Assembly (NCBI RefSeq): GCF_040183065.1
Contig: NC_091131.1
Location: 13,778,800-13,842,799 of the forward strand
Length of the DNA: 64,000 nucleotides
DNA from: Periplaneta americana
Taxonomy: Eukaryota > Arthropoda > Insecta > Blattodea > Blattidae
Direction of reading: 5' to 3'
Position numbers and translations under genes: made by a program. The notes beneath the pieces are model-generated. The model saw only the letters and a list, made by a program, of their open reading frames with translations, had not been told where the DNA came from and did no database searches. Below are positions 1-64,000 of this stretch, in pieces. Position 1 is the stretch's first letter; the number at the start of each line of letters is the position of its first letter.

Positions 1-403
1 GAACTATAAAAATTGGAGATTTATCCTTCGAAGAGGTGGAAAAATTCAAATATCTTGGAGCAACAGTAACAAATATAAATGACACTCGGGAGGAAATTAA
101 ACGCAGAATAAATATAGGAAATGCCTGTTATTATTCGCTTGAGAAGCTTTTGTTATCCAGTCTGCTGTCAAAAAATCTGAAAGTTAGAATTTATAAAACA
201 GTTATATTACCGGTTGTTCTGTATGGTAGTGAAGCTTGGACTCTCACTTTGAGAGAGGAACAGAGAATAAGAGTGTTTGAGAATAAGTTTCTTAGGAAAA
301 TATTTGGGGCTAAGAGGGATGAAGTTACAGGAGAATGGAGAAAGTTACACAACACAGAACTGCACGCATTGTATTCTTCACCTGACATAATTAGGAACAT
401 TAA
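1..403 (+). mobile_element. LINE family A, copy 1, left part
   Basis: This is the C-terminal coding part of a non-LTR retrotransposon, cut by the window edge on the left. The frame shows [40 protein letters not shown] and [19 protein letters not shown], the region downstream of the reverse transcriptase YADD box in the other copies. The coding sequence breaks at 403 because a Harbinger element inserted there and resumes at 1697. Confidence 0.9.
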
Positions 404-1095
404 GGGTGGAATTCATAGTCGTCACTTAAAAAATGAGTGAACCCTTAAGTAATAAGTGTTTGCTTATAATAAGGGAACCCTTAAGTCAATTCCGAATTCA
501 TAGACAACACTTATTTTCACGTAATGAGTGCTCACTTACAGCTGCCGGACATGACGTCATAACAAAAGCTGACTCTCACTGAACTAATCGAAAGCAGCTC
601 TACACGTGGAGTTGCTATAACAACGAGTTATTAATATTATTGTACTGAATAAGTTTTATACAGCAATAGTTTCATGATATGTTAAATTCTAGTTGCATGT
701 TGGTTATAGTTATAATCAAATATCCTACTAATTGGAACACATGTTCTGTAGTAGTGAATTTCTTAAATAAATAAATTAAGCATATTAGGCCTACTATATA
801 ATACTGTATACCGTATTGAATTTATTAACATAGTGTTATATTTACTCTGTAATTTGCCAATTATAGCTACATTTTACATTTTTGGCTATGATATATATAC
901 TTAACCTTTACTTATACTTTAATTTACTTTTATTTGGTATTTTTCATTTATATCTATATCTGTGTCTTTTATTTAGATAGTATCTACTTGTTTTTTTTAA
1001 TTTTTAATTTGTAATTACACTTGTATCTGCTTTATCTCTCCTTTTCATGTTATATGCAATTCTATGTTTTTTAACAAATATCTGTACTGTCTATT

Positions 1096-1124
1096 GTAAT
1101 TGGGGCTTTGCCCTGTTATAGACA

Positions 1125-1155
<31 letters not shown>

Positions 1156-1360
1156 GTACTGGTAAGTAACTAAGTAAATAAATAAATAAGTACCGGTAAG
1201 TAAGTAAATAAATAAATAAGTACCGGTAAATAAATAAATGAATAAGTAAACAAGTAAGTACCGGTAGGTAAGTAAGTAAATAAATAAATAAATAAATTAA
1301 TTAATTAATAAGTAAATAAGTACCGGTAAGTAAGTAAGTAAATAAATAAATAAATAACGA
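1096..1360 (+). repeat. Retroposon 3' tail running into an AAAT/AAGT array with ACCGGT
   Basis: A short stem-loop (ggggctttgcccc-like) at about 1100 is followed by (AAAT)n, then by units built from aaataaataagtaccggtaag. At least five ACCGGT-bearing units are visible. The stem-loop plus (AAAT)n is the same kind of 3' end seen at 42510 and 60795, so the array probably grew from a retroposon tail inserted in the Harbinger element. Confidence 0.65.
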
Positions 1361-1369
1361 TCAATTTGG

Positions 1370-1543
1370 CTAGAGCAACAACTTCGAATTGATCTGAAAA
1401 TGATATCGCTTCTTAAATTCCAGTTCACTATACATTTCCAGAGGATTCTCCATGTCTCCAATATACCTTTTTGGGACACGTATGTTTTCCTCATTTCGTT
1501 CAACAAACTCCACAAAATCCTCAAAATCATTCTCAGTATCCAT
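1370..1543 (-). pseudogene. Harbinger transposase N-terminus remnant
   Basis: This 57-residue frame from an ATG at 1543 reads MDTENDFEDFVEFVERNEEN, then RVPKRYIGDMENPLEMYSEL and EFKKRYHFQI. An acidic start followed by NPLE-x2-x-E-x-EF-x-KRY is the usual beginning of HARBI1-like nucleases. It stops at 1370 where the tandem array begins, so helix-turn-helix and catalytic regions are gone. The frame is easily missed because another minus-strand frame overlaps it. Confidence 0.75.
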
Positions 1544-1696
1544 TTTGAAAATGAGTGGTCACTTAAGGGTACAGATTAGCTCACTTAAGTAATCACTCAT
1601 TATGTGAATGAGGGACAACTATGAATTAGAAATGAGTATAAGTAACCACTTAAGGGTTCACTCATTTATAAGTGACGACTATGAATTCCGCCCTAT

Positions 1697-1942
1697 ATCC
1701 AGACGTTTGAGATGGGCAGGGCATGTAGCACGTATGGGCGAATCCAGAAATGCATATAGAGTGTTAGTTGGGAGGCCGGAGGGAAAAATACCTTTGGGGA
1801 GGCCGAGACGTAGATGGGAGGATAATATTAAAAAGATGTGAGGGAGGTGGGATGTGATGGTATGGACTGGATTAATCTTGCTCAGGATAGGGACCAATGG
1901 CGGGCTTATGTGAGGGCGGCAATGAACCTCCAGGTTCCTTAA
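1697..1942 (+). mobile_element. LINE family A, copy 1, right part and 3' end
   Basis: This is the continuation of the LINE after the Harbinger insertion: [41 protein letters not shown], then a frameshift and the usual C-terminal region. It ends in aaaagccagtaagtaagcaa, the tetranucleotide AAGT tail that marks the 3' end of this family. Confidence 0.88.
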
Positions 1943-2881
<939 letters not shown>

Positions 2882-2940
2882 TTTTTATTGTACAACGTAA
2901 AGAGACATTGTTTTATTACCACCTTCTTGAAAGTTGTACG

Positions 2941-4070
2941 GGCTATTCCATCTCAAATCGACCGAAATACAGAGAAAATTGACCTTGCAATTTTTAAATA
3001 AAATGAAACTTTTTTTTGTTCGTTGACAACTGTGATACAATGCTTTATGCAAAGTTTGAGGCATCATAACTTCATAGTGTTTAAATTTAAAATATTTAAA
3101 TTTATCGTATTTTCATAAAATTAGCAAATTTAAACTGTTGTGGCTCCGAAACCCTTTCACCCAATGATAAAAATCATGGTTTATTTTGATGCTGAGAAAT
3201 TAAATTTTATATTGACATGTAAACATTTTTTCTCACTTCTTATGGAAATGGAGAAATTGAAATTTTTCTTCGTTAAGACGCCTTTGCCCACGAAACAATA
3301 TTTTAAAAATATATGGTTAGATTCCGCATTGAAAGTACAAATAAACACATTTTTTTACTGATGCACCGTTGATAAGAAAGTATTGAAAATATCAAATAAG
3401 GAAAATAAATAGTACGCGCGTGAAGTAACCAGCTGACTGTGAGGCGGGAGCTAGCCGAGACAAGCAAGGCCAGGACACAAACACGTCATGTTTTGTCTAG
3501 TAGCGCATAGCTGGACTAGCTTTATCACAAGTTTTCATAAACACAGGAGTAAAATGACGCCCAACGCTCGCTTATCCTCAGCTCTCTGCCAGTGCGTGCG
3601 GTACTGCTCCGTTCATGTCTAGGCGTGTGAAAATAATTTATTTAATACCCTCGAAACTTATTGCCGAGCCACTAAGCAAACAATGCCAAATCCCTCTTAA
3701 TAATGCAAGGTTTTTTCTCAATATTTTTTTTACATTTTTACAAATGGGCAAAAAGCCTAAAAGTAAGTAAAATCAGAGTATCTGTCTCTCTGTATACAAT
3801 AAGAATAAGGATTACTTCTTAACATAACCTACCAAATATCAGCTCTCGTTCAATGTTCTGCAGTAAATGGTTCCAGAGTTCTGAGCGCTGAAAGAGGCTT
3901 GTTTTTATAAAATACGCTAAATTTGTTGCTCAATAATACGAAAACCGTTTGACTTTCGATAGTATATTTTTGAAAATGCACTGTCCTCAGCACCGTGTAT
4001 AAATAGGGAAAAAATTAGAGTATTAAAAAAATGCGAGATTTTTTACTGATCGATTTCATATGGAATAGCC
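2941..4070. mobile_element. 1.13-kb TIR element, class unassigned
   Basis: The ends are GGCTATTCCATCTCAAATCG at 2941 and tcatatggaatagcc ending at 4070, inverted with a few mismatches. The flanks are tgtacg (2935-2940) and tgtaca (4071-4076), a likely 6-bp target duplication with one change. No transposase coding is visible, so this is a non-autonomous copy. Confidence 0.65.
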
Positions 4071-4105
4071 TGTACAGTGAAAATTATTGCATTCAATGTA
4101 ACTTG

Positions 4106-5230
4106 TACAGGGACATCATTTTATTTTTACTAACATTTTTAATATTAACCTGGCTATATCTTTTGATTAAAGGTCTAGAACAGGAAACACCGCTTGCTCC
4201 CCCTTCCGAGACTGGAGTTCGATGATACTGGCGTAAAATACAAATCACTTTACTAGGTATAGGAGGGAAGAAAAGTAGTTCATCCATTTACGTAAACTAG
4301 GAAGTATCGCAATTTTGAGTTTGATAATTTTCATTAGGTTTTTGTTTAATGAGAATACAGTGCTGTATTAACACTTAGTGTTTCTACTCACGAATTGAAC
4401 TATCCATTAGGACGTATTAATTATGCAGTGTATATTGTACTGTTACAGTACATTAGCGTACAATATAGAGAATGAAGTTAAATTTGAAAATAATCATAAT
4501 ACGGATATTTAAACACATTTTTGAAAATGGTGGCCGTTCATTTCGATACAGGCTTCAGTTCTTTTGTGCATATTATCGCACTATAGACTATTGTACCTAA
4601 TTCCAATTACCAGTTTCATCCTTCGTACCAGTAACTCATGTTGAAATAATTCTGTACCTGCTCTATAAAAGAGTACCTTACGTACTGTAAATTCAATCTT
4701 CACTTCTGCCCTATCCGAAAAGATAAAATTACTCAGACATGCTATCTACTGTCCGTCCAAGTGGTTATGCCGCAGGGTCGTAGAAAGGGAGGAAATCACG
4801 TGACAGATAATTACTTAACGAGGCCCTTTTATTTAAGTTATTTTATTTATTGTATGGGTAAAATATTACGTAGACGTCCAATTCCTAACAGAAATGTTCT
4901 GAGAAAAGATCTAAGACAGCCCAGCCACTAGCCTTTACAGAGAATCGAATAGAAGCAGGTGGGGGAAACCGGGATGCGACGTAGGCAAATGGACGGCAGT
5001 ATTTGTGCGAAAATGATTCAATATTGAAAGCTCTTTCGTTACTGAAAAACGCGAACATATTTTTGGAACGTACTGTTTACTATAACTGTAAGGTTACTAT
5101 GACTGTATATGCGGTCTTGGATCTGTATGGAGGACGGTTGAACTTCATTAGTAGAAGGGGTGGGAGTGAAGTACATTCAAAAACTCAGGTACAATAAAAA
5201 TTGAAGTATAAAAAAAATGATGTCCCTGTA
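4106..5230. mobile_element. 1.13-kb TIR element ending in TACAGGGACATCATTTT
   Basis: TACAGGGACATCATTTT at 4106 is mirrored by aaaatgatgtccctgta ending at 5230. No coding region is recognised inside and I see no convincing target duplication, so the superfamily is open. It starts 36 bp after the previous TIR element. Confidence 0.6.
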
Positions 5231-5764
5231 GCTATTGAATCCACAATCGGCTATTTTCTTTCCGTACCCGCCTATACTTGTGCTCAACATAGCGTGAACC
5301 CTGTACGTAGAAGTAGACTGTAGCAGCTATCTCTCTCCTCCTAAACACGCAACCCATAGGGTGGCAACAAGTCCCATAATTTCTATGTAAATAATAGTCT
5401 AATAAGTATATACCTGTATTTTTTGTGCCTGTATAACAACCTTGCGGTGCCATTGATTTTGTGGGACTTACTTCACTTATGTTATGCCAGCAATGTTACA
5501 AAAATAGTCCCACAGAACTGGGTGACGTATTATTTTTTGTTATGACAATTACGGTGCACACACTGAGCCTTTAGACAGTTTAGGGTTTGTATTGCAGAAG
5601 AATATCTTAAATCAATTTTCAGTTCTCAATATACACGGTGAACCCTAAGTAATGTCATTAAATTTCAGTTGGTTATTCTTTAAGCTATTTCAAACAAAAA
5701 GTTTTATACAATTTTGTTCGTTTTTGCTTTCTTTTCGAGATAAAAAATTTTGTTGTTTTATGAC
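5231..5764. other. Nothing recognised
   Basis: AT-rich sequence with no motif or repeat I can name. Confidence 0.35.
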
Positions 5765-5872
5765 AGCCGTGTCGAAAATGTGGCTCACGAGCACATTGTG
5801 GCTCGCAATGATAGCTGTGTATTTCTCTTACTTCCTACCTTCCCCAACCCCCACCCTCTCACTCACTGGAAT

Positions 5873-6056
5873 CACAGTCTACTATATACAGTCACGAAGC
5901 TTGAGTTTTGAGGGTGCTAGAAACAATAGACTGTGCCAGTTTCTATTTCGCATTGTCTATAATGAGGCGATATTAGTGATCCTAGCGGTGAGCAACTATC
6001 TAATGTTTGCATATTTACTACGTATTGAGCTTCGTGACTGTATATACTAGACTGTG
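5873..6056. mobile_element. CACAG MITE, copy 1 (184 bp)
   Basis: The ends are CACAGTCTACTATATACAGT and its inverse, with a perfect 7-bp target duplication CTGGAAT at 5866-5872 and 6057-6063. The interior matches the ends of the larger copies at 23376-24352 and 31923-33029. Removing it restores a continuous host sequence in the hAT relic. Confidence 0.85.
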
Positions 6057-6143
6057 CTGGAATCAAACTCCGTTCCATTTGCTTATTTGTCTCTGACCTG
6101 CGAGTGGCGTATCGTCCAATGTCTCTCTCGAAACCATGTACCT

Positions 6144-6293
6144 CTACAAAAACGAAAGTTTCAAGGAGGATGGGAGGACGCATTTTTTTGTTGCCAGTAT
6201 GATGAGAATATTAAATGTATGATTTGTTCACAAGTATTACGAGGAAAACAGTTGTATAACATAAAACAGCATTATACTACATGTCACTCATGA
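6144..6293 (+). pseudogene. BED-type zinc finger of hAT relic
   Basis: The peptide FQGGWEDAFFCCQYDENIKC then MICSQVLRGKQLYNIKQHYT contains C-x2-C and H-x4-H spaced as in the BED finger of GTF2IRD2/EPM2AIP1-like proteins (W-x3-F, N-x-K-x-HY). It ends in a stop directly after TTCHS. Confidence 0.7.
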
Positions 6294-6304
6294 AACATTA
6301 AAAG

Positions 6305-6447
6305 GTTTTATTTTATTTATTTATTCATTTATTTATTTATTTAATAATAACATATACATAAAAACGTTACATTAAAATACCCCGAAAGAGCAAAGCTCGT
6401 GTTCGGGGACAGTTCCGTTACATAGATACACATACTTTAAAAGATGA

Positions 6448-6490
<43 letters not shown>
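6305..6490 (-). repeat. Retroposon 3' tail (minus) with (TTA)n
   Basis: (TTTA)n at 6310-6345 precedes a stem-loop-like ccccgaaagagcaaagctcg, and a (TTA)n run at 6447-6490 follows. A related segment lies at 25411-25530 on the same strand. Confidence 0.5.
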
Positions 6491-6491
<1 letters not shown>

Positions 6492-6603
6492 CATTATCAT
6501 CATTATTAGTATCATCTCTGTACGTACATCCTTTTTCAGCAGATGTACGAATAATCCCGTTAGATCTTCAATTTAAACTCACAGATTTACAATGTGATGT
6601 TAA

Positions 6604-6879
6604 ATGAAAGCTAGATGTAAGGACTTGACAAATGTTGAACTTTTCAAATCTTTGCCAAAAAATAAATATCCGAAGCTTCGTTCTTTCGCTTGCTCTGTTA
6701 AAGCCATGTTCGCTACAACTTACGTTTGTGAAAAATTGTTTTCAACAATGAAAATAGTAAAAACAAAATTTAGATCACGACTGACAGACAAATACCTTCG
6801 TGATCAACTACGACCGGCGTTAAGTGACATAATTCCTGATTTTGAAACTCTATCGCAGAGACATTTTGAAGACAGTTAA
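6604..6879 (+). pseudogene. C-terminal segment of hAT-like transposase
   Basis: KLRSFACSVKAMFATTYVCE then KLFSTMKIVKTKFRSRLTDK and YLRDQLRPAL resembles the C-terminal dimerisation region of GTF2IRD2/ZBED-type proteins (F-x-STYVCE-x2-FS-x-M, RSRLTD-x-L-x2-L). It is fused directly to non-coding sequence on the left. Confidence 0.75.
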
Positions 6880-7128
6880 TTTTAGGTTGTGATATTGTGT
6901 CCTATGTTTTCTTGTTCACTTCTTTCTTCGTTACACGTACTAAACATTAGTTTGTAGCCTTATACTGTATAAAATTATATTTAAGTGCTTGACATAAGGA
7001 AAATGAAAACCCGTTAATAAGTAGGACATTTGCTTCATTTCCCCTTCGGGTGTCCGCCTCCCTCCATAGGTGCTATGCACGTTGCAGGTTACACAGTGGC
7101 TCGGCGCACGATCACATTTTCGCCACGG

Positions 7129-7480
7129 CTCTTTTATGTGAAACATTTCACTGCGTGTTTCGAGGAAGCCATTGATTTAATTCCCAATACGATCAGACAA
7201 TTTAAGAGAACAGTGTGTTATGATAATAAATGTTTGAAAGGATTTTAGTTTTCTCCTTTAAATGTGCAGAAATTTGATCTGAACAAATGTAACTTTTTGT
7301 TCTGAAAATGACTTTTTCAATGTTACATTTGTTCGGATCAAATATGGACCTATGCACATTGAAAGGACAAAATTAGAATTCTTTCAATCATTTATTGTCA
7401 TAATATACTACTCTCTTAAATTGACTGAGCATATTGGAAATTAAATCAATGGCTTTCCCCGCCAAAAAAAGCTATGAAAT
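7129..7480. repeat. Imperfect foldback (arms about 145 bp)
   Basis: gccattgatttaattccc at 7169 is mirrored by aaattaaatcaatggc near 7440-7455, and gatctgaacaaatgtaac by gttacatttgttcggatc near 7322-7339. The centre is a short A/T-rich loop. A fragment of one arm recurs at 16965-17035 near a receptor exon. Confidence 0.7.
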
Positions 7481-7591
7481 GTTTAATAAACTTTTTTCTC
7501 TCGAAAAGGAAGCAAAAACTAACAAAACTGTATAATTTTTTTGTTTGAAATATCTCAAAGGATAATCACCTGAAATGAATGATATTAATGA

Positions 7592-7773
7592 TTGATTAAA
7601 TGGCTATCTTACTCGTGTTAATTACGTAAGCATGTGCGGCTTACAGCTGTTTCGGTGCTACTTAACCCCATCCTCAGTGAGTAGGCTCTGAGGATGGTGT
7701 TAAGTAGCACCGAAACAGCTGTAAGCCGCACATGCTTGCGTAATTAACACGAGTAAGATCGCCATTTAATCAG
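7592..7773. mobile_element. Penelope-type terminal repeat hairpin without its element
   Basis: Arms 7592-7676 and 7687-7773 are near-perfect inverted copies with a 10-bp loop. The arm (containing catgtgcggcttacagctg, ttcggtgcta) is the same sequence that bounds the Penelope-like element at 51486-52556. This copy has lost all coding sequence. Confidence 0.85.
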
Positions 7774-8115
7774 TTATTTACATTCAAGTGTTAAAAGTAG
7801 TGTACGTAAGTTTCAACATGAATGATTTTACTTACAGTTCATTGAGTATAGTTTTATACTAGCTACTACAGAGAGTTTTGCATCATATTGTTCTTCTTTT
7901 TGGGGGTTATGGGACTTTGGGGGCCTCCTACATAGTAACAGTTCACATAACCTAAACTCAAAAGCAATGATGCCCGAGGATTGTTTATATCTAGAGTTCA
8001 TCTAGATTTATAGAGCATTTGGCCGTGCCATGTTTACTTAGTCTACTGATCCGAAACCCATCTAGTGACGCTAGATATGAGTCAGGCGATCACGTCAGCT
8101 CCCCTATGTGCCTGC

Positions 8116-8176
<61 letters not shown>
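8116..8176 (+). repeat. (AAT)n microsatellite
   Basis: Twenty uninterrupted AAT units. The poly-Asn open frame is an artefact. Confidence 0.95.
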
Positions 8177-8177
<1 letters not shown>

Positions 8178-8464
8178 TCCAACGGGTAGATTTTGAAGTA
8201 TCAGACATTTCTCTTCATAAGGTTGCTATGAAGCTATTCCAAATTGTATATTATGAAGTGAATGTCAGGAGCTTAAAATATCTCTCCTGGAAAAAAAATA
8301 GTAAAATGGTCTTGGAACAGTCTGATTCTGGGCCATCGACATATTAAGTCAACTGTCATTATACAGGGATCGCACTCAATTGAGTGACTTGGTGGCCGGG
8401 ATTCCACAGTAATATGCAATGTTGGGCGAAGAATCTACGTAAAGATTAATTTATGTTATGGTAA

Positions 8465-8770
8465 CAATGGTTATTAGAGGAGAAAAATTCGCTCCGGCGC
8501 CGGGGATCGAACCCGGGTCCTTGGTTCTACGTACCAAGCGCTCTAACTATAGGTATCCTACAAGCAAAACTCAGCTCGGACTCGTCGCGGCGGGCATGCT
8601 ATGCCCCTCTTACTCCCCTGCAGTAGGCGTGAGAGCATGCTGGGAACGGGAGCATACGTCATCTGCGCGAGACAGTCACGCCCGCTGGTTTCTGCGCACT
8701 GAGTTTTCCTTGTTGGACCCGGGTTCGATCCCCGGCGCCGGAGCGAATTTTTCTCCTCTAATAACCATTG
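8465..8770. repeat. tRNA-like SINE heads as a 56-bp perfect inverted repeat
   Basis: Arms 8465-8520 and 8715-8770 are exact inverse copies containing gctccggcgccggggatcga and the B box ggttcgatcc. The minus-strand arm extends into an anticodon-arm-like stem TTGGT-ACGTAGA-ACCAA, the same loop as the tRNA-like sequence at 45935-46006. The whole 306 bp could fold back as one hairpin with a 194-bp loop. Confidence 0.8.
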
Positions 8771-8939
8771 AAGTCCATTAGCTTGAGAGACAAAAAGATG
8801 ATTAATTTCTCAGGTACCTTCAAAAAAGGAAAGCATAGTTTTAACCCAGAACATTCTTTATGTGGGTACTGTACAATTATTTTAAAGTCGCGGGTTGTAA
8901 CGCAGTGTTCGAGGGACTATACAAAGGGGAACTGATCTC

Positions 8940-10168
8940 TCTCCCTCTCTCTGCCTCTTTCCCCTATCTCTCTCTTCTTCCCCCTTTCTATCCCTTTTCT
9001 CTCCCCCCTCTCTCTCTCCTTCTCTCACCCTCTCTCCCTCTCTCTCCCTCTCTCTTCCTCTCTATCTGTCTCTTTCCCCTACCTCTTTCTTCTTCCCCCT
9101 TTCTTTCCCTTTTCTCTCCCCCTCTCTCTCCTCTTCCCTCTCTCTCTCCCTCTCTCTCCCTCTCTCCCTCTCTCTCCCTCTGTTTCTTTCCCCTATCTCT
9201 CGCTTCTTCCCCCTTTCTTTCCCTTTTCTCTCCGCCTGTCTCTCTCTCTCCTCTTCCCTCCCTTCCTCTCTCTCTCTCTCCCTTCCTCTCTCTCTCTCTC
9301 CCTTCCTCTCTCTCTTACTCTCTCTCCGCCTGTTTATTTCCCCTATCTCTCTCTTCTTTCCCCTTTCTTTCCCTTTTCTCTCTCCCTCTCTCCCTCTCTC
9401 TCTCTCCCCCTCTCTCCTCTTCCCTCTCTCTCCCTCTCTCTCCCCCTCTCCGCCTGTTTATTTCCCCTATCTCTCTCTTCTTTCCCCTTTCTTTCCCTTT
9501 TCTCTCTCCCTCTCTCTCTCCCCCTCTCTCCTCTTCCCTCTCTCTCTCCCCCTCTCTGCCTGTTTCTTTCCCCTATCTCTCTCTTCTTCCCCCTTTCTTT
9601 CCCTTTTCTCTCCCCCTCTCTCTCTCCTCTTCCCTCTCTCTCCCCCTCTCTGCCTGTTTCTTTCCCCTATCTCTCTCTTCTTCCCCCTTTCTCTCCCCCT
9701 CTCTCTCTCCTCTTCCCTCTCTCTCCCCCTCTCTGCCTGTTTCTTTCCACTATCTCTCTCTTCTTCCCCCTTTCTTTCCCTTTTCTCTCCCCCTCTCTCT
9801 CTCCTCTTCCCTCTCTCTTCCTCTCTCTCCCCCTCTCTGCCTGTTTCTTTCCCCTATCTCTCTCTTCTTCCCCCTTTCTTTCCCTTTTCTTTCCCCCTCT
9901 CTGCCTGTTTCTTTCCCCTATCTCTCTCTTCTTCCCCCTTTCTTTCCCTTTTCTTTCCCCCTCTCTCTCCTCTTCCCTCTCTCTCTCCCTCTCTCTCTCT
10001 CCCTCTCTCTCCCTCTTCGTCTCTCTCTTCCTCTCTCTCTGTCTGTCTCTTTCCCCTATCTCTCTCTTCTTCCCCTTTTCTATCCCTTTTCTCTCCCCCT
10101 CTCTCTCTCTCCTCTTTCCTCCCTTCCTCTCTCTCTCTCCCTCTCTTCCTCTCTCTCTCTCTCTCTCT
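8940..10168. repeat. 1.2-kb polypyrimidine minisatellite
   Basis: This is almost pure C/T sequence on the plus strand. A recurring block, ttctttcccctatctctctc followed by ttcttccccctttctttccc, occurs about eleven times with spacers of varying CT content. It ends about 130 bp before a receptor exon. The 518-codon Ser/Leu/Pro frame over it has no protein-like composition and reads into the exon by chance. Confidence 0.95.
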
Positions 10169-10299
10169 GGAGAGCGATAGCACTAGTTGTAGCAATCTGC
10201 TATTGGTCCTCGCCATATGTAGAAAATTTTCATTTCAGTAAAACAGTCATTTTATTTCAAAAGAGCATCAGAATTAATATAAAATTGTGTTGTTTTCAG

Positions 10300-10412
10300 G
10301 TGGTGGAAGATCCTTGGGAGCATTTTTTCGATATGCGCTACAAGCATCTGAATACACTGAGTAAAAACAACTACGCGTTAATGGCCTACGTTTCGGAAAT
10401 GCTTAACTTCAG
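10300..10412 (+). CDS. IR75-like ionotropic receptor, gene 1, first visible exon (S1 lobe start)
   Basis: This exon encodes the start of the S1 half of the ligand-binding domain of an ionotropic receptor, a ligand-gated cation channel of sensory dendrites. The peptide runs VVEDPWEHFFDMRYKH to AYVSEMLNF. It is bounded by a good acceptor (ttttcag) at 10299 and a donor (gtaagatt) at 10413, entering in phase 0 and leaving in phase 2. It has exactly the length (113 nt) and phases of the gene 2 exon at 58314-58426, which reads ARDEPLENFRNLYTK to TLISEMLNF. The signal peptide and amino-terminal domain exons of gene 1 must lie upstream of the window; I found no candidate for them between 1 and 10299. 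Read-through from a polypyrimidine tract makes this exon look like the tail of a long open frame, but that frame is an artefact. Confidence 0.88.
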
Positions 10413-11127
10413 GTAAGATTTTATGAAATATTTATTTGTTTATGAAAACCTTACCCATCGTTTTGAAAGTATTAAGAAACATTATCAATTTTATTATCGA
10501 AGAGACTGATCGTTTGGTAGAACCAAGAGTAGCTTTCATAAAGAAAAGAAGAAAGAAAGATACTTATGGATCACGGAATAGTCGAACACAATATAAGAAA
10601 GATTATCTTATCATAATCGAATGTTAGAACTGGTAAAAACCATTTAGCAGCATGTCCCTGAAAAAATACGATACAGATGAAAACGTGCGCCTGCTATTAC
10701 TCAGCTTTGGAGAAGAATCCTGATAGAGACTCTCGGTGCTTCCAATTTTGACTTACACCACTTTTGCTCTGAACGGCTCATATCAGCCACAGCCTCAATC
10801 AGAGGTGTGTTTAATGTTATAACAAGTTACTGTAAACTTACGAAAATCTGCTCTTCTGTTATTATCTGTATTTTTCTTATGTCGCACTATTTCGAGGTAG
10901 AGACAGATTTTTGCAGGGCCCTGTTAATTAAATAGTCTTTGTGTGGTTACAGACAGTGTGGTTCCAAATGCCCCCCTTTAGTTTTCTTATGTATCTTGTG
11001 ATATTTGTGCCTTATTCTAACTTGTACTATTAGAGAAATAGTTGTCAAAATGTCCAACTTTTATCTTGTGTATCTATATCGTATTAAACTGTTAGAAATC
11101 TTACAAAGTTATATTAGGTTAAATTGA
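10413..11127. other. Intron, nothing recognised
   Basis: AT-rich intron sequence of receptor gene 1 without motifs I can identify. Confidence 0.4.
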
Positions 11128-11860
11128 TCATCATAATCATCATCATCATCATCAATAATACGATTTGGTCCCATTGGCCCGTTTCGTCTCCATAGCAATA
11201 TTAAAATTGGTCTTTCCAGCGTTTTCTAGGGCGTCCGATTCGTCTTCTCCCTTGCGGTTTATAATGATGTAGTCGGTATGGAATGCGGGTTGGTTCCATC
11301 CTAGATATATGTTCATGCCATTTATTCCTATATTCTGTGATAGTTTCTATAATATTTGGCATATTTAGTTCCCGTCGTATGTCTTCGTTTCGCTTGTGGT
11401 CCAATAAGCTATATCCTGCTATTGGCCTTAGCAGTCTCATTTCAGCTGCTTCTATTCTCTTCATTTGTTGAGTTGTCATACACCATGTTTCCATATGTAA
11501 TAGCCACCTTCTGGTGAAGTCGTCAATGTATAAATTAAATAAAACAGGTGATAAAGAACACCCTTGTCGAACACCTCGTGTTATTTCTTTGCTTTCTTCG
11601 CTTATTCCATTCTTTAGTTTAATTCTAATTTTAGTGTTACTATATAACCCTTGTATTACCCTTATTAGATGATCTGGTATTCCTTTAGATCTCAATACTT
11701 CCCATAATTTTTGACGATTAACAGTGTCAAAAGCTTTAGTGTAATCAATAAAGGCAATGTAAGTTGGGATGTTGTATTCCCTATTTTTCTCAATCATCTG
11801 GCTTATGGAGAACACACAATCGATACAGGATCTATTCTTCCTAAAACCATGTTGTTAAAT
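11128..11860 (-). mobile_element. LINE family D fragment with internally deleted reverse transcriptase
   Basis: The 204-codon minus frame 11201-11815 shows reverse transcriptase motif A (AFIDYTKAFDTVNRQKLW) and motif B (GVRQGCSLSPVLFNLYIDDF), then jumps straight to the C-terminal region (RIEAAEMRLLRPIAGYSLLD, GRRRIGRPRKRW). The YADD catalytic box is missing, so the frame survived a deletion in register. Upstream in the same frame are QHGFRKNRSC-like residues. The 3' end carries a (TGA)n-like tail at 11128-11155. Confidence 0.85.
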
Positions 11861-11990
11861 TGATGTAGAATGGAAAAGAAATATATCCTTAAAATGTTGT
11901 GCATCAAGTTAACGAAATCTTGTATTATGCAAGATTAATGTAACGTTCTATACTTAGGCTATATGTGACGAGATGAACTGTTTGCCATAG

Positions 11991-12164
11991 GATGAACTTG
12001 ACTATGACCGACACGTGGGGGTTCCCCGTGAACGGCACCAATAACTACACGGGCATCGTGGGCCTCATGCAGCGTGGCGAGGTGGAGATCGGGGCGGCCG
12101 GCCTTCTGATCAAGGAGACGCGCATGGACATGGTGGACTACGCCGGGGAGATCGTCACTTTCAG
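11991..12164 (+). CDS. IR75-like receptor, gene 1, S1 lobe exon
   Basis: This exon encodes the second part of ligand-binding lobe S1. The peptide starts MNLTMTDTWGFPVNG and contains YTGIVGLMQRGEVEIGAAG, LLIKETRMDMVDYAGE. The acceptor is tttgccatag; AG from the previous exon plus G here completes an Arg codon. The donor (gttagc) follows TTC AG, phase 2. Exon length, 174 nt, equals the gene 2 exon at 61300-61473. By my alignment the Arg of ETRMD sits where ionotropic glutamate receptors keep the Arg that binds the ligand carboxylate, which fits the acid ligands known for some IR75 receptors; ligand specificity here is not known. The exon is much richer in GC than the surrounding intron. Confidence 0.92.
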
Positions 12165-12436
12165 GTTAGCGCTGCCATTTTCTCTTACAGAAAGAAAAGG
12201 AAGATTGCAGCGTCTATAGACATAGATAACTACATAATAACCAAATGCATCCTTGTTATGATTTCGTATTTTGAAACCACGTGTAGGGAGGCGAAGGAGA
12301 AGGAGAAGGAGAAGGAGAAGAAACGACTACTAAACTATTGCTTCTTACTATAATAAAATCGAACCAAAACCACAATTCGAAACAGATTGTGTCGGAAATC
12401 TTTCGGACATCGCATCCCAATTTATCATTTTATAGA

Positions 12437-13329
12437 ACTTACTTACTTACTGGCTTTTAAGGAAACCGGAGGTTCATTGCCGCCCTCACATAAGCCCGCC
12501 ATTGGTCCCTCTCCTGAGCAAGATTAATCCAGTCTCTATCACCATATCCCACCTCCCTCAAATCCATTTTAATATTATCTTCCCATCTACATCTCGGCCT
12601 CCCTTAAGGCCTTTTTCCCTCCGGCCTCCCAACTAACACTCTATATGCATTTCTGGATTCGCCCATACGTGCTACATGCCCTGCCCATCTCAAACGTCTG
12701 GATTTAATGTCCTTAATTATGTCAGGTGAAGAATACAATGCGTGCAGTTCTGTGTTGTGTAACTTTCTCCATTCTCCTGTAACTTCATCCCTCTTAGCCT
12801 CAAATATTTTCCTAAGCACCTTATTCTCAAACACCCTTAATCTCTGTTCCTCTCTCAAAGTGAGAGTCTAAGTTTCACAACCATACAGAACAACCGGTAA
12901 TATAACTGTTTTATAAATTCTAACTTTCAGATTTTCCGACAGCAGACTGGATGATAAAAGCTTCTCAACCGAATAATAACACGCATTTCCCATATTTATT
13001 CTGTGTTTAATTTCCTCCCGAATATCATTTATATTTGTTACTGTTGCTCCAAGATATTTGAATTTCTCCACCTCTTCGAAAGATAAATTTCCAATTTTTA
13101 TATTTCCATTTCGTACAATATTCTGGTCACGAGACATAATCGTATACTTTGTCTTTTCGGGATTTACTTCCAACCCTATCTCTTTACTTGCTTCAAGTAA
13201 AATTCCCGTGTTTTCCCTAATCGTTTGTGGATTTTCTCCTAACATATTCACGTCATCCGCATAGCCAAGCAGCTGACGTAACCCGTTCAGTTCCAAACCC
13301 TCTCTGTTATCCTGGACTTTCCTAATGGC
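12437..13329 (-). mobile_element. LINE family A, copy 2
   Basis: The 3' end lies at 12437 (acttacttactggctttt on the plus strand). The coding part shows [34 protein letters not shown] and [20 protein letters not shown], broken by a stop and frameshift near 12868. It is 5'-truncated at about 13329. Confidence 0.9.
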
Positions 13330-13546
13330 TATGTTCTTAATTATCATTTTGACTTGCGTGTTAGAAATATTTCAATAAACTTGTCAGCATATTAACATGC
13401 ATTCTTTGTACAAAAACAATACATATACTCGAAGTTCGTAAAATACTTTAAGATATTCAGTTTCACTTCCAACCCATCTTTATTGATTCGGGAACATTCC
13501 CGCTACCCTCTGTTTACATTCCACGAACTAGGACCCACCCACCGTA

Positions 13547-13617
13547 GCACCGCTGGTGTAGTGGTATCATGCGAGATTCCCATTCTTGTGACCCGGGTTC
13601 GATTCCCGGGCGGTGCA
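13547..13617 (+). tRNA. tRNA-Gly (anticodon CCC)
   Basis: This is a 71-nt cloverleaf. The acceptor stem is GCACCGC paired perfectly with GCGGTGC, the discriminator A is at 13617, the anticodon loop is TTCCCAT with CCC at 13579-13581, the B box is GGTTCGATTCC and the A box TGGTGTAGTGG. A run of seven T follows directly (13620-13626), a standard Pol III terminator. From memory the sequence is nearly the same as metazoan tRNA-Gly(CCC). It lies inside the second visible intron of receptor gene 1, on the same strand. Unlike the tRNA-like SINE heads elsewhere in the window, no SINE body follows it, so I take it as a real gene. Confidence 0.9.
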
Positions 13618-14055
13618 ATTTTTTTCTCATTATTTAAGATAGATCTCTTTTCAGCTTGACATTTATGTGTCAAAATGCTGCTGATATGAATACATCTAAA
13701 AGGAATAAATAGCAAATATTCTAAACTAAAACCATTACAAACGTGTTCGGATGGATGAGGAAATAGATATTTAGTTCATTGCAAATAAACTTTTTTGGGA
13801 ATTGAGACTTCCTTCGTTAGTGAGAGGCTAAAGGTGTCATATAGGCACGGTTTCTAAAACAGAAAATACGAACATATCTTATTTAAGGTTTACCAGGCGA
13901 CGATGAAAGACAAAATATGTGAAAACAATTGAATGAGATATATAAACAATTGAATACTCCTTCAGATTTATGTATCATAACGGTATTGTGTCATTAGAAA
14001 TTCCGGGGTAATTACTTAAACTGGGAAGTTTTAAAATCAAAGTTCGGTGTATATA

Positions 14056-14056
<1 letters not shown>
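13618..14056. other. Intron, nothing recognised
   Basis: No repeat or coding motif is seen apart from the T-run ending the tRNA gene. Confidence 0.4.

Positions 14057-14107
<51 letters not shown>
14057..14107 (+). repeat. (AAT)n microsatellite abutting a LINE 3' end
   Basis: The AAT array ends exactly where the minus-strand LINE copy 3 tail begins (ctta at 14107-14110), so on the LINE strand the array forms its 3' tail. Confidence 0.9.
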
Positions 14108-14109
<2 letters not shown>

Positions 14110-14111
<2 letters not shown>

Positions 14112-15016
14112 CAAAAGGCTTTGAGAGAACCCAGAGGTTCATTGCCGACCTCACATAAGCCCACCATCTGTCCCGATCTTAAGCAAGATTAATCCTGTCC
14201 CTAGCATCATATCCCACCTCCCTCAAATCTATTTTAATATTATCCTCCCATCTACATCTCGGCCTCCCCAAAGGTCTTTCCCCCCAGCCTCCCGACTAAC
14301 ACTCTCTAATATGCATTTCTGGATTCGCCCATACGTGCTACATGCCCTGTCCATCTCAAACGTCTGGATTTAATGTTCCTAATTATGTTAGGTGAAGAAT
14401 ACAATGCGTGCAGTTCTGTGTTGTGTAACTTTCTCCATTCTCCCGCTTAGCCCCAAATATTTTCCTAAGAACCTTATTCTCAAACGCCCTGAATCTCTGT
14501 TCCTCTCTCAAAGTGAGAGTCCAAGTTTCACAACCATAAAGAACAACCGGTAATATAACTGTTTTATAAATTCTAACTTTCAGCTTTTTTGAGAGCAGAC
14601 TAGATGACAAAAGCTTCTCAACCGAATAATAACAGGCATTTCCCATATTTATTCTGTGTTTAATTTCCTCCCGAGTCTCATTTATATTTGAAGAGTCCAC
14701 TCCAAGAACGATTCTTGTCGAAAATGAACCAAGACTGTCAATGCATAGCTTAAGACATGTACAATGTACATAGAGAGTTATATGGCATTAACACTGATAG
14801 TCATTGTCCAGTAATGATCGGAAAATCACAGTTAAGCTTTGAGCGCTAAGCATTTTAAACTTTCAATTTCTTCTCCTGCAAAATGTATTCCAAATGACAT
14901 CCATCATTCTTACAGTGGACTCTTCATTTGTTACTGTTGCTCCAAGATATTTGAATTTTTCCACCTCTTGAAAGGATTAAGATTCCCAATTTTTATATTT
15001 CCATTTCGAACAATAT
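14110..15016 (-). mobile_element. LINE family A, copy 3, split by a MITE
   Basis: This is the same C-terminal coding region as the other copies ([40 protein letters not shown]), with frameshifts. A 236-bp TIR insertion at 14690-14925 separates the piece 14110-14689 from 14926-15016, where the LINE resumes at ttactgttgctccaag. Confidence 0.88.
14690..14925. mobile_element. 236-bp TIR insertion in LINE copy 3
   Basis: The ends GAAGAGTCCACT and AGTGGACTCTTC are perfectly inverted. Flanking attt on both sides (LINE consensus has it once) indicates a target duplication of about 4 bp. No coding content. Confidence 0.8.
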
Positions 15017-15239
15017 TCTGGCCGCGAAACCAGGTGGCCCGGGTTCGATTCCCTGTCGGGGCAAGTTACCTGGTTGAGGGTTTTCAGGGGTTTTCCCTCA
15101 ACCCAATATGAGCAAATGCTCGGTAACTTTCAGTGCTGGACCCCGGACTCATTTCACCGACATTATCACCTTCATTTCATTCAGACGCTGAATAACCTAG
15201 GATGCTGATAAAGCGTCGTAAAGTAATCTACTAAAATAA

Positions 15240-15240
<1 letters not shown>
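15017..15240 (+). mobile_element. tRNA-derived SINE, 5'-truncated
   Basis: It starts at ccgcgaaaccaggtggcc, contains the B box gggttcgattcc, then the SINE body caagttacctggttgagg, aaatgctcggtaacttt and ataaagcgtcgtaaagta, and ends in ctaaaataaaataat running into (AAT)n. It is the same family as 25018-25310 and 28998-29196. Confidence 0.85.
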
Positions 15241-15274
<34 letters not shown>

Positions 15275-15275
<1 letters not shown>

Positions 15276-16218
15276 CTATACTAATAATAAATCTGTAGCC
15301 GAAATTTTTCTGGTAATTTTCGATTTTCCAAAAATAATTGGTCCTAACATATATAATTAACCGCCCTGAAAATCGCTTTTTTGAAATTTTTGTTTGTATG
15401 TCTGTCTGTCTGTCTGGATGTTTGTTACAATGGCTGAACCGATTTATATGAAAATTGGAATATAAATTAAGTTCGTTGTAACTTAGAATTTAGGCTGTAT
15501 GGCAATCAAAATATTTTATTTAAAAGGGGGGTTATAAGGGGGCTTGAATTAAATAAATCGAAATATCTCCCTTATTATTAATTTTCGTGAAAAATATTAT
15601 ATAACAAAAGTTTCTTTAAATTTAATTTCCGATAATTTTTATTCCATGAAAAAATTTTATGGGACTGATATTTAATGAGATAAATGAGTTTCAAAGTTAC
15701 AATAACAATGCCATCTAAGGCGGTGTAATGGAATAAAAAACAAATGACAAATGGACAACAACAATCGAAACATACGGTATCCTACAGAGAATGTTTCTAT
15801 GTTTGTATGGAGTAATATCGGAATCTAAATTAACCGATTTGTATAATTAATTATTATTTCACCATTGTAAAGTGTAGTTTCTCTAGATGGACATAATGCT
15901 ATAATGTTATTACAGTAACTTCTGAGTGAATCGAGGACAGGTAAGATTAAAATAGCTTCTTATGCACAGAAAACTTGATAGGCTATTCTGTACATTCGTT
16001 TCCTGTATTTCCTAAAATAATTTTTATGACCAAATGAGTGTCTCTGAATCAAAATGATCGCATTTTAATTTTTTTATACAATTTAAATGAAGTACCATAA
16101 TAAACGATATAACCTTCTATCAAGCACGAATGTTTCCTGGATCAAACGTCCTATTTTAATTATGTAATTACTTTATATTTATTTCTAACGGGTGCAGCGG
16201 AGCGCACGGGTACGGCTA

Positions 16219-16219
<1 letters not shown>
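15275..16219 (+). mobile_element. Non-autonomous Helitron inside an (AAT)n microsatellite
   Basis: The 5' end is TCTATACTAATAATAAATCT and the 3' end gcgcacgggtacggCTAG at 16219, preceded by a GC-rich potential hairpin (tgcagcggagcgca). Insertion between A (15274) and T (16220) without target duplication fits Helitron biology. AAT arrays lie on both sides (15241-15274 and 16220-16277), so one microsatellite was split. No Rep/helicase coding. A related minus-strand copy is at 20371. Confidence 0.85.

Positions 16220-16277
<58 letters not shown>
16220..16277 (+). repeat. (AAT)n, right half of split array
   Basis: Nineteen AAT units directly after the Helitron 3' terminus; the left half is 15241-15274. 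Confidence 0.9.
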
Positions 16278-16584
16278 CTCGCCGAGAAATTGTATAAGTC
16301 TGGACTTTTTCCATATCTTAAAGCTTCAAGATCTATGGAATACAGTAAATAAAATTAAAATAAAATGAAACAATAGTAGGCCTATCTTCACCATTCTCCT
16401 CATCTTCCATCTCAAGCTATACTACAAGGCTTCTTCCGTCTTACGGTTGACTTCGTCATCGTTTCTTCTCTTACATGGCTCTAAGTGACAAGTCCTTACG
16501 TGTAAGAAGGCCTACAGCGCTCCAAAGGGCCGTGCTTGTTGGACACTTTTTCTAGATATAATAATTTCTTAAACGCATTTTCAG

Positions 16585-16796
16585 GGGGGCCTTCATGTTC
16601 CTGAAACCGTCGCTGTCCGAAGTGTCGATAATCTACACGCTGCCGTTCAGCGAGACGGTGTGGGCCACGTTCACGGGCACCGTGCTGATGCTGACCATCG
16701 GCCTGGAGCTGTCCACCAGACTGCAGAAGAAGGACCACGCGCCCTCGGAGTGGAGGGAAACCATCTTCAACTCCATCAGCATAGTCTGTGAACAAG
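16585..16796 (+). CDS. IR75-like receptor, gene 1, TM1 and pore exon
   Basis: This exon carries the end of S1, the first membrane segment and the pore loop. It begins GAFMFLKPSLSEVSIIYTLP; TM1 is around VWATFTGTVLMLTIGLEL, and the pore segment is ETIFNSISIVCEQG. The phases close: AG plus G at the 5' junction, and CAA G before the donor gtaacg (phase 1). The matching gene 2 exon at 63733-63956 shares the FLKPSLSEVSIIYTLPFS block but is 12 nt longer, the difference lying in the linker between TM1 and the pore. Long open frames on the opposite strand here are shadows. Confidence 0.93.
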
Positions 16797-17448
16797 GTAA
16801 CGACGTAGTCTTCATCAACACAATCATCGTCTTCGTGATTATTGTTCTCCACCTCCACACACTAGGTCATTTATCCTGGTGACACAGGATGTAAACAAAA
16901 CTTATTGCCTCGGCAAGAACTACACACAATCAAATACTTCCCACACTTGGTTTCATTATTTGTATTATGATAATAAATGTTTAAAAGAATTTCAGTTTTG
17001 TCTTTAAATATGCAGAAATTCTATCTGAACGGATATTTCTACTCGATTTCTTCTATTTATCATAATTTATACATAGATATCCCCGAATTTTCAGTGTTAA
17101 TTATTATAATTTTATAAAAATGCTGTTGAATATCACGGTGCTTTTTGGTATTCATTCACAAGGTAAGATATCTGTGAAACGTATATCTTAGTCCTCCAGA
17201 AAGAGAAAAATTTGAAGACACATTCCATTATTTTTTTCCTTCCAATGTAGATGTATGTACCTGACATGGTTGAAATAATTTATTTTATGAAATTTCTTGC
17301 CTGAAGAAATATGTAACTTCAGAGAAAATAGCAAAGTGGAATGAAAAATGCTGCCCTTTTCTCAAAATGGAATGAATTTTTTTTTTTTAATTTTCTCCGA
17401 GAAAATTATTTTCTATGTGTAATTCCAGAAGTTGGTCGAAGTATCTCT
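16797..17448. other. Intron with a foldback fragment
   Basis: Position 16965-17035 (tgataataaatgtttaaaag, tgcagaaattctatctgaac) matches one arm of the foldback at 7129-7480. Nothing else is recognised. Confidence 0.5.
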
Positions 17449-18405
17449 GTATTGCATTGTATTGTATTTATTAACATTCCATGGTATTCATACATGCTTA
17501 AAGCTAGAATATAGAACAAGTCAAAAAAATTAATACTATTATAAAGTCTTAATTTTCACAGTCTAGATGAAATATATATAGTCTACTAGTACAACACAAA
17601 GTTTTAGTATCAATTTCATGAAGTGTTATTGAATGCCATGAATTCACCTACAGAATAGAAGGCGTGAGAAATTAGGCACTTCTTTAATTTGGCCCTAAAT
17701 AATTTTATGTTTTGTTTCATTTTTTATATCGATAGGGAGGCTATTAAACATTTTTACTGCCATATAACACACTCCTTTTTGATAGCACGATAGACTTGCC
17801 GATGGAGTATGAAAGTCATTTTTTGACGTGTATTTATGCTATGAACTGTTGAATTAGTTACAAAGTTTTCACGATTACATACGAGGAAGACTATTAATGA
17901 AAAGATATACTGACAAGCCATGGGCATTATTTGTAGTTTTTTAAAAATAGTCCTACACGATTCCCTAGATTTGGCACCTACTATTATTCTAATTACTCTT
18001 TTTTGTAATAGGAATATACTGTTACTATCTGTGGAATTTCCCAAGAATATTATTCCTAAACTCATTACCGAGTGGAAGTATACAAAGTATATTGTTTTTA
18101 AGGTATTGATATTTACTATCTTTTGCATAGATCTAATAGCAGAACAAGCTGAATTTAGTTTGGGGGTAATTTCTTTAATATGATTTTTCCAATTTAACAC
18201 ATTATCGATTTTTAAGCCAAGAAATTAGGTTGTCGTTGTTTCTAATAGGGATCTGTTGTTAATTATTGCGCTAGAAATTTGCGAGGTTGAATTTGCACAG
18301 GATTTAAATTGAATTATGTTAGTTTTGTTACAATTTAATACCAATTTATTGACTGAGAACCAGTCACATATCTTCCTGGAAGTAAATCTAAGTTCAGTGA
18401 AAAAA
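17449..18405 (-). mobile_element. LINE family B, 3' half
   Basis: The minus-strand frame 17754-18200 reads NWKNHIKEITPKLNSACSAI, RSMQKIVNINTLKTIYFVYF, and further upstream KICDWFSVNKLVLNCNKTNI, the region after the reverse transcriptase active site in jockey/CR1-like LINEs. The 3' UTR ends in an (ACAAT)n-type tail at 17449-17470. The plus-strand copy at 54263-57256 is its homologue. Confidence 0.85.
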
Positions 18406-18649
18406 TTGTTTCTCCTTTGAAAATGTTGTGGAGATTCAGAAAATCCAGAATGAGTTTAGAAACTATTCAAGCCATGCTTGCTATCTTAACCAACTTCATT
18501 AACCTTTAGAGTGGGACAATAGTTAATTATATCCCAGATATGTTGTCCTTCAAGTTAATCTTCTCCACGCAGTGATTTTGAAACCATTGACAAACCTAAC
18601 ACAGGTTTTCAAATCACACCCCGTCACTATAGTACACTGCGACACTACG

Positions 18650-19175
18650 AGCGTATTTCGAATCTCACCGGTGAGCAATTCGATGGCATCACGGCGTTCC
18701 GAATTCCACCGATGACGTCATTGATGCTCCACAGGTGTCGCACCGGTGCCATCAGCTTGCAGAGGTGGTGGCAGTCTCCATCAGCCGCCATCAGTGAATA
18801 TGATTGGTTCTTGTATAGGGCGGGAATTAGCAGACGAATGACATCGTGCACTGTTGTGTCATGGTGGTGTGTTCTGCTTTAGTTCTGCTGTATTGTTTGT
18901 AATGAGCACAACGTAAAAACAATATGTTAATGGCTTATGAGCGAACATGTCAACGGACCAGTTATTACTACCGGTTCAAGAAATAAATTGTTTATGCTCT
19001 CATTTCTTTGAACGAGATGGCAATACGGAAATTTCGCAAAATTTTACTAGCATAGCACAGACAACAACTTGTACGGTCGCCATGACAGCATCGATCCTTC
19101 CAGCAGTTTTGTTCCTTATTTCGCTGCAACGTGACGTCATTGATGCCACCGGACCGGTGAGATTCGGAATACGCT
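18650..19175. mobile_element. 526-bp TIR element next to a receptor exon
   Basis: AGCGTATTTCGAATCTCACC at 18650 is mirrored by ggtgagattcggaatacgct ending at 19175. The inner parts also repeat gatgacgtcattgatgc-like blocks. No target duplication is evident. It ends 27 bp before the exon starting at 19203. Confidence 0.75.
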
Positions 19176-19202
19176 GTATCTGTGGAGCCTGTTGTGTTTC
19201 AG

Positions 19203-19411
19203 GAATGTTGCACCCGCCTGAGAACGTGTCGTCGCGGATAATCTTCCTGTCGATGCTGCTACTGTCTTTGTTCGTACTGACGTCATACTCGGCCATCATC
19301 GTGTCGCTGCTGCAGATGTCCAGCAACGCCATCAACACGCTGACGGAGCTCATCGAAAGCGATTTCAAGCTGAGCATGCGCAACATCAGCTACAACACAA
19401 ACTACGTCAAC
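19203..19411 (+). CDS. IR75-like receptor, gene 1, TM2 and S2 start exon
   Basis: This exon contains the second pore-lining helix and the first part of ligand-binding lobe S2. It reads MLHPPENVSSR, then the hydrophobic stretch IIFLSMLLLSLFVLTSYSAI with SYSAIIVSLLQ. SYSAII takes the place of the SYTANL gate motif of ionotropic glutamate receptors, and the variant is typical of the IR75 group. The exon continues NTLTELIESDFKLSMRN to NTNYVN. It enters in phase 1 (GGA across the junction) and leaves in phase 0 at the donor gtaaga. The upstream end is unusual: a TIR transposon ends only 27 bp before the exon, so the polypyrimidine and branch-point region is squeezed between them. Confidence 0.93.
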
Positions 19412-19437
19412 GTAAGACGCAGCTTAGTCTGACAGGC

Positions 19438-19438
<1 letters not shown>

Positions 19439-19491
<53 letters not shown>

Positions 19492-20308
19492 CATCTTCTT
19501 TTTTTGGTGGGCTTCTCCAATCTTCAGCGGTTGCCCTGAATTCCCTTCCGCCATCCTTCTCGATCCCGCCAATCCTCCTCCTGCATATGTCGGTCCTTCA
19601 TCATTTGCATGACACCGGCTTTCCATGTTTTTCTTGGTCTCGCACGCTTCCTCCTTCCCCGAGGTGACCATTCCAAAATAATCTTTGGCCGTCTTTCTTC
19701 TTCCATCCTTTTTACGTGGCCATACCATTGAAGGGTTCGCCTCTCGATTCTTTCAATTACCGACTCTTCCATCTCCATCATTTGCCTCACATCCTCATTC
19801 CTTCTCCTTTCCAATCTGGATACTCTAGCAGTTCTTCTTGTTCTCTCCATCTCCGTCGCTTGTATCTTACACTTCTGACGTTCAACAAGTGCCCATCCCT
19901 CTGCCCGCATGTTAGTATAGATTCAACTATAGATTGTAAAATTCTTTTCTTCATTTGTTTGGAAATGAATCTACTCCACAGTACCCCATTCAGCATCTTT
20001 ATTGCCCTTCTTGCCTGCTGCACTCTGTGATCTACATCTGCTTCACAGCTCCCAGACTCTTGGATAATAGATCCCAAATACTTAAAATTTCTCACAGATT
20101 TAATTGTTCCTTGCTTCCTTGCGGTAGGATAATATCTCTTTCACTATTGCCCACAACGAGGTATTCCGTTTTATTCATATTAATACTAAGACCTCCTAAA
20201 TCAAAGGCTTCCATCAACTTCCTCAACATGAACTTAGAATCTTCACGACGCTGAGCAATTAATACCTGGTCATCTGCAAATAGAAGAGAGTGTATTGTTT
20301 CATTTCAC
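19439..20308 (-). mobile_element. LINE family C fragment with (ATT)n tail
   Basis: From the right, a FADDQVLIAQRREDSKFMLR reverse transcriptase box (near 20240-20280), then FKYLGSIIQESGSCEADVDH, AIKMLNGVLWSRFISKQMKK and QWYGHVKRMEEERRPKIILE with RGRRKRARPRKTW. Two overlapping frames are joined by a frameshift near 19850. The minus-strand 3' end runs into the microsatellite at 19439-19490. Confidence 0.85.

Positions 20309-20370
<62 letters not shown>
20309..20370 (+). repeat. (TTA)n microsatellite
   Basis: Twenty-one TTA units lie between the 5' end of the LINE at 19439-20308 and the Helitron terminus at 20371. Confidence 0.9.
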
Positions 20371-20373
<3 letters not shown>

Positions 20374-20710
20374 GCCGTACCCGTGCGCTCCGCTGCGCTT
20401 GTTAGAAATAAATATAAAGTAATTACATAATTAAAATAGGACATCTGGTCCAGGGAACATTCGTGTTTGATAGAAGGATAAATCGTTCAATATGTCACTT
20501 AATTTAAATTGTATTCAAATAATGAACATGCGATCAATTTGGTCCAGAGACCACTCATTTAGTACAATGATAATTCCTTTAACATTTTCTTAATTGTTAT
20601 TACATGCAAATAATTAAAATATGGTCATTTGGTTCAGAGAACATCCGTTTTTGGTGCAAGGATAATTCGTTTAACATTTTTCTAAATTAGTCTCGAATGC
20701 ATCCTTTAAT
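20371..20710 (-). mobile_element. Helitron copy 2, truncated
   Basis: gccgtacccgtgcgctccgc at 20374 is the inverse of the Helitron 3' end at 16219, with CTAA instead of CTAG. The body carries about three degenerate 115-bp units (aaaatatggtcatttggttc, agagaacatccgttt). Its 5' end is not identifiable, and here too the terminus borders an AAT array. Confidence 0.7.
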
Positions 20711-21972
20711 AAATCACTCAAAATTAATAGACTTAATTGTGTACGAAGATAATTTTTATGTTAACCTTACTGTGCATCTTTCTTTTTTTGTGAAGTTTAT
20801 TTTATTCGCGCCTTAACATCTGTGGTCATGTCGCGTGTTTAGAATGTGTGGGTATATCAGTAGGCCGTTTTTACTCTTGTTGAGTTCCTGTTTCTATTGT
20901 GTGTTCGATTGCTGGTAAAATTCATGTTCTGGGAATAATAAGTTAATTAAGTAGTAAAATATCGCTGCAATCGAAAAATACTGGGAATAAATAAATTGAA
21001 TAAGGATCAAAAAAAAGTTTCCTTCTCAGACAGGATTCGAACCACAAAAGTCTTAGTTATCAGTCTATCGTGCTCTGAGTGAACAAGTTTTTTTTTTTTT
21101 TTGCCACTAGGCCTACTGTACACTAACTTTTGTACGGGGTGTTGTGTGTTGAAGCGAAAGAACCATGTACTTTCAGTGCTTTCCATGATGACATTCTCCC
21201 CGTACACACACAAATGTTTTGAGCCGCCTCCGTTGCCTTTGTTTCTCTATTAAACTCAAACAGAAGAATATGTCGGAAGTGTTCGTTTTTCTTCACTTGA
21301 CAATCAGTATTATTTAGCACAGAAATAACACAAATGTTCTTCATATTCGCAAAATACAAGGCGTAGTTACATGTACAACAGTAAAAATAACAAATGACAA
21401 ACTATAAACAATCTCCTAGCAACGCAGTGTTGTGATGACGAACAAAAAAGCTGAGTCAACAATCATACTAATGTATCACAACGCACGTGGTGAAGAGAAA
21501 AATTCTAGTACACTTTAATGTGTTGGTATATTAGGTTTATTTTAATCTAGCATAATGGTTAATTACATTGCATTGATTTGAATTAACATAATTTGTATAA
21601 AAATGTAGCTATAATGACATTTTTACGGAACTATATTTTTATTACTAACTTATACAATAATCAAATATATGTGATTGGAGATACATGATACCACTATGTA
21701 GGCTATTCTATGCTATTTGCAGACAGTCAATTATTAAAATTGCACTAGAGTATAACGATTAATAACAAATGACTAGAAAACTATTAGAAGAATCTGAGTT
21801 ATTTAATTAGGTATATGTACACCCACAAACCCCAAAAAATGATGAAAAATTAGAATTTTCAAAATATAACTATTTTAATAGAGTATTTTCTCCCCTTTAA
21901 TTTGACATAAGAATTTTCGATTTCAGATAAGTTCCATTTTCCAAAATTCTGCGTCATCAGCCACGGTCACTT
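20711..21972. other. Intron with one tRNA-like fragment
   Basis: Minus-strand 21003-21095 has a B-box-like ggttcgaatcc and an A-box-like ctcagagcacgatag, probably a SINE head. The rest is AT-rich without recognised features. Confidence 0.35.
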
Positions 21973-22324
21973 CTACGAAGATCACTCCAAAAGTAATCCA
22001 CAACACTTTTTAAAATTTATTTTTTATTCTAAACCTTTGCAATTTATGGAGGTCATAGATACATCCTTCCCCCTTGTATTCAAATTTAATTTAAGTCGAT
22101 CCCGTGAGTGGCGCCAGAGAGTAGCTCAGACGTGTTGGTTCAGACTTTTACATGCCCTCATTCCAAGGTGGCGTAAGGCAGTTGAAAGGTGCGGGGATTA
22201 TGTGAAAAAGTGACGTATTGTTCCTGAAGGATGTATCTACATTCTATGAAAATAGCAAAGCTGTAGGATAAAAATGTAATTTTTAAATAAATATTGTGGA
22301 TTACTTTCGGAGTGATCCTCGTAG
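21973..22324. mobile_element. 352-bp deletion derivative of a DDE transposon
   Basis: CTACGAAGATCACTCCAAAA and its inverse form the ends. Inside, plus-strand codons read SREWRQRVAQTCWFRLLHAL then IPRWRKAVERCGDYVKK and a stop at about 22213, the usual C-terminal block of mariner-like transposases in insects. Hence it is an internally deleted copy keeping only the end of the transposase. Confidence 0.75.
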
Positions 22325-23375
22325 CAGTCAATCCCCTCGTCCAGCATTGCTTGTAAAATAAACTTCTTTCTAGTCCCAAAATAGATGCATAGATATCAGG
22401 GCATGATCATTAGATTTAAAACACGTTTTTACATAATAAAGTAATTTATAATCTTTTACTGTTAGTCATAAAACTGTAAATTTATGTGTCAGTGATGTTG
22501 TACGTCATTTTAATAAGAGTCCAAAAAGAGAAATTAAAATTCTGAGGAGGATGGGAATAAACCCTGGGACAAGCACCATCGCAGGATTTGTTGCATCAAT
22601 GGAAAATAAGGACAAAAATGCCAAAAAAACATTCAACACCTGAAGTTAAAACAAGGAGGAGGTATTTGAGAGGCAGAAAGAAGCTGAAACTGGACCGACG
22701 TGAAGCTGCTTAAGGGGTGAAATATGATGATGCAGTCTTCTAGGCTCTGAGAGTTTGTGGTTCATTTCCTGTAAATAGTAATTTTAGAATATTTTATTCT
22801 TTTAAACATGATATCTCAGCCAAATACTGTGATACCAAGAAGATATCGATGTCATTTTGAAGCTTGAAATGTCCCCTAGTGCCTGACAATGAGTAAAATA
22901 ACATTAATGTAGTTAATAATTATCTATGGATTTTTTTACATGATTTATGCAACATAAAATATTAGTATAAGTTACATATATGGTTATATTTAATTAATGT
23001 AATTGGAAATAAGAAATAGCTCTATGTCAGGCACAAAAGAATAGTTTTAGCTATAAAACAGTGAAAAAAATGTGGCTCTATCTTAAAAACTGCATGAGCT
23101 ATCATGTTTCAAGTTGCATGTCAAAATTATAAACAAAATAATTTTTAAAAACAATTTAGACATAATTTCACTTCATTCTCTTTCTGGTACCATTCTCAAT
23201 TGTATAACAATTTTACAGAGCAAAGTTACGCAAAACAAATTGTTTTGTATATAAAGGTGTACATATACCTTAAATATTGCGAAACAAAATTCAAATCCTT
23301 TTCCGGCCAACCAGGAGCGTACGTTCCGAGACCCGTAAACTCCATACCGCGCTCTCGTTTCATAGATAATCCGCC
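22325..23375. other. Intron, nothing recognised
   Basis: AT-rich, no repeat family identified. Confidence 0.35.
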
Positions 23376-24352
23376 CACAGTCTACTATATACAGTCGCGA
23401 AGCTCAATGTGTAGTAAAAATGCAAACATGGGTAGTTGCCCACCACTAGGATCGCTACTATCGCCTCATCATCGCAGATCTCTCTCCTAGCTGCCGACAA
23501 AATATGTTACACTTTCGTTGTCGTGTTCTTTTGGAAAAATTAACACCTTCCTTCCATTATTGAAATATTAAATGCATAAAGTTAATTTATTATTTTAATG
23601 AAATATATTAAATTCCACCATAAACTCGAAGATACCTGCAAGAAATAAGTTAATATAATTTTTGTTTGTGCAAAACGAACTGAAATTTACTATAATAGCT
23701 TCACTCATTCAAGATTATAGCGATAATTAACTATGAAACCAATAAATATTAATTTGCATTTCCCTTTACAACAATAATAATGGAAATATGAATTACTGGA
23801 GTAACTTATGTACGTGTACCGGTACTTGTAGTGTAGGCTTACGTAGTTAACAAAGTGGGATGAGGTTAAGCAATAATAATCACGCCAGAATTGGAAATAA
23901 AACGTGATCAATAAATTTTATTGTAACAGACTTTTTCTACGTCTCTAGTAAAGCAACAAATAAAAATAACAACAAAATTAACAGCTATAATTAAAAACAT
24001 ATCATTTGAAAAACAAAGTAGGCCTAAGCAATAATAATCCCACCAGAATTGAAAATAAAACGTGATCAATAAATTTCATTAAAACAAACTTAATTTTTCT
24101 ACGTCTCTAGTGAAATATTATTATTCCAATTATTGTATTTTAGCCATTAACATTTTCATTACAACCAATAACGAACATTTCACAAGCATCAATGTGAAAT
24201 ACGCAACGAGCTAGCACTCGATGGAAATACGACACAGTCCAAAGTCGACCATGGACAGTCTATTGTTTCTAGTTGCTAACCGCTTGGAGCGCTTTATCAC
24301 GAGATTTGCAAAAAATCACCTCAAGCTTCGCGACTGTATATAGTAGACTGTG
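23376..24352. mobile_element. CACAG element, copy 2 (977 bp)
   Basis: The ends are CACAGTCTACTATATACAGT and ctgtatatagtagactgtg. It shares long stretches with copy 3 (31923-33029), including tgcaaacatgggtagttgcc and gcttggagcgctttatc. Unlike copies 1 and 3 it shows no matching target duplication. No transposase recognised. Confidence 0.8.
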
Positions 24353-24578
24353 GTCGTGCCATAAATCTGCGACACGTTCCTTAAATGCATTGTCCAAGAA
24401 CGGGTATAAATCTGCAAATCTAAGATCCACTGGCAAGCGTGGTAATCGCAAGACCACCGAGATCAACAATGTTTTTTGTTTTAATAATCTGTTTACCATA
24501 CTATTTCGATTGGATTCAAGAACTCCGCACAGAAAGTAGTGAAATTCAATGTCTGAGGCATCAAAATCTGATCAACAG

Positions 24579-24847
24579 GACACGACTGACCCCGTGCTGA
24601 AGAGGCTGTACGCACAGCTGTACTCACGGCCGTACAAAGAGGCGTTCACCACGCAGGAAGAGGGCGTGGAGAAGATCCGCACCGGACTGAACGCTTTCCA
24701 CGGCGACGCCGACGCCTACAAGGTTATGAGCGACACCTTCGAGGAGTACCACAAGTGTAGGCTGAAGGAGATAAAGATGTACTCCACTGACAAGCTGGCG
24801 TTCCCTGTGAGGAAAGGCTCTCCGTACAGGGAGCACATCACTCGGAG
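24579..24847 (+). CDS. IR75-like receptor, gene 1, S2 lobe exon
   Basis: This exon encodes most of ligand-binding lobe S2. Visible blocks are DPVLKRLYAQLYSRPYKEAF, VEKIRTGLNAFHGDADAYK and TFEEYHKCRLKEIKMYSTDK, then AFPVRKGSPYREHI. The pattern GL-x-AFH-x-D followed by a TFEE-x2-KC-x-L-x-EI block is characteristic of insect IR75 proteins. I start the exon after the acceptor atcaacag at 24578, not at the upstream ATG at 24549, because phase 0 from the previous exon fits and the ATG-proximal residues look intronic. The donor gtaagtg follows CGG AG (phase 2). Confidence 0.92.
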
Positions 24848-25017
24848 GTAAGTGAAAGTTTTCATTTTAAGTATAAACTTCAGTTCACAATTAATCCCAC
24901 CATTACCTTGGCATAGCTGAATGTCACTTTTTACGATAGAAGTAAGTATGAATGAACACTGAGTTCCAGCGAATCTTCCCGGTGACAAGACGTAGGTTTC
25001 ACGGCTGCAGTCCACAC

Positions 25018-25310
25018 CTGTGGAGTAACGGTCAGCGCGTCTGGCCGCGAAACCAGGTGGCCCGGGTTCGAATCCAGGTCGGGGCAAGTTACCTGGTTGA
25101 GGTTTTTTCCGGGGTTTTCCCTCAACCCATTAAGAGCAGATGCTGGGTAACTTTCGGCGCTGGAGTCATTTCGATGGCATTATCACCTTCACGTCTTTGA
25201 CGCCAGATAACCATCGCAATTGATAAATAATCATAAAATAACCTATATATATATATATATATATATTATATATGTCTACCAATCAATTGCAGTTTCAAAT
25301 TTTAACTTTG
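25018..25310 (+). mobile_element. tRNA-derived SINE, near full length
   Basis: The head is tgtggagtaacggtcagcgc (A box region), the B box gggttcgaatcc, the body caagttacctggttgagg and agatgctgggtaactttcgg, and the end aataatcataaaataacc followed by (TA)n. The antisense gives the familiar PGHLVSRPDALTVTPQ peptide. A second 3' fragment of a related SINE follows at 25315-25410. Confidence 0.88.
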
Positions 25311-25410
25311 GTACTTTGAGCAAATGCTGGGTAACTTTAGGTGCTGGACCCCGGATTCATTTCACCGGTATTATCACCTTCACATCATTCAGACGCGAAA
25401 TAACCTAGAT

Positions 25411-25577
25411 TCAAATTCAAATTTCAAATTCAAATTTATTTACAATTTACATTTGAAATGAATACATATGAATAGATACACGAAATGAGCATATGCTCGT
25501 GCTCGGGTACAGTCTAGTAGTCGACATAAATTTTACAGGGATCAAATAATAATGCTGATGATATAAATAATAGTGAC

Positions 25578-25609
<32 letters not shown>

Positions 25610-25654
25610 AATAATCGTGACAGAAATTATACAAAGATTGTAATAAAAATAATG

Positions 25655-25695
<41 letters not shown>
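25411..25695 (-). repeat. Retroposon tail (minus) and two AAT arrays
   Basis: aaattcaaatttatttaca and cgaaatgagcatatgctcgt resemble the retroposon tail at 6305-6490. AAT arrays lie at 25579-25610 and 25661-25693; the second touches the 3' end of LINE copy 4. Confidence 0.55.
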
Positions 25696-25699
<4 letters not shown>

Positions 25700-26694
25700 C
25701 AAATGGCTTTTAAGGAACCCGAAGGTTCATTGCCGCCCTCACATAAGCCCGCCATCGGTCCCTATCCTGTGCAAGATTAATCCAGTCTCTATCATCATAT
25801 CCCACCTCCCTCAAATCCATTTTAATATTATCCTCCCATCTACATCTCGGCCTCCCCAAAGGTCTTTTTCCCTCCGGTCTCCCAACTAACACTCTATATG
25901 CATTTCTGGATTCGGCCATACGTGCTACATGCCCTGCCCATCTCAAACGTCTGGATTTTATGTTCCTAATTATGTCAGGTGAAGGATACAATGCGTGCAG
26001 TTCTGTGTTGTGTAACTTTCTCCATTCTCCTGTAACTTCATCCCGCTTAGCCCCAAATATTTTCCTAATAACCTTATTCTCAAACACCCTTAACCTATGT
26101 TCCTCTCTCAAAGTCAGAGTCCAAGTTTCACAACCATACAGAACAACCGGTAATATAACTGTTTTATAAATTCTAACTTTCAGGTTTTTTAACAGAAGAC
26201 TAGATGACAAAAGCTTCTCAACCGAATAATAACAGGCATTTCCCATATTTATTCTGCGTTTAATTTCCTCCCGAGTGTCATTTATATTTGTTACTGTTGC
26301 TCCAAGATATTTGAACTTCTCCACCTCTTCAAAAGATAAATTTCCAATTTTTATATTTCCATTTCGTATAATATTCTGGTCACGAGACATAATCATATAC
26401 TTTGTCTTTTCGGGATTTACTTCCAAACCGATCGCTTTACTTGCTTCCAGTAAAATTCCCGTCTTTTCCCTAATCGTTTGTGGATTTTCTCCCGACATAT
26501 TCACGTCATCCGCATAGACAAGAAGCTGATGTAACCCGTTCAATTCCAAACCCTCTCTGTTATCCTGAACTTTCCTAATGGCATATTCTAGAGCGAAGTT
26601 AAAAAGTAAAGGTGATAGTGCATCTCCCTGCTTTAGCCCGCAGTGAATTGGAAAAGCATCAGATAGAAACTGACCTATACGGACTCTGCTGTAT

Positions 26695-26695
<1 letters not shown>
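25694..26695 (-). mobile_element. LINE family A, copy 4, best-preserved C-terminal frame
   Basis: The minus frame 25710-26549 (279 codons) is uninterrupted: [20 protein letters not shown] with the reverse transcriptase YADD box, [55 protein letters not shown] and [13 protein letters not shown] to RAAMNLRVP. Further upstream, to about 26695, the frame has [20 protein letters not shown] with a frameshift. It is 5'-truncated, and AAT arrays flank both ends (25661-25693, 26698-26749). Confidence 0.92.
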
Positions 26696-26697
<2 letters not shown>

Positions 26698-26748
<51 letters not shown>

Positions 26749-26749
26749 G
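26698..26749 (+). repeat. (AAT)n microsatellite
   Basis: The array abuts the 5' end of LINE copy 4; together with 25661-25693 it may be one array into which the LINE was inserted. Confidence 0.9.
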
Positions 26750-27189
26750 TGATAAAACAAAAATATTTACAATAATAAAATAAATACTAAGACGGATAAA
26801 ATAAAATATAAAACCACTAGCGAGAGTTAACACAACTTAAATAAGCATATAATAACCGGAAAAAATGACGAACTCGAAAATCAACAGAAAAGTTCGTTGT
26901 ATCGCAGACGACAGCAACCGATGTTGATACAGCGTCGTAAAATAACCCAATAAAAAAAATCACAGCTGCAGCCGTTGTTAGCATCCGCAAACTCACTGCT
27001 CTTCGCCGGATTAAAACTTTACGTACAGCTTACGCAGAATATCCGAAAGCCTGGTTGACGTTATTGGAAGCGGGCGAGAATTGAGTGAAAACGACTAAAC
27101 ATCTAACTGAAAACATTGGCCTCTTACGTATGCCGCTATTCGGAGTCCTCAAGCTCTGCTATCCAATCCATTTCATTGTTTTTTTTTTT

Positions 27190-27450
27190 TAGTTGGTTAG
27201 TTAGTTGTTTAACGACCCTGTGTCTACTACGAGGTTATTTAGCGTCGATGAGATTGGTGATAGCGAGATGATATTTGGCGAGATGAGGCCGAGGATTCGC
27301 CATAGATTATCTGGCATTCACCTTACGGTTGGGGAAAACCTCTGAAAAAACCCAACCAGGTAATCAGCCCAAGCGGGTATAGAACCCGCGCCCGAGCAGA
27401 ACTTCAGACCGGCAGGAAGCGCCTTAACCGACTGAATCACGCCGGTGGCT
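27190..27450 (-). mobile_element. tRNA-derived SINE, second family
   Basis: On the minus strand: a tRNA head agccaccggcgtgattcagt, cggttaaggcgc (A box) and gcgggttctatacccg (B box), body gattacctggttgggt, and a tail of repeated AACT (aactaactaaccaact). Its body differs from the SINE at 25018. Confidence 0.8.
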
Positions 27451-28050
27451 AATTTAATTGTTACAGCTGGAATTACCATCACCATCACCATCACCAATAT
27501 TACCGAGGCTTGTGATAATGGGGTCTATAACATCATCAGAAAATAAATCGCTTTTTAATCATTTTCAACTTACGTTTAACATTTTCAAAAAGAGGACGCT
27601 AATTTTATTCATTTGAGAATATTAACCCCTAGATGACTGCAGAGCTTTCCAAATTAGTAGGACATTTAAGATAAACCTTTGCTTGGCTACAATGTGTATG
27701 ATTATTAGTAGCTGTCCCTTTGATCCCAACGCTGAGTCGGCACTTCAAGACTTGCTGTGCAGCTGGTATGACACAATGTATAATTCACCGAGATACATAA
27801 TACTTTTGTCTCAGCTCGATAATTAGAAATTCACCTCCGGTAGTTTATCCTCTATTGCCTAATATCGCATTTTTTAAACAATGCCGGTAACAATCTACTT
27901 GTTTTCTTTCGAGAAATTTCCAGTTTTTAGCATTTTCCTAACACTAGTATTGCCTCCGATAAAGCCAATTGCGTCTTTCAGTTTAATTCCGTTGAAACGT
28001 ATTTCTCGTAGATGTAAAAATCATACACTATCCTTCGCACTAGACTTAAA
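27451..28050. other. Intron, nothing beyond a short (CACCAT)n run
   Basis: accatcaccatcaccatcac at about 27475-27497 is a short repeat. No other features are recognised. Confidence 0.4.
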
Positions 28051-28649
28051 GGCTCATTCACAATGAAAATTAAATATAACTTAAGCGTTAACTTAAAAAT
28101 ATAAACGTTACGGTAAAATCAACAACATTCGCAATGGGAACATAAACATAACCGCTAAGATACTTGGTAACCATGGAAACGTAACAACGACGCCATTTCC
28201 TCATGTTCTGTCGTATACACGATTGTGTACTGTTTGCAAATCACGTAAGCATTTTTTTTTTTTTACAATTATGCCACATTTACAATCTGTCTACAATAGA
28301 CAGTAAGTAAATATTATAAAGGAATATAACGTGAGTGGAGATGTTATCCCATGACAACACTCCAAAAGAAAAATAACAATGTTTTAAATAGCTGTAGTAA
28401 AAATGAATGGAAGGTCAACAGCATTGGTCCTTTTAAGTCTTCTTATTGTTTGACTATTATCTAGCAAATTTAATGCATGATGATTCGACGTAAGCATAAG
28501 CATGAAAGTTTAGAGTTTGGAAACTTTTATGTTAACGTCTAACGGCAATGTTTATGTGAATCATTGTGAATGATCCCATTTGATAACCTGGCCGCAAACT
28601 TCTGTGTTTATGTTACGGTTATGTTTAATTTTCATTTTGAATTGGCCTT
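28049..28649. mobile_element. About 600-bp inverted-repeat element
   Basis: aggctcattcacaatgaaaa and ttaaatataac at the left are mirrored by gttatgtttaattttcattt and tgaattggcct at the right. A second inverted block (cattgtgaatgatccc) lies inside. The target duplication is unclear. Confidence 0.5.
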
Positions 28650-28997
28650 CAATCAAATGCGTCTAGTTTCAAATTGTTATTTCCGACATTTAAAAAAAAA
28701 ATGTACTGGTGCCTCACACTATATTCTTCGTTTGTATCACAGTTTTTTTTGCACTACTACGGGACACGCCTGTAGCCATTTCCACGTGTTCTTGAACTTC
28801 GTTTAGAGGAATATAAATTCCTTCAGAAGTTTCTTTATACATAAACACCAGTACTTAATCGCCTGGAATCTGAAAGCCAGGGTTCCCAGATAAAAGAATC
28901 GCAACCGTCGTACCAATTATGAAAATTGTCGTAATTCAGCATAAAATTGTCGTACATTTCTCAGCTTCCTAATAGATATAGGCCTATATAATTCTAG

Positions 28998-29870
28998 TCC
29001 ACCGCTGTGTAATAATGGTTAGTATGTCTGACTGTGAAACGAGCGAGCCGGGATTCAAATCCTGGTTGAGACAAGTTACCTGGTTCAGGTTGTTTTCGAG
29101 GATTTCCCTCAACCCATTAAGAGCAGATGCTGGGTAACTTTCGGCGCTGGAGTCATTTCCGTGGCATTATCACCTTCATGTAATTGGCGTCAGATACCCA
29201 TATACCCATATATATTCCCCTTTTCTTGTAAACGACGTATGCCCTAGTTCAGAACCTATAAATTGTCTATTAAATGTACGACGTCACTCAGTTAGTCGCA
29301 ATTTGAAAGGACAGAGACCTCTCAAATTGCAGATTTAGATTTCACGGCGCTTCTTCTGACGGCCTTCACTTGCCTTGTCATCGAACAATAGATGACAGAG
29401 TCTTCACGATTCCACTTGCACTGCGAAATGGCTAAGCGCCTTTCAATGTGCAAGATAACACCTGCCATCCTAACGGCAAACACCAGCCATCTCCTCCTCG
29501 CCCCGTCCTGTGATCCCTTGATCACATTTCAGTCCCCCTCGCGTATGTGGTACCTAAGAGGTTACGTCCATTTTCGGTTTTCCCCTTTAAAATTTTCTAG
29601 AGCTCCTTCAGTGGGGCAGCGTAACCCTTGAGTGAGACTAGTGGCCAACAGGCTTGGAGCTCACATATTTAGTTTCGTACAGTCCCCAACCCCTTGCAAG
29701 GACGCGTTATGCATACCTTTAAATTTTTCCTCCCAAATATCCCCTTTCGATTTTTCGATTTTTCGACGTCAGATAACCATCGCAGTTAATAAAGAATCAT
29801 AAAATAACCTGTATATTATATATGTCTACCAGTCAATTTCAGTTTCAAATTTTAAGAACTTACAATTAAT
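28998..29870 (+). mobile_element. SINE split by a 570-bp insertion
   Basis: The SINE head (ctgtgtaataatggttagta, B box gggattcaaatcc) and body (agcagatgctgggtaacttt) run to 29196, and the remainder (ataaccatcgcagttaataa to tatatatgtctaccagtcaa) resumes at 29776, as in the uninterrupted copy at 25018-25310. The insert 29197-29766 is flanked by CGTCAGATA on both sides (29188-29196, 29767-29775). Confidence 0.75.
29197..29766. mobile_element. Unidentified 570-bp insertion in a SINE
   Basis: It is bounded by a 9-bp direct repeat CGTCAGATA. No terminal inverted repeat or poly(A) tail is seen; it has C-rich ends (cccatatacccatata and tcgatttttcgatttttcga). A 9-bp duplication would fit Mutator-like elements, but the absence of inverted ends argues against a simple case. 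Confidence 0.5.
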
Positions 29871-30122
29871 TAATGTTCACATCTACAATGACATTCAGGA
29901 TTGAAATAAATCACCACCCAATTCTTCATCATCATCACTGCTACCGCCGTAAAGCGTGCACGATGACGCTTGGTTAGAAACAACTTTGTTATATTTAAAG
30001 TCAGCAGAAATTTGATCTTTGGCCGGCGCGGCGGCAGATATTTTAATATCTATCAATGCGGCGGCTGAAAATTATATCAAATTAAGTCATCTACAGTCGA
30101 CCCAAACCTGACACCTCTATAA

Positions 30123-31813
30123 GGCCATAACACACTTGAAGAGTTTTCGCTAGCGAGAAATGTGTTGCGAGAAAGAGGCGAAGAGCCTTCCTCCACACAC
30201 TTGGCGAGTTCTCGCTATCACAGATCACACCTCGCTATGATCATCTATGCACTGCCTTCATGCAGAAAGCAATTTTCTGATTATACTGGGTGTTCATTTC
30301 AAAGTGTGTCATGACGTCACTGTTGTGAGTCAACGATTTGAAGCGAGTTTCAGGTTTTATGTCAGAGAAGTTGCCTATTAATCAAGGCATTCAATCTGAA
30401 CTTGAGAACGTGTACGGTATAACTTGAACGTCGTAGCAACAGATGGCGGTCTGTACGGTCTGTGTTCTACCATAACCTCTTTCGAACTGTGTTTTGCGCC
30501 GGCAAGTCGTACGCAGGGTATTTATTATCATCCGTTGCATACCGCAACATTCCACAATACAAATCAAATGCTCCGTGTCCATATTGACCGCCCAAGTTAA
30601 TGTCAACAAATACGTAAGTAATCGTCTTAACCCTCTCGCCATATCCCGACAGTAAGAAAAAAAACTCACCTCAGTACGTGTTTCCAAACAATTCACATTC
30701 CTGCCACTACCGGCGTTACCGCACGTATCGGTACGTACTTCAGAATGAACGCCGTACTTGCTAGGCAACTTCTCTCGCATTTAGGTAATACGCGTCTGCG
30801 GGAGTGCAGGAAGATTGAATTCTCAAGGCTCATCGGCTAGCCATATGACGACATACAGCGAGCCATGACACACTTTGAACTGAACACCCAGTAGTAATCG
30901 TTCGTTGGGGGAAATATTATAGGTTATGTTGATAAAGCGTCGTAAAATAGCCTGCTAAAATAAAAAAAATATATTATAGCTTATGTATTTACGTATATTG
31001 TCGTACTTAAATATATAACCTGTAAGTATATTGTCGTACTTTACAAATTACGTACGAACGCTATGTTGAATCTGAGTATTCAGATGATGAGGAAATGGAG
31101 TTACATGAACATAGTGTGTTAATGAAAAGAAAAAGTAGGCCTAAAATTAAAGCCAGAAATATCTGAAAATCACATTTATCTTACGAAAATAAGGGCGAGT
31201 TTTGGACACGGGTTTCGATTTGAATGATGATACGTTTAGGCGTTATTTCAGGTTGAATGGACCACAGTTTTTTGCCATTCATGATATGATAGAGGATTCT
31301 TTGCTATGTTCTGATTAAAATTATGTAAACTGTTAAGACATATAGATACATTATTTCAAATGTTTAATTAATATAATTAAATATCATCAAATAAAATATA
31401 GCCCTATTTATTTTCAGATTTCTTCTTTAAGTTTCGTGTTTTTATAGTTTTCATCCCGTGTGTCATATAAATAGGCCTACGGGTGACATCGTACAAGTTC
31501 GATAAGTTTCTGACTGCAATTATCAGCCGTCTTTCCTCATTTTCAAATAAAAACAATACAATTCATCACCACCTGTGATATCTTTTTCTACATTCAATCG
31601 TCATAAAGAGTATAAATGTCAAACATCTTTGATAAATGTGTCAAGAAAATTCGCTGAGCTACCGATACCAGCGAAAAACTCGCGCGAGGTTTTTGCCTCG
31701 AACGAGAATCTCTTCCAGTGTGTGGACGTCCATTTGAATCCATGTTATCAATCTTTGAATTTTCTCGCAACACATTTCTCACTAGCGAAAACTCTGCAAG
31801 TTTGTTACGGGCC
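30123..31813. mobile_element. PIF/Harbinger-type element with TAA duplication
   Basis: The left end GGCCATAACACACTTGAAG, agttttcgctagcgagaaat is mirrored by atttctcactagcgaaaact and ttgttacgggcc at the right. TAA flanks both sides (30120-30122, 31814-31816). Plus-strand codons at 31207-31314 read GFDLNDDTFRRYFRLNGPQF then FAIHDMIEDSL, like the N-terminal part of Harbinger nucleases. A further MITE lies at 30286-30891. Confidence 0.78.
30286..30891. mobile_element. CTGGGTGTTC MITE, copy 1 (606 bp)
   Basis: The ends CTGGGTGTTCATTTCAAAGT and actttgaactgaacacccag are flanked by TA on both sides, as for Tc1/mariner-type insertion. Copy 2 in the opposite orientation is at 59987-60558; both share a central block around cggcaagtcgtacgcagg. 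Confidence 0.82.
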
Positions 31814-31922
31814 TAATGTCGGCGCGTTTAGGCTTATTAATGCTACTGCGGTACTATTTCAACGATAAAAGACTTTATTTGTCGAACAAACAAGGAAGTC
31901 AATAAAATTAAAGCTGTATTAC

Positions 31923-33029
31923 CACAGTCTACTATATACAGTCGTTAAGCTCAATATGTAGTAAAAATGCAAACATGGGTAGTTGCCCACTACTAGGATC
32001 GCTACTATCGCCTCATCATCACAGATCTCTCCCAGCAGGTGACAAAATATGTTACACTTTCGTTGTCGTGTTCTTTTGGAAAAATTAGCACCTTCCTTCC
32101 ATTATTGAAATTTTAAATGGATAAAGTTCATTTATTATTTTAATGAAGTATATTAAATTCCACCATAAACTCGAAGATGCCTGCAAGAAATAGGTTAATA
32201 TTATTTTTGTTTGTGCAAAACGAACTGAAATTTACTATAATCGCTTCACTCATTCAAGGTTATAGCGATAATGAACTATGAAATCAATAAATATTAATTT
32301 GCATTTCCCTTTACAACAATAATATAATAACAATAATAATGGAAATATGAATTAATGGAAGTAACTTACGTGTACCGGTACTTGTAGTAGTTAACAAAGT
32401 GGGATGAGGTTAAGCAATAATAATCACACCAGAATTGGAAATAAAACGTGATCAATAAATTTTATTGTAAAGTAACAAATAAAAATAACAACAAAATTAA
32501 CAGCTATAATTAAAAACATATCCTTTGAAAAAAAAAAAAAGTAGGCCTAAGTTGTCTGAAAATGTACAATTATTCAAGGAATCCGCTGATACAGACGTAG
32601 AATTAGTGCAAAGCTTTTGTTTCTCAGCTGCAGGTAATAACATCAAATAAAGTTGGAACTGCATTCCAGATTAATTTATTTTTGTTTTCATTCATAAATT
32701 GTGTGTTTTCGAAATGAAGAGAGCAAAACTTTATATTATTATAAAGATATGCGTCATTCTTTGTCATTCGATCTTCCCTCCTGCTGTTTATTAACCACTT
32801 TTTGCATCTAGAAGTAAAATAAGAAATAGATGTTAGGATTTTCCTTCACGAGCATCAATGCGAAATACGCAACGACCTAGCACTCGATGGAAATGCGACT
32901 CAGTCCACTCTAAATCCAAAGTCGACCGTGGACAGTCTATTGTTTCTAGTTGCTAACCGCTTGGAGCGCTTTATCGCGAGATTTGCAAAAAAACACCTCA
33001 AGCTTCGCGACTGTATATAGTAGACTGTG
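31923..33029. mobile_element. CACAG element, copy 3 (1107 bp)
   Basis: The ends CACAGTCTACTATATACAGT and ctgtatatagtagactgtg carry a perfect 7-bp target duplication GTATTAC (31916-31922 and 33030-33036). It shares most of its sequence with copy 2 at 23376, plus an extra segment near 32545-32835. No transposase frame recognised. Confidence 0.87.
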
Positions 33030-33869
33030 GTATTACTTTGATATAAACGCGCCGTATACGTGAAACCTAGAGCTCAAGATGACAAAATTATGACTTGCAT
33101 GGCAAGCATAGTATCAGATCGAGTTTCAAGTCATTTTCTCCTCTTAAAAGTATGTTTCTTTCGGATTAGTTAAGGACATACTGAATGAAGAAAACTTATC
33201 TAATAGGAAGTAATTAACCATCAATTTGATTTAAATAATTATGAGCTCCAAAGTAATTGTTTCCCTTCAGTGAAATAGTCGTACAAAATTGCGTACGACA
33301 GAGTTCGGTCGTACCTCGTACAATTAGTCAAAATAGTCGTATGCGTACGACTATAGTCGTACATATGGCAACCCTGCTGAAAGCATAGCGGCCGTTAAAT
33401 TCGTCTGTAAAACAGAGTGTGCATAGTGATGGAGGAAATAATTTAAATACCGATATATTGATATTGCAATAAACGGTATCGCAAACCTAATTTCGATAAA
33501 CGAAAATATATCGATATATCGAACGGTTATCGATATATCGCTATTCCGTAAGCAAATTGCATTTTCAGGCGTACATTTACTGTATTGTATTACAATAATA
33601 TTACTTAAATTTTAATATTCATTTTTACCATTGAAATTAACATCATAACAATCAAAGGCATAAAAGTAAAATTGCAACAATAAACAATACATTTTCAATA
33701 CCATATTATGATGTACTGTAGGTTCTAACCTAAATCAAAATTATGGTGGAGGCAAGGGAGCTCAAATGATATAGTGGGAAAGAGTTAAGTGAACTCTACA
33801 TGGTTGAGTATTTGATATTGGAACACGATTCAATTATTATAATGTTATATAGGATTCCATCCAGGATAT

Positions 33870-34906
33870 ACAGAGTGATTTATATAGAACTGACACATTT
33901 CTTTCATTAATTGTTTCAAAACGAATTGTGCTAGCGACAACTTATTATACCTAAAATGTAGAGGAATTTTGGGAGATTATTTACCTCTATAGCAAATGTT
34001 GTCCGGCGTTATTAAATACGGAGATCTCGGTGGCCACAGGTTCCTGGAAATTATTCGGTCGTCACATAACCTGATAAATGGAACCATGCTTCATCTGTGA
34101 ACCATGTGATCGACAATATGGCAGGATTTTGCACAATGAACGTCTGAAACCAGCAGCAGAATGTTCTGGAGTTTCGATTCCTTGTCACTAGATGCGCAGA
34201 TGTTTATGTTTTATTCCTATTGTTGGCAGCTGTTTTCGACATTTTGTGTCAACGTGAAAATGCAGTACACATTAAATCAACGACTCTTCCTTGTGAAGCA
34301 ATACTGGATTACGAATTCAATTACAGCTACTCAAAGGGCATACCAGAGAGAATTTGGTGTTCGCAATCCTCCCAAAAGAAACACAATACTGGGACTGGTA
34401 AACAAATTGGAAACAACTGGATCTCTGGTGAGTGAAAAGGGCAAGCATCGTTCATCTAGGCTTCCCACGGTTGTTGTTGACGTAAGAGCACGACTGGAGC
34501 AGTCACCCAAAAAATCATTAAGACGTTTGTCGCAGGGTGTCAGAGAGCCTAAAGCCATATAGGGTTACGGTTGTTCATCAGCTACAGGAACCAGATAAGG
34601 ATAAAAGATTGAATTATTGTCGTTGGTTTCAGACGTTCATTGTGCAAAATCCTGCCATATTGTCCATCACATGGTTCACAGATGAAGCATGGTTCCATTT
34701 ATCCGGTTATGTGACGACCGAATAATTTCCAGGAACCTGTGGCCACCGAGATCTCCGGATTTGACAACGCCGGACAACATTTGCTATAGAGGTAAATAAT
34801 CTCCCAAAAGTCCTCTATATTTTAGGTATAATAAGTTTTCGCTAGCACAATTCGTTTTGAAACAATTAATGAAAGAAATGTGTCAGTTCTATATAAATCA
34901 CTCTGT
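33870..34906. mobile_element. Mariner-type foldback element with 283-bp arms
   Basis: Arms 33870-34152 and 34624-34906 have the same length and are nearly exact inverse copies, ending ACAGAGTGATTTATATAGAA and its inverse. The right arm begins with transposase codons (WFQTFIVQNPAILSITWFTD then EAWFHLSGYV, the first catalytic Asp region), so the left arm is an inverted duplicate that includes coding sequence. gata flanks both ends within TA-bounded termini. Confidence 0.82.
34260..34563 (+). pseudogene. Transposase helix-turn-helix fragment
   Basis: From the ATG at 34260: MQYTLNQRLFLVKQYWITNS, TATQRAYQREFGVRNPPKRN, TILGLVNKLETTGSLVSEKG. This is the N-terminal DNA-binding region common to insect mariner-like transposases. 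After RRLSQ a deletion and frameshift join it to LKPYRVTVVHQLQEPDKDKR in another frame (to 34725), removing the recognition helix region. Confidence 0.78.
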
Positions 34907-35840
34907 AGATATATTGCTCTTTTCTACTTAACAATGTAATCATTTTTAAATGCAAGTATACAGAACATGTAATTATTTTTAAAAGTAAGTAAACCGTACT
35001 TAGAATATTACAAGTTTTAACAAACTTCACAGTTAATTTGATGAAATCCTTCTATAGTAAGTCCCTATTGCAAGTTATTGTTACACTTCAACATTCTAAA
35101 GAACAATGGTGATGATTATAGGGATAGAATTTTTATGCACTAAAAGATATAATAAGAAAACAGAATGTCAGCATTAGGTTGTGCATAGAAATCATAGACG
35201 TGAACAAACGTCTCATCAGTATTAAATCCTTGTTTCTCTTTCCATTTCGGAATATAGAAATAAAAGTTTTGATACCCGTTTTGAGGTCAGACGGTTCCCT
35301 TTCAGGGTGAGAGATGCTCTCCTGTCTTGGAGAAAATTAATAACAATATTAAAACAGTAGGCCTAGTAGATAAACCTCCCGTCTGTTTCACGTTCGCGCA
35401 CGCTGCCTTTTGAATTTGGTGCTGCATATGAAACAGCTTGAATTCGAATTCCAGCCAATTAGAACAAGGCATTGAGTGAGATTACACAATTATGTAACTG
35501 TCCACCTTCAGTAGCGCCATCTCTCGGGAATTATCGGAGTTGTCTAGTGTGAATTTTATTGTTGTTCATAATGGTAATAATTCCATAAAAAAAAGATAAA
35601 TTTATGAGAAAACTGATACATTATACGATATATTGAATCAAAATTTCGATATCGATATATCGCTATATCGAAACGAAAATATTGGTATTTTGTAAAAACC
35701 GATATATCGTTCCCATCTCTAAGTGTGCGCATGCGCGAGCATATACTATCTGTACTGCTTCTACCCACGGCGTTACGTCAGAGACAACAATGAAAGAGAC
35801 CCATGCACAGTTCGTATTCCAGTCGACAGAGTAGTGAAAC

Positions 35841-36825
35841 CAGTGTTGCCAGATTTCCTCAAATTAGGGAACTTCTGTAAAGAAGAAGGAAATTTTGAGG
35901 ATTTGAAAAAAAAAAAATACTAGACTTTTCAGGAATTCTTGGCTTTCAATCGAATCCACGGAAGAAATATACAATAAAAAATCGAACACTTTATATTTTC
36001 TTTCTTTGATACATACATGTTATAAATACACATCTCTCAAGTCCATTTCCAATAAGATATTATGTTATTTATGAGATCTGTATTATTCTTCCGACTCTCC
36101 ACACCTCATCTGCCTGTCTATCCGACTGATAAGATTAATTTGAATCAGAATGATAGTTATCGACAAATCAGAACATATACGCGAAACAAAATTTAAATTT
36201 CAAATTATTGCTACTTCACCAATACCAATCAATCTTTGCTCTTGTTTTTTTGTAATTATAATCTTCACCTCATTACTTAAAAATGTGTTACCCTTTTGTA
36301 ACCTACTGTTACTAACGGCTAATCACTCTTTTTTTGCTGTAGAAGAAAGAAACTTCGCTCACATAATGGGTTTGAAATAAATCAGTATATTATGATAGAA
36401 TCTGTATTTCGATTATATTTTACCGAATAAAATAACATGAAAGTTTAGAATGCAGTTGCTGTCTTCAATTTGTATTGTGCTTCTACATTCCCAGTATAAT
36501 TCCAAAAACACTTAACCATAAAAATGCTAAATAAACGTCAATGTCCGTTTCATTCAGATTAATTTTAAAATTATACATTACTTTGCGCTCGTTAGACACA
36601 ATTTGAAGCTTAAATATTTTATAAAGCAATATTGGGGTAATGTGGAAGTTATACAGGTATTATAATGAACAAAACAACACTTTTACGTCTTATCAAATCA
36701 TCTATTTTTTTTTCTTTACTCGGCATTTCCTACACAAATCCAAAGTTCGCAGGCATGTTGAGGAAATTTGGGGAAAATTTGCCTTTTTCGTTGAGGAAAT
36801 TTTTGACTAGGAGCTGGCAACACTG
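35841..36825. mobile_element. 985-bp non-autonomous hAT element
   Basis: The termini CAGTGTTGCCAG and CTGGCAACACTG have a perfect 8-bp target duplication AGTGAAAC (35833-35840 and 36826-36833). Subterminal tttcctcaa motifs occur at both ends. No coding region. It ends 60 bp before the last receptor gene 1 exon. Confidence 0.88.
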
Positions 36826-36885
36826 AGTGAAACAAATGAACGACACTGTACTGATCCTAATGCAGTTTGTATGTCTCGACCGCAG

Positions 36886-37135
36886 GTCTCGCTGGCTGAG
36901 GGAGATAGGCCTGGTGGGACGAGAGTACAATCGCTGGTTCTACCAGAGGCCAAAGTGCGACTCCAGTGGTCAGAGCTTCGTGAGCGTGCGAAGCCTGGAC
37001 TTCTACCCAGTTATGTTAGTTCTGCTCTTCGGCATGGCTGCCTCCGCTGCGATCTTTGTGGGTGAAGTCGTGCACGTCGCGGTCAAAAGCGGACAATATC
37101 CTTGGATACTTAGAATACTTTCTTGTAGGCGCTGA
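36886..37135 (+). CDS. IR75-like receptor, gene 1, terminal exon with TM3
   Basis: This last exon encodes the end of S2, the third membrane helix and the short cytoplasmic tail. It starts SRWLREIGLVGREYNRWFYQ, has PKCDSSGQSF before the membrane, then TM3 around FYPVMLVLLFGMAASAAIFV, followed by GEVVHVAVKSGQYPWILRI and a TGA stop at 37133-37135. The acceptor cgaccgcag is good, and phase 2 from the previous exon gives Arg. The six visible exons join to 1227 nt, that is 408 codons plus stop. No AATAAA lies in the first 85 bp after the stop; the nearest, at 37224-37229, is inside an inserted LINE. Confidence 0.94.
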
Positions 37136-37198
37136 TAACGTAGCTGGTCTTTTATATCCCACACATCACCTCAGCATATTTTTACTATTAAGGATGAA

Positions 37199-38297
37199 AG
37201 ATGTCGGGAGGAAATTAAAGCAGAATAAATATGGGAAATGCGTGTTATTATTCGGTTGAGAAGCTTTTATCATCCAGTCTGCTGTCAAAAAGTCTGAAAG
37301 TTAGAATTTATAAAACAGTTATATTACCGGTTGTTCTCTATGGCTGTGAAACTTGCACTCTCACTCTGAGAGAGGAACAGAGATTAAGGGTGTTTGAGAA
37401 TAAGGTGTTTAGGAAAATATTTGGGGCTAAGAGGGATGAAGTAACATGAGAATGGAGAAAGTTACACAACGCAGAACTGCACGCATTTTATTCTTCACCT
37501 GGCATAATACTTACTGGCTTTTAAGGAATCCGGAGGTTCATTGCCGCCCTCACATAAGCCCGCCATCGGTCCCTATCCTGAGCAAGATTAATCCAGTCTC
37601 TACCATCATATCCCACCTCCCTCAAATCCATTTTAATATTATCTTCCCATCTACGTCTCGGCCTCCCCAAAGGTTTTTTCCCTCCGGCCTCCCAACTAAC
37701 ACTCTATATGCTTTCTGGATTCACCCATACGTGCTACATGCCCTGCCCATCTCAAACGTCTGGATTTAATGTTCCTAATTATGTCAGGTGAAGAATACAA
37801 TGCGTGCAGCTCTGCGTTATGTAACTTTCTCCATTCTCCTGTAACCTCATCCCTCTTAGCCCCAAATATTTTCCTAAGATACTTATTCTCAAATTCCCTT
37901 AATCTCTGTTCCTCTCGCAAAATGAGAGTCCAAGTTTCACAAACATACAGAACAACCGGTCATATAACTGTTTTATAAATTCTAACTTTCAGATTTTTTG
38001 ACAGCAGACTGGATGACAAAAGTCACCTGACATAATTAGGAACATTAAATCCAGACGTTTGAGATGGGCAGGGCATGTAGCACATATGGGCGAATCCAGA
38101 AATGCATATAGAATGTTAGTTGGGAGGCCGGAAGGAAAAAGACCTTTGGGGAGGCCGAGACGTAGATGGGAAGATAATATTAAAATGGATTTGAGGGAGG
38201 TTGGATATGATGATAGAGACTGGATTAATCTTGCTCAGGATAGGGACCAATGGCGGGCTTATGTGAGGGCGGCAATGAACCTCCGGGTTCCTTAAAA
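37199..38297 (+). mobile_element. LINE family A, copy 5, interrupted by copy 6
   Basis: The pieces 37199-37508 and 38023-38297 form one plus-strand LINE end ([20 protein letters not shown] to [20 protein letters not shown]), ending aaaagccagtaagtaaatta. The gap holds a minus-strand copy of the same family. It occupies most of the intergenic space between the two receptor genes. Confidence 0.9.
37509..38022 (-). mobile_element. LINE family A, copy 6, inserted into copy 5
   Basis: A 514-bp, 5'-truncated minus-strand LINE. The target duplication is tcacctggcataat (37495-37508) and tcacctgacataat (38023-38036), 14 bp with one change. The minus frame reads EEQRLREFENKYLRKIFGAK and [16 protein letters not shown] before frameshifts. 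Confidence 0.92.
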
Positions 38298-38930
38298 GCC
38301 AGTAAGTAAATTAGTGAGTAAGTACGAATGATAGATTAAATGAGGTGGAAGTGGGGAGTGTTGGTGGAATGGTAGGAGAAACGGGAGTACCCCGAAAAAA
38401 ATCCTCTACAACACCTGTTTTGTCCACAAATTCCACCCAGATCTAACCGGGGATCGAACTCGGCCCACTATCACTATATCTAAATTTTGTTTTCGGAACC
38501 TAGAAGTTTTTAATTCTCGACTCACAAATTGTAAAGCCGATAGATACTTACGGTGGGTCCAAAGCTAGTTAATGATTTTTTTGACCTCTGTGATAATTTA
38601 TAAACTGGTCTTTCGTGTTCGGCTGGGACTGAACGTCTTGGACATATTCTTAAGACTTTGTCAGTCAATCCAGTTCCTCAAAGTGAGATCAAAGAACTTG
38701 TCTTTTGGCACTCCGTGTAATCATCTTCTATTAATGTTGACAAAATTGACCTCACCCCATGAAGTAACGGGGTATAAAAACTTCTGCGGTTCACTTCCAA
38801 ATGCTTCAGCCCTTTTTACGTGTGTCTAATGTACATCACAATAATTATCAGATCAATAAAAATAGTTTACATATAAGTTTATTTACACATTTACGTAATT
38901 GTTATTTCTACAAGTAAAAGGAATAAATAT
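38298..38930. promoter_or_regulatory. Intergenic region upstream of receptor gene 2
   Basis: About 630 bp between the LINE end and the gene 2 start. A SINE-like minus-strand B-box fragment (ggggatcgaactcgg) lies near 38445-38465. A TATA-like atataag at 38871-38877, about 60 bp before the ATG, is a candidate core promoter element; this is a weak call from sequence alone. Confidence 0.3.
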
Positions 38931-39114
38931 TTGTATGCAAATCACCAGTTGGAAATGCTGCTTCTGTTCACAAGGATCTGTTTAATGCTCGTTGTGGTAT
39001 TTGTTTTTGCTGCTGGTGCTCCTTTAGACCAAACTACGCTCTCCCTCATCACGTCATTCTTACAGCAAAACCACGTGTCTTCGGCCGTTGTTGCGTCTTG
39101 TTGGTCTGCATCGG
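38931..39114 (+). CDS. IR75-like receptor, gene 2, first exon with signal peptide
   Basis: This is the first coding exon of the second receptor. From the ATG at 38955 it reads MLLLFTRICLMLVVVFVFAA, a clear signal peptide, followed by GAPLDQTTLSLITSFLQQNH and VSSAVVASCWSAS, the start of the extracellular amino-terminal domain. An in-frame ATG lies 24 nt upstream at 38931; either could be used, and the downstream one puts the hydrophobic core closer to the N-terminus. The donor gtacgt follows TCG G (phase 1), and exon 2 begins with AG, so GAG closes the junction. A TATA-like atataag lies about 60 bp upstream. The intergenic distance from the gene 1 stop is 1.8 kb. Confidence 0.82.
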
Positions 39115-39170
39115 GTACGTAACACAACTCCATTTAAACAGAGTAAGTTTTCCTCGGTAATGTAGTGAAG

Positions 39171-40142
39171 GTCAGTTTCTGTCAGATGCGTTTCCAATTC
39201 ACTGCGGGCTAAAGCAAGGAGATGCACTATCACCTTTACTTTTTAACTTTGCTCTAGAGTATGCCATTAGGAAAGTCCAGGATAACAGAGAGGGTTTGGA
39301 ATTGAACGGGTTACATCAGCTGCTTGTCTATGCGGATGACGTGAATATGTCAGGAGAAAATCCACAAACGATTAGGGAAAACACGGGAATTTTACTGGAA
39401 GCAAGTAAAGCAATAGGTTTGGAAGTAAATCCCGAATAGACAAAGTATATGATTATGTCTCGTGACGGGAATATTGTACGAAATGAAAATATAAATATTG
39501 CAAAATTTATCTTTTGAAGAGGTGGAAAAATTCAAATATCTGGCAGCAACAGTAAAAAATATATATGATACTCGGGAGGAAATTAAACACAAAATAAATA
39601 TGGGAAATGCCTGTTATTATTCGGTTGAGAAGCTTTTATCATCTAGTCTGCTGTCAAAAAATCTGAAAGTTAAAATTTATAAAACAGTTATATTACCGGT
39701 TGTTCTGTATGGTCGTGAAACTTGGACTCTCACTTTGAGAGAGGAACATAGGTTAAGGGTGTTTTGAGAATAAGGTGCTTAGGAAAATATTTGTGGCTAA
39801 GAGGGATGAAGTTACAGGAGAATGGAGAAAGTTACACAACGCAGAGCTGCACGCATTGTATTCTTCACCTGACATAATTAGGAACATTAAATCCAGACGT
39901 TTGAGATGGGCAGGGCATGTAGCACGTATGGGCGAATCCAGAAATGGATATAGAGTGTTAGTTGGGAGGCCGGAGGGAAAAAGACCTTTAGGGAGGCCGA
40001 GACGTAGATGGGAAGATAATATTAAAATGGATTTGAGGGAGGTGGGATATGATGATAGAGAATGGATTAATCTTGCTCAGGATAGGGACCAATGGCGGGC
40101 TTATGTGAAGGCGGCAATGAACCTCCGGGTTCCTTAAAAGCC

Positions 40143-40208
<66 letters not shown>
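39171..40208 (+). mobile_element. LINE family A, copy 7, with (AGT)n tail and 13-bp target duplication
   Basis: Coding starts at gtcagtttctgtcagatgcg with [40 protein letters not shown], then one in-frame stop (PE[13 protein letters not shown]) and frameshifts near 39490 and 39765. It ends ccttaaaagcct followed by about 22 AGT units (40142-40208). taatgtagtgaag lies on both sides (39158-39170, 40209-40221). Confidence 0.93.
40142..40208 (+). repeat. (AGT)n at LINE 3' end
   Basis: The array lies between the LINE 3' UTR and the downstream target duplication, so it was created by or after the insertion as the tail of the element. Confidence 0.9.
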
Positions 40209-40210
<2 letters not shown>

Positions 40211-40221
40211 ATGTAGTGAAG

Positions 40222-40479
40222 ACTGTGGCAGCCAATAAGTCCGTAGTATGTCCTTCAAAGTGAAGTAAAATTGGGTATCCGGTATCGTACATTTTCGGCA
40301 AAACAAACCAGAAAGTTAATCCTTGCTCATATAGCGACTATCTATCGAAGTTTTTGCAGGCCGAAGTTTCAATTAATCAAAGGCCACGCTGATGAGAAAT
40401 GGTGTATTCATAATATCGGTTATTCTAATAGCCTCAGTTTTCCTGTGAATAATGATGAAAATCGCAGATCACTGTAATA
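40222..40479. other. Intron, nothing recognised
   Basis: Short open frame on the plus strand with no known motif. Confidence 0.35.
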
Positions 40480-40688
40480 ATCCCTTATTCATCTGTCGTA
40501 AAAAAATCTTGGCTACTTTTTCGATAATAATCTAACTTGGAATTTTCAAGTTAAAGAAACGGTACAAAAAATCTGTTCCTCCATTCACTGTTTGAGTCGC
40601 TTGAGAAACTTCTTCCCCCAGCAACTAAAACTTACCCTAGTACAAACTCAAGTAATGCCGCACTTCGATTATTGTGACGTTCTGTTAA

Positions 40689-41751
40689 GGGGAGAGGATG
40701 GTATTTTTTGGTGAAAAATGAGAATATTTTCAAAAAAAAACTTTAAAATACGCTGTGATATGTGTAGAATGCATGGCATAACATTTTGTTGGTATTTGTG
40801 CCCTTATCGGATATTGAGTCGCCATTTTTAAACTTCCTGCGTTATGGATTTTTAAATCACTCGCCCACTTTTATTGTTGTTTCCGGTAAATTAAATTTTC
40901 AATTTTTTTTTCTTTAAAGTGCCCTTTGATATGTGTGGAATGCATAGCATAACATTTTGTGGGTATTTGTGCCCTTATCGGATGTTGAGACGTCATTTTT
41001 AAACTTCCTGCGTTATGGATTTTTAAATCACTTGCCCACTTTTATTGTTGTTTCCAGTAAATTAAATTTTCAATTTTTTTTTCTTTAAAATACCCTTTTA
41101 TATATGTGGAATGCATTGCACAACATTTTGTGGGTATTTGTGCCCTTATCGGATGTTGAGACGTCATTTTTAAACTTCCTGCGCTATGGATTTTTAAATC
41201 ACTCGCCCGCTTTTATCGGTTTCCTGTAACTTTTTTTTTTTTTTTTTTTTTTTTTTTGCTACATTGCCAGACAAAAATGGATATAATTTCTGAACTATTA
41301 AAGATGTATGCATGAACTTTAGAACACACATTCTTTAGACTATTAGGAAACGTTTCTCTGTAACAGAATTTTGTTAATTGATAATTGATACGTCCCTTTG
41401 TTTGGAAGAAAGGAAATAAGAAAGTTGTTATTAAATTTAATTGTTTATTTTACAAACGTAGGGACTAATATCAAAATTCTGCTACAGACAGTTTTTAGAA
41501 CATGCTTTTGCAAATACATTGCAAAAAACTGTTTGAATCTATCTTTAAAAACGGTTTAGATATAGGCCTATCGGTTTTAGTACAATCCTGCATTGGGTAT
41601 ATTTTTTTTCAAATTTGGGCCCCCAAATATTTTTTTTTTCAAAATATTTTTATTTGGTTGAGTTGCCACAGCTATCAGCTCTCTACATACAAAAAATTAA
41701 TATTTTTCACCAAATAGGAAAAAAGTTTTAAAAAAATACCATCCTCTCCCC
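40689..41751. mobile_element. 1063-bp TTAA-inserting TIR element
   Basis: The termini GGGGAGAGGATGGTATTTTT and aaaataccatcctctcccc have TTAA on both sides (40685-40688 and 41752-41755), inside LINE codons. TTAA fits piggyBac or Kolobok; no transposase is seen. The interior has a 171-bp tandem repeat. Confidence 0.87.
40757..41240 (+). repeat. 171-bp tandem repeat, about 2.8 units
   Basis: Units start at gatatgtgtagaatgcatgg (40757), gatatgtgtggaatgcatag (40928) and the like at 41099; shared blocks include tttgtgcccttatcggat and cttcctgcgttatggatttt. It lies inside the TTAA element. Confidence 0.88.
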
Positions 41752-42504
41752 TTAAGTGACCTAAGTTCTGAACTGCCAGTCAAGTTACAGCGAGTTCAGA
41801 ATGTGTGCGTCAGATACGTGTGCAACATCCGACGATATGATCACATATCACCGTCCTTCGCAAGTCTTTCGTGGCTCCGACTTAAAGAACGTAGAACTTT
41901 ACATTCTTTGTTTTTACTCTTTCGAATTCTGCACACTTCAACACCAAATTACTTTTCGCCTCGTTTCTCTTATCTATACTCTAACCACGACGTAAATACT
42001 AGATCACTTATCTGTGGCGCGTTAAGTATAGAACATCTTGTTATTCATCATCTTTTACAGTATCCACCTCACGACAATGGAATTCCCTGTCACAAAGTAT
42101 TAGGGGCTGCAAGAAAATAAACACTTTTAAAAACAGCTTAAAAGATAACCTTCTTAGCATTTCACTCCAATCATACTGACTTAAACTATCACTGTCTACA
42201 TTGTTACTCCTTCCTTTAGACATCATCCGGATAGTGCTGTATTTTCAAAATTGTCTCATAATAATCTCTTTCTATTATCTAACATTATTTGAAATATATT
42301 AACCTTCTATGTATTTTAGCATAATTCTGCTACATAGTTTGTATTTCATTGTTTAATTAATAGTTTATAGTATTTTGTTGTTTAATTCGTAAATAACTCT
42401 TGTATACATGTTGTCGTAAAATAATCCAATAAAATAAAAACAATACATGTAACTCTTATCTAAATCAAATTGTTGAATTCTTTGTAAGTTCATACATATG
42501 TATG

Positions 42505-42568
42505 TATACTTTTTGCTGGTTGAGTGGAAGAGAAGGCCTTACGGCCTTAACTCTGCCAGCTAAAATAA

Positions 42569-42631
<63 letters not shown>

Positions 42632-42632
42632 T
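42505..42632 (+). repeat. Retroposon 3' stem-loop plus (ATT)n
   Basis: tgctggttgagtggaagaga, aggccttacggcctt, aactctgccagc can form a nested stem-loop; it is followed by aaataaatt and about 21 ATT units. The same 3' structure occurs at 60795-60840. Confidence 0.7.
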
Positions 42633-43512
42633 AGGGATGAAATTTCAGCTGTGTTTATATCATGTCTTTGAAACTTCTGACGTTTAGAGTTATTGCAGCA
42701 GCCGTGATGTTGCCAAATGCTTCACAGAAACATAACTATTTCCTCAAAAACGTTGAATGTTAAAGAAAAACTTATTTAGATTTTTCCTATCTCTCCTCAT
42801 GATCCTTTACCAGTTTTAGTTTGGTGCAGAGATTACCAACCACACTCTATAAAAGGTTTTTCTATTTTGAGAAAAATTGATTTTTGAAACAGTTATTAAT
42901 ACACCTGCAAATTTACAGATACGAGGTATCATTTCTTAGCCACCAATCTGCTGATGTTTATTTGTTCTCACAACGTTGACACTACAAGACGTAGTGCGGC
43001 ATTGACATCCATTCTGTTCCTGTTTTTTATCTTAATTACAAAGACTGTCTAAGAACTATGTAGGTCTATGCGGCTGAAAAAATTGTCAATAGGCTAATTT
43101 TGAAACTTGTCTGCTGAGATCTGGGTATTTTTCATTGACAGATATCCAGAAATGATTCAGTAACTTGCTTTTGAATCTGAGAGAGAGATACATTTTATTT
43201 CATTTTTCACTTTATTCAGAATCTACGAAAAGCAATATTAAAATAATTTCTGTGTATGGGCAAAATATTTTCGTTGGCCGGTACCGGTTCGCAGACCGTC
43301 GGATGAAGAACTCTGATGTATAGCCTATAAACTTCTACAGGTCGTGTAAAACGTTGAAACCTGCAATTTGATGTGCCGTAATGGTAGTATATTTATTTAC
43401 AATTTTTGTTTTCTATTTGTTAAGTAAAATGTAAAGTATGGGTAAAATAAGATCTTATCTATAATACCATAAAATGTTAATTTGTTTACAAGTATTTTAT
43501 TGGTAATATATT
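42633..43512. other. Intron, nothing recognised
   Basis: No motif or repeat identified. Confidence 0.35.
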
Positions 43513-44100
43513 TTATGCTCGACCATGCCGAAATGTAGTAATTACACACCTGGTAGCAGTCCTTTAATGCATGTCATTAAAATACACCTACTCATTAAAG
43601 TTCAATCGAAAGACAACGAGGGAAACGTCACGGAGGCTGGAAATCCAATACTGTCGCAGAAGGTTATGTTCTGTTACTATAATAATTAGCGTTAATTGTA
43701 AATAAAATTCAAATAAATTCAATTTGTCATTTCGTTTTTCAATTCTAAATCAATTTCCAGGTTATATCAAAATTAGTTCATGTTATTCTCTACATTACAT
43801 CAAGGTCAATGACATTATTGTTCCTCGGAAAAAATCAATACTTTCGCGTCTGCGCACATCTCACAATTTACGAGCTATGCACAAAGTCACTTCCGATCTT
43901 CAGTCAGATACAAATAAAATGAATACTTCTGAAAGTTAGAAATATGGTCGAGCATAAAAAGTCGTATGAAACTTGCCTATAATGGCAATTAAGACGCTCG
44001 TATGAAACTTATGAAACTCGCTTGCGCTCGTTTCATAAACAAACATGCTCGCGTCTTAATTACTATCATTATAGGCTCGTTGCATAATGTACTATTAAGT
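43513..44100 (+). repeat. 0.6-kb dispersed repeat, copy 1
   Basis: It begins atgctcgaccatgccgaaat and contains a mirrored atatggtcgagcat at about 43943, followed by a palindrome (ctataatggcaattaagacg ... cgtcttaattactatcatta tag). It matches copy 2 at 44800-45423 with a few small indels. Confidence 0.85.
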
Positions 44101-44799
44101 GTTAATTGTATTTCCGACATTATATACAGCTTCATGACTTTGCGATTTGTATAGAAATAACATCTATGAGAAAGTAGATTAACATTCCTACACAGAAATA
44201 TCTGCAATGCTTGGGAAAAGTGACATAAGTCAGTTTTCACAAAAATGTTTTATTAATTCATTGACAACTTACGGAACATCTGCTCGCTTTGGAAAAAAGA
44301 CCTAAGTATTTCTCCCATTAGAATGAGTCATACAGAAGAAAATCAAGTCGACATAAGCCAGTGTGAAGACAGTTTTTTCCTTCTCCTGTAAAATTAACAT
44401 TTTTTACTTGTGCTACTTTTCCCGAGCACAACAGATATAATTGAACACACACACACATATATGTATATAATATATGTATCACATGACAAATCTTCAGACT
44501 CATTTCGCTTTAGCGAAACCCACCAACACTAGATAACTTCGAATTTGAAAGTGTCTGTAAGTAACCAATTATCTAAGTATTATTTAGTTCTCTATAAGTA
44601 TTACGTCTTTTTATATAGCCTATGTATATTTTCTTGACGGAAATACAAAAATTAGTGAACACATTTGATGGATATTATTGAGAATATTAAAGTTACTCTG
44701 ATAATCCGGTACTATGATTCTGGGTGAATTGTTTGCTTATCAAACGAGTCTATTGTTTTATTGTACATATATTATTGTAATTAATCTAATAAAAAGCGT
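44101..44799. other. Spacer between the two repeat copies
   Basis: AT-rich, with a short (CA)n/(TA)n run at about 44443-44475. No coding motif. Confidence 0.4.
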
Positions 44800-45423
44800 T
44801 TATGCTCGACCATGCCGAAATGTAGTAATTATACACCTGGTAGCAGTCCTTTAATGCATGTCATTAAAGTACACCTACTCATTAAAGTACAGGTCTTCAG
44901 CCAAGCAAAAGTCAGCTTTGTACCGTTATATCGATTATTCTCGGATATGCAATCGACAGACAATTAGCGAAAAGTCACGGAGGCTAGAAATCCAATACTG
45001 TCGCAGAAGGTTATGCTCTGTTACTATAATAATTAGCGTTAATTGTAAATAATATTCAAATAAATTCAATTTGTCATCTCGTTTTTCAATTCTAAATCAA
45101 TTTCCAGGTTATATCAGACTAATGTTCATTCTTATTCTGTGCCAAGGTCAATGACATTCGGCCTCGGAAAAAATCAATACGTTCGCGTCTGCGCACATCT
45201 CACAATTCAGGTCAGTTCGCACATAACCATAAAAAGACCTAATTTTCAATACTTTCAAATTAAAAATATGATCGAGCATAAAAAGTCGTATGAAATTTGC
45301 CTATAATGGTAATTAAGACGCTCGTAAAAATTATGAAACTCGCTTGAGCTCGTTTCATAAACAATCATACTTGCGTCTTAATTACTACCATTATAGGCTC
45401 GTTGCATAATGTACTATTATGAA
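44800..45423 (+). repeat. 0.6-kb dispersed repeat, copy 2
   Basis: Same order and orientation as copy 1: tatgctcgaccatgccgaaa start, ccaatactgtcgcagaaggt, tcgcgtctgcgcacatctca, gatcgagcataaaaagtcgt and the terminal palindrome. Confidence 0.85.
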
Positions 45424-45738
45424 ACTTACTATGATTTAAACACCTATAACATATCATATAGTACATATACTGTAGCACACCTCTGTAAATACGTCAATAA
45501 AATTTCTTAGTTTTGTTTTATAAGAGGTGTTTTTCAATAATAATAATAATAAATAATATTTTAATTGTCTATGTCAAAATTAGCAATATGAAAACAGGTG
45601 TATAAGCCAATCTTAAATTTAAAAAAGATGAAAATTAAAAGAATTTACGAATACTAGACGAATTCAATAAAAAAAATGCTATATTTTAGTTACAGGAAAC
45701 TGAATTATCGTTACACACAATTGCCGAAATACATGCCA

Positions 45739-45742
<4 letters not shown>

Positions 45743-45805
<63 letters not shown>
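45743..45805 (+). repeat. (ATT)n microsatellite
   Basis: About 21 ATT units; the poly-Tyr frame is an artefact. Confidence 0.95.
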
Positions 45806-45934
45806 TATTGGCAATACAATTTATGTTTAGTCTTTTTTGTATATATATTGATGTACCGAAGTACATATGATATTTCCATGCAGATATTCTGCGTCATCAC
45901 ATGATGAAAGAGTGATGGAGCGGAGAAAAATTCT

Positions 45935-46006
45935 CTCCGGCGCCGGGATTTGAACCCGGGTTTTCAGCTCTACGTGCTGATGCTTTATCCACTAAGCCAC
46001 GCCGGA
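45935..46006 (-). tRNA. tRNA-like sequence (anticodon GTA), probably a SINE head or pseudogene
   Basis: It folds as a full cloverleaf: acceptor TCCGGCG/CGCCGGA, D arm GCTT/AAGC, anticodon stem TCAGC/GCTGA with loop ACGTAGA, T arm CCGGG/CCCGG. Position 33 is C instead of the near-universal U, no 3' T-run follows, and the same loop and 3' sequence (ccggagcgaatttttctcc-like) recur at 8465-8520. That marks a repeat family, not a working tRNA-Tyr gene. Confidence 0.6.
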
Positions 46007-46914
46007 TACAATCCCGATATTTTTTGTATGTTTAATAAGCTCTCTTATACGTGTTAGATTTATAAAGAAAGAAAAATAATAGAATTTAAAATATTAAATT
46101 TATAAAATTGACATCCTGGTATATATTAGATATTGATTTCGAATCTATATCGGCTAAAGTTATCATTATTAAATACAGTAAGCAGCGATGGTAATATTTA
46201 ATTGTACATTTTGCTAGTACTGGCATCTTTAATAGAAACATCTACAGTACGAAGAATTTCCAACGTTACATTTTAGGTGTGTATTGTTCTGAATTAAAAA
46301 TATGAAACAGGTCAACTGACGTCAGAGATTTGCGCCATTGCCCCATCAAACCCTCCAGTCTTCTAGTAAAAGGTCGGTGGTACTCATTAACAGCAGACTA
46401 CGTGATGCGGAGCGTTAGTAAGTATGGAAATGCTCATATACAGTATTTAGTATTAAAACATTAACTTGAAAGGTTGCTAAGCACCAACCAAAGCTGTAAC
46501 CTAGGTAATCCAGGACATTTGTTTACAAACAAAACTGTTTCTATGGGCATTGCACCAACACGTAATTATGACATATATACTATGTGTAACTATATTCTGA
46601 TGAATGTTGCTATGCATATCCCTTTCTGTAACAATAAATTGTGCGTGTTTTTGGTTTGTGACAACGAGTTTCACAAGGGAAGGAATTCTAAGTCATAATT
46701 TAGTGTACTGTGACTAAGAATACACTATGATATACCGTATGATTAAAATGGATTTTATTACACTAGGCTAGACTACAGGTAGCTTACATTATTTATTGTA
46801 GAGAATAACTTTAATAGAGTAATAAAATTTTCAGTGTCTTACTACTGTAACAAACACAATATTCTGTATTTAAAAATTTTGGTAAATTTTCATATGATTA
46901 TTATTAAATAACTT
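46007..46914. other. Intron, nothing recognised
   Basis: AT-rich, no motif identified. Confidence 0.35.
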
Positions 46915-46916
46915 AG

Positions 46917-47793
46917 GAAAGTCCAGGATAACAGAGAGGGTTTGGAATTGAAGGAGTTACATCAGCTGCTTGTCTATGCGGATGACGTGAATATGTTAGG
47001 GGAAAATCCACAAACGATTAGGGAAAACACGGGAATTTTACTGGAAGCAAGTAAAGGATAGGTTTGGAAGTAAATTCGGAAAAGACAAAGTATATGATTA
47101 TGTCTCGTGGCCAGAATATTGTACAAAATGGAAATATAAAAATTGGAAATCTATCTCGTAAAGAGGTGGAAAAATTCAAATACCTGGGAGCAACAGTAAC
47201 TAATCTAAATGATACTCGGGAGGAAATTAAACATAGAATAAATATGGGAAATGCCTGTTATTATTCGGTTGAGAAGCTTTTATCATCCAGTCTGCTGTCA
47301 AAAAATCTGACAGAATTTACAAAACAGTTATATTATCGGTTGTTCTTTATGGTTGTGAAACTTGGACTCTCACTTTGAGAGAGGAACATAGGTTAAGGGT
47401 ATTTGAAAATTAGGTGCTTAGGAAAATATTTGGGGCTAAGAGGGATGAAGTTACAGGAGAATGGAAAAAGTTACACAACACAGAACTGCACTCATTGTAT
47501 TCTTCACCTGACATAATTACTGCAGGAACATTAAATCCAGACGTTTGAGATGGGCAGGGCATTTAGCACGTATGTGCGAGTCCAGAAATGCATATAGAGT
47601 GTTAGTTGGGAGGCCGGCGGGAAAAAGACCTTTGGGTAGGCCGAGACGTAGATGAGAAGATAATATTGAAATGAATTTGAGGGATATGATGATAGAGACT
47701 GGATTAATCTTGCTCAGGATAGGGATCAATGGCGGGCTTATGTGAGAGCGGCAATGAATCTCCGGCTTCCTTAAAAGCCAGTAAGTAAGTAAC
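46917..47793 (+). mobile_element. LINE family A, copy 8
   Basis: It starts at aaagtccaggataacagaga, has [40 protein letters not shown] and later [20 protein letters not shown], with several frameshifts, and ends agccagtaagtaag. taactt flanks both sides, a possible short target duplication. Confidence 0.88.
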
Positions 47794-47913
47794 TTGAGTA
47801 TTAATTATACAATCATATAAAATATATTTAAGAAACTCTCTAAACTTTTATTAGCACATTATAAACATACAGTATGAGAATCCCTTTTTACACGGCATAC
47901 ACCAACACGATAG

Positions 47914-48165
47914 TCATATTCTTTCCACATTATCTCCAACGTAATCTTCGTTTATGGATGCAATCGCAGCAATGATCCGATGTCTTACTTCTTCAAACTC
48001 TTCAAGTAGCGGAGGCACATAAGCTACATCCTTCACATACCCCCAAAGAAAGAAATTACATGATGCAAGTCTGGGGATCTGGGAGGCCAAGGGCCAGATC
48101 ACCTGCGGTAACATATCCAATCCAGCGATGTGATTGATGGTCAGTTCGGAAATGTCTACAAACAA
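47914..48165 (-). pseudogene. Mariner-like transposase C-terminal fragment
   Basis: The minus frame reads QVIWPLASQIPRLASCNFFL then WGYVKDVAYVPPLLEEFEEV and RHRIIAAIASINEDYV. The WP-x-RSPDL-x-PCDFFLWGYVKD-x-VYVPP pattern (third catalytic Asp region) is recognisable, but PDL is degraded to PRL. The N-terminal and middle parts are missing. Confidence 0.8.
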
Positions 48166-48539
48166 TCTTTGTTATTGAATTAGTTTTCGTAAGTTGTAGA
48201 CCGCAAAATAATTTATGTTGTGGAGTTTCCATTTTTCAGCAATGTCTCCCTTAGCAACAGAAATATGAAATACATTTTCCGAAACTTAGAACTTGAAACT
48301 TTGAGAGTTTGACTAACAAATATCATGCACCATGTTAATTTCTTATTAATACTTGCCTAATGCATAGGCTACATCTTAAATCTGTTTAGTGAAGTGTGTT
48401 ACTAGTCAACAATGTATATAATGGAGGGGGAAAGAAACTGGTCACCCTATTCCATTAATCCCTGGCTTAATTGCCTCATGACTGATGAGGTTCCAACGAT
48501 TCTTTGGGCTGTTGACTAAACATATATACGTGTCTAATA

Positions 48540-48900
48540 AACATATGAAAGTGTTACCATAATTTTGAAATACGTAGGCTATATCGAGTGTTTCGAAAGA
48601 GCAGACGTGCAGACATCCCTAGCTGAATTATACCTAGAGCAGGTTTCGGAAATCCTTTCCATGTATCTGAACGCAACGTTATGTTTTTCTCTGTAGTGAG
48701 CTGCAAATCTTTTCGGGTAGTCCTAGATCATTCCTTATTTACTGAAACTGGAATTCCTGAAGTGTGTTGATCTCATAATTATAAACCAAGCATTTTACAT
48801 GACTCCAAAAATAGAAATCTAATCGGATTTAAGTCCGGTGACGTAGGAGGCCACGGCACAGTCTCTCCTCAACCTAAGAGAATATCGCATTAATAGTTAA
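48540..48900 (-). pseudogene. Second, more decayed mariner-like fragment
   Basis: At about 48785-48870 the minus strand retains broken codons around gccgtggcctcctacgtcac, cggacttaaatccgatt and ttttggagtcatg, corresponding to W-PP-x-SPDL-x-P-x-DF-x-FWG-x-M in two frames. Confidence 0.45.
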
Positions 48901-49180
48901 TTTGGGGACCAATGTTTATTGTAGCTCTTTTGCTTCTTTCAGTTGTAATTGTCATCTATAAATTATTGACCATCACTTTTGAAACACACTGTATTATGTC
49001 TTTTCTTAAGTGAAATCAGAGTCACTTAATTCGCACACAGCGAATACTCTGAAAAGGATGTCCCTTACAAGAAAAAAGGATCAACTGGCTCATAATAATG
49101 GTGTTCAAAACGTAGAGAATATAAATACGGTGTACTGATAGTTGTTATTGAATTTAATGTCGTTACGCCTTTTGTTCCAG

Positions 49181-49344
49181 AGAAGGTACGGCTGAACAAA
49201 CACCTGTCAAGGAACAATATCATGTCGTCATTCCAAGACCCTGGCGCTGATGTTAACGTCCCACTCCTGCTGAAGTCTGAATACTTTCATACTGGAGTCG
49301 TTATAGACCTTGAGTGTAAAGGCAGTATTAATTTCATATCAGCT
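49181..49344 (+). CDS. IR75-like receptor, gene 2, amino-terminal domain exon 2
   Basis: The peptide is KVRLNKHLSRNNIMSSFQD, PGADVNVPLLLKSEYFHTG, VVIDLECKGSINFISA. The block with a hydrophobic run followed by GVV-x-D-x-EC is typical of the extracellular amino-terminal domain of insect IR75 receptors. The acceptor is ttttgttccag and the donor gtaagtg. The exon enters in phase 1 and leaves in phase 0. It is separated from exon 1 by a 10-kb intron filled with LINEs and DNA transposon remnants. It has no ATG-initiated frame of useful length, so ORF scans miss it. Confidence 0.87.
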
Positions 49345-49419
49345 GTAAGTGTATACGTTTTATTTATTTTCTTAATACATTTCAACTATTGAGAAACGTA
49401 ATAAGTATGATGATAACTG

Positions 49420-49420
<1 letters not shown>

Positions 49421-49459
<39 letters not shown>

Positions 49460-49461
49460 TA
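49421..49461 (+). repeat. (CAT)n microsatellite
   Basis: About 13 CAT units, just downstream of gene 2 exon 2. Confidence 0.9.
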
Positions 49462-49690
49462 TTTTCTCCTTTCGATATTTGAACACGTTAGTCTAATTTG
49501 GGGCTTATTTGAAGGTTTCGTAACAAGCTGTTTTTTACGGTGATGGGTTGTTAGCCCTTCGCCCAACCCCCAAGCTGGAGGACCACCCCTCATCGGCTGT
49601 CTGCGACTACTTATTCAATATATTCACAGCTACCCTCCATATCTGGAGGCCGTCTCCTCGATCCGCAACCTAAGTGTCTCAGTGAAACGT

Positions 49691-50670
49691 ACAGCAGAGT
49701 CCGTCTAGGTCAGTTTCTGTCAGATGGGTTTCCAATTCACTGTTGGCTAAAAGCAAGGAGATGCACTATCACCATTACTTTTTAATTTTGCTCTAGAGTA
49801 TGCCATTAGGAAAGTCCAGGATAACAGAGAGGGTTTGGAATTGAACGGGTTACATCAGCTGTTTGTCTATGCGGATGACGTGAATATGTTAGGAGAAAAT
49901 CCACAAACGATTAGGGAAAACACGGGAATTTTACTGGAAGCAACTAAAGAGATAGGTTTGGAAGTAAGTCCTAAAAAGACAAAATATATGATTATGTCTC
50001 GTGACAAGAATATTGTACGAAATGGAAATATAAAAATTGGAAATTTAAAGAGGTGGAAAAATTCCAATACCTAGGAGCAACAGTAACAAATATAAATGAT
50101 ACTCGGGAGGAAATTAAACACAGAATAAATATTGGAAATGTCTGTTATTATTCGGTTGAGAAGCTTTTATCATCCAGTCTGCTGTTAAAAAATCTGAAAG
50201 TTAAAATATATCAAACAGTTATATTACCGGTTATTCTTTATGGTTGTGAAAGTTGGACTCTCACTTTGAGAGGGGAACATAGGTTAAGGGTGTTTGAGAA
50301 TAAGGTGCTTAAGAAAATATTTGGGGCTAAGAGGGATGAAGTTACAGGAGAATGGAGAAAGTTACACAACACAGAACTGCACGCATTGTATTCTTCACCT
50401 GACATAATTAGGAACATTAAATCCAGACGTTTGAGTTGGGCAGAGCATGTAGCACGTATGGGCGAATGCATATAGAATGTTAGTTGGGAGGCCTGAGGGA
50501 AAAAGACCTTTGGGTAGGCCGAGACGTAGATGGGAAGATAATATTAAAGTGGATTTGAGGGAGGGGGATATGATGATAGAGACTGGATTGATCTTGCTCA
50601 GGATAGGGACCAATGGCGGGCTTATGTGAGGGCGGCAATGAACCTCCGGGTTCCTTAAAGCCAGTAAGTA
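49691..50670 (+). mobile_element. LINE family A, copy 9
   Basis: It starts near acagcagagtccgtctaggt and shows [20 protein letters not shown], then a small deletion at [29 protein letters not shown] and RRLSWAEHVARMGE. It ends ttccttaaagccagtaagta. It lies in the intron before gene 2 exon 3. Confidence 0.9.
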
Positions 50671-50887
50671 AGTAAGTATAGTATTTACATTTTACTGCAT
50701 GAGCAGAGTTAAATGCTAAAGTCTAGTGTGGTCGCACATGGACCATGGAATAAAATATCCCAGACATTTTTGTCTGGTCAGGTTTTCGTCTGCGCCGCAC
50801 TTGGACGGTCCTCCAAATAAAATAATTTGCAATATTTTAACATGTTAATGACCAACTCTGCTTATTATGCGGTCTGTCCATCCACAG

Positions 50888-51202
50888 GCTGAAAAGAGTA
50901 ACCACTTGAAATTGCTGCATCAGTGGCTGGTGCTAGCGATGACTTACAAGCCAACTCCACAAGGGGAAGAAGACCAGCTGACCTTGGCCCTAGAACCACT
51001 CACACTGCCCGTGGACAATCAGCTGATGGTCGCACGTCCAGGATCACATTCAGAACAAATTCTACTGCAGGAGATGTGCAGACTGGCGCCTCACTTAGCC
51101 ATCATAACCACACCTCTAGTTGCGTGGTCTCCAGGTCAGCTACTGCCAGACAGAGTTTCAAGACAAGACTACCACGGAATTATATTGAATACTGCCTTAG
51201 TG
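50888..51202 (+). CDS. IR75-like receptor, gene 2, amino-terminal domain exon 3
   Basis: This is a 315-nt exon, phase 0 at both ends. It reads AEKSNHLKLLHQWLVLAMTY, then a hydrophilic middle, then EMCRLAPHLAIITTPLVAW and finally RVSRQDYHGIILNTALV. The last block (R-x2-x-Y-x-GI-x-L) closes the amino-terminal domain just before the ligand-binding lobe in IR75 proteins. The acceptor is catccacag and the donor gtgagtga. The open frame continues past the donor for about 28 codons, but that part is intron. Confidence 0.88.
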
Positions 51203-51625
51203 GTGAGTGATAGAGGTTACAAAGAATCTCTTATTTACTTAGTTACATCTCCCTTTAATGATGTTTTAGCATATAACACTGCGTAACAAATTTAAACTTA
51301 TTTTCTGCACTGGGCATGTGATACGTCTTTCTATACAATTTGAGCCTTCTGAATATGAATATGACAATAAGAAATACTTATTGGCTATAGCTTCTGAGAA
51401 ATTTTCGAATTTATATCCATTCAAAATACTGCTTTATCCATTTTGAATTTTTCGTACACTACTTTTAGCACTTGAATATAAGTAATTGATTAAATGGCGA
51501 TCTTACTCGTTTTAATTGTGTAAGCATGTGCGGCTTATAGCTGTTTCGGTGCTTCTTCACACCATCCTCAGAGCCTACTAGATCTCGGCGTCATCTCCGC
51601 CTGTTGTGCGGGTGCGTTCGATTGT

Positions 51626-51934
51626 TCAAAAGTGTTGAAATGTGGTGTCAAATAGTGTTTGTGTTCTGCAATTGATCGGTGTGTTGAGAATTTGATTGGG
51701 TTGAGTTTTAGTGTGTCTGTATATTTCATATTGTTCTAGTGTGTTGAGTTTTTGGTTTTTGGGTTGTATGTGTAGGATTTCCATGTCTGTATTTATGTTA
51801 TTGTATGTGTGGTTAGCATTAGTTATGTGTCCCCTGGTTATTGCTTTAATGTGTTCTTTGTATCGAGTTTGGAATGATCTGCCTGTCTGTCCAATGTAGA
51901 AACTGTCGCAACTATTGCATGTGAGTTTGTACAC
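51626..51934 (-). pseudogene. GIY-YIG endonuclease domain of Penelope-like element
   Basis: It begins GVYKLTCNSCDSFYIGQTGR then SFQTRYKEHIKAITRGHITN, the Penelope-type GIY-YIG motif with its preceding CNSC cysteines and the Y-x-GQT-x-R block, followed by NTLEQYEIYRHTKTQPNQIL. The frame is open to its own stop, but the upstream part of the protein is frameshifted. Confidence 0.88.
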
Positions 51935-52212
51935 GCCTGTGTGGTTGTATTTATTTGTTTGTGTTGTTTGTGTGTTGAGATGTCTTTGTAGTGTGTTTTC
52001 TGTTCTCTATGCTATGTTGTATTTCTGTTTTCTTAATGAGGATGCGATCTTGTGTGTGTTTTTGTTTTCGTATGTTAGTGTGATGTATTTCTTGTGTTCT
52101 TGTGTTTTTGTTGTGTTTTGTGTGTTTTTGTGTTTGTTGAGTTTTTGTTTTGTCTTCCTTATAATGTTGTCTATTATGTTTGGGGGTTGTAACCGTTTTC
52201 TTGTGCTATGTA

Positions 52213-52515
52213 TTAGATTGTGTTCACTTCTTCATTGTAGTGTTGTTGGCTCATGGGTATGTTGAGTAATCTGTGTACCATTGTCCTGAATGCAGCATGT
52301 TTGTGTTGTATGGGGTGATTAGATGTGTTGTGTATGTGTGTGGTGGTGGTGGTTGGTTTTCTGTATATTTTGAATGTGTGTTTGTTGTCAACTTTTGTTA
52401 TGGTGATGTCTAGGAAATTTATGGAGTTATTGTTTTCGAGTTCCAGTGTGTATTGGAGTTTTGGGTGTATTTTGGATGGTGTGAAGAAGCACCGAAACAG
52501 CTGTAAGCCGTACAT
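52213..52515 (-). pseudogene. Penelope-like reverse transcriptase C-terminal segment
   Basis: The frame contains IHPKLQYTLELENNNSINFL, DITITKVDNKHTFKIYRKPT and HIHNTSNHPIQHKHAAFRTM then VHRLLNIPMS, which is the conserved thumb-proximal region of Penelope-like proteins. The linker continues in another frame as YIAQENGYNP and IDNIIRKTKQ. Confidence 0.87.
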
Positions 52516-52577
52516 GCTTACACAATTAACACGAGTAAGATTGCCCTTTAATCAATTATTTACTGCTTTATATAATG

Positions 52578-53587
52578 GAATCGGGGATTGCAGAAACAAC
52601 ACGTCATGAAAATTAAATTTTTCAGTAGACACAAACAACGGTAGACCACATCATTGGTTATAGTACTGGCTTCTTCAGACAGAAGCCTAATAGATGTGTC
52701 GTTTTATACCAAATTGATTGGAATCTAATGAATTGTTAATGAAATAAATCAATATATATTAGCTTGACAAGTGCTGTTTCTGCAAGGAATTCAAAATTGT
52801 AGTATAATAATTCCAGTTCAACTAAAGTTTATTTGTCAAATTAGGGATATGATACATGCATAGGCCTACTGTGTACTTAACACATAAGTTCAGCATTTAA
52901 ATTAACTTATTTTTCCACAATAGGCCACTGCAGAATATTATTGTAAAATTCTTGATATTCATGTGGTATGTAACGCATTAGTTTGCGTAAATCGTCAAGC
53001 TTCTCTCTTTGAATAGGCACGATTTTGTCTGGATATGCCAATGAAGAAGGTAAATATGGTATTCTCCTTTGTACTTACAAGCAGCCATTCTCATGGGGGC
53101 AGACAAAATAATAATCTTTTTTCTTCCATCATTTTAATGATGTCAAAATTGCTTACACAAATTTTGGCCACTCAAGCGCAATTACGAAGGCCGTGAAAAA
53201 TAAGTTTCCCTGGGGCCGTTTACAGAAAAAGAACTACATTTCATGGAAAGTTTTATTGGAACAGATATAGCAATTGTTGAGTTATTTTTCAACATATTCC
53301 TCACCAGAAATTAGATATTTGTCGTTCAGTGGGATCAATTTTTGTGTCCTTGTGTCGTAGATGTCTGCCGTCTGGAATAAGAACCAATGTGTCGGCACAT
53401 GTCTTGGACTTTTGTTATTTCTGCGCGCTTCCAGGATTTCACAGGTCTCCAAATGTGAGACGGCTATACTGACATACAATGGTTTCTGCATAGAACGATA
53501 GCCCTACCCAATCAACAGTTCATGAAACTCGAATAAACTCATTTCGCCACACACGGTGACATTTGCTGTTTCTGCAATCCCTGATTC
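52578..53587. mobile_element. 1.0-kb TIR element, class unassigned
   Basis: GAATCGGGGATTGCAGAAAC at 52578 is mirrored by gtttctgcaatccctgattc ending at 53587. A minus frame at 53282-53491 (FLFQTADIYDTRTQKLIPLN then DKYLISGEEYVEK) looks protein-like, but I do not recognise it. Confidence 0.65.
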
Positions 53588-53639
53588 AATGACAATAAGG
53601 TTAAATATTCACTGTTCAGAAGATTATAGCTTTCTTTTT

Positions 53640-54000
53640 CTGCGTTTTCTTTTATATTAGGCATCAGGTATATAACGAGTTAAAGTCCAACAATAGTCTG
53701 CAAGCATATTGATACTCCACAGTCCTTGGTATCTTTTTTCTATAGTTGAAATTTCTTGATATGCTCATCATTGAAATCGCCACAATTCTCGGGGAAGAAT
53801 TCAGGATGGGAGTAAAGGAAGTCAATTTTCAAGGACATTTTATAACCCATGGTTTCATACATCAACGGTAAATTTTTCAGTCGTTCTACATAGAAACAGG
53901 CACCTGTACATCCGTGTGATTTACTTCAAGTACAAAAATCAGGGAGTAGCCGCTTATTAAGGAACGAAAAAATTCTACCAATGTCAGACACAGGCCAAGC
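53640..54000 (-). pseudogene. Decayed repeat ORF (HPEFFPENCGDFNDEH family)
   Basis: Minus-strand codons read MSLKIDFLYSHPEFFPENCG then DFNDEHIKKFQ, a frameshift, then EKRYQGLWSINMLADYCWTL and TRYIPDA. From memory this FPEN-x-G-x2-SDEHGERFHQD ... MLADYCW-x-L block recurs in many insect repeat-derived predicted proteins; its function is not known to me. Confidence 0.6.
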
Positions 54001-54418
54001 ATGCTGCAGCGATGAGAACATGACATATTTAATTCATATCCACATTAACCTAACAACTTACAGAGATATATAGGAAATTACTTTAACATTACAGCAAAAG
54101 AAATTGTCAAAAAAAAATTTTTAAAAATGTTAATTTTTGTATCAACACACACTAAAAAAACACAAATATTCAGAAAGATCCAAACTATAAATGTGCAAAG
54201 TTTCATAACTGTGCGATAGTTTCTCACAAAATTGTACCTGAAAATTAACATGGCGGGGATAGGGTCTAAATCGATAACGTGTTAAATTGCAAAAATCATA
54301 TTAAAGAAATTATCCCCAAACTAAATTCAGCTTGTCTTGCTATTAGATCTATGCAAAAGATAGTAAATATCAATACCTTAAAAACAATATACTTTGCATA
54401 CTTCCACTCGGTAATGAG

Positions 54419-56614
<2,196 letters not shown>

Positions 56615-57559
56615 GTAATGAGTTTTGGAATAATATTCTGGGGAAATTCCACAGATAGTAACAGTATATTCCTATTACAAAAAGAGTAATTTGAATAATG
56701 GTAGGTGCCAAATCTATGGAATCGTGTAGGACTATTTTCAAAAAACTACAAATAATGCCCATGGCTTGTCAGTATATATTTTCATTAATAATCTTCCTCT
56801 TATATAATCGTGAAGACTTTGTAACTAATTCAACACTTCATAGCATAAATATACGTCAAAAAATGACTTTCATACTCCATCGGGAAGTCTATCGTGCTAA
56901 CAAAAAGGAGTGCGTTATATGGCAGTAAAAATTTTTAATAGCCTCCCTATCGATATAAAAAATGAAACTCAACATACAAGATTATTTAGGGCCAAATTAA
57001 ATAAATACCTAATTTCTCACGCCTTCTATTCTGTAGGTGAATTCATCACATTCAATAAGACTTCATGAAATTGATACTAAAACTTTGTGTTGTACTAGTA
57101 GACTATATTGTAAATCTCTTCTGTATATATTTCATCTAGACTGTGGCTATAAATTAAGATTTTATAATAGTATTAAGTTTTTTGACTTGTTCCATATTCT
57201 AGCTTTAAAGCAATGTATGAATACCATGGAATGTTAATAAATACAATACAATACAATCCCCCCTAAAAATATTACAACAAAATAAAATCAGTTACACTAA
57301 ATATTTCATAGTAAAAGTATTTCTATGATTATAATTCATACTCAAAATAAATATTATTACATTTAATGTTATAGCTAGAAAACAGGAACCATGGAATGTT
57401 TGATTAATTGGCATTATTTGTATATAAAAATATTTAAAAATAAATAATAACTTAATAATTATTAGTCCGATTAAATTCAAATTTGGTAATATGATTACTG
57501 TTAATGCTGTTAATTGACAGTAAAAATTGTAAGAAAATCTGTCAAGAAATATGGATGTT

Positions 57560-57830
57560 TGAAAATTCAGCCCCTACGTCCCGAATGGTGATATAAAAAC
57601 AATGTCCTTCACACATCTCCACAAGAAAAAATCACAAGGTATTAAGTCCGGCGACCTTAGTGGCCACCGCATTAAGGAGTCATCTAAACGTAAAATACCG
57701 AATTGTGGAATATTCTGACGTGATGGACAAAAACTGAGTACATTTTCGTAATCAGCACACAAAAGTCGACAAGAAACGCTATTTACTCGTAGTTTCACTT
57801 CATGGAAAATCAAGCTGCACGGTGATTTAG
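57560..57830 (-). pseudogene. Mariner-like transposase fragment
   Basis: The minus frame reads LRLDDSLMRWPLRSPDLIPC then DFFLWRCVKDIVFISP, the third catalytic Asp region. Stops and frameshifts lie outside this block. Confidence 0.75.
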
Positions 57831-58019
57831 TGATAATAGCTTTCTCAGTCTGTTTGCTATAAGGATAAGACTAAGATTGTGGATTGTGGACTTATACCGG
57901 GTCTTTAATAAGTCCGTAAAAATTCATCGCGAATTTAATAAACATTTTATTACACAGAAATGTAGGTAAACTCTCCAAGGTCTTTTTTTTACATATCTCA
58001 CAAATGCTCATACGGGAGA

Positions 58020-58295
58020 CATCTAGTCAGTAATTCTTTCATCCCAAACGCGTGTCAGCATATCACGATCGATGACGCCACAGCCGCGGTGATACGGTCG
58101 CGAAGTTCCTGAAGGTTAGCGAGGAATTGTGATACAAAAATAATGTTCTTCACACTACTCCACAAGAAAAAAATTGCAAGGTATTAAGTCCAGCGACCTT
58201 GGTGGCCACCGAATTAAGGAGCCATCTTCTTGTCCACAGCGTCCTATCCAACGTTGTGATAAATTGTGAATTTGAAGTACGTATTTTGGATTGTT
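58020..58295 (-). pseudogene. Mariner-like transposase fragment next to a receptor exon
   Basis: The minus strand keeps ggtggccaccaaggtcgctg-type codons for W-PP-RS-x-DL-x-PC-x-FFLW at about 58150-58215 and an ELRDRI-like segment at about 58085-58120. It ends close to the acceptor of the gene 2 exon at 58314. Confidence 0.6.
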
Positions 58296-58313
58296 GCGTG
58301 TGATTCGTTACAG

Positions 58314-58426
58314 GCAAGAGACGAACCTCTGGAGAACTTCCGGAATTTATACACCAAGGATAAGAACTCCTTAGACAAGTGCAACTACGAGCTTGTGACA
58401 CTCATCTCAGAGATGCTCAATTTCAC
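58314..58426 (+). CDS. IR75-like receptor, gene 2, S1 lobe start exon
   Basis: This is the counterpart of the gene 1 exon at 10300-10412: same 113-nt length, same phases (0 in, 2 out). The peptide is ARDEPLENFRNLYTKDKNSL then DKCNYELVTLISEMLNF. The acceptor is ttcgttacag and the donor gtaagtc. Remnants of a mariner-type transposase lie within about 20-180 bp upstream on the opposite strand, so the 3' end of this intron is partly transposon-derived. Confidence 0.9.
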
Positions 58427-58558
58427 GTAAGTCATACAATTATTTTGGTCTGTCCTACTTCTACGTTAATCGTATTCTATTATTTTCCATGTAATGTTTT
58501 ACTCTCTTTTATAGTGCGAATGTTGTGTCCCTTTCAATAACATTATTACGCATGCTCC

Positions 58559-58599
58559 CTTCTTCTTCTTCTTCTACTACTTCTTCTTCTTCTTCTTCT
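58559..58599 (+). repeat. (CTT)n microsatellite
   Basis: About 13 CTT-like units with two interruptions, in the intron after gene 2 exon 4. Confidence 0.85.
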
Positions 58600-58996
58600 C
58601 AACTATTTCTCCTATCTCGTCATATCAGACTATGGCTGTAAACGTTTTGTGCATTTATAGTTCAAATGTTTGCAATATATAATGATATTTCCAAGAATTC
58701 TCGTGCCAAGTCGAATTAACAAGCGTTTCTGGGTCATTCCATACAAAATTTTAAGAATATGCCAGGGATGTCATGAATTTTTTGTGCTTTTAATATAATA
58801 ATGTTATTATGAAAATAAATTAAACTGCCAACTGTGACCGCCATATCATTAATATTTTAGTCATACGGATGACTGAAAAATAGGTGGCAGTTAAATGTTA
58901 TCCATCATTTAAAATATTCTAGACACCCTATATGTAGTGTCATCGAAACTAAACAGACGCCATTGTAAACCTGAATAACCATATTTTAATACCGAA

Positions 58997-59175
58997 GGGC
59001 CGTATTCATAGACATTTTTAGCGCGGGCTTTCGGTGGATTATCAGCGTTTTTCGTATTCATAAACCAGTGTTAGCGATAGGATATGATTTGAATTCTGTA
59101 CAAGTAACCAGTGGATAGCCGGGGCTAGCTTAGTACGCTCGTAGCGCGTGCTGCGAAATGTCATGAATAACACCC
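58997..59175. mobile_element. 179-bp Harbinger-like MITE
   Basis: gggccgtattcatagacatt at the left is mirrored by aatgtcatgaataacaccc at the right, with inner GCGCG-containing arms (tagcgcgggc and gtagcgcgtgct). GGGCC-TATTCATAGAC ends are typical of arthropod Harbinger MITEs (from memory). Target duplication not clear. Confidence 0.6.
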
Positions 59176-59986
59176 TAAAAGACTAATCCGAATAATATTA
59201 AGGCATGTTCATAAAAACGCCTCATTGAAAAAAATAAATACTTTTATATTCGAATGCAACAAATTAAATTCATGCGAATTCATTCATATTAAAGAAAATC
59301 TTATTCCTAATCCATCTCCCAAGTTTTATGACTTTGTCTCAAAAACCCTATGAATAATTAAATTAATAAAATCATTCATTTTTGTTCCGACGACGGTTGA
59401 AAATCGCTTGCTGTGTGTGGCAGTCTCAGCGTTCGCGAGACTTCGTAACGATGAGTAATCTCAAACGTTCGTTTCCCTGACCTTGATCGCGCAACATTCT
59501 GTACGACGGGAGAGCCTATCTGCTGAGCTCCTTTGTTCCGGTGAGTTATTTTTATTAAAAACTGACATGATATATAAGTCAACATTCTGAAATTTTCACA
59601 GTGGAATCAATATACCCTAAAGAATTAAACACATGCTTTTTCGTCTATAAAAATGAATGGCATTTTGTGTTCTATATATATTTTTTTAATTATTTTACGG
59701 TAGGTAACTATTTAAAAAATTATTTTTTTTTTCATTTTAAGGGAATTTATAAACAAGGCTGTCCTTTTTCGAATTGCATTGAAATCACTTTTCCATCTTC
59801 CTTTACATAATAAGAAAACGTGAATGAATGAAACCGTGTTCTTTGTTAAACCAATATTTTAAATTCTGATTACTGCCAAACTATGAAAGATATAAATACA
59901 ATATTGCTTGAAATTCATATTTAGAACATACGAAATAACCTACTACAATATTTTTAACTTCTGAGACATCATGGTTCAAAAACATA
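59176..59986. other. Intron, nothing recognised
   Basis: AT-rich; short open frames without known motifs. Confidence 0.35.
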
Positions 59987-60558
59987 CTGCGTGTTCAGTC
60001 CAAAGTGTGTCATGGTTCGCTGTATGACGTCGTGTGGCTAGCCGATGAGCCTAGAGAATTCAATCTTCCTACATTTCCTCAAAGGCGTATTACCTACTGT
60101 ATGTGCCAGAGAAGTTGCCTGGCAAGTACGGCGTTCATTCTGAAGAGTACTTACCGATACGTACGGTATTGCCGGTAGTGGCAGGAATGTGAACTTTTTG
60201 GAAACACGTACTGAGGTGAGTTTTTTCTTACTGTCGGGATATGGGAAGAGGATTAAGACGATTACTTACGTATTTGTTGACATTAACTTCGACGGTCAAC
60301 ATGGACACGGAGCATTTGATTTGTGTTGTGGAATGTTGTCTTACGCAACCGATGATAAATACCTGCGTACGACTTGGCCGCGCAAAACACAGTTCGAAAA
60401 AGGTTATGGTAGCACACACACACCGTATAGACACGTTCTCAAGTTCAGGTTGAACGCCTTGAATAATAGGCAAATTCTCTGGCATAAAAGCTGAAACTCG
60501 CTTCAAATCCTTGACTCACAACAGTGACGTCATGACACACTTTGAAATAAACACCCAG
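59987..60558. mobile_element. CTGGGTGTTC MITE, copy 2 (572 bp)
   Basis: The left end ctgcgtgttcagtccaaagt and the right end actttgaaataaacacccag are flanked by TA at 59985-59986 and 60559-60560. It is the same family as 30286-30891, inserted in the opposite orientation. Confidence 0.82.
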
Positions 60559-60779
60559 TACTTTTTTGCATGGAATGACCCTGACTATCTTCCATTTTTA
60601 ATTGCATTTCTCTTGTATTGCAATCTGTTTTATTGTGTTGCACATTATTGTGTTGGAGGCCTGCTCCTGTTTATTAACATTTCATTTTCTGTGCTGCTCT
60701 GTTTTTCATTACCTGCATTTCTGAAGTCTTGTAATTAAATTATAAATGTAATTATAATTGTAAATTTTGTTCTTAATAT

Positions 60780-61235
60780 TATAGTTGTAATCTTCTGGTA
60801 GAGGGGAAGAGAAGGCCTGATGGCCTTGTCTACCGGGTTAAATAAATAAATAAAAATAAATAAATAAATAAGTAAATAAGTAAGTAAATAAGTAAATAAG
60901 TAAGTAAATAAGTAAATAAATAAGTAAATAAGGAAATAAGTAAATAAGAAAATAAGTAAGTAAATTAAATAAATTAAATTAAATTAAATTAATAAATAAA
61001 TAATTAAATACATAAATAAATAAAATTAATAAATTCAATAAATAAATAAATAAATAAATAAATTAATTAATTAAATAAATAAGTAAGTAAAGAAATAAAT
61101 AATTAAGTAAATAAGTAACTAAATATATATACATATATATAAAGAAATAAAACAATAAAAAATAAAGAAATAAATAGATAAGTAAATAAATAAATACATA
61201 AATAAATAAAAATAAAATAAATTCTTGTATAAGAC
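60780..61235 (+). repeat. Retroposon 3' stem-loop followed by AAATA/AAGT low-complexity array
   Basis: ctggtagaggggaagagaag, gcctgatggcc, ttgtctaccggg forms a nested stem-loop, then about 390 bp of degenerate aaataaataagtaaata units up to 65 bp before the next receptor exon. Confidence 0.75.
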
Positions 61236-61299
61236 TTTACGTCTCAAAGAATAAGAATAAAACGCAGCTGCTTGCACCTAGTTTTATGCTTGCCCGCAG

Positions 61300-61473
61300 C
61301 ATGAACATAACTTTGGTAGACACGTGGGGCTTCCCCAAGAAGGACACAGACTGCTACGACGGCATAGTGGGGGCCATGCAGTGTGGCCACTGCGTCATCA
61401 GCGCCTCTGGCATTCTCTACAAGCACAGCCGTTGGGACAGAGTGGACTATGCCGGGGAGTCCTACGTCTACAG
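61300..61473 (+). CDS. IR75-like receptor, gene 2, S1 lobe exon
   Basis: This is the counterpart of 11991-12164 with identical length (174 nt) and phases. The peptide begins MNITLVDTWGFPKKDTDCYD and continues GIVGAMQCGHCVISASGILY then KHSRWDRVDYAGESYVY. It shares MN-x-T-x2-DTWGFP, GIVG-x-MQ-x-G and R-x-D-x-VDYAGE with gene 1. The Arg aligned with the ligand carboxylate-binding residue of glutamate receptors (SRWD) is kept. The acceptor is gcccgcag and the donor gtgagtc. Confidence 0.92.
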
Positions 61474-62000
61474 GTGAGTCACAAACAGCACACTCCTACG
61501 ATTTTGAAAGTATTGGTTGAGAATTCGAAAAATCGGAAAATCTGGTTCCAACACGCCGAATTTTTTTACTTTAGCCTACTATATTGCAACCCAACTGTTG
61601 TTATTCTTGTTGTTGTTTAGTCAACTGTACTATGACAGGTTTCAACCTTTAAGTGACAGCAACGAGGCATCACTCATGAGGCAACTAAGTCAGAGATAAT
61701 GGAGTAGGGTGATCAGTTGATTGCTTGCAAGCAAACGTTCAAAACATCGGGACTTCGGGAGTGATCAACTCTACAACGTCAAGCAGCCTTGAATCGTCAC
61801 AGTTGTTTATACCAGACTGAACTTTTATCTGTTTTGGCAATGTTATATATGTATAAACAATCAAGTATCCTTCCTGAAACATCATCTCTACCTTTCAGTG
61901 TAGTAATCCGTTCCCCAATTTTTATTTAATTACTAGGCCCTTATTAGGCTAGGAAATTCTTTTTCGTTTGAGATCAAGTATACAATCTCAAGTAAAAGTC

Positions 62001-62110
62001 GACCTGGTTGCGAGTTAGTATAGCGCTGGCCTTCTATGCCCAAGGTTGCGGGTTTGATCCCGGGCCAGGTTGATGGCATTTAAGTGTGCTTAATGCGACA
62101 GGCTATTCTC
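62001..62110 (+). mobile_element. tRNA-derived SINE head (Talua-like)
   Basis: gacctggttgcgagttagta, tagcgctggccttctatgcc and the B box gcgggtttgatcccggg form a near-complete tRNA-like fold with an extra base in the anticodon stem; body gatggcatttaagtgtgctt follows and then decays. It resembles termite and cockroach tRNA-derived SINEs (from memory). Confidence 0.65.
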
Positions 62111-63732
62111 TAATAATAACACTGATATGCTGCCTAGCAGTTCTCAGAACTTGAGGCGATACTATTACAAAAATGGATCACGGATACACCACATAGCGCT
62201 TAGAAACACGAAGCAACCAAGAATTCTTAAAAAGTTAACGTACTTCTGAGTGACATAATTGATTTAGTTTTAAAATTTTTAAAAGTTCTTTTAAAAAAAT
62301 TATTTAAGTAAAAAAAAAACTCCAAAATTTATGTGTTTATAATAGATTTCCTGAAAATATGTATTTACAAAATTTCTTGTGAAAATATGTGTTTTTATGT
62401 GAAATGAAATTCGGGTTTTGAATTTGAAACTTCATGTTCGGAATTTTTAACTTTGTTAATTGTTTCATTTTGGGGATGCCGATAAGCTTAATGTTTTACA
62501 ATGTCAATTTTTATTTCCACCTTTGCTTATCTTATATATTTGGATTTATATTAACGTTTTCTATACGCAGTGTGTATCATCTTCAGATATATATGTCAGT
62601 ATGTGTTGTAAATACCTAGCCTCTTATTATGTAGTGGGTTATTCACGTGCTTGTGACCTATCATTGTTTCTTAATTTAGCTACAATTACTATAAAATGTA
62701 CTTGATACAGTGTGGGGTTGCTTGTTGTGATTTTGTTAAAAGTCTTTCTTTTGAAAGCACACATAGGTAAATAGAAAACTATGTTAAAACCAATATTATG
62801 ACACATAACTGTAAACAAATAAAATATACACTATAAAACACTATAAGACACTGTAAACACTATGGCACTTTTATCATGTTATGATTGGCTGTGTTAGCCT
62901 GTTATGTCGTAAAATCGGGTTGTTATTACTGTTTCTTGGTTAAAAAACACTGTCTTTCTGACGCACTTTCACTGATTATCTGTAGTATGGGATTGTATGT
63001 TGTTGGAGTTTTTGGAGTTTTTTAGGCTTATTTTTTGTTGTTCATGTTGACTACTGTGAAGATCATTGATGCTTTAGCTGTATGTAAGTTCTTAGACGTA
63101 TATAATACAAGATATTTTTGTTGGGTCCGTATATCTAGTTCAGCCGTGCGTGTCTGCAAACAATTTACATTATATCAATAGGTTGAATTAAGATGGTTTT
63201 GTTAAGTTGAAATTTATCTCGCGTCAAACTGATGCGTGGAAAAATACTTACAATTATAGCTGATGTCGGGGTGTTCCTGTGTGGTGCATGGCTGAGACTA
63301 GAATGGCGGGCTCAATTACAGTATTTTCTTAATGTACGTCATCTGGAATAGGAAGTGGAGGGGGTATTGGTGGGACCTGTGTGGTTGTTGTGTATGTTTG
63401 TTTTGGCGGGAATAATTTAAGTAGGTTAAAAAGTGGGTTATTTGTATTGGCTATTTGTTCGTTGAGGAGGGGTTTTCCTGAGTTAAATTCTTTTATAATG
63501 TGGAATTATTCCGCGGTCTCTATTGTGGAGTTATGTATGATTTTTAATATTTTTAATGTGTGACAACAGACACAATCCCACGGTCCCAAAACTTCACCGC
63601 CGACAACCCAGGCACATGTTTGTCCACTAGATAGATATGAATGCAGTGTCAATTTAAATGCGTTGTATAGTTTCTTCAGAAGCAGTGTGTGGATGATTCA
63701 GTACGTAGCGACTGAACTGTGCTCTGTTCCAG
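62111..63732. other. Intron, nothing recognised
   Basis: AT-rich gene 2 intron; GT-rich between about 62990 and 63560 on the plus strand. No motif or terminal repeat identified. Confidence 0.4.
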
Positions 63733-63956
63733 ACTTTCGTTCAAGTTCTTGAAGCCGTCGCTGTCAGAGGTCTCCATAATCTACACGCTTCCATTCAGCC
63801 GATCCGTGTGGATTACGTACATGTCTATGGTGGCCGTTCTGGCAGTGGCGCTGTATGTTACAGAGAAGTTGGAGCGCTACATGAACCCACGCGAAGAACC
63901 CCCTCTGGTGTTCGGAGACGCCGCTCTCAATTCTTTAGCAATTATGTGTGCAGAAG
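63733..63956 (+). CDS. IR75-like receptor, gene 2, TM1 and pore exon; gene continues beyond window
   Basis: This is the counterpart of 16585-16796. The peptide is LSFKFLKPSLSEVSIIYTLP then FSRSVWITYMSMVAVLAVAL (TM1), a linker with NPREEPPLVFGD, and the pore segment AALNSLAIMCAEG. The acceptor is gttccag and the donor gtgagag (phase 1), matching the next-exon phase used in gene 1. The exons for TM2, S2 and TM3 must lie to the right of the window. The six visible exons join to 391 codons without a stop. Confidence 0.92.
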
Positions 63957-64000
63957 GTGAGAGGATGTAGAAGTCGTGAACAAAATCAGTTCAGTTGAAT

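Follow-up and report, generated by a model that had tools for sequence, protein, structure and literature searches.

Two adjacent, probably IR75-like ionotropic receptor genes in a 14-gene array of Periplaneta americana

The window, a 64,000-nucleotide stretch of the 3.23 Gb Periplaneta americana genome, contains twelve exons on the plus strand between positions 10300 and 63956. These exons are parts of two neighboring genes, as the preliminary description had proposed. On re-derivation, all ten introns within the genes have GT-AG borders and close in phase. Gene 1 is represented by exons 4 to 9. Exon 4 (10300..10412, 113 nt, start phase 0, end phase 2) begins the S1 ligand-binding lobe and is defined by its splice sites and phase and by a 113-nt homologue in gene 2. 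Exon 5 (11991..12164, 174 nt) continues the S1 lobe and carries an arginine aligned to R485 of GluA2. Exon 6 (16585..16796, 212 nt) encodes the end of S1, M1, and the pore region by alignment to GluA2, and exon 7 (19203..19411, 209 nt) encodes M3, where SYSAIIVSLL aligns to SYTANLAAFL of GluA2, and the start of S2. Exon 8 (24579..24847, 269 nt) aligns to the S2 ligand-binding lobe of GluA2, and exon 9 (36886..37135, 250 nt including the TGA stop) encodes the end of S2 and M4. Together, the six exons give 408 residues followed by TGA, the length originally given.

Gene 2 is represented by exons 1 to 6. Exon 1 (38955..39114, 160 nt) has a start ATG and a signal-peptide-like N-terminus, and the match to the IR75A_N domain begins here and extends through exon 2 (49181..49344, 164 nt) and exon 3 (50888..51202, 315 nt). 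Exon 4 (58314..58426, 113 nt) starts S1, exon 5 (61300..61473, 174 nt) contains the S1 arginine aligned to GluA2 R485, and exon 6 (63733..63956, 224 nt) encodes the end of S1, M1, and the pore region. The six exons total 1150 nt and 383 residues, not the 391 first given. The exon lengths reported as common to both genes (113/113, 174/174, and 212/224) are correct. Over the three shared exons, the two proteins are 47% identical (168 residues, E 6e-51).

The two "halves" of one receptor architecture are a product of the window edges, which cut both genes, and the missing exons are found in the flanks. Upstream are gene 1 exon 2 (C15:13771532-13771695), exon 3 (C15:13775528-13775836), and a candidate for exon 1 (C15:13753355-13753502). 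Downstream are gene 2 exon 7 (C15:13845974-13846182), exon 8 (C15:13851624-13851895), and exon 9 (C15:13855588-13855831). No N-terminal exon of gene 1 was detected in window positions 1-10300; a long non-repeat plus-strand frame at 5649-6047 has no Pfam match. Completed in this way, gene 1 encodes 615 residues (with exon 1 a candidate) and gene 2 encodes 624, both on one nine-exon plan with some introns longer than 10 kb. Each completed gene has one stop, at its end, and is open over all nine exons, though outside the window this is partly by construction, as the exon models there were chosen to have AG/GT borders, to match the template phases, and to lack stops.

Exon 1 of gene 1 could instead be a remnant of a gene resembling g0, with the true start of gene 1 elsewhere. 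The candidate is 71% identical to g0 exon 1 with a dS of 0.24, whereas dS at the other g0-g1 exons is at least 1.9 or saturated. Against this origin, which is considered rather unlikely, the candidate splices to exon 2 with matching phase and contains the start of the IR75A_N match in the complete gene 1 protein. It also scored 26-29, against a score of 1 for the unrelated runner-up within 44 kb.

Both full-length proteins pass the Pfam cut-off for IR75A_N (PF24576; gene 1 51.7 bits, gene 2 55.9 bits, cut-off 27) and for Lig_chan (PF00060; 35.7 and 45.3 bits, cut-off 30.8). Lig_chan-Glu_bd (PF10613) stays below its cut-off of 30 in both, at 27.5 and 18.4 bits. Given that the ligand-binding domains of ionotropic receptors (IRs) are highly divergent (PMC7882480), PF10613 is not treated as defining for this family. 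The window half of gene 1 matches the AMPA receptor GluA2 over the region spanning S1 and S2 (E 3.4e-12), and that of gene 2 weakly matches the NMDA receptor GluN2A (E 7.4e-4). Taken singly, gene 2 exons 1, 2, and 3 score none, 13.6, and 11.4 bits against IR75A_N; joined in genomic order they score 59.3 bits. Two permuted orders also exceed the cut-off (27), at 30.2 and 31.5 bits, but their matches are broken into three stretches. This gain on joining, together with the identity between the two genes, indicates that the exon set is not a product of chance.

Genes 1 and 2 occupy positions 10 and 11 in a row of 14 related genes that lie on the same strand over ~0.7 Mb and follow one exon plan. 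The local duplication first proposed from shared exon lengths is thus right and larger than the window reveals. No third copy is seen within the window by six-frame tblastn; the suggested search of adjacent sequence yielded twelve further genes. Exons 6-9 are modeled open to the final stop in all 14. In gene H, exons 3-5 were not detected. Exon 1 of gene 2 has an 89% identical counterpart in genes g3 and g4. A search of gene 1 against viral contigs returned no match.

Judged by sequence, the two genes are certainly ionotropic receptors, a family that serves insects in smell or taste, with Lig_chan above its cut-off in both and an alignment to GluA2, and they are probably IR75-like. The latter label, used in the preliminary description, is fair insofar as IR75A_N is passed and exon 3 groups with the cluster that scores best on this profile. 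It is not proof, since single exons of all eight sampled loci resembling another IR group in the same genome also pass IR75A_N (38.1-48.2 bits). The profile was therefore dropped as proof of IR75 membership: it is necessary at most, is not sufficient, and by itself does not distinguish IR75 genes from other IRs. Confidence in the IR75-like reading is lowered accordingly.

The trees were built from single exons and hold no named IR75 reference, so they cannot name a branch or sub-branch (75a, 75d, 64a, 31a, 84a, or a cockroach-only group). In the exon-3 tree, which is unrooted, the five sampled array genes join the C11:177-Mb cluster, apart from the eight other IR loci, with support of 97/99. 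This cluster has the highest IR75A_N scores in the genome. In the exon-7 tree, the array groups with loci on C5 and C12 and is separated from GluA2 and three other IR loci (90/96, with a long-branch warning). A separate GluA2 tree also carries a long-branch warning.

Among the ligand-binding residues, the arginine at the GluA2 R485 column is present in genes 1 and 2 and in all 13 array genes that have exon 5. At the GluA2 Y732 column, a tuning hotspot of fly IR75 receptors, the 14 genes variously have L, V, T, C, S, I, or M; genes 1 and 2 both have L. For the S2 contact columns T655 and E705 (T and D/E, kept in fly IR75a and IR75c), the HMMER and MAFFT placements disagree.

The genes may instead be true ionotropic receptors outside the IR75 acid-sensing branch: for example, members of a group from the cockroach lineage that resembles the eight-intron BgerIr101-196 set, IR64a-like, or IR25a-dependent and IR75d-like. 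In that case, the ligand would be something other than a carboxylic acid bound together with IR8a. The shared passing of IR75A_N favors this reading, and gene 2 exon 3 alone scores below all eight of the other loci. The nine-exon, eight-intron plan is also described for the non-IR75 BgerIr101-196 set of Blattella germanica, which includes a 14-gene expansion (PMC6175461), a likeness drawn from the published description. Moreover, fly IR75d answers pyrrolidine, an amine, with IR25a (PMC7882480). Both exon trees, within the limits given above, argue against it, as they separate the array from this genome's loci of the other IR group, which are guessed to be of the BgerIr101-196 kind. The S1 arginine also speaks for the IR75-like reading, and placement outside the branch is considered the less likely account by a clear measure.

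Decay is far less probable still. The exons could be non-functional copies in a repeat-rich region: transposon fragments are dense here, gene H lacks detected exons 3-5, and 43.8% of Blattella IRs are reported to be pseudogenes (PMC6175461). However, each of the twelve window exons has an open frame and both of its splice signals, each completed gene ends in its single stop, and synonymous change exceeds non-synonymous change. Between genes 1 and 2, pS is 0.61 and pN is 0.34 over exons 4-6 (bootstrap 95% range of the difference 0.16-0.38). Separately, broken minus-strand frames at 52.9-53.9 kb received no name from Pfam (four pieces, one sub-threshold match), PDB (two pieces), or viral contigs (one piece).

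The best explanation, considered likely, is that genes 1 and 2 are adjacent nine-exon IR75-like genes in a 14-gene array formed by local duplication, with acid sensing together with IR8a as the likely mechanism. The gene structure, domains, arginine, array, open frames, and excess of synonymous change are what is observed here. Each gene is predicted to encode a protein that opens with a signal-peptide-like sequence, followed by an IR75A_N-type N-terminal domain, a ligand-binding domain of two lobes (S1 and S2), and a channel of the iGluR type. By analogy with other insects, from which the IR8a partner, acid ligands, and antennal expression are taken, the protein would pair with the co-receptor IR8a as a heterotetramer in the cilia of antennal sensory neurons. 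Binding of a carboxylic acid between the lobes, where the conserved S1 arginine would hold it, would then open the channel. Fly IR75 receptors work with Ir8a on acids (PMC6175461).

The insect IR75 subfamily (Drosophila Ir75a-d, 31a, 64a, and 84a) shares the IR75A_N N-terminus, the S1-M1-pore-M3-S2-M4 order, the S1 arginine, and several introns with these genes. The two differ at the tuning-hotspot column, and genes 1 and 2 are putative members of the named clade. Blattella germanica, also a blattodean, has an expanded IR75 lineage of 26 mostly intact genes in a 2.2 Gbp genome (PMC6175461); in the larger genome studied here, 14 genes lie in one same-strand array. IR75 expansion in a cockroach is thus already published (PMC6175461), and the array is a further case of a known expansion type. 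It belongs to a huge IR family: 640 IRs are reported for Periplaneta americana, with a median intron of 3 kb (PMC5861062), and the word IR75 is absent from the main text of that genome paper (PMC5861062). In the antenna of this species, six transcripts fall in the IR75 and IR64a groups (PMC4899716).

Synonymous divergence is uneven between exons of neighboring genes, in exon-by-exon results that cover 13 of 14 gene pairs (g1-g5 left out). This pattern suggests gene conversion, in which neighboring copies may have exchanged pieces. A single exon with a constantly low mutation rate was rejected as the cause, as the low-divergence exon differs from pair to pair. In five of six chosen pairs, pS is higher in the ligand-binding domain than in the channel, with E-F reversed (Wilcoxon p 0.0625), and it is not proven that conversion always falls on the channel exons. 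A speculative extension, considered rather unlikely, is that the array is a modular repertoire. Recurrent conversion between neighbors would homogenize channel exons 6, 7, and 9, while ligand-binding exons 5 and 8 would escape and diversify. If so, new ligand specificities would arise on a shared, continually refreshed pore.

The known picture of the family is unchanged by this array. The locus supplies two complete models of IR75-like chemoreceptors and an ordered set of 14 genes, a natural series for the study of tuning-residue change after duplication. The array is also suited to asking whether gene conversion spares ligand-binding exons.

Twelve exons were recovered anew on the plus strand of the window from splice sites, frames, and homology, and they belong to two neighboring ionotropic receptor (IR) genes that are cut by the window ends. 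Gene 1 contributes exon 4 (10300-10412), exon 5 (11991-12164), exon 6 (16585-16796), exon 7 (19203-19411), exon 8 (24579-24847), and exon 9, which includes the TGA (36886-37135). Gene 2 contributes exon 1 with its ATG (38955-39114), exon 2 (49181-49344), exon 3 (50888-51202), exon 4 (58314-58426), exon 5 (61300-61473), and exon 6 (63733-63956). GT-AG borders are present at all 10 internal introns, and intron phases follow a nine-exon plan of 1-0-0-2-2-1-0-2. The G+C content of every exon (12/12) exceeds that of its 500-base flanks. The window part of gene 1 encodes 408 residues; that of gene 2 has 1150 nt and encodes 383 residues, a re-derived value that replaces the 391 of the preliminary description. 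Over exons 4-6, the two proteins share 47% identity across 168 residues (E 6e-51). For the 164 codons compared, pS is 0.61 and pN 0.34 (bootstrap range of the difference, 0.16-0.38), with dS of ~1.28 and dN of 0.45.

The order of the gene 2 exons matters for their match to the Pfam profile IR75A_N (PF24576, cut-off 27). Singly, exon 1 has no match, and exons 2 and 3 score 13.6 and 11.4 bits. Spliced in genomic order they reach 59.3 bits in a single stretch; two permuted orders yield 30.2 and 31.5 bits, each match being broken into three stretches. The joined window half of gene 1 passes Lig_chan (PF00060) with 36.9 bits, and the AMPA receptor GluA2 aligns with it from S1 to S2, the ligand-binding lobes (E 3.4e-12).

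On C15 (contig NC_091131.1), where the window occupies 13778800-13842799, both genes were completed from 100 kb taken either side of the window, and the genome was searched (3.23 Gb, 91 contigs). Gene 1 gains exon 3 (C15:13775528-13775836), exon 2 (C15:13771532-13771695), and a best candidate for exon 1 (C15:13753355-13753502). With this candidate it encodes 615 residues and spans 62.6 kb; its longest intron, 18 kb, hinges on the candidate, and the second longest is 13.3 kb. Gene 2 gains exons 7 (C15:13845974-13846182), 8 (C15:13851624-13851895), and 9 (C15:13855588-13855831), encoding 624 residues over 38.1 kb. Each completed gene has one stop, which is terminal. The full proteins of genes 1 and 2 exceed the IR75A_N cut-off, with 51.7 and 55.9 bits, and the Lig_chan cut-off of 30.8, with 35.7 and 45.3 bits. 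Both fall under the cut-off of 30 for Lig_chan-Glu_bd (PF10613), with 27.5 and 18.4 bits.

The preliminary description had proposed looking for further copies beside the window, and the genome search returned an array of at least 14 same-strand genes, named A-H and g0-g5 in order, with genes 1 and 2 as g1 and g2. With gene 1 as query, exons 8 and 9 were each matched at least 14 times on a single strand of C15:13.29-14.00 Mb; with the gene 2 half, exon 3 was matched in 13 of the 14 genes. Exons 3-5 of gene H were unmatched in both searches, and those exons of near relatives had no match in the 10 kb upstream of its exon 6. Outside the array, the searches showed at least two single loci that are related, one at C15:10.75-10.77 Mb and one at C11:7.97 Mb. 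C12:1.2 Mb, C5:18.0 Mb, C11:177 Mb, and a small number of further sites matched more weakly. Locus counts from these searches are lower bounds.

Array exon models required AG/GT borders, template phases, and the absence of a stop. Exons 6-9 were modeled through to the final stop in all 14 genes, the open frame being among these demands; exon 7, whose length was left free, is 209 nt in every one. Genes A and B carry a fused exon 4+5 of 287 nt that lacks intron 4 (C15:13293670-13293956 and 13334138-13334424). A GT donor search gave no good model after this exon, and a GC donor common to both genes and in the right phase was adopted, which they appear to use. The array tree groups A with B, C with D, E-H with g0, and g2-g4, leaving g1 and g5 unplaced; its outgroup, a GluA2 fragment, has a very long branch.

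The IR75A_N profile is wider than its name implies. A genome search with it listed 37 exon matches: 4 in the C15 array, 25 elsewhere, and 8 in a minus-strand cluster at C11:176.8-177.3 Mb. This cluster includes the top seven scores, outscores the C15 array, and is perhaps where the genome's more typical IR75 genes lie. Specificity was sampled with two of the eight C11 exons and eight of the 25 elsewhere (L081-L088, on contigs C1, C5, C7, C8, C9, C13, and C14). All 10 single exons pass the cut-off, the C11 exons with 68.6 and 65.1 bits and the other eight with 38.1-48.2. Several of these eight carry VNIPFDCEFLVAQ- and TEVYRV-like stretches. Since the eight loci look like a different IR group, the profile alone is no proof of IR75. 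An exon-3 tree was built from five genes of the array, both sampled C11 exons, and the other eight loci; midpoint-rooted and without a named reference IR, it places array and C11 exons together (support 97/99). In an exon-7 tree, which gave long-branch warnings, the 14 array genes join the C5 and C12 loci (90/96), and three other IR loci and GluA2 fall apart from this group. Given the profile's breadth and the two trees, the array is held to be IR75-like, and a named clade is left aside. The explanation as a whole, including this identity, is probably correct, at a confidence lowered by the specificity test.

Among the IRs of the German cockroach Blattella germanica, BgerIr101-196 have been described as an eight-intron set, next to a large clade whose members mostly lack introns (PMC6175461). 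The Periplaneta americana genome was reported to hold 640 IRs, and its median intron length was given as 3 kb (PMC5861062); six IRs from an antennal transcriptome were assigned to the IR75 and IR64a groups (PMC4899716). Many long open Lig_chan frames were found in the genome here. The literature listings covered here showed neither an IR75 array of this kind nor gene conversion among IRs.

Divergence between neighboring genes is uneven along the exons. In the pair g2-g3, exon 7 has 1.0/52.3 synonymous differences per site and exon 8 has 18.0/55.3 (Fisher p 1.9e-5). Identity is 96.4% in a 1677-bp tract surrounding exon 7, compared with 80.0% and 84.5% in the blocks around exons 5 and 8. For C-D, dS is 0.20 in exon 6 and 1.21 in exon 8 (heterogeneity p 8e-13). 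The outlying exon is 7 in g4-g5 (p 6e-10) and 1 in g0-g1 (p 5e-7). The heterogeneity p value is below 0.05, uncorrected, in 8 of 13 pairs, which are not independent, and not in E-F, F-G, G-H, E-g0, and g3-g4. Runs of identical synonymous codons were tested by permutation in 78 pairs of 13 genes (Bonferroni limit 0.00064). Two pairs, D-E in exon 9 and g2-g3 in exons 6-7, fall below the limit, both at the test floor of 0.0005; C-D exon 6 gives 0.0010. The data support gene conversion among neighboring array genes, and the exon-to-exon jumps in synonymous divergence look like gene conversion or exon exchange. Channel exons may be preferred targets, as favored by five of six chosen pairs (p 0.0625).

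The introns are rich in other elements. Intron 3 of gene 2 contains a hAT-like transposon frame of 530 codons (54785-56374, plus strand; Pfam DUF659, 47.1 bits). A copy of its 2.2-kb tract (54411-56619) lies at C15:13754896-13757104 with 99.7% identity, and that copy shares 99.7% identity with a further one at C15:13723498-13725708 inside g0, pointing to recent movement. Several broken minus-strand frames close together at 52910-53925 look like one decayed coding region; searched individually, the pieces gave no convincing match. A GIY-YIG domain over the Pfam cut-off (51629-52006, minus strand) is of a kind seen in Penelope-like retroelements. A LINE-like reverse transcriptase frame lies at 25713-26786 (minus strand; RVT_1, 57.8 bits), and fragments resembling it recur across introns. 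A tRNA-Gly(CCC) is predicted in a gene 1 intron (13547-13617, plus strand) and an intronless tRNA-Tyr(GTA) in a gene 2 intron (45935-46006, minus strand); these may be genes or tRNA-derived repeats. A 1.2-kb pyrimidine-rich TC array with long false open frames directly precedes gene 1 exon 4 (8936-10168), and intron 1 of gene 2 holds a 171-bp tandem repeat of ~3 copies (40741-41216).

All 13 array genes with exon 5, including genes 1 and 2, carry arginine in the column that aligns with GluA2 R485. Mutation of this S1 arginine in IR84a abolished ligand responses (PMC7882480, PMC8575457). A tuning hotspot of fly IR75 receptors has been equated with GluA2 Y732 (PMC8575457); this column has leucine in genes 1 and 2 and seven different residues among the 14 genes. 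From the S1 arginine and the hotspot variation, we infer acid-tuning subunits: the array proteins would be the tuning subunits for acids, and IR8a would be their partner in acid sensing.
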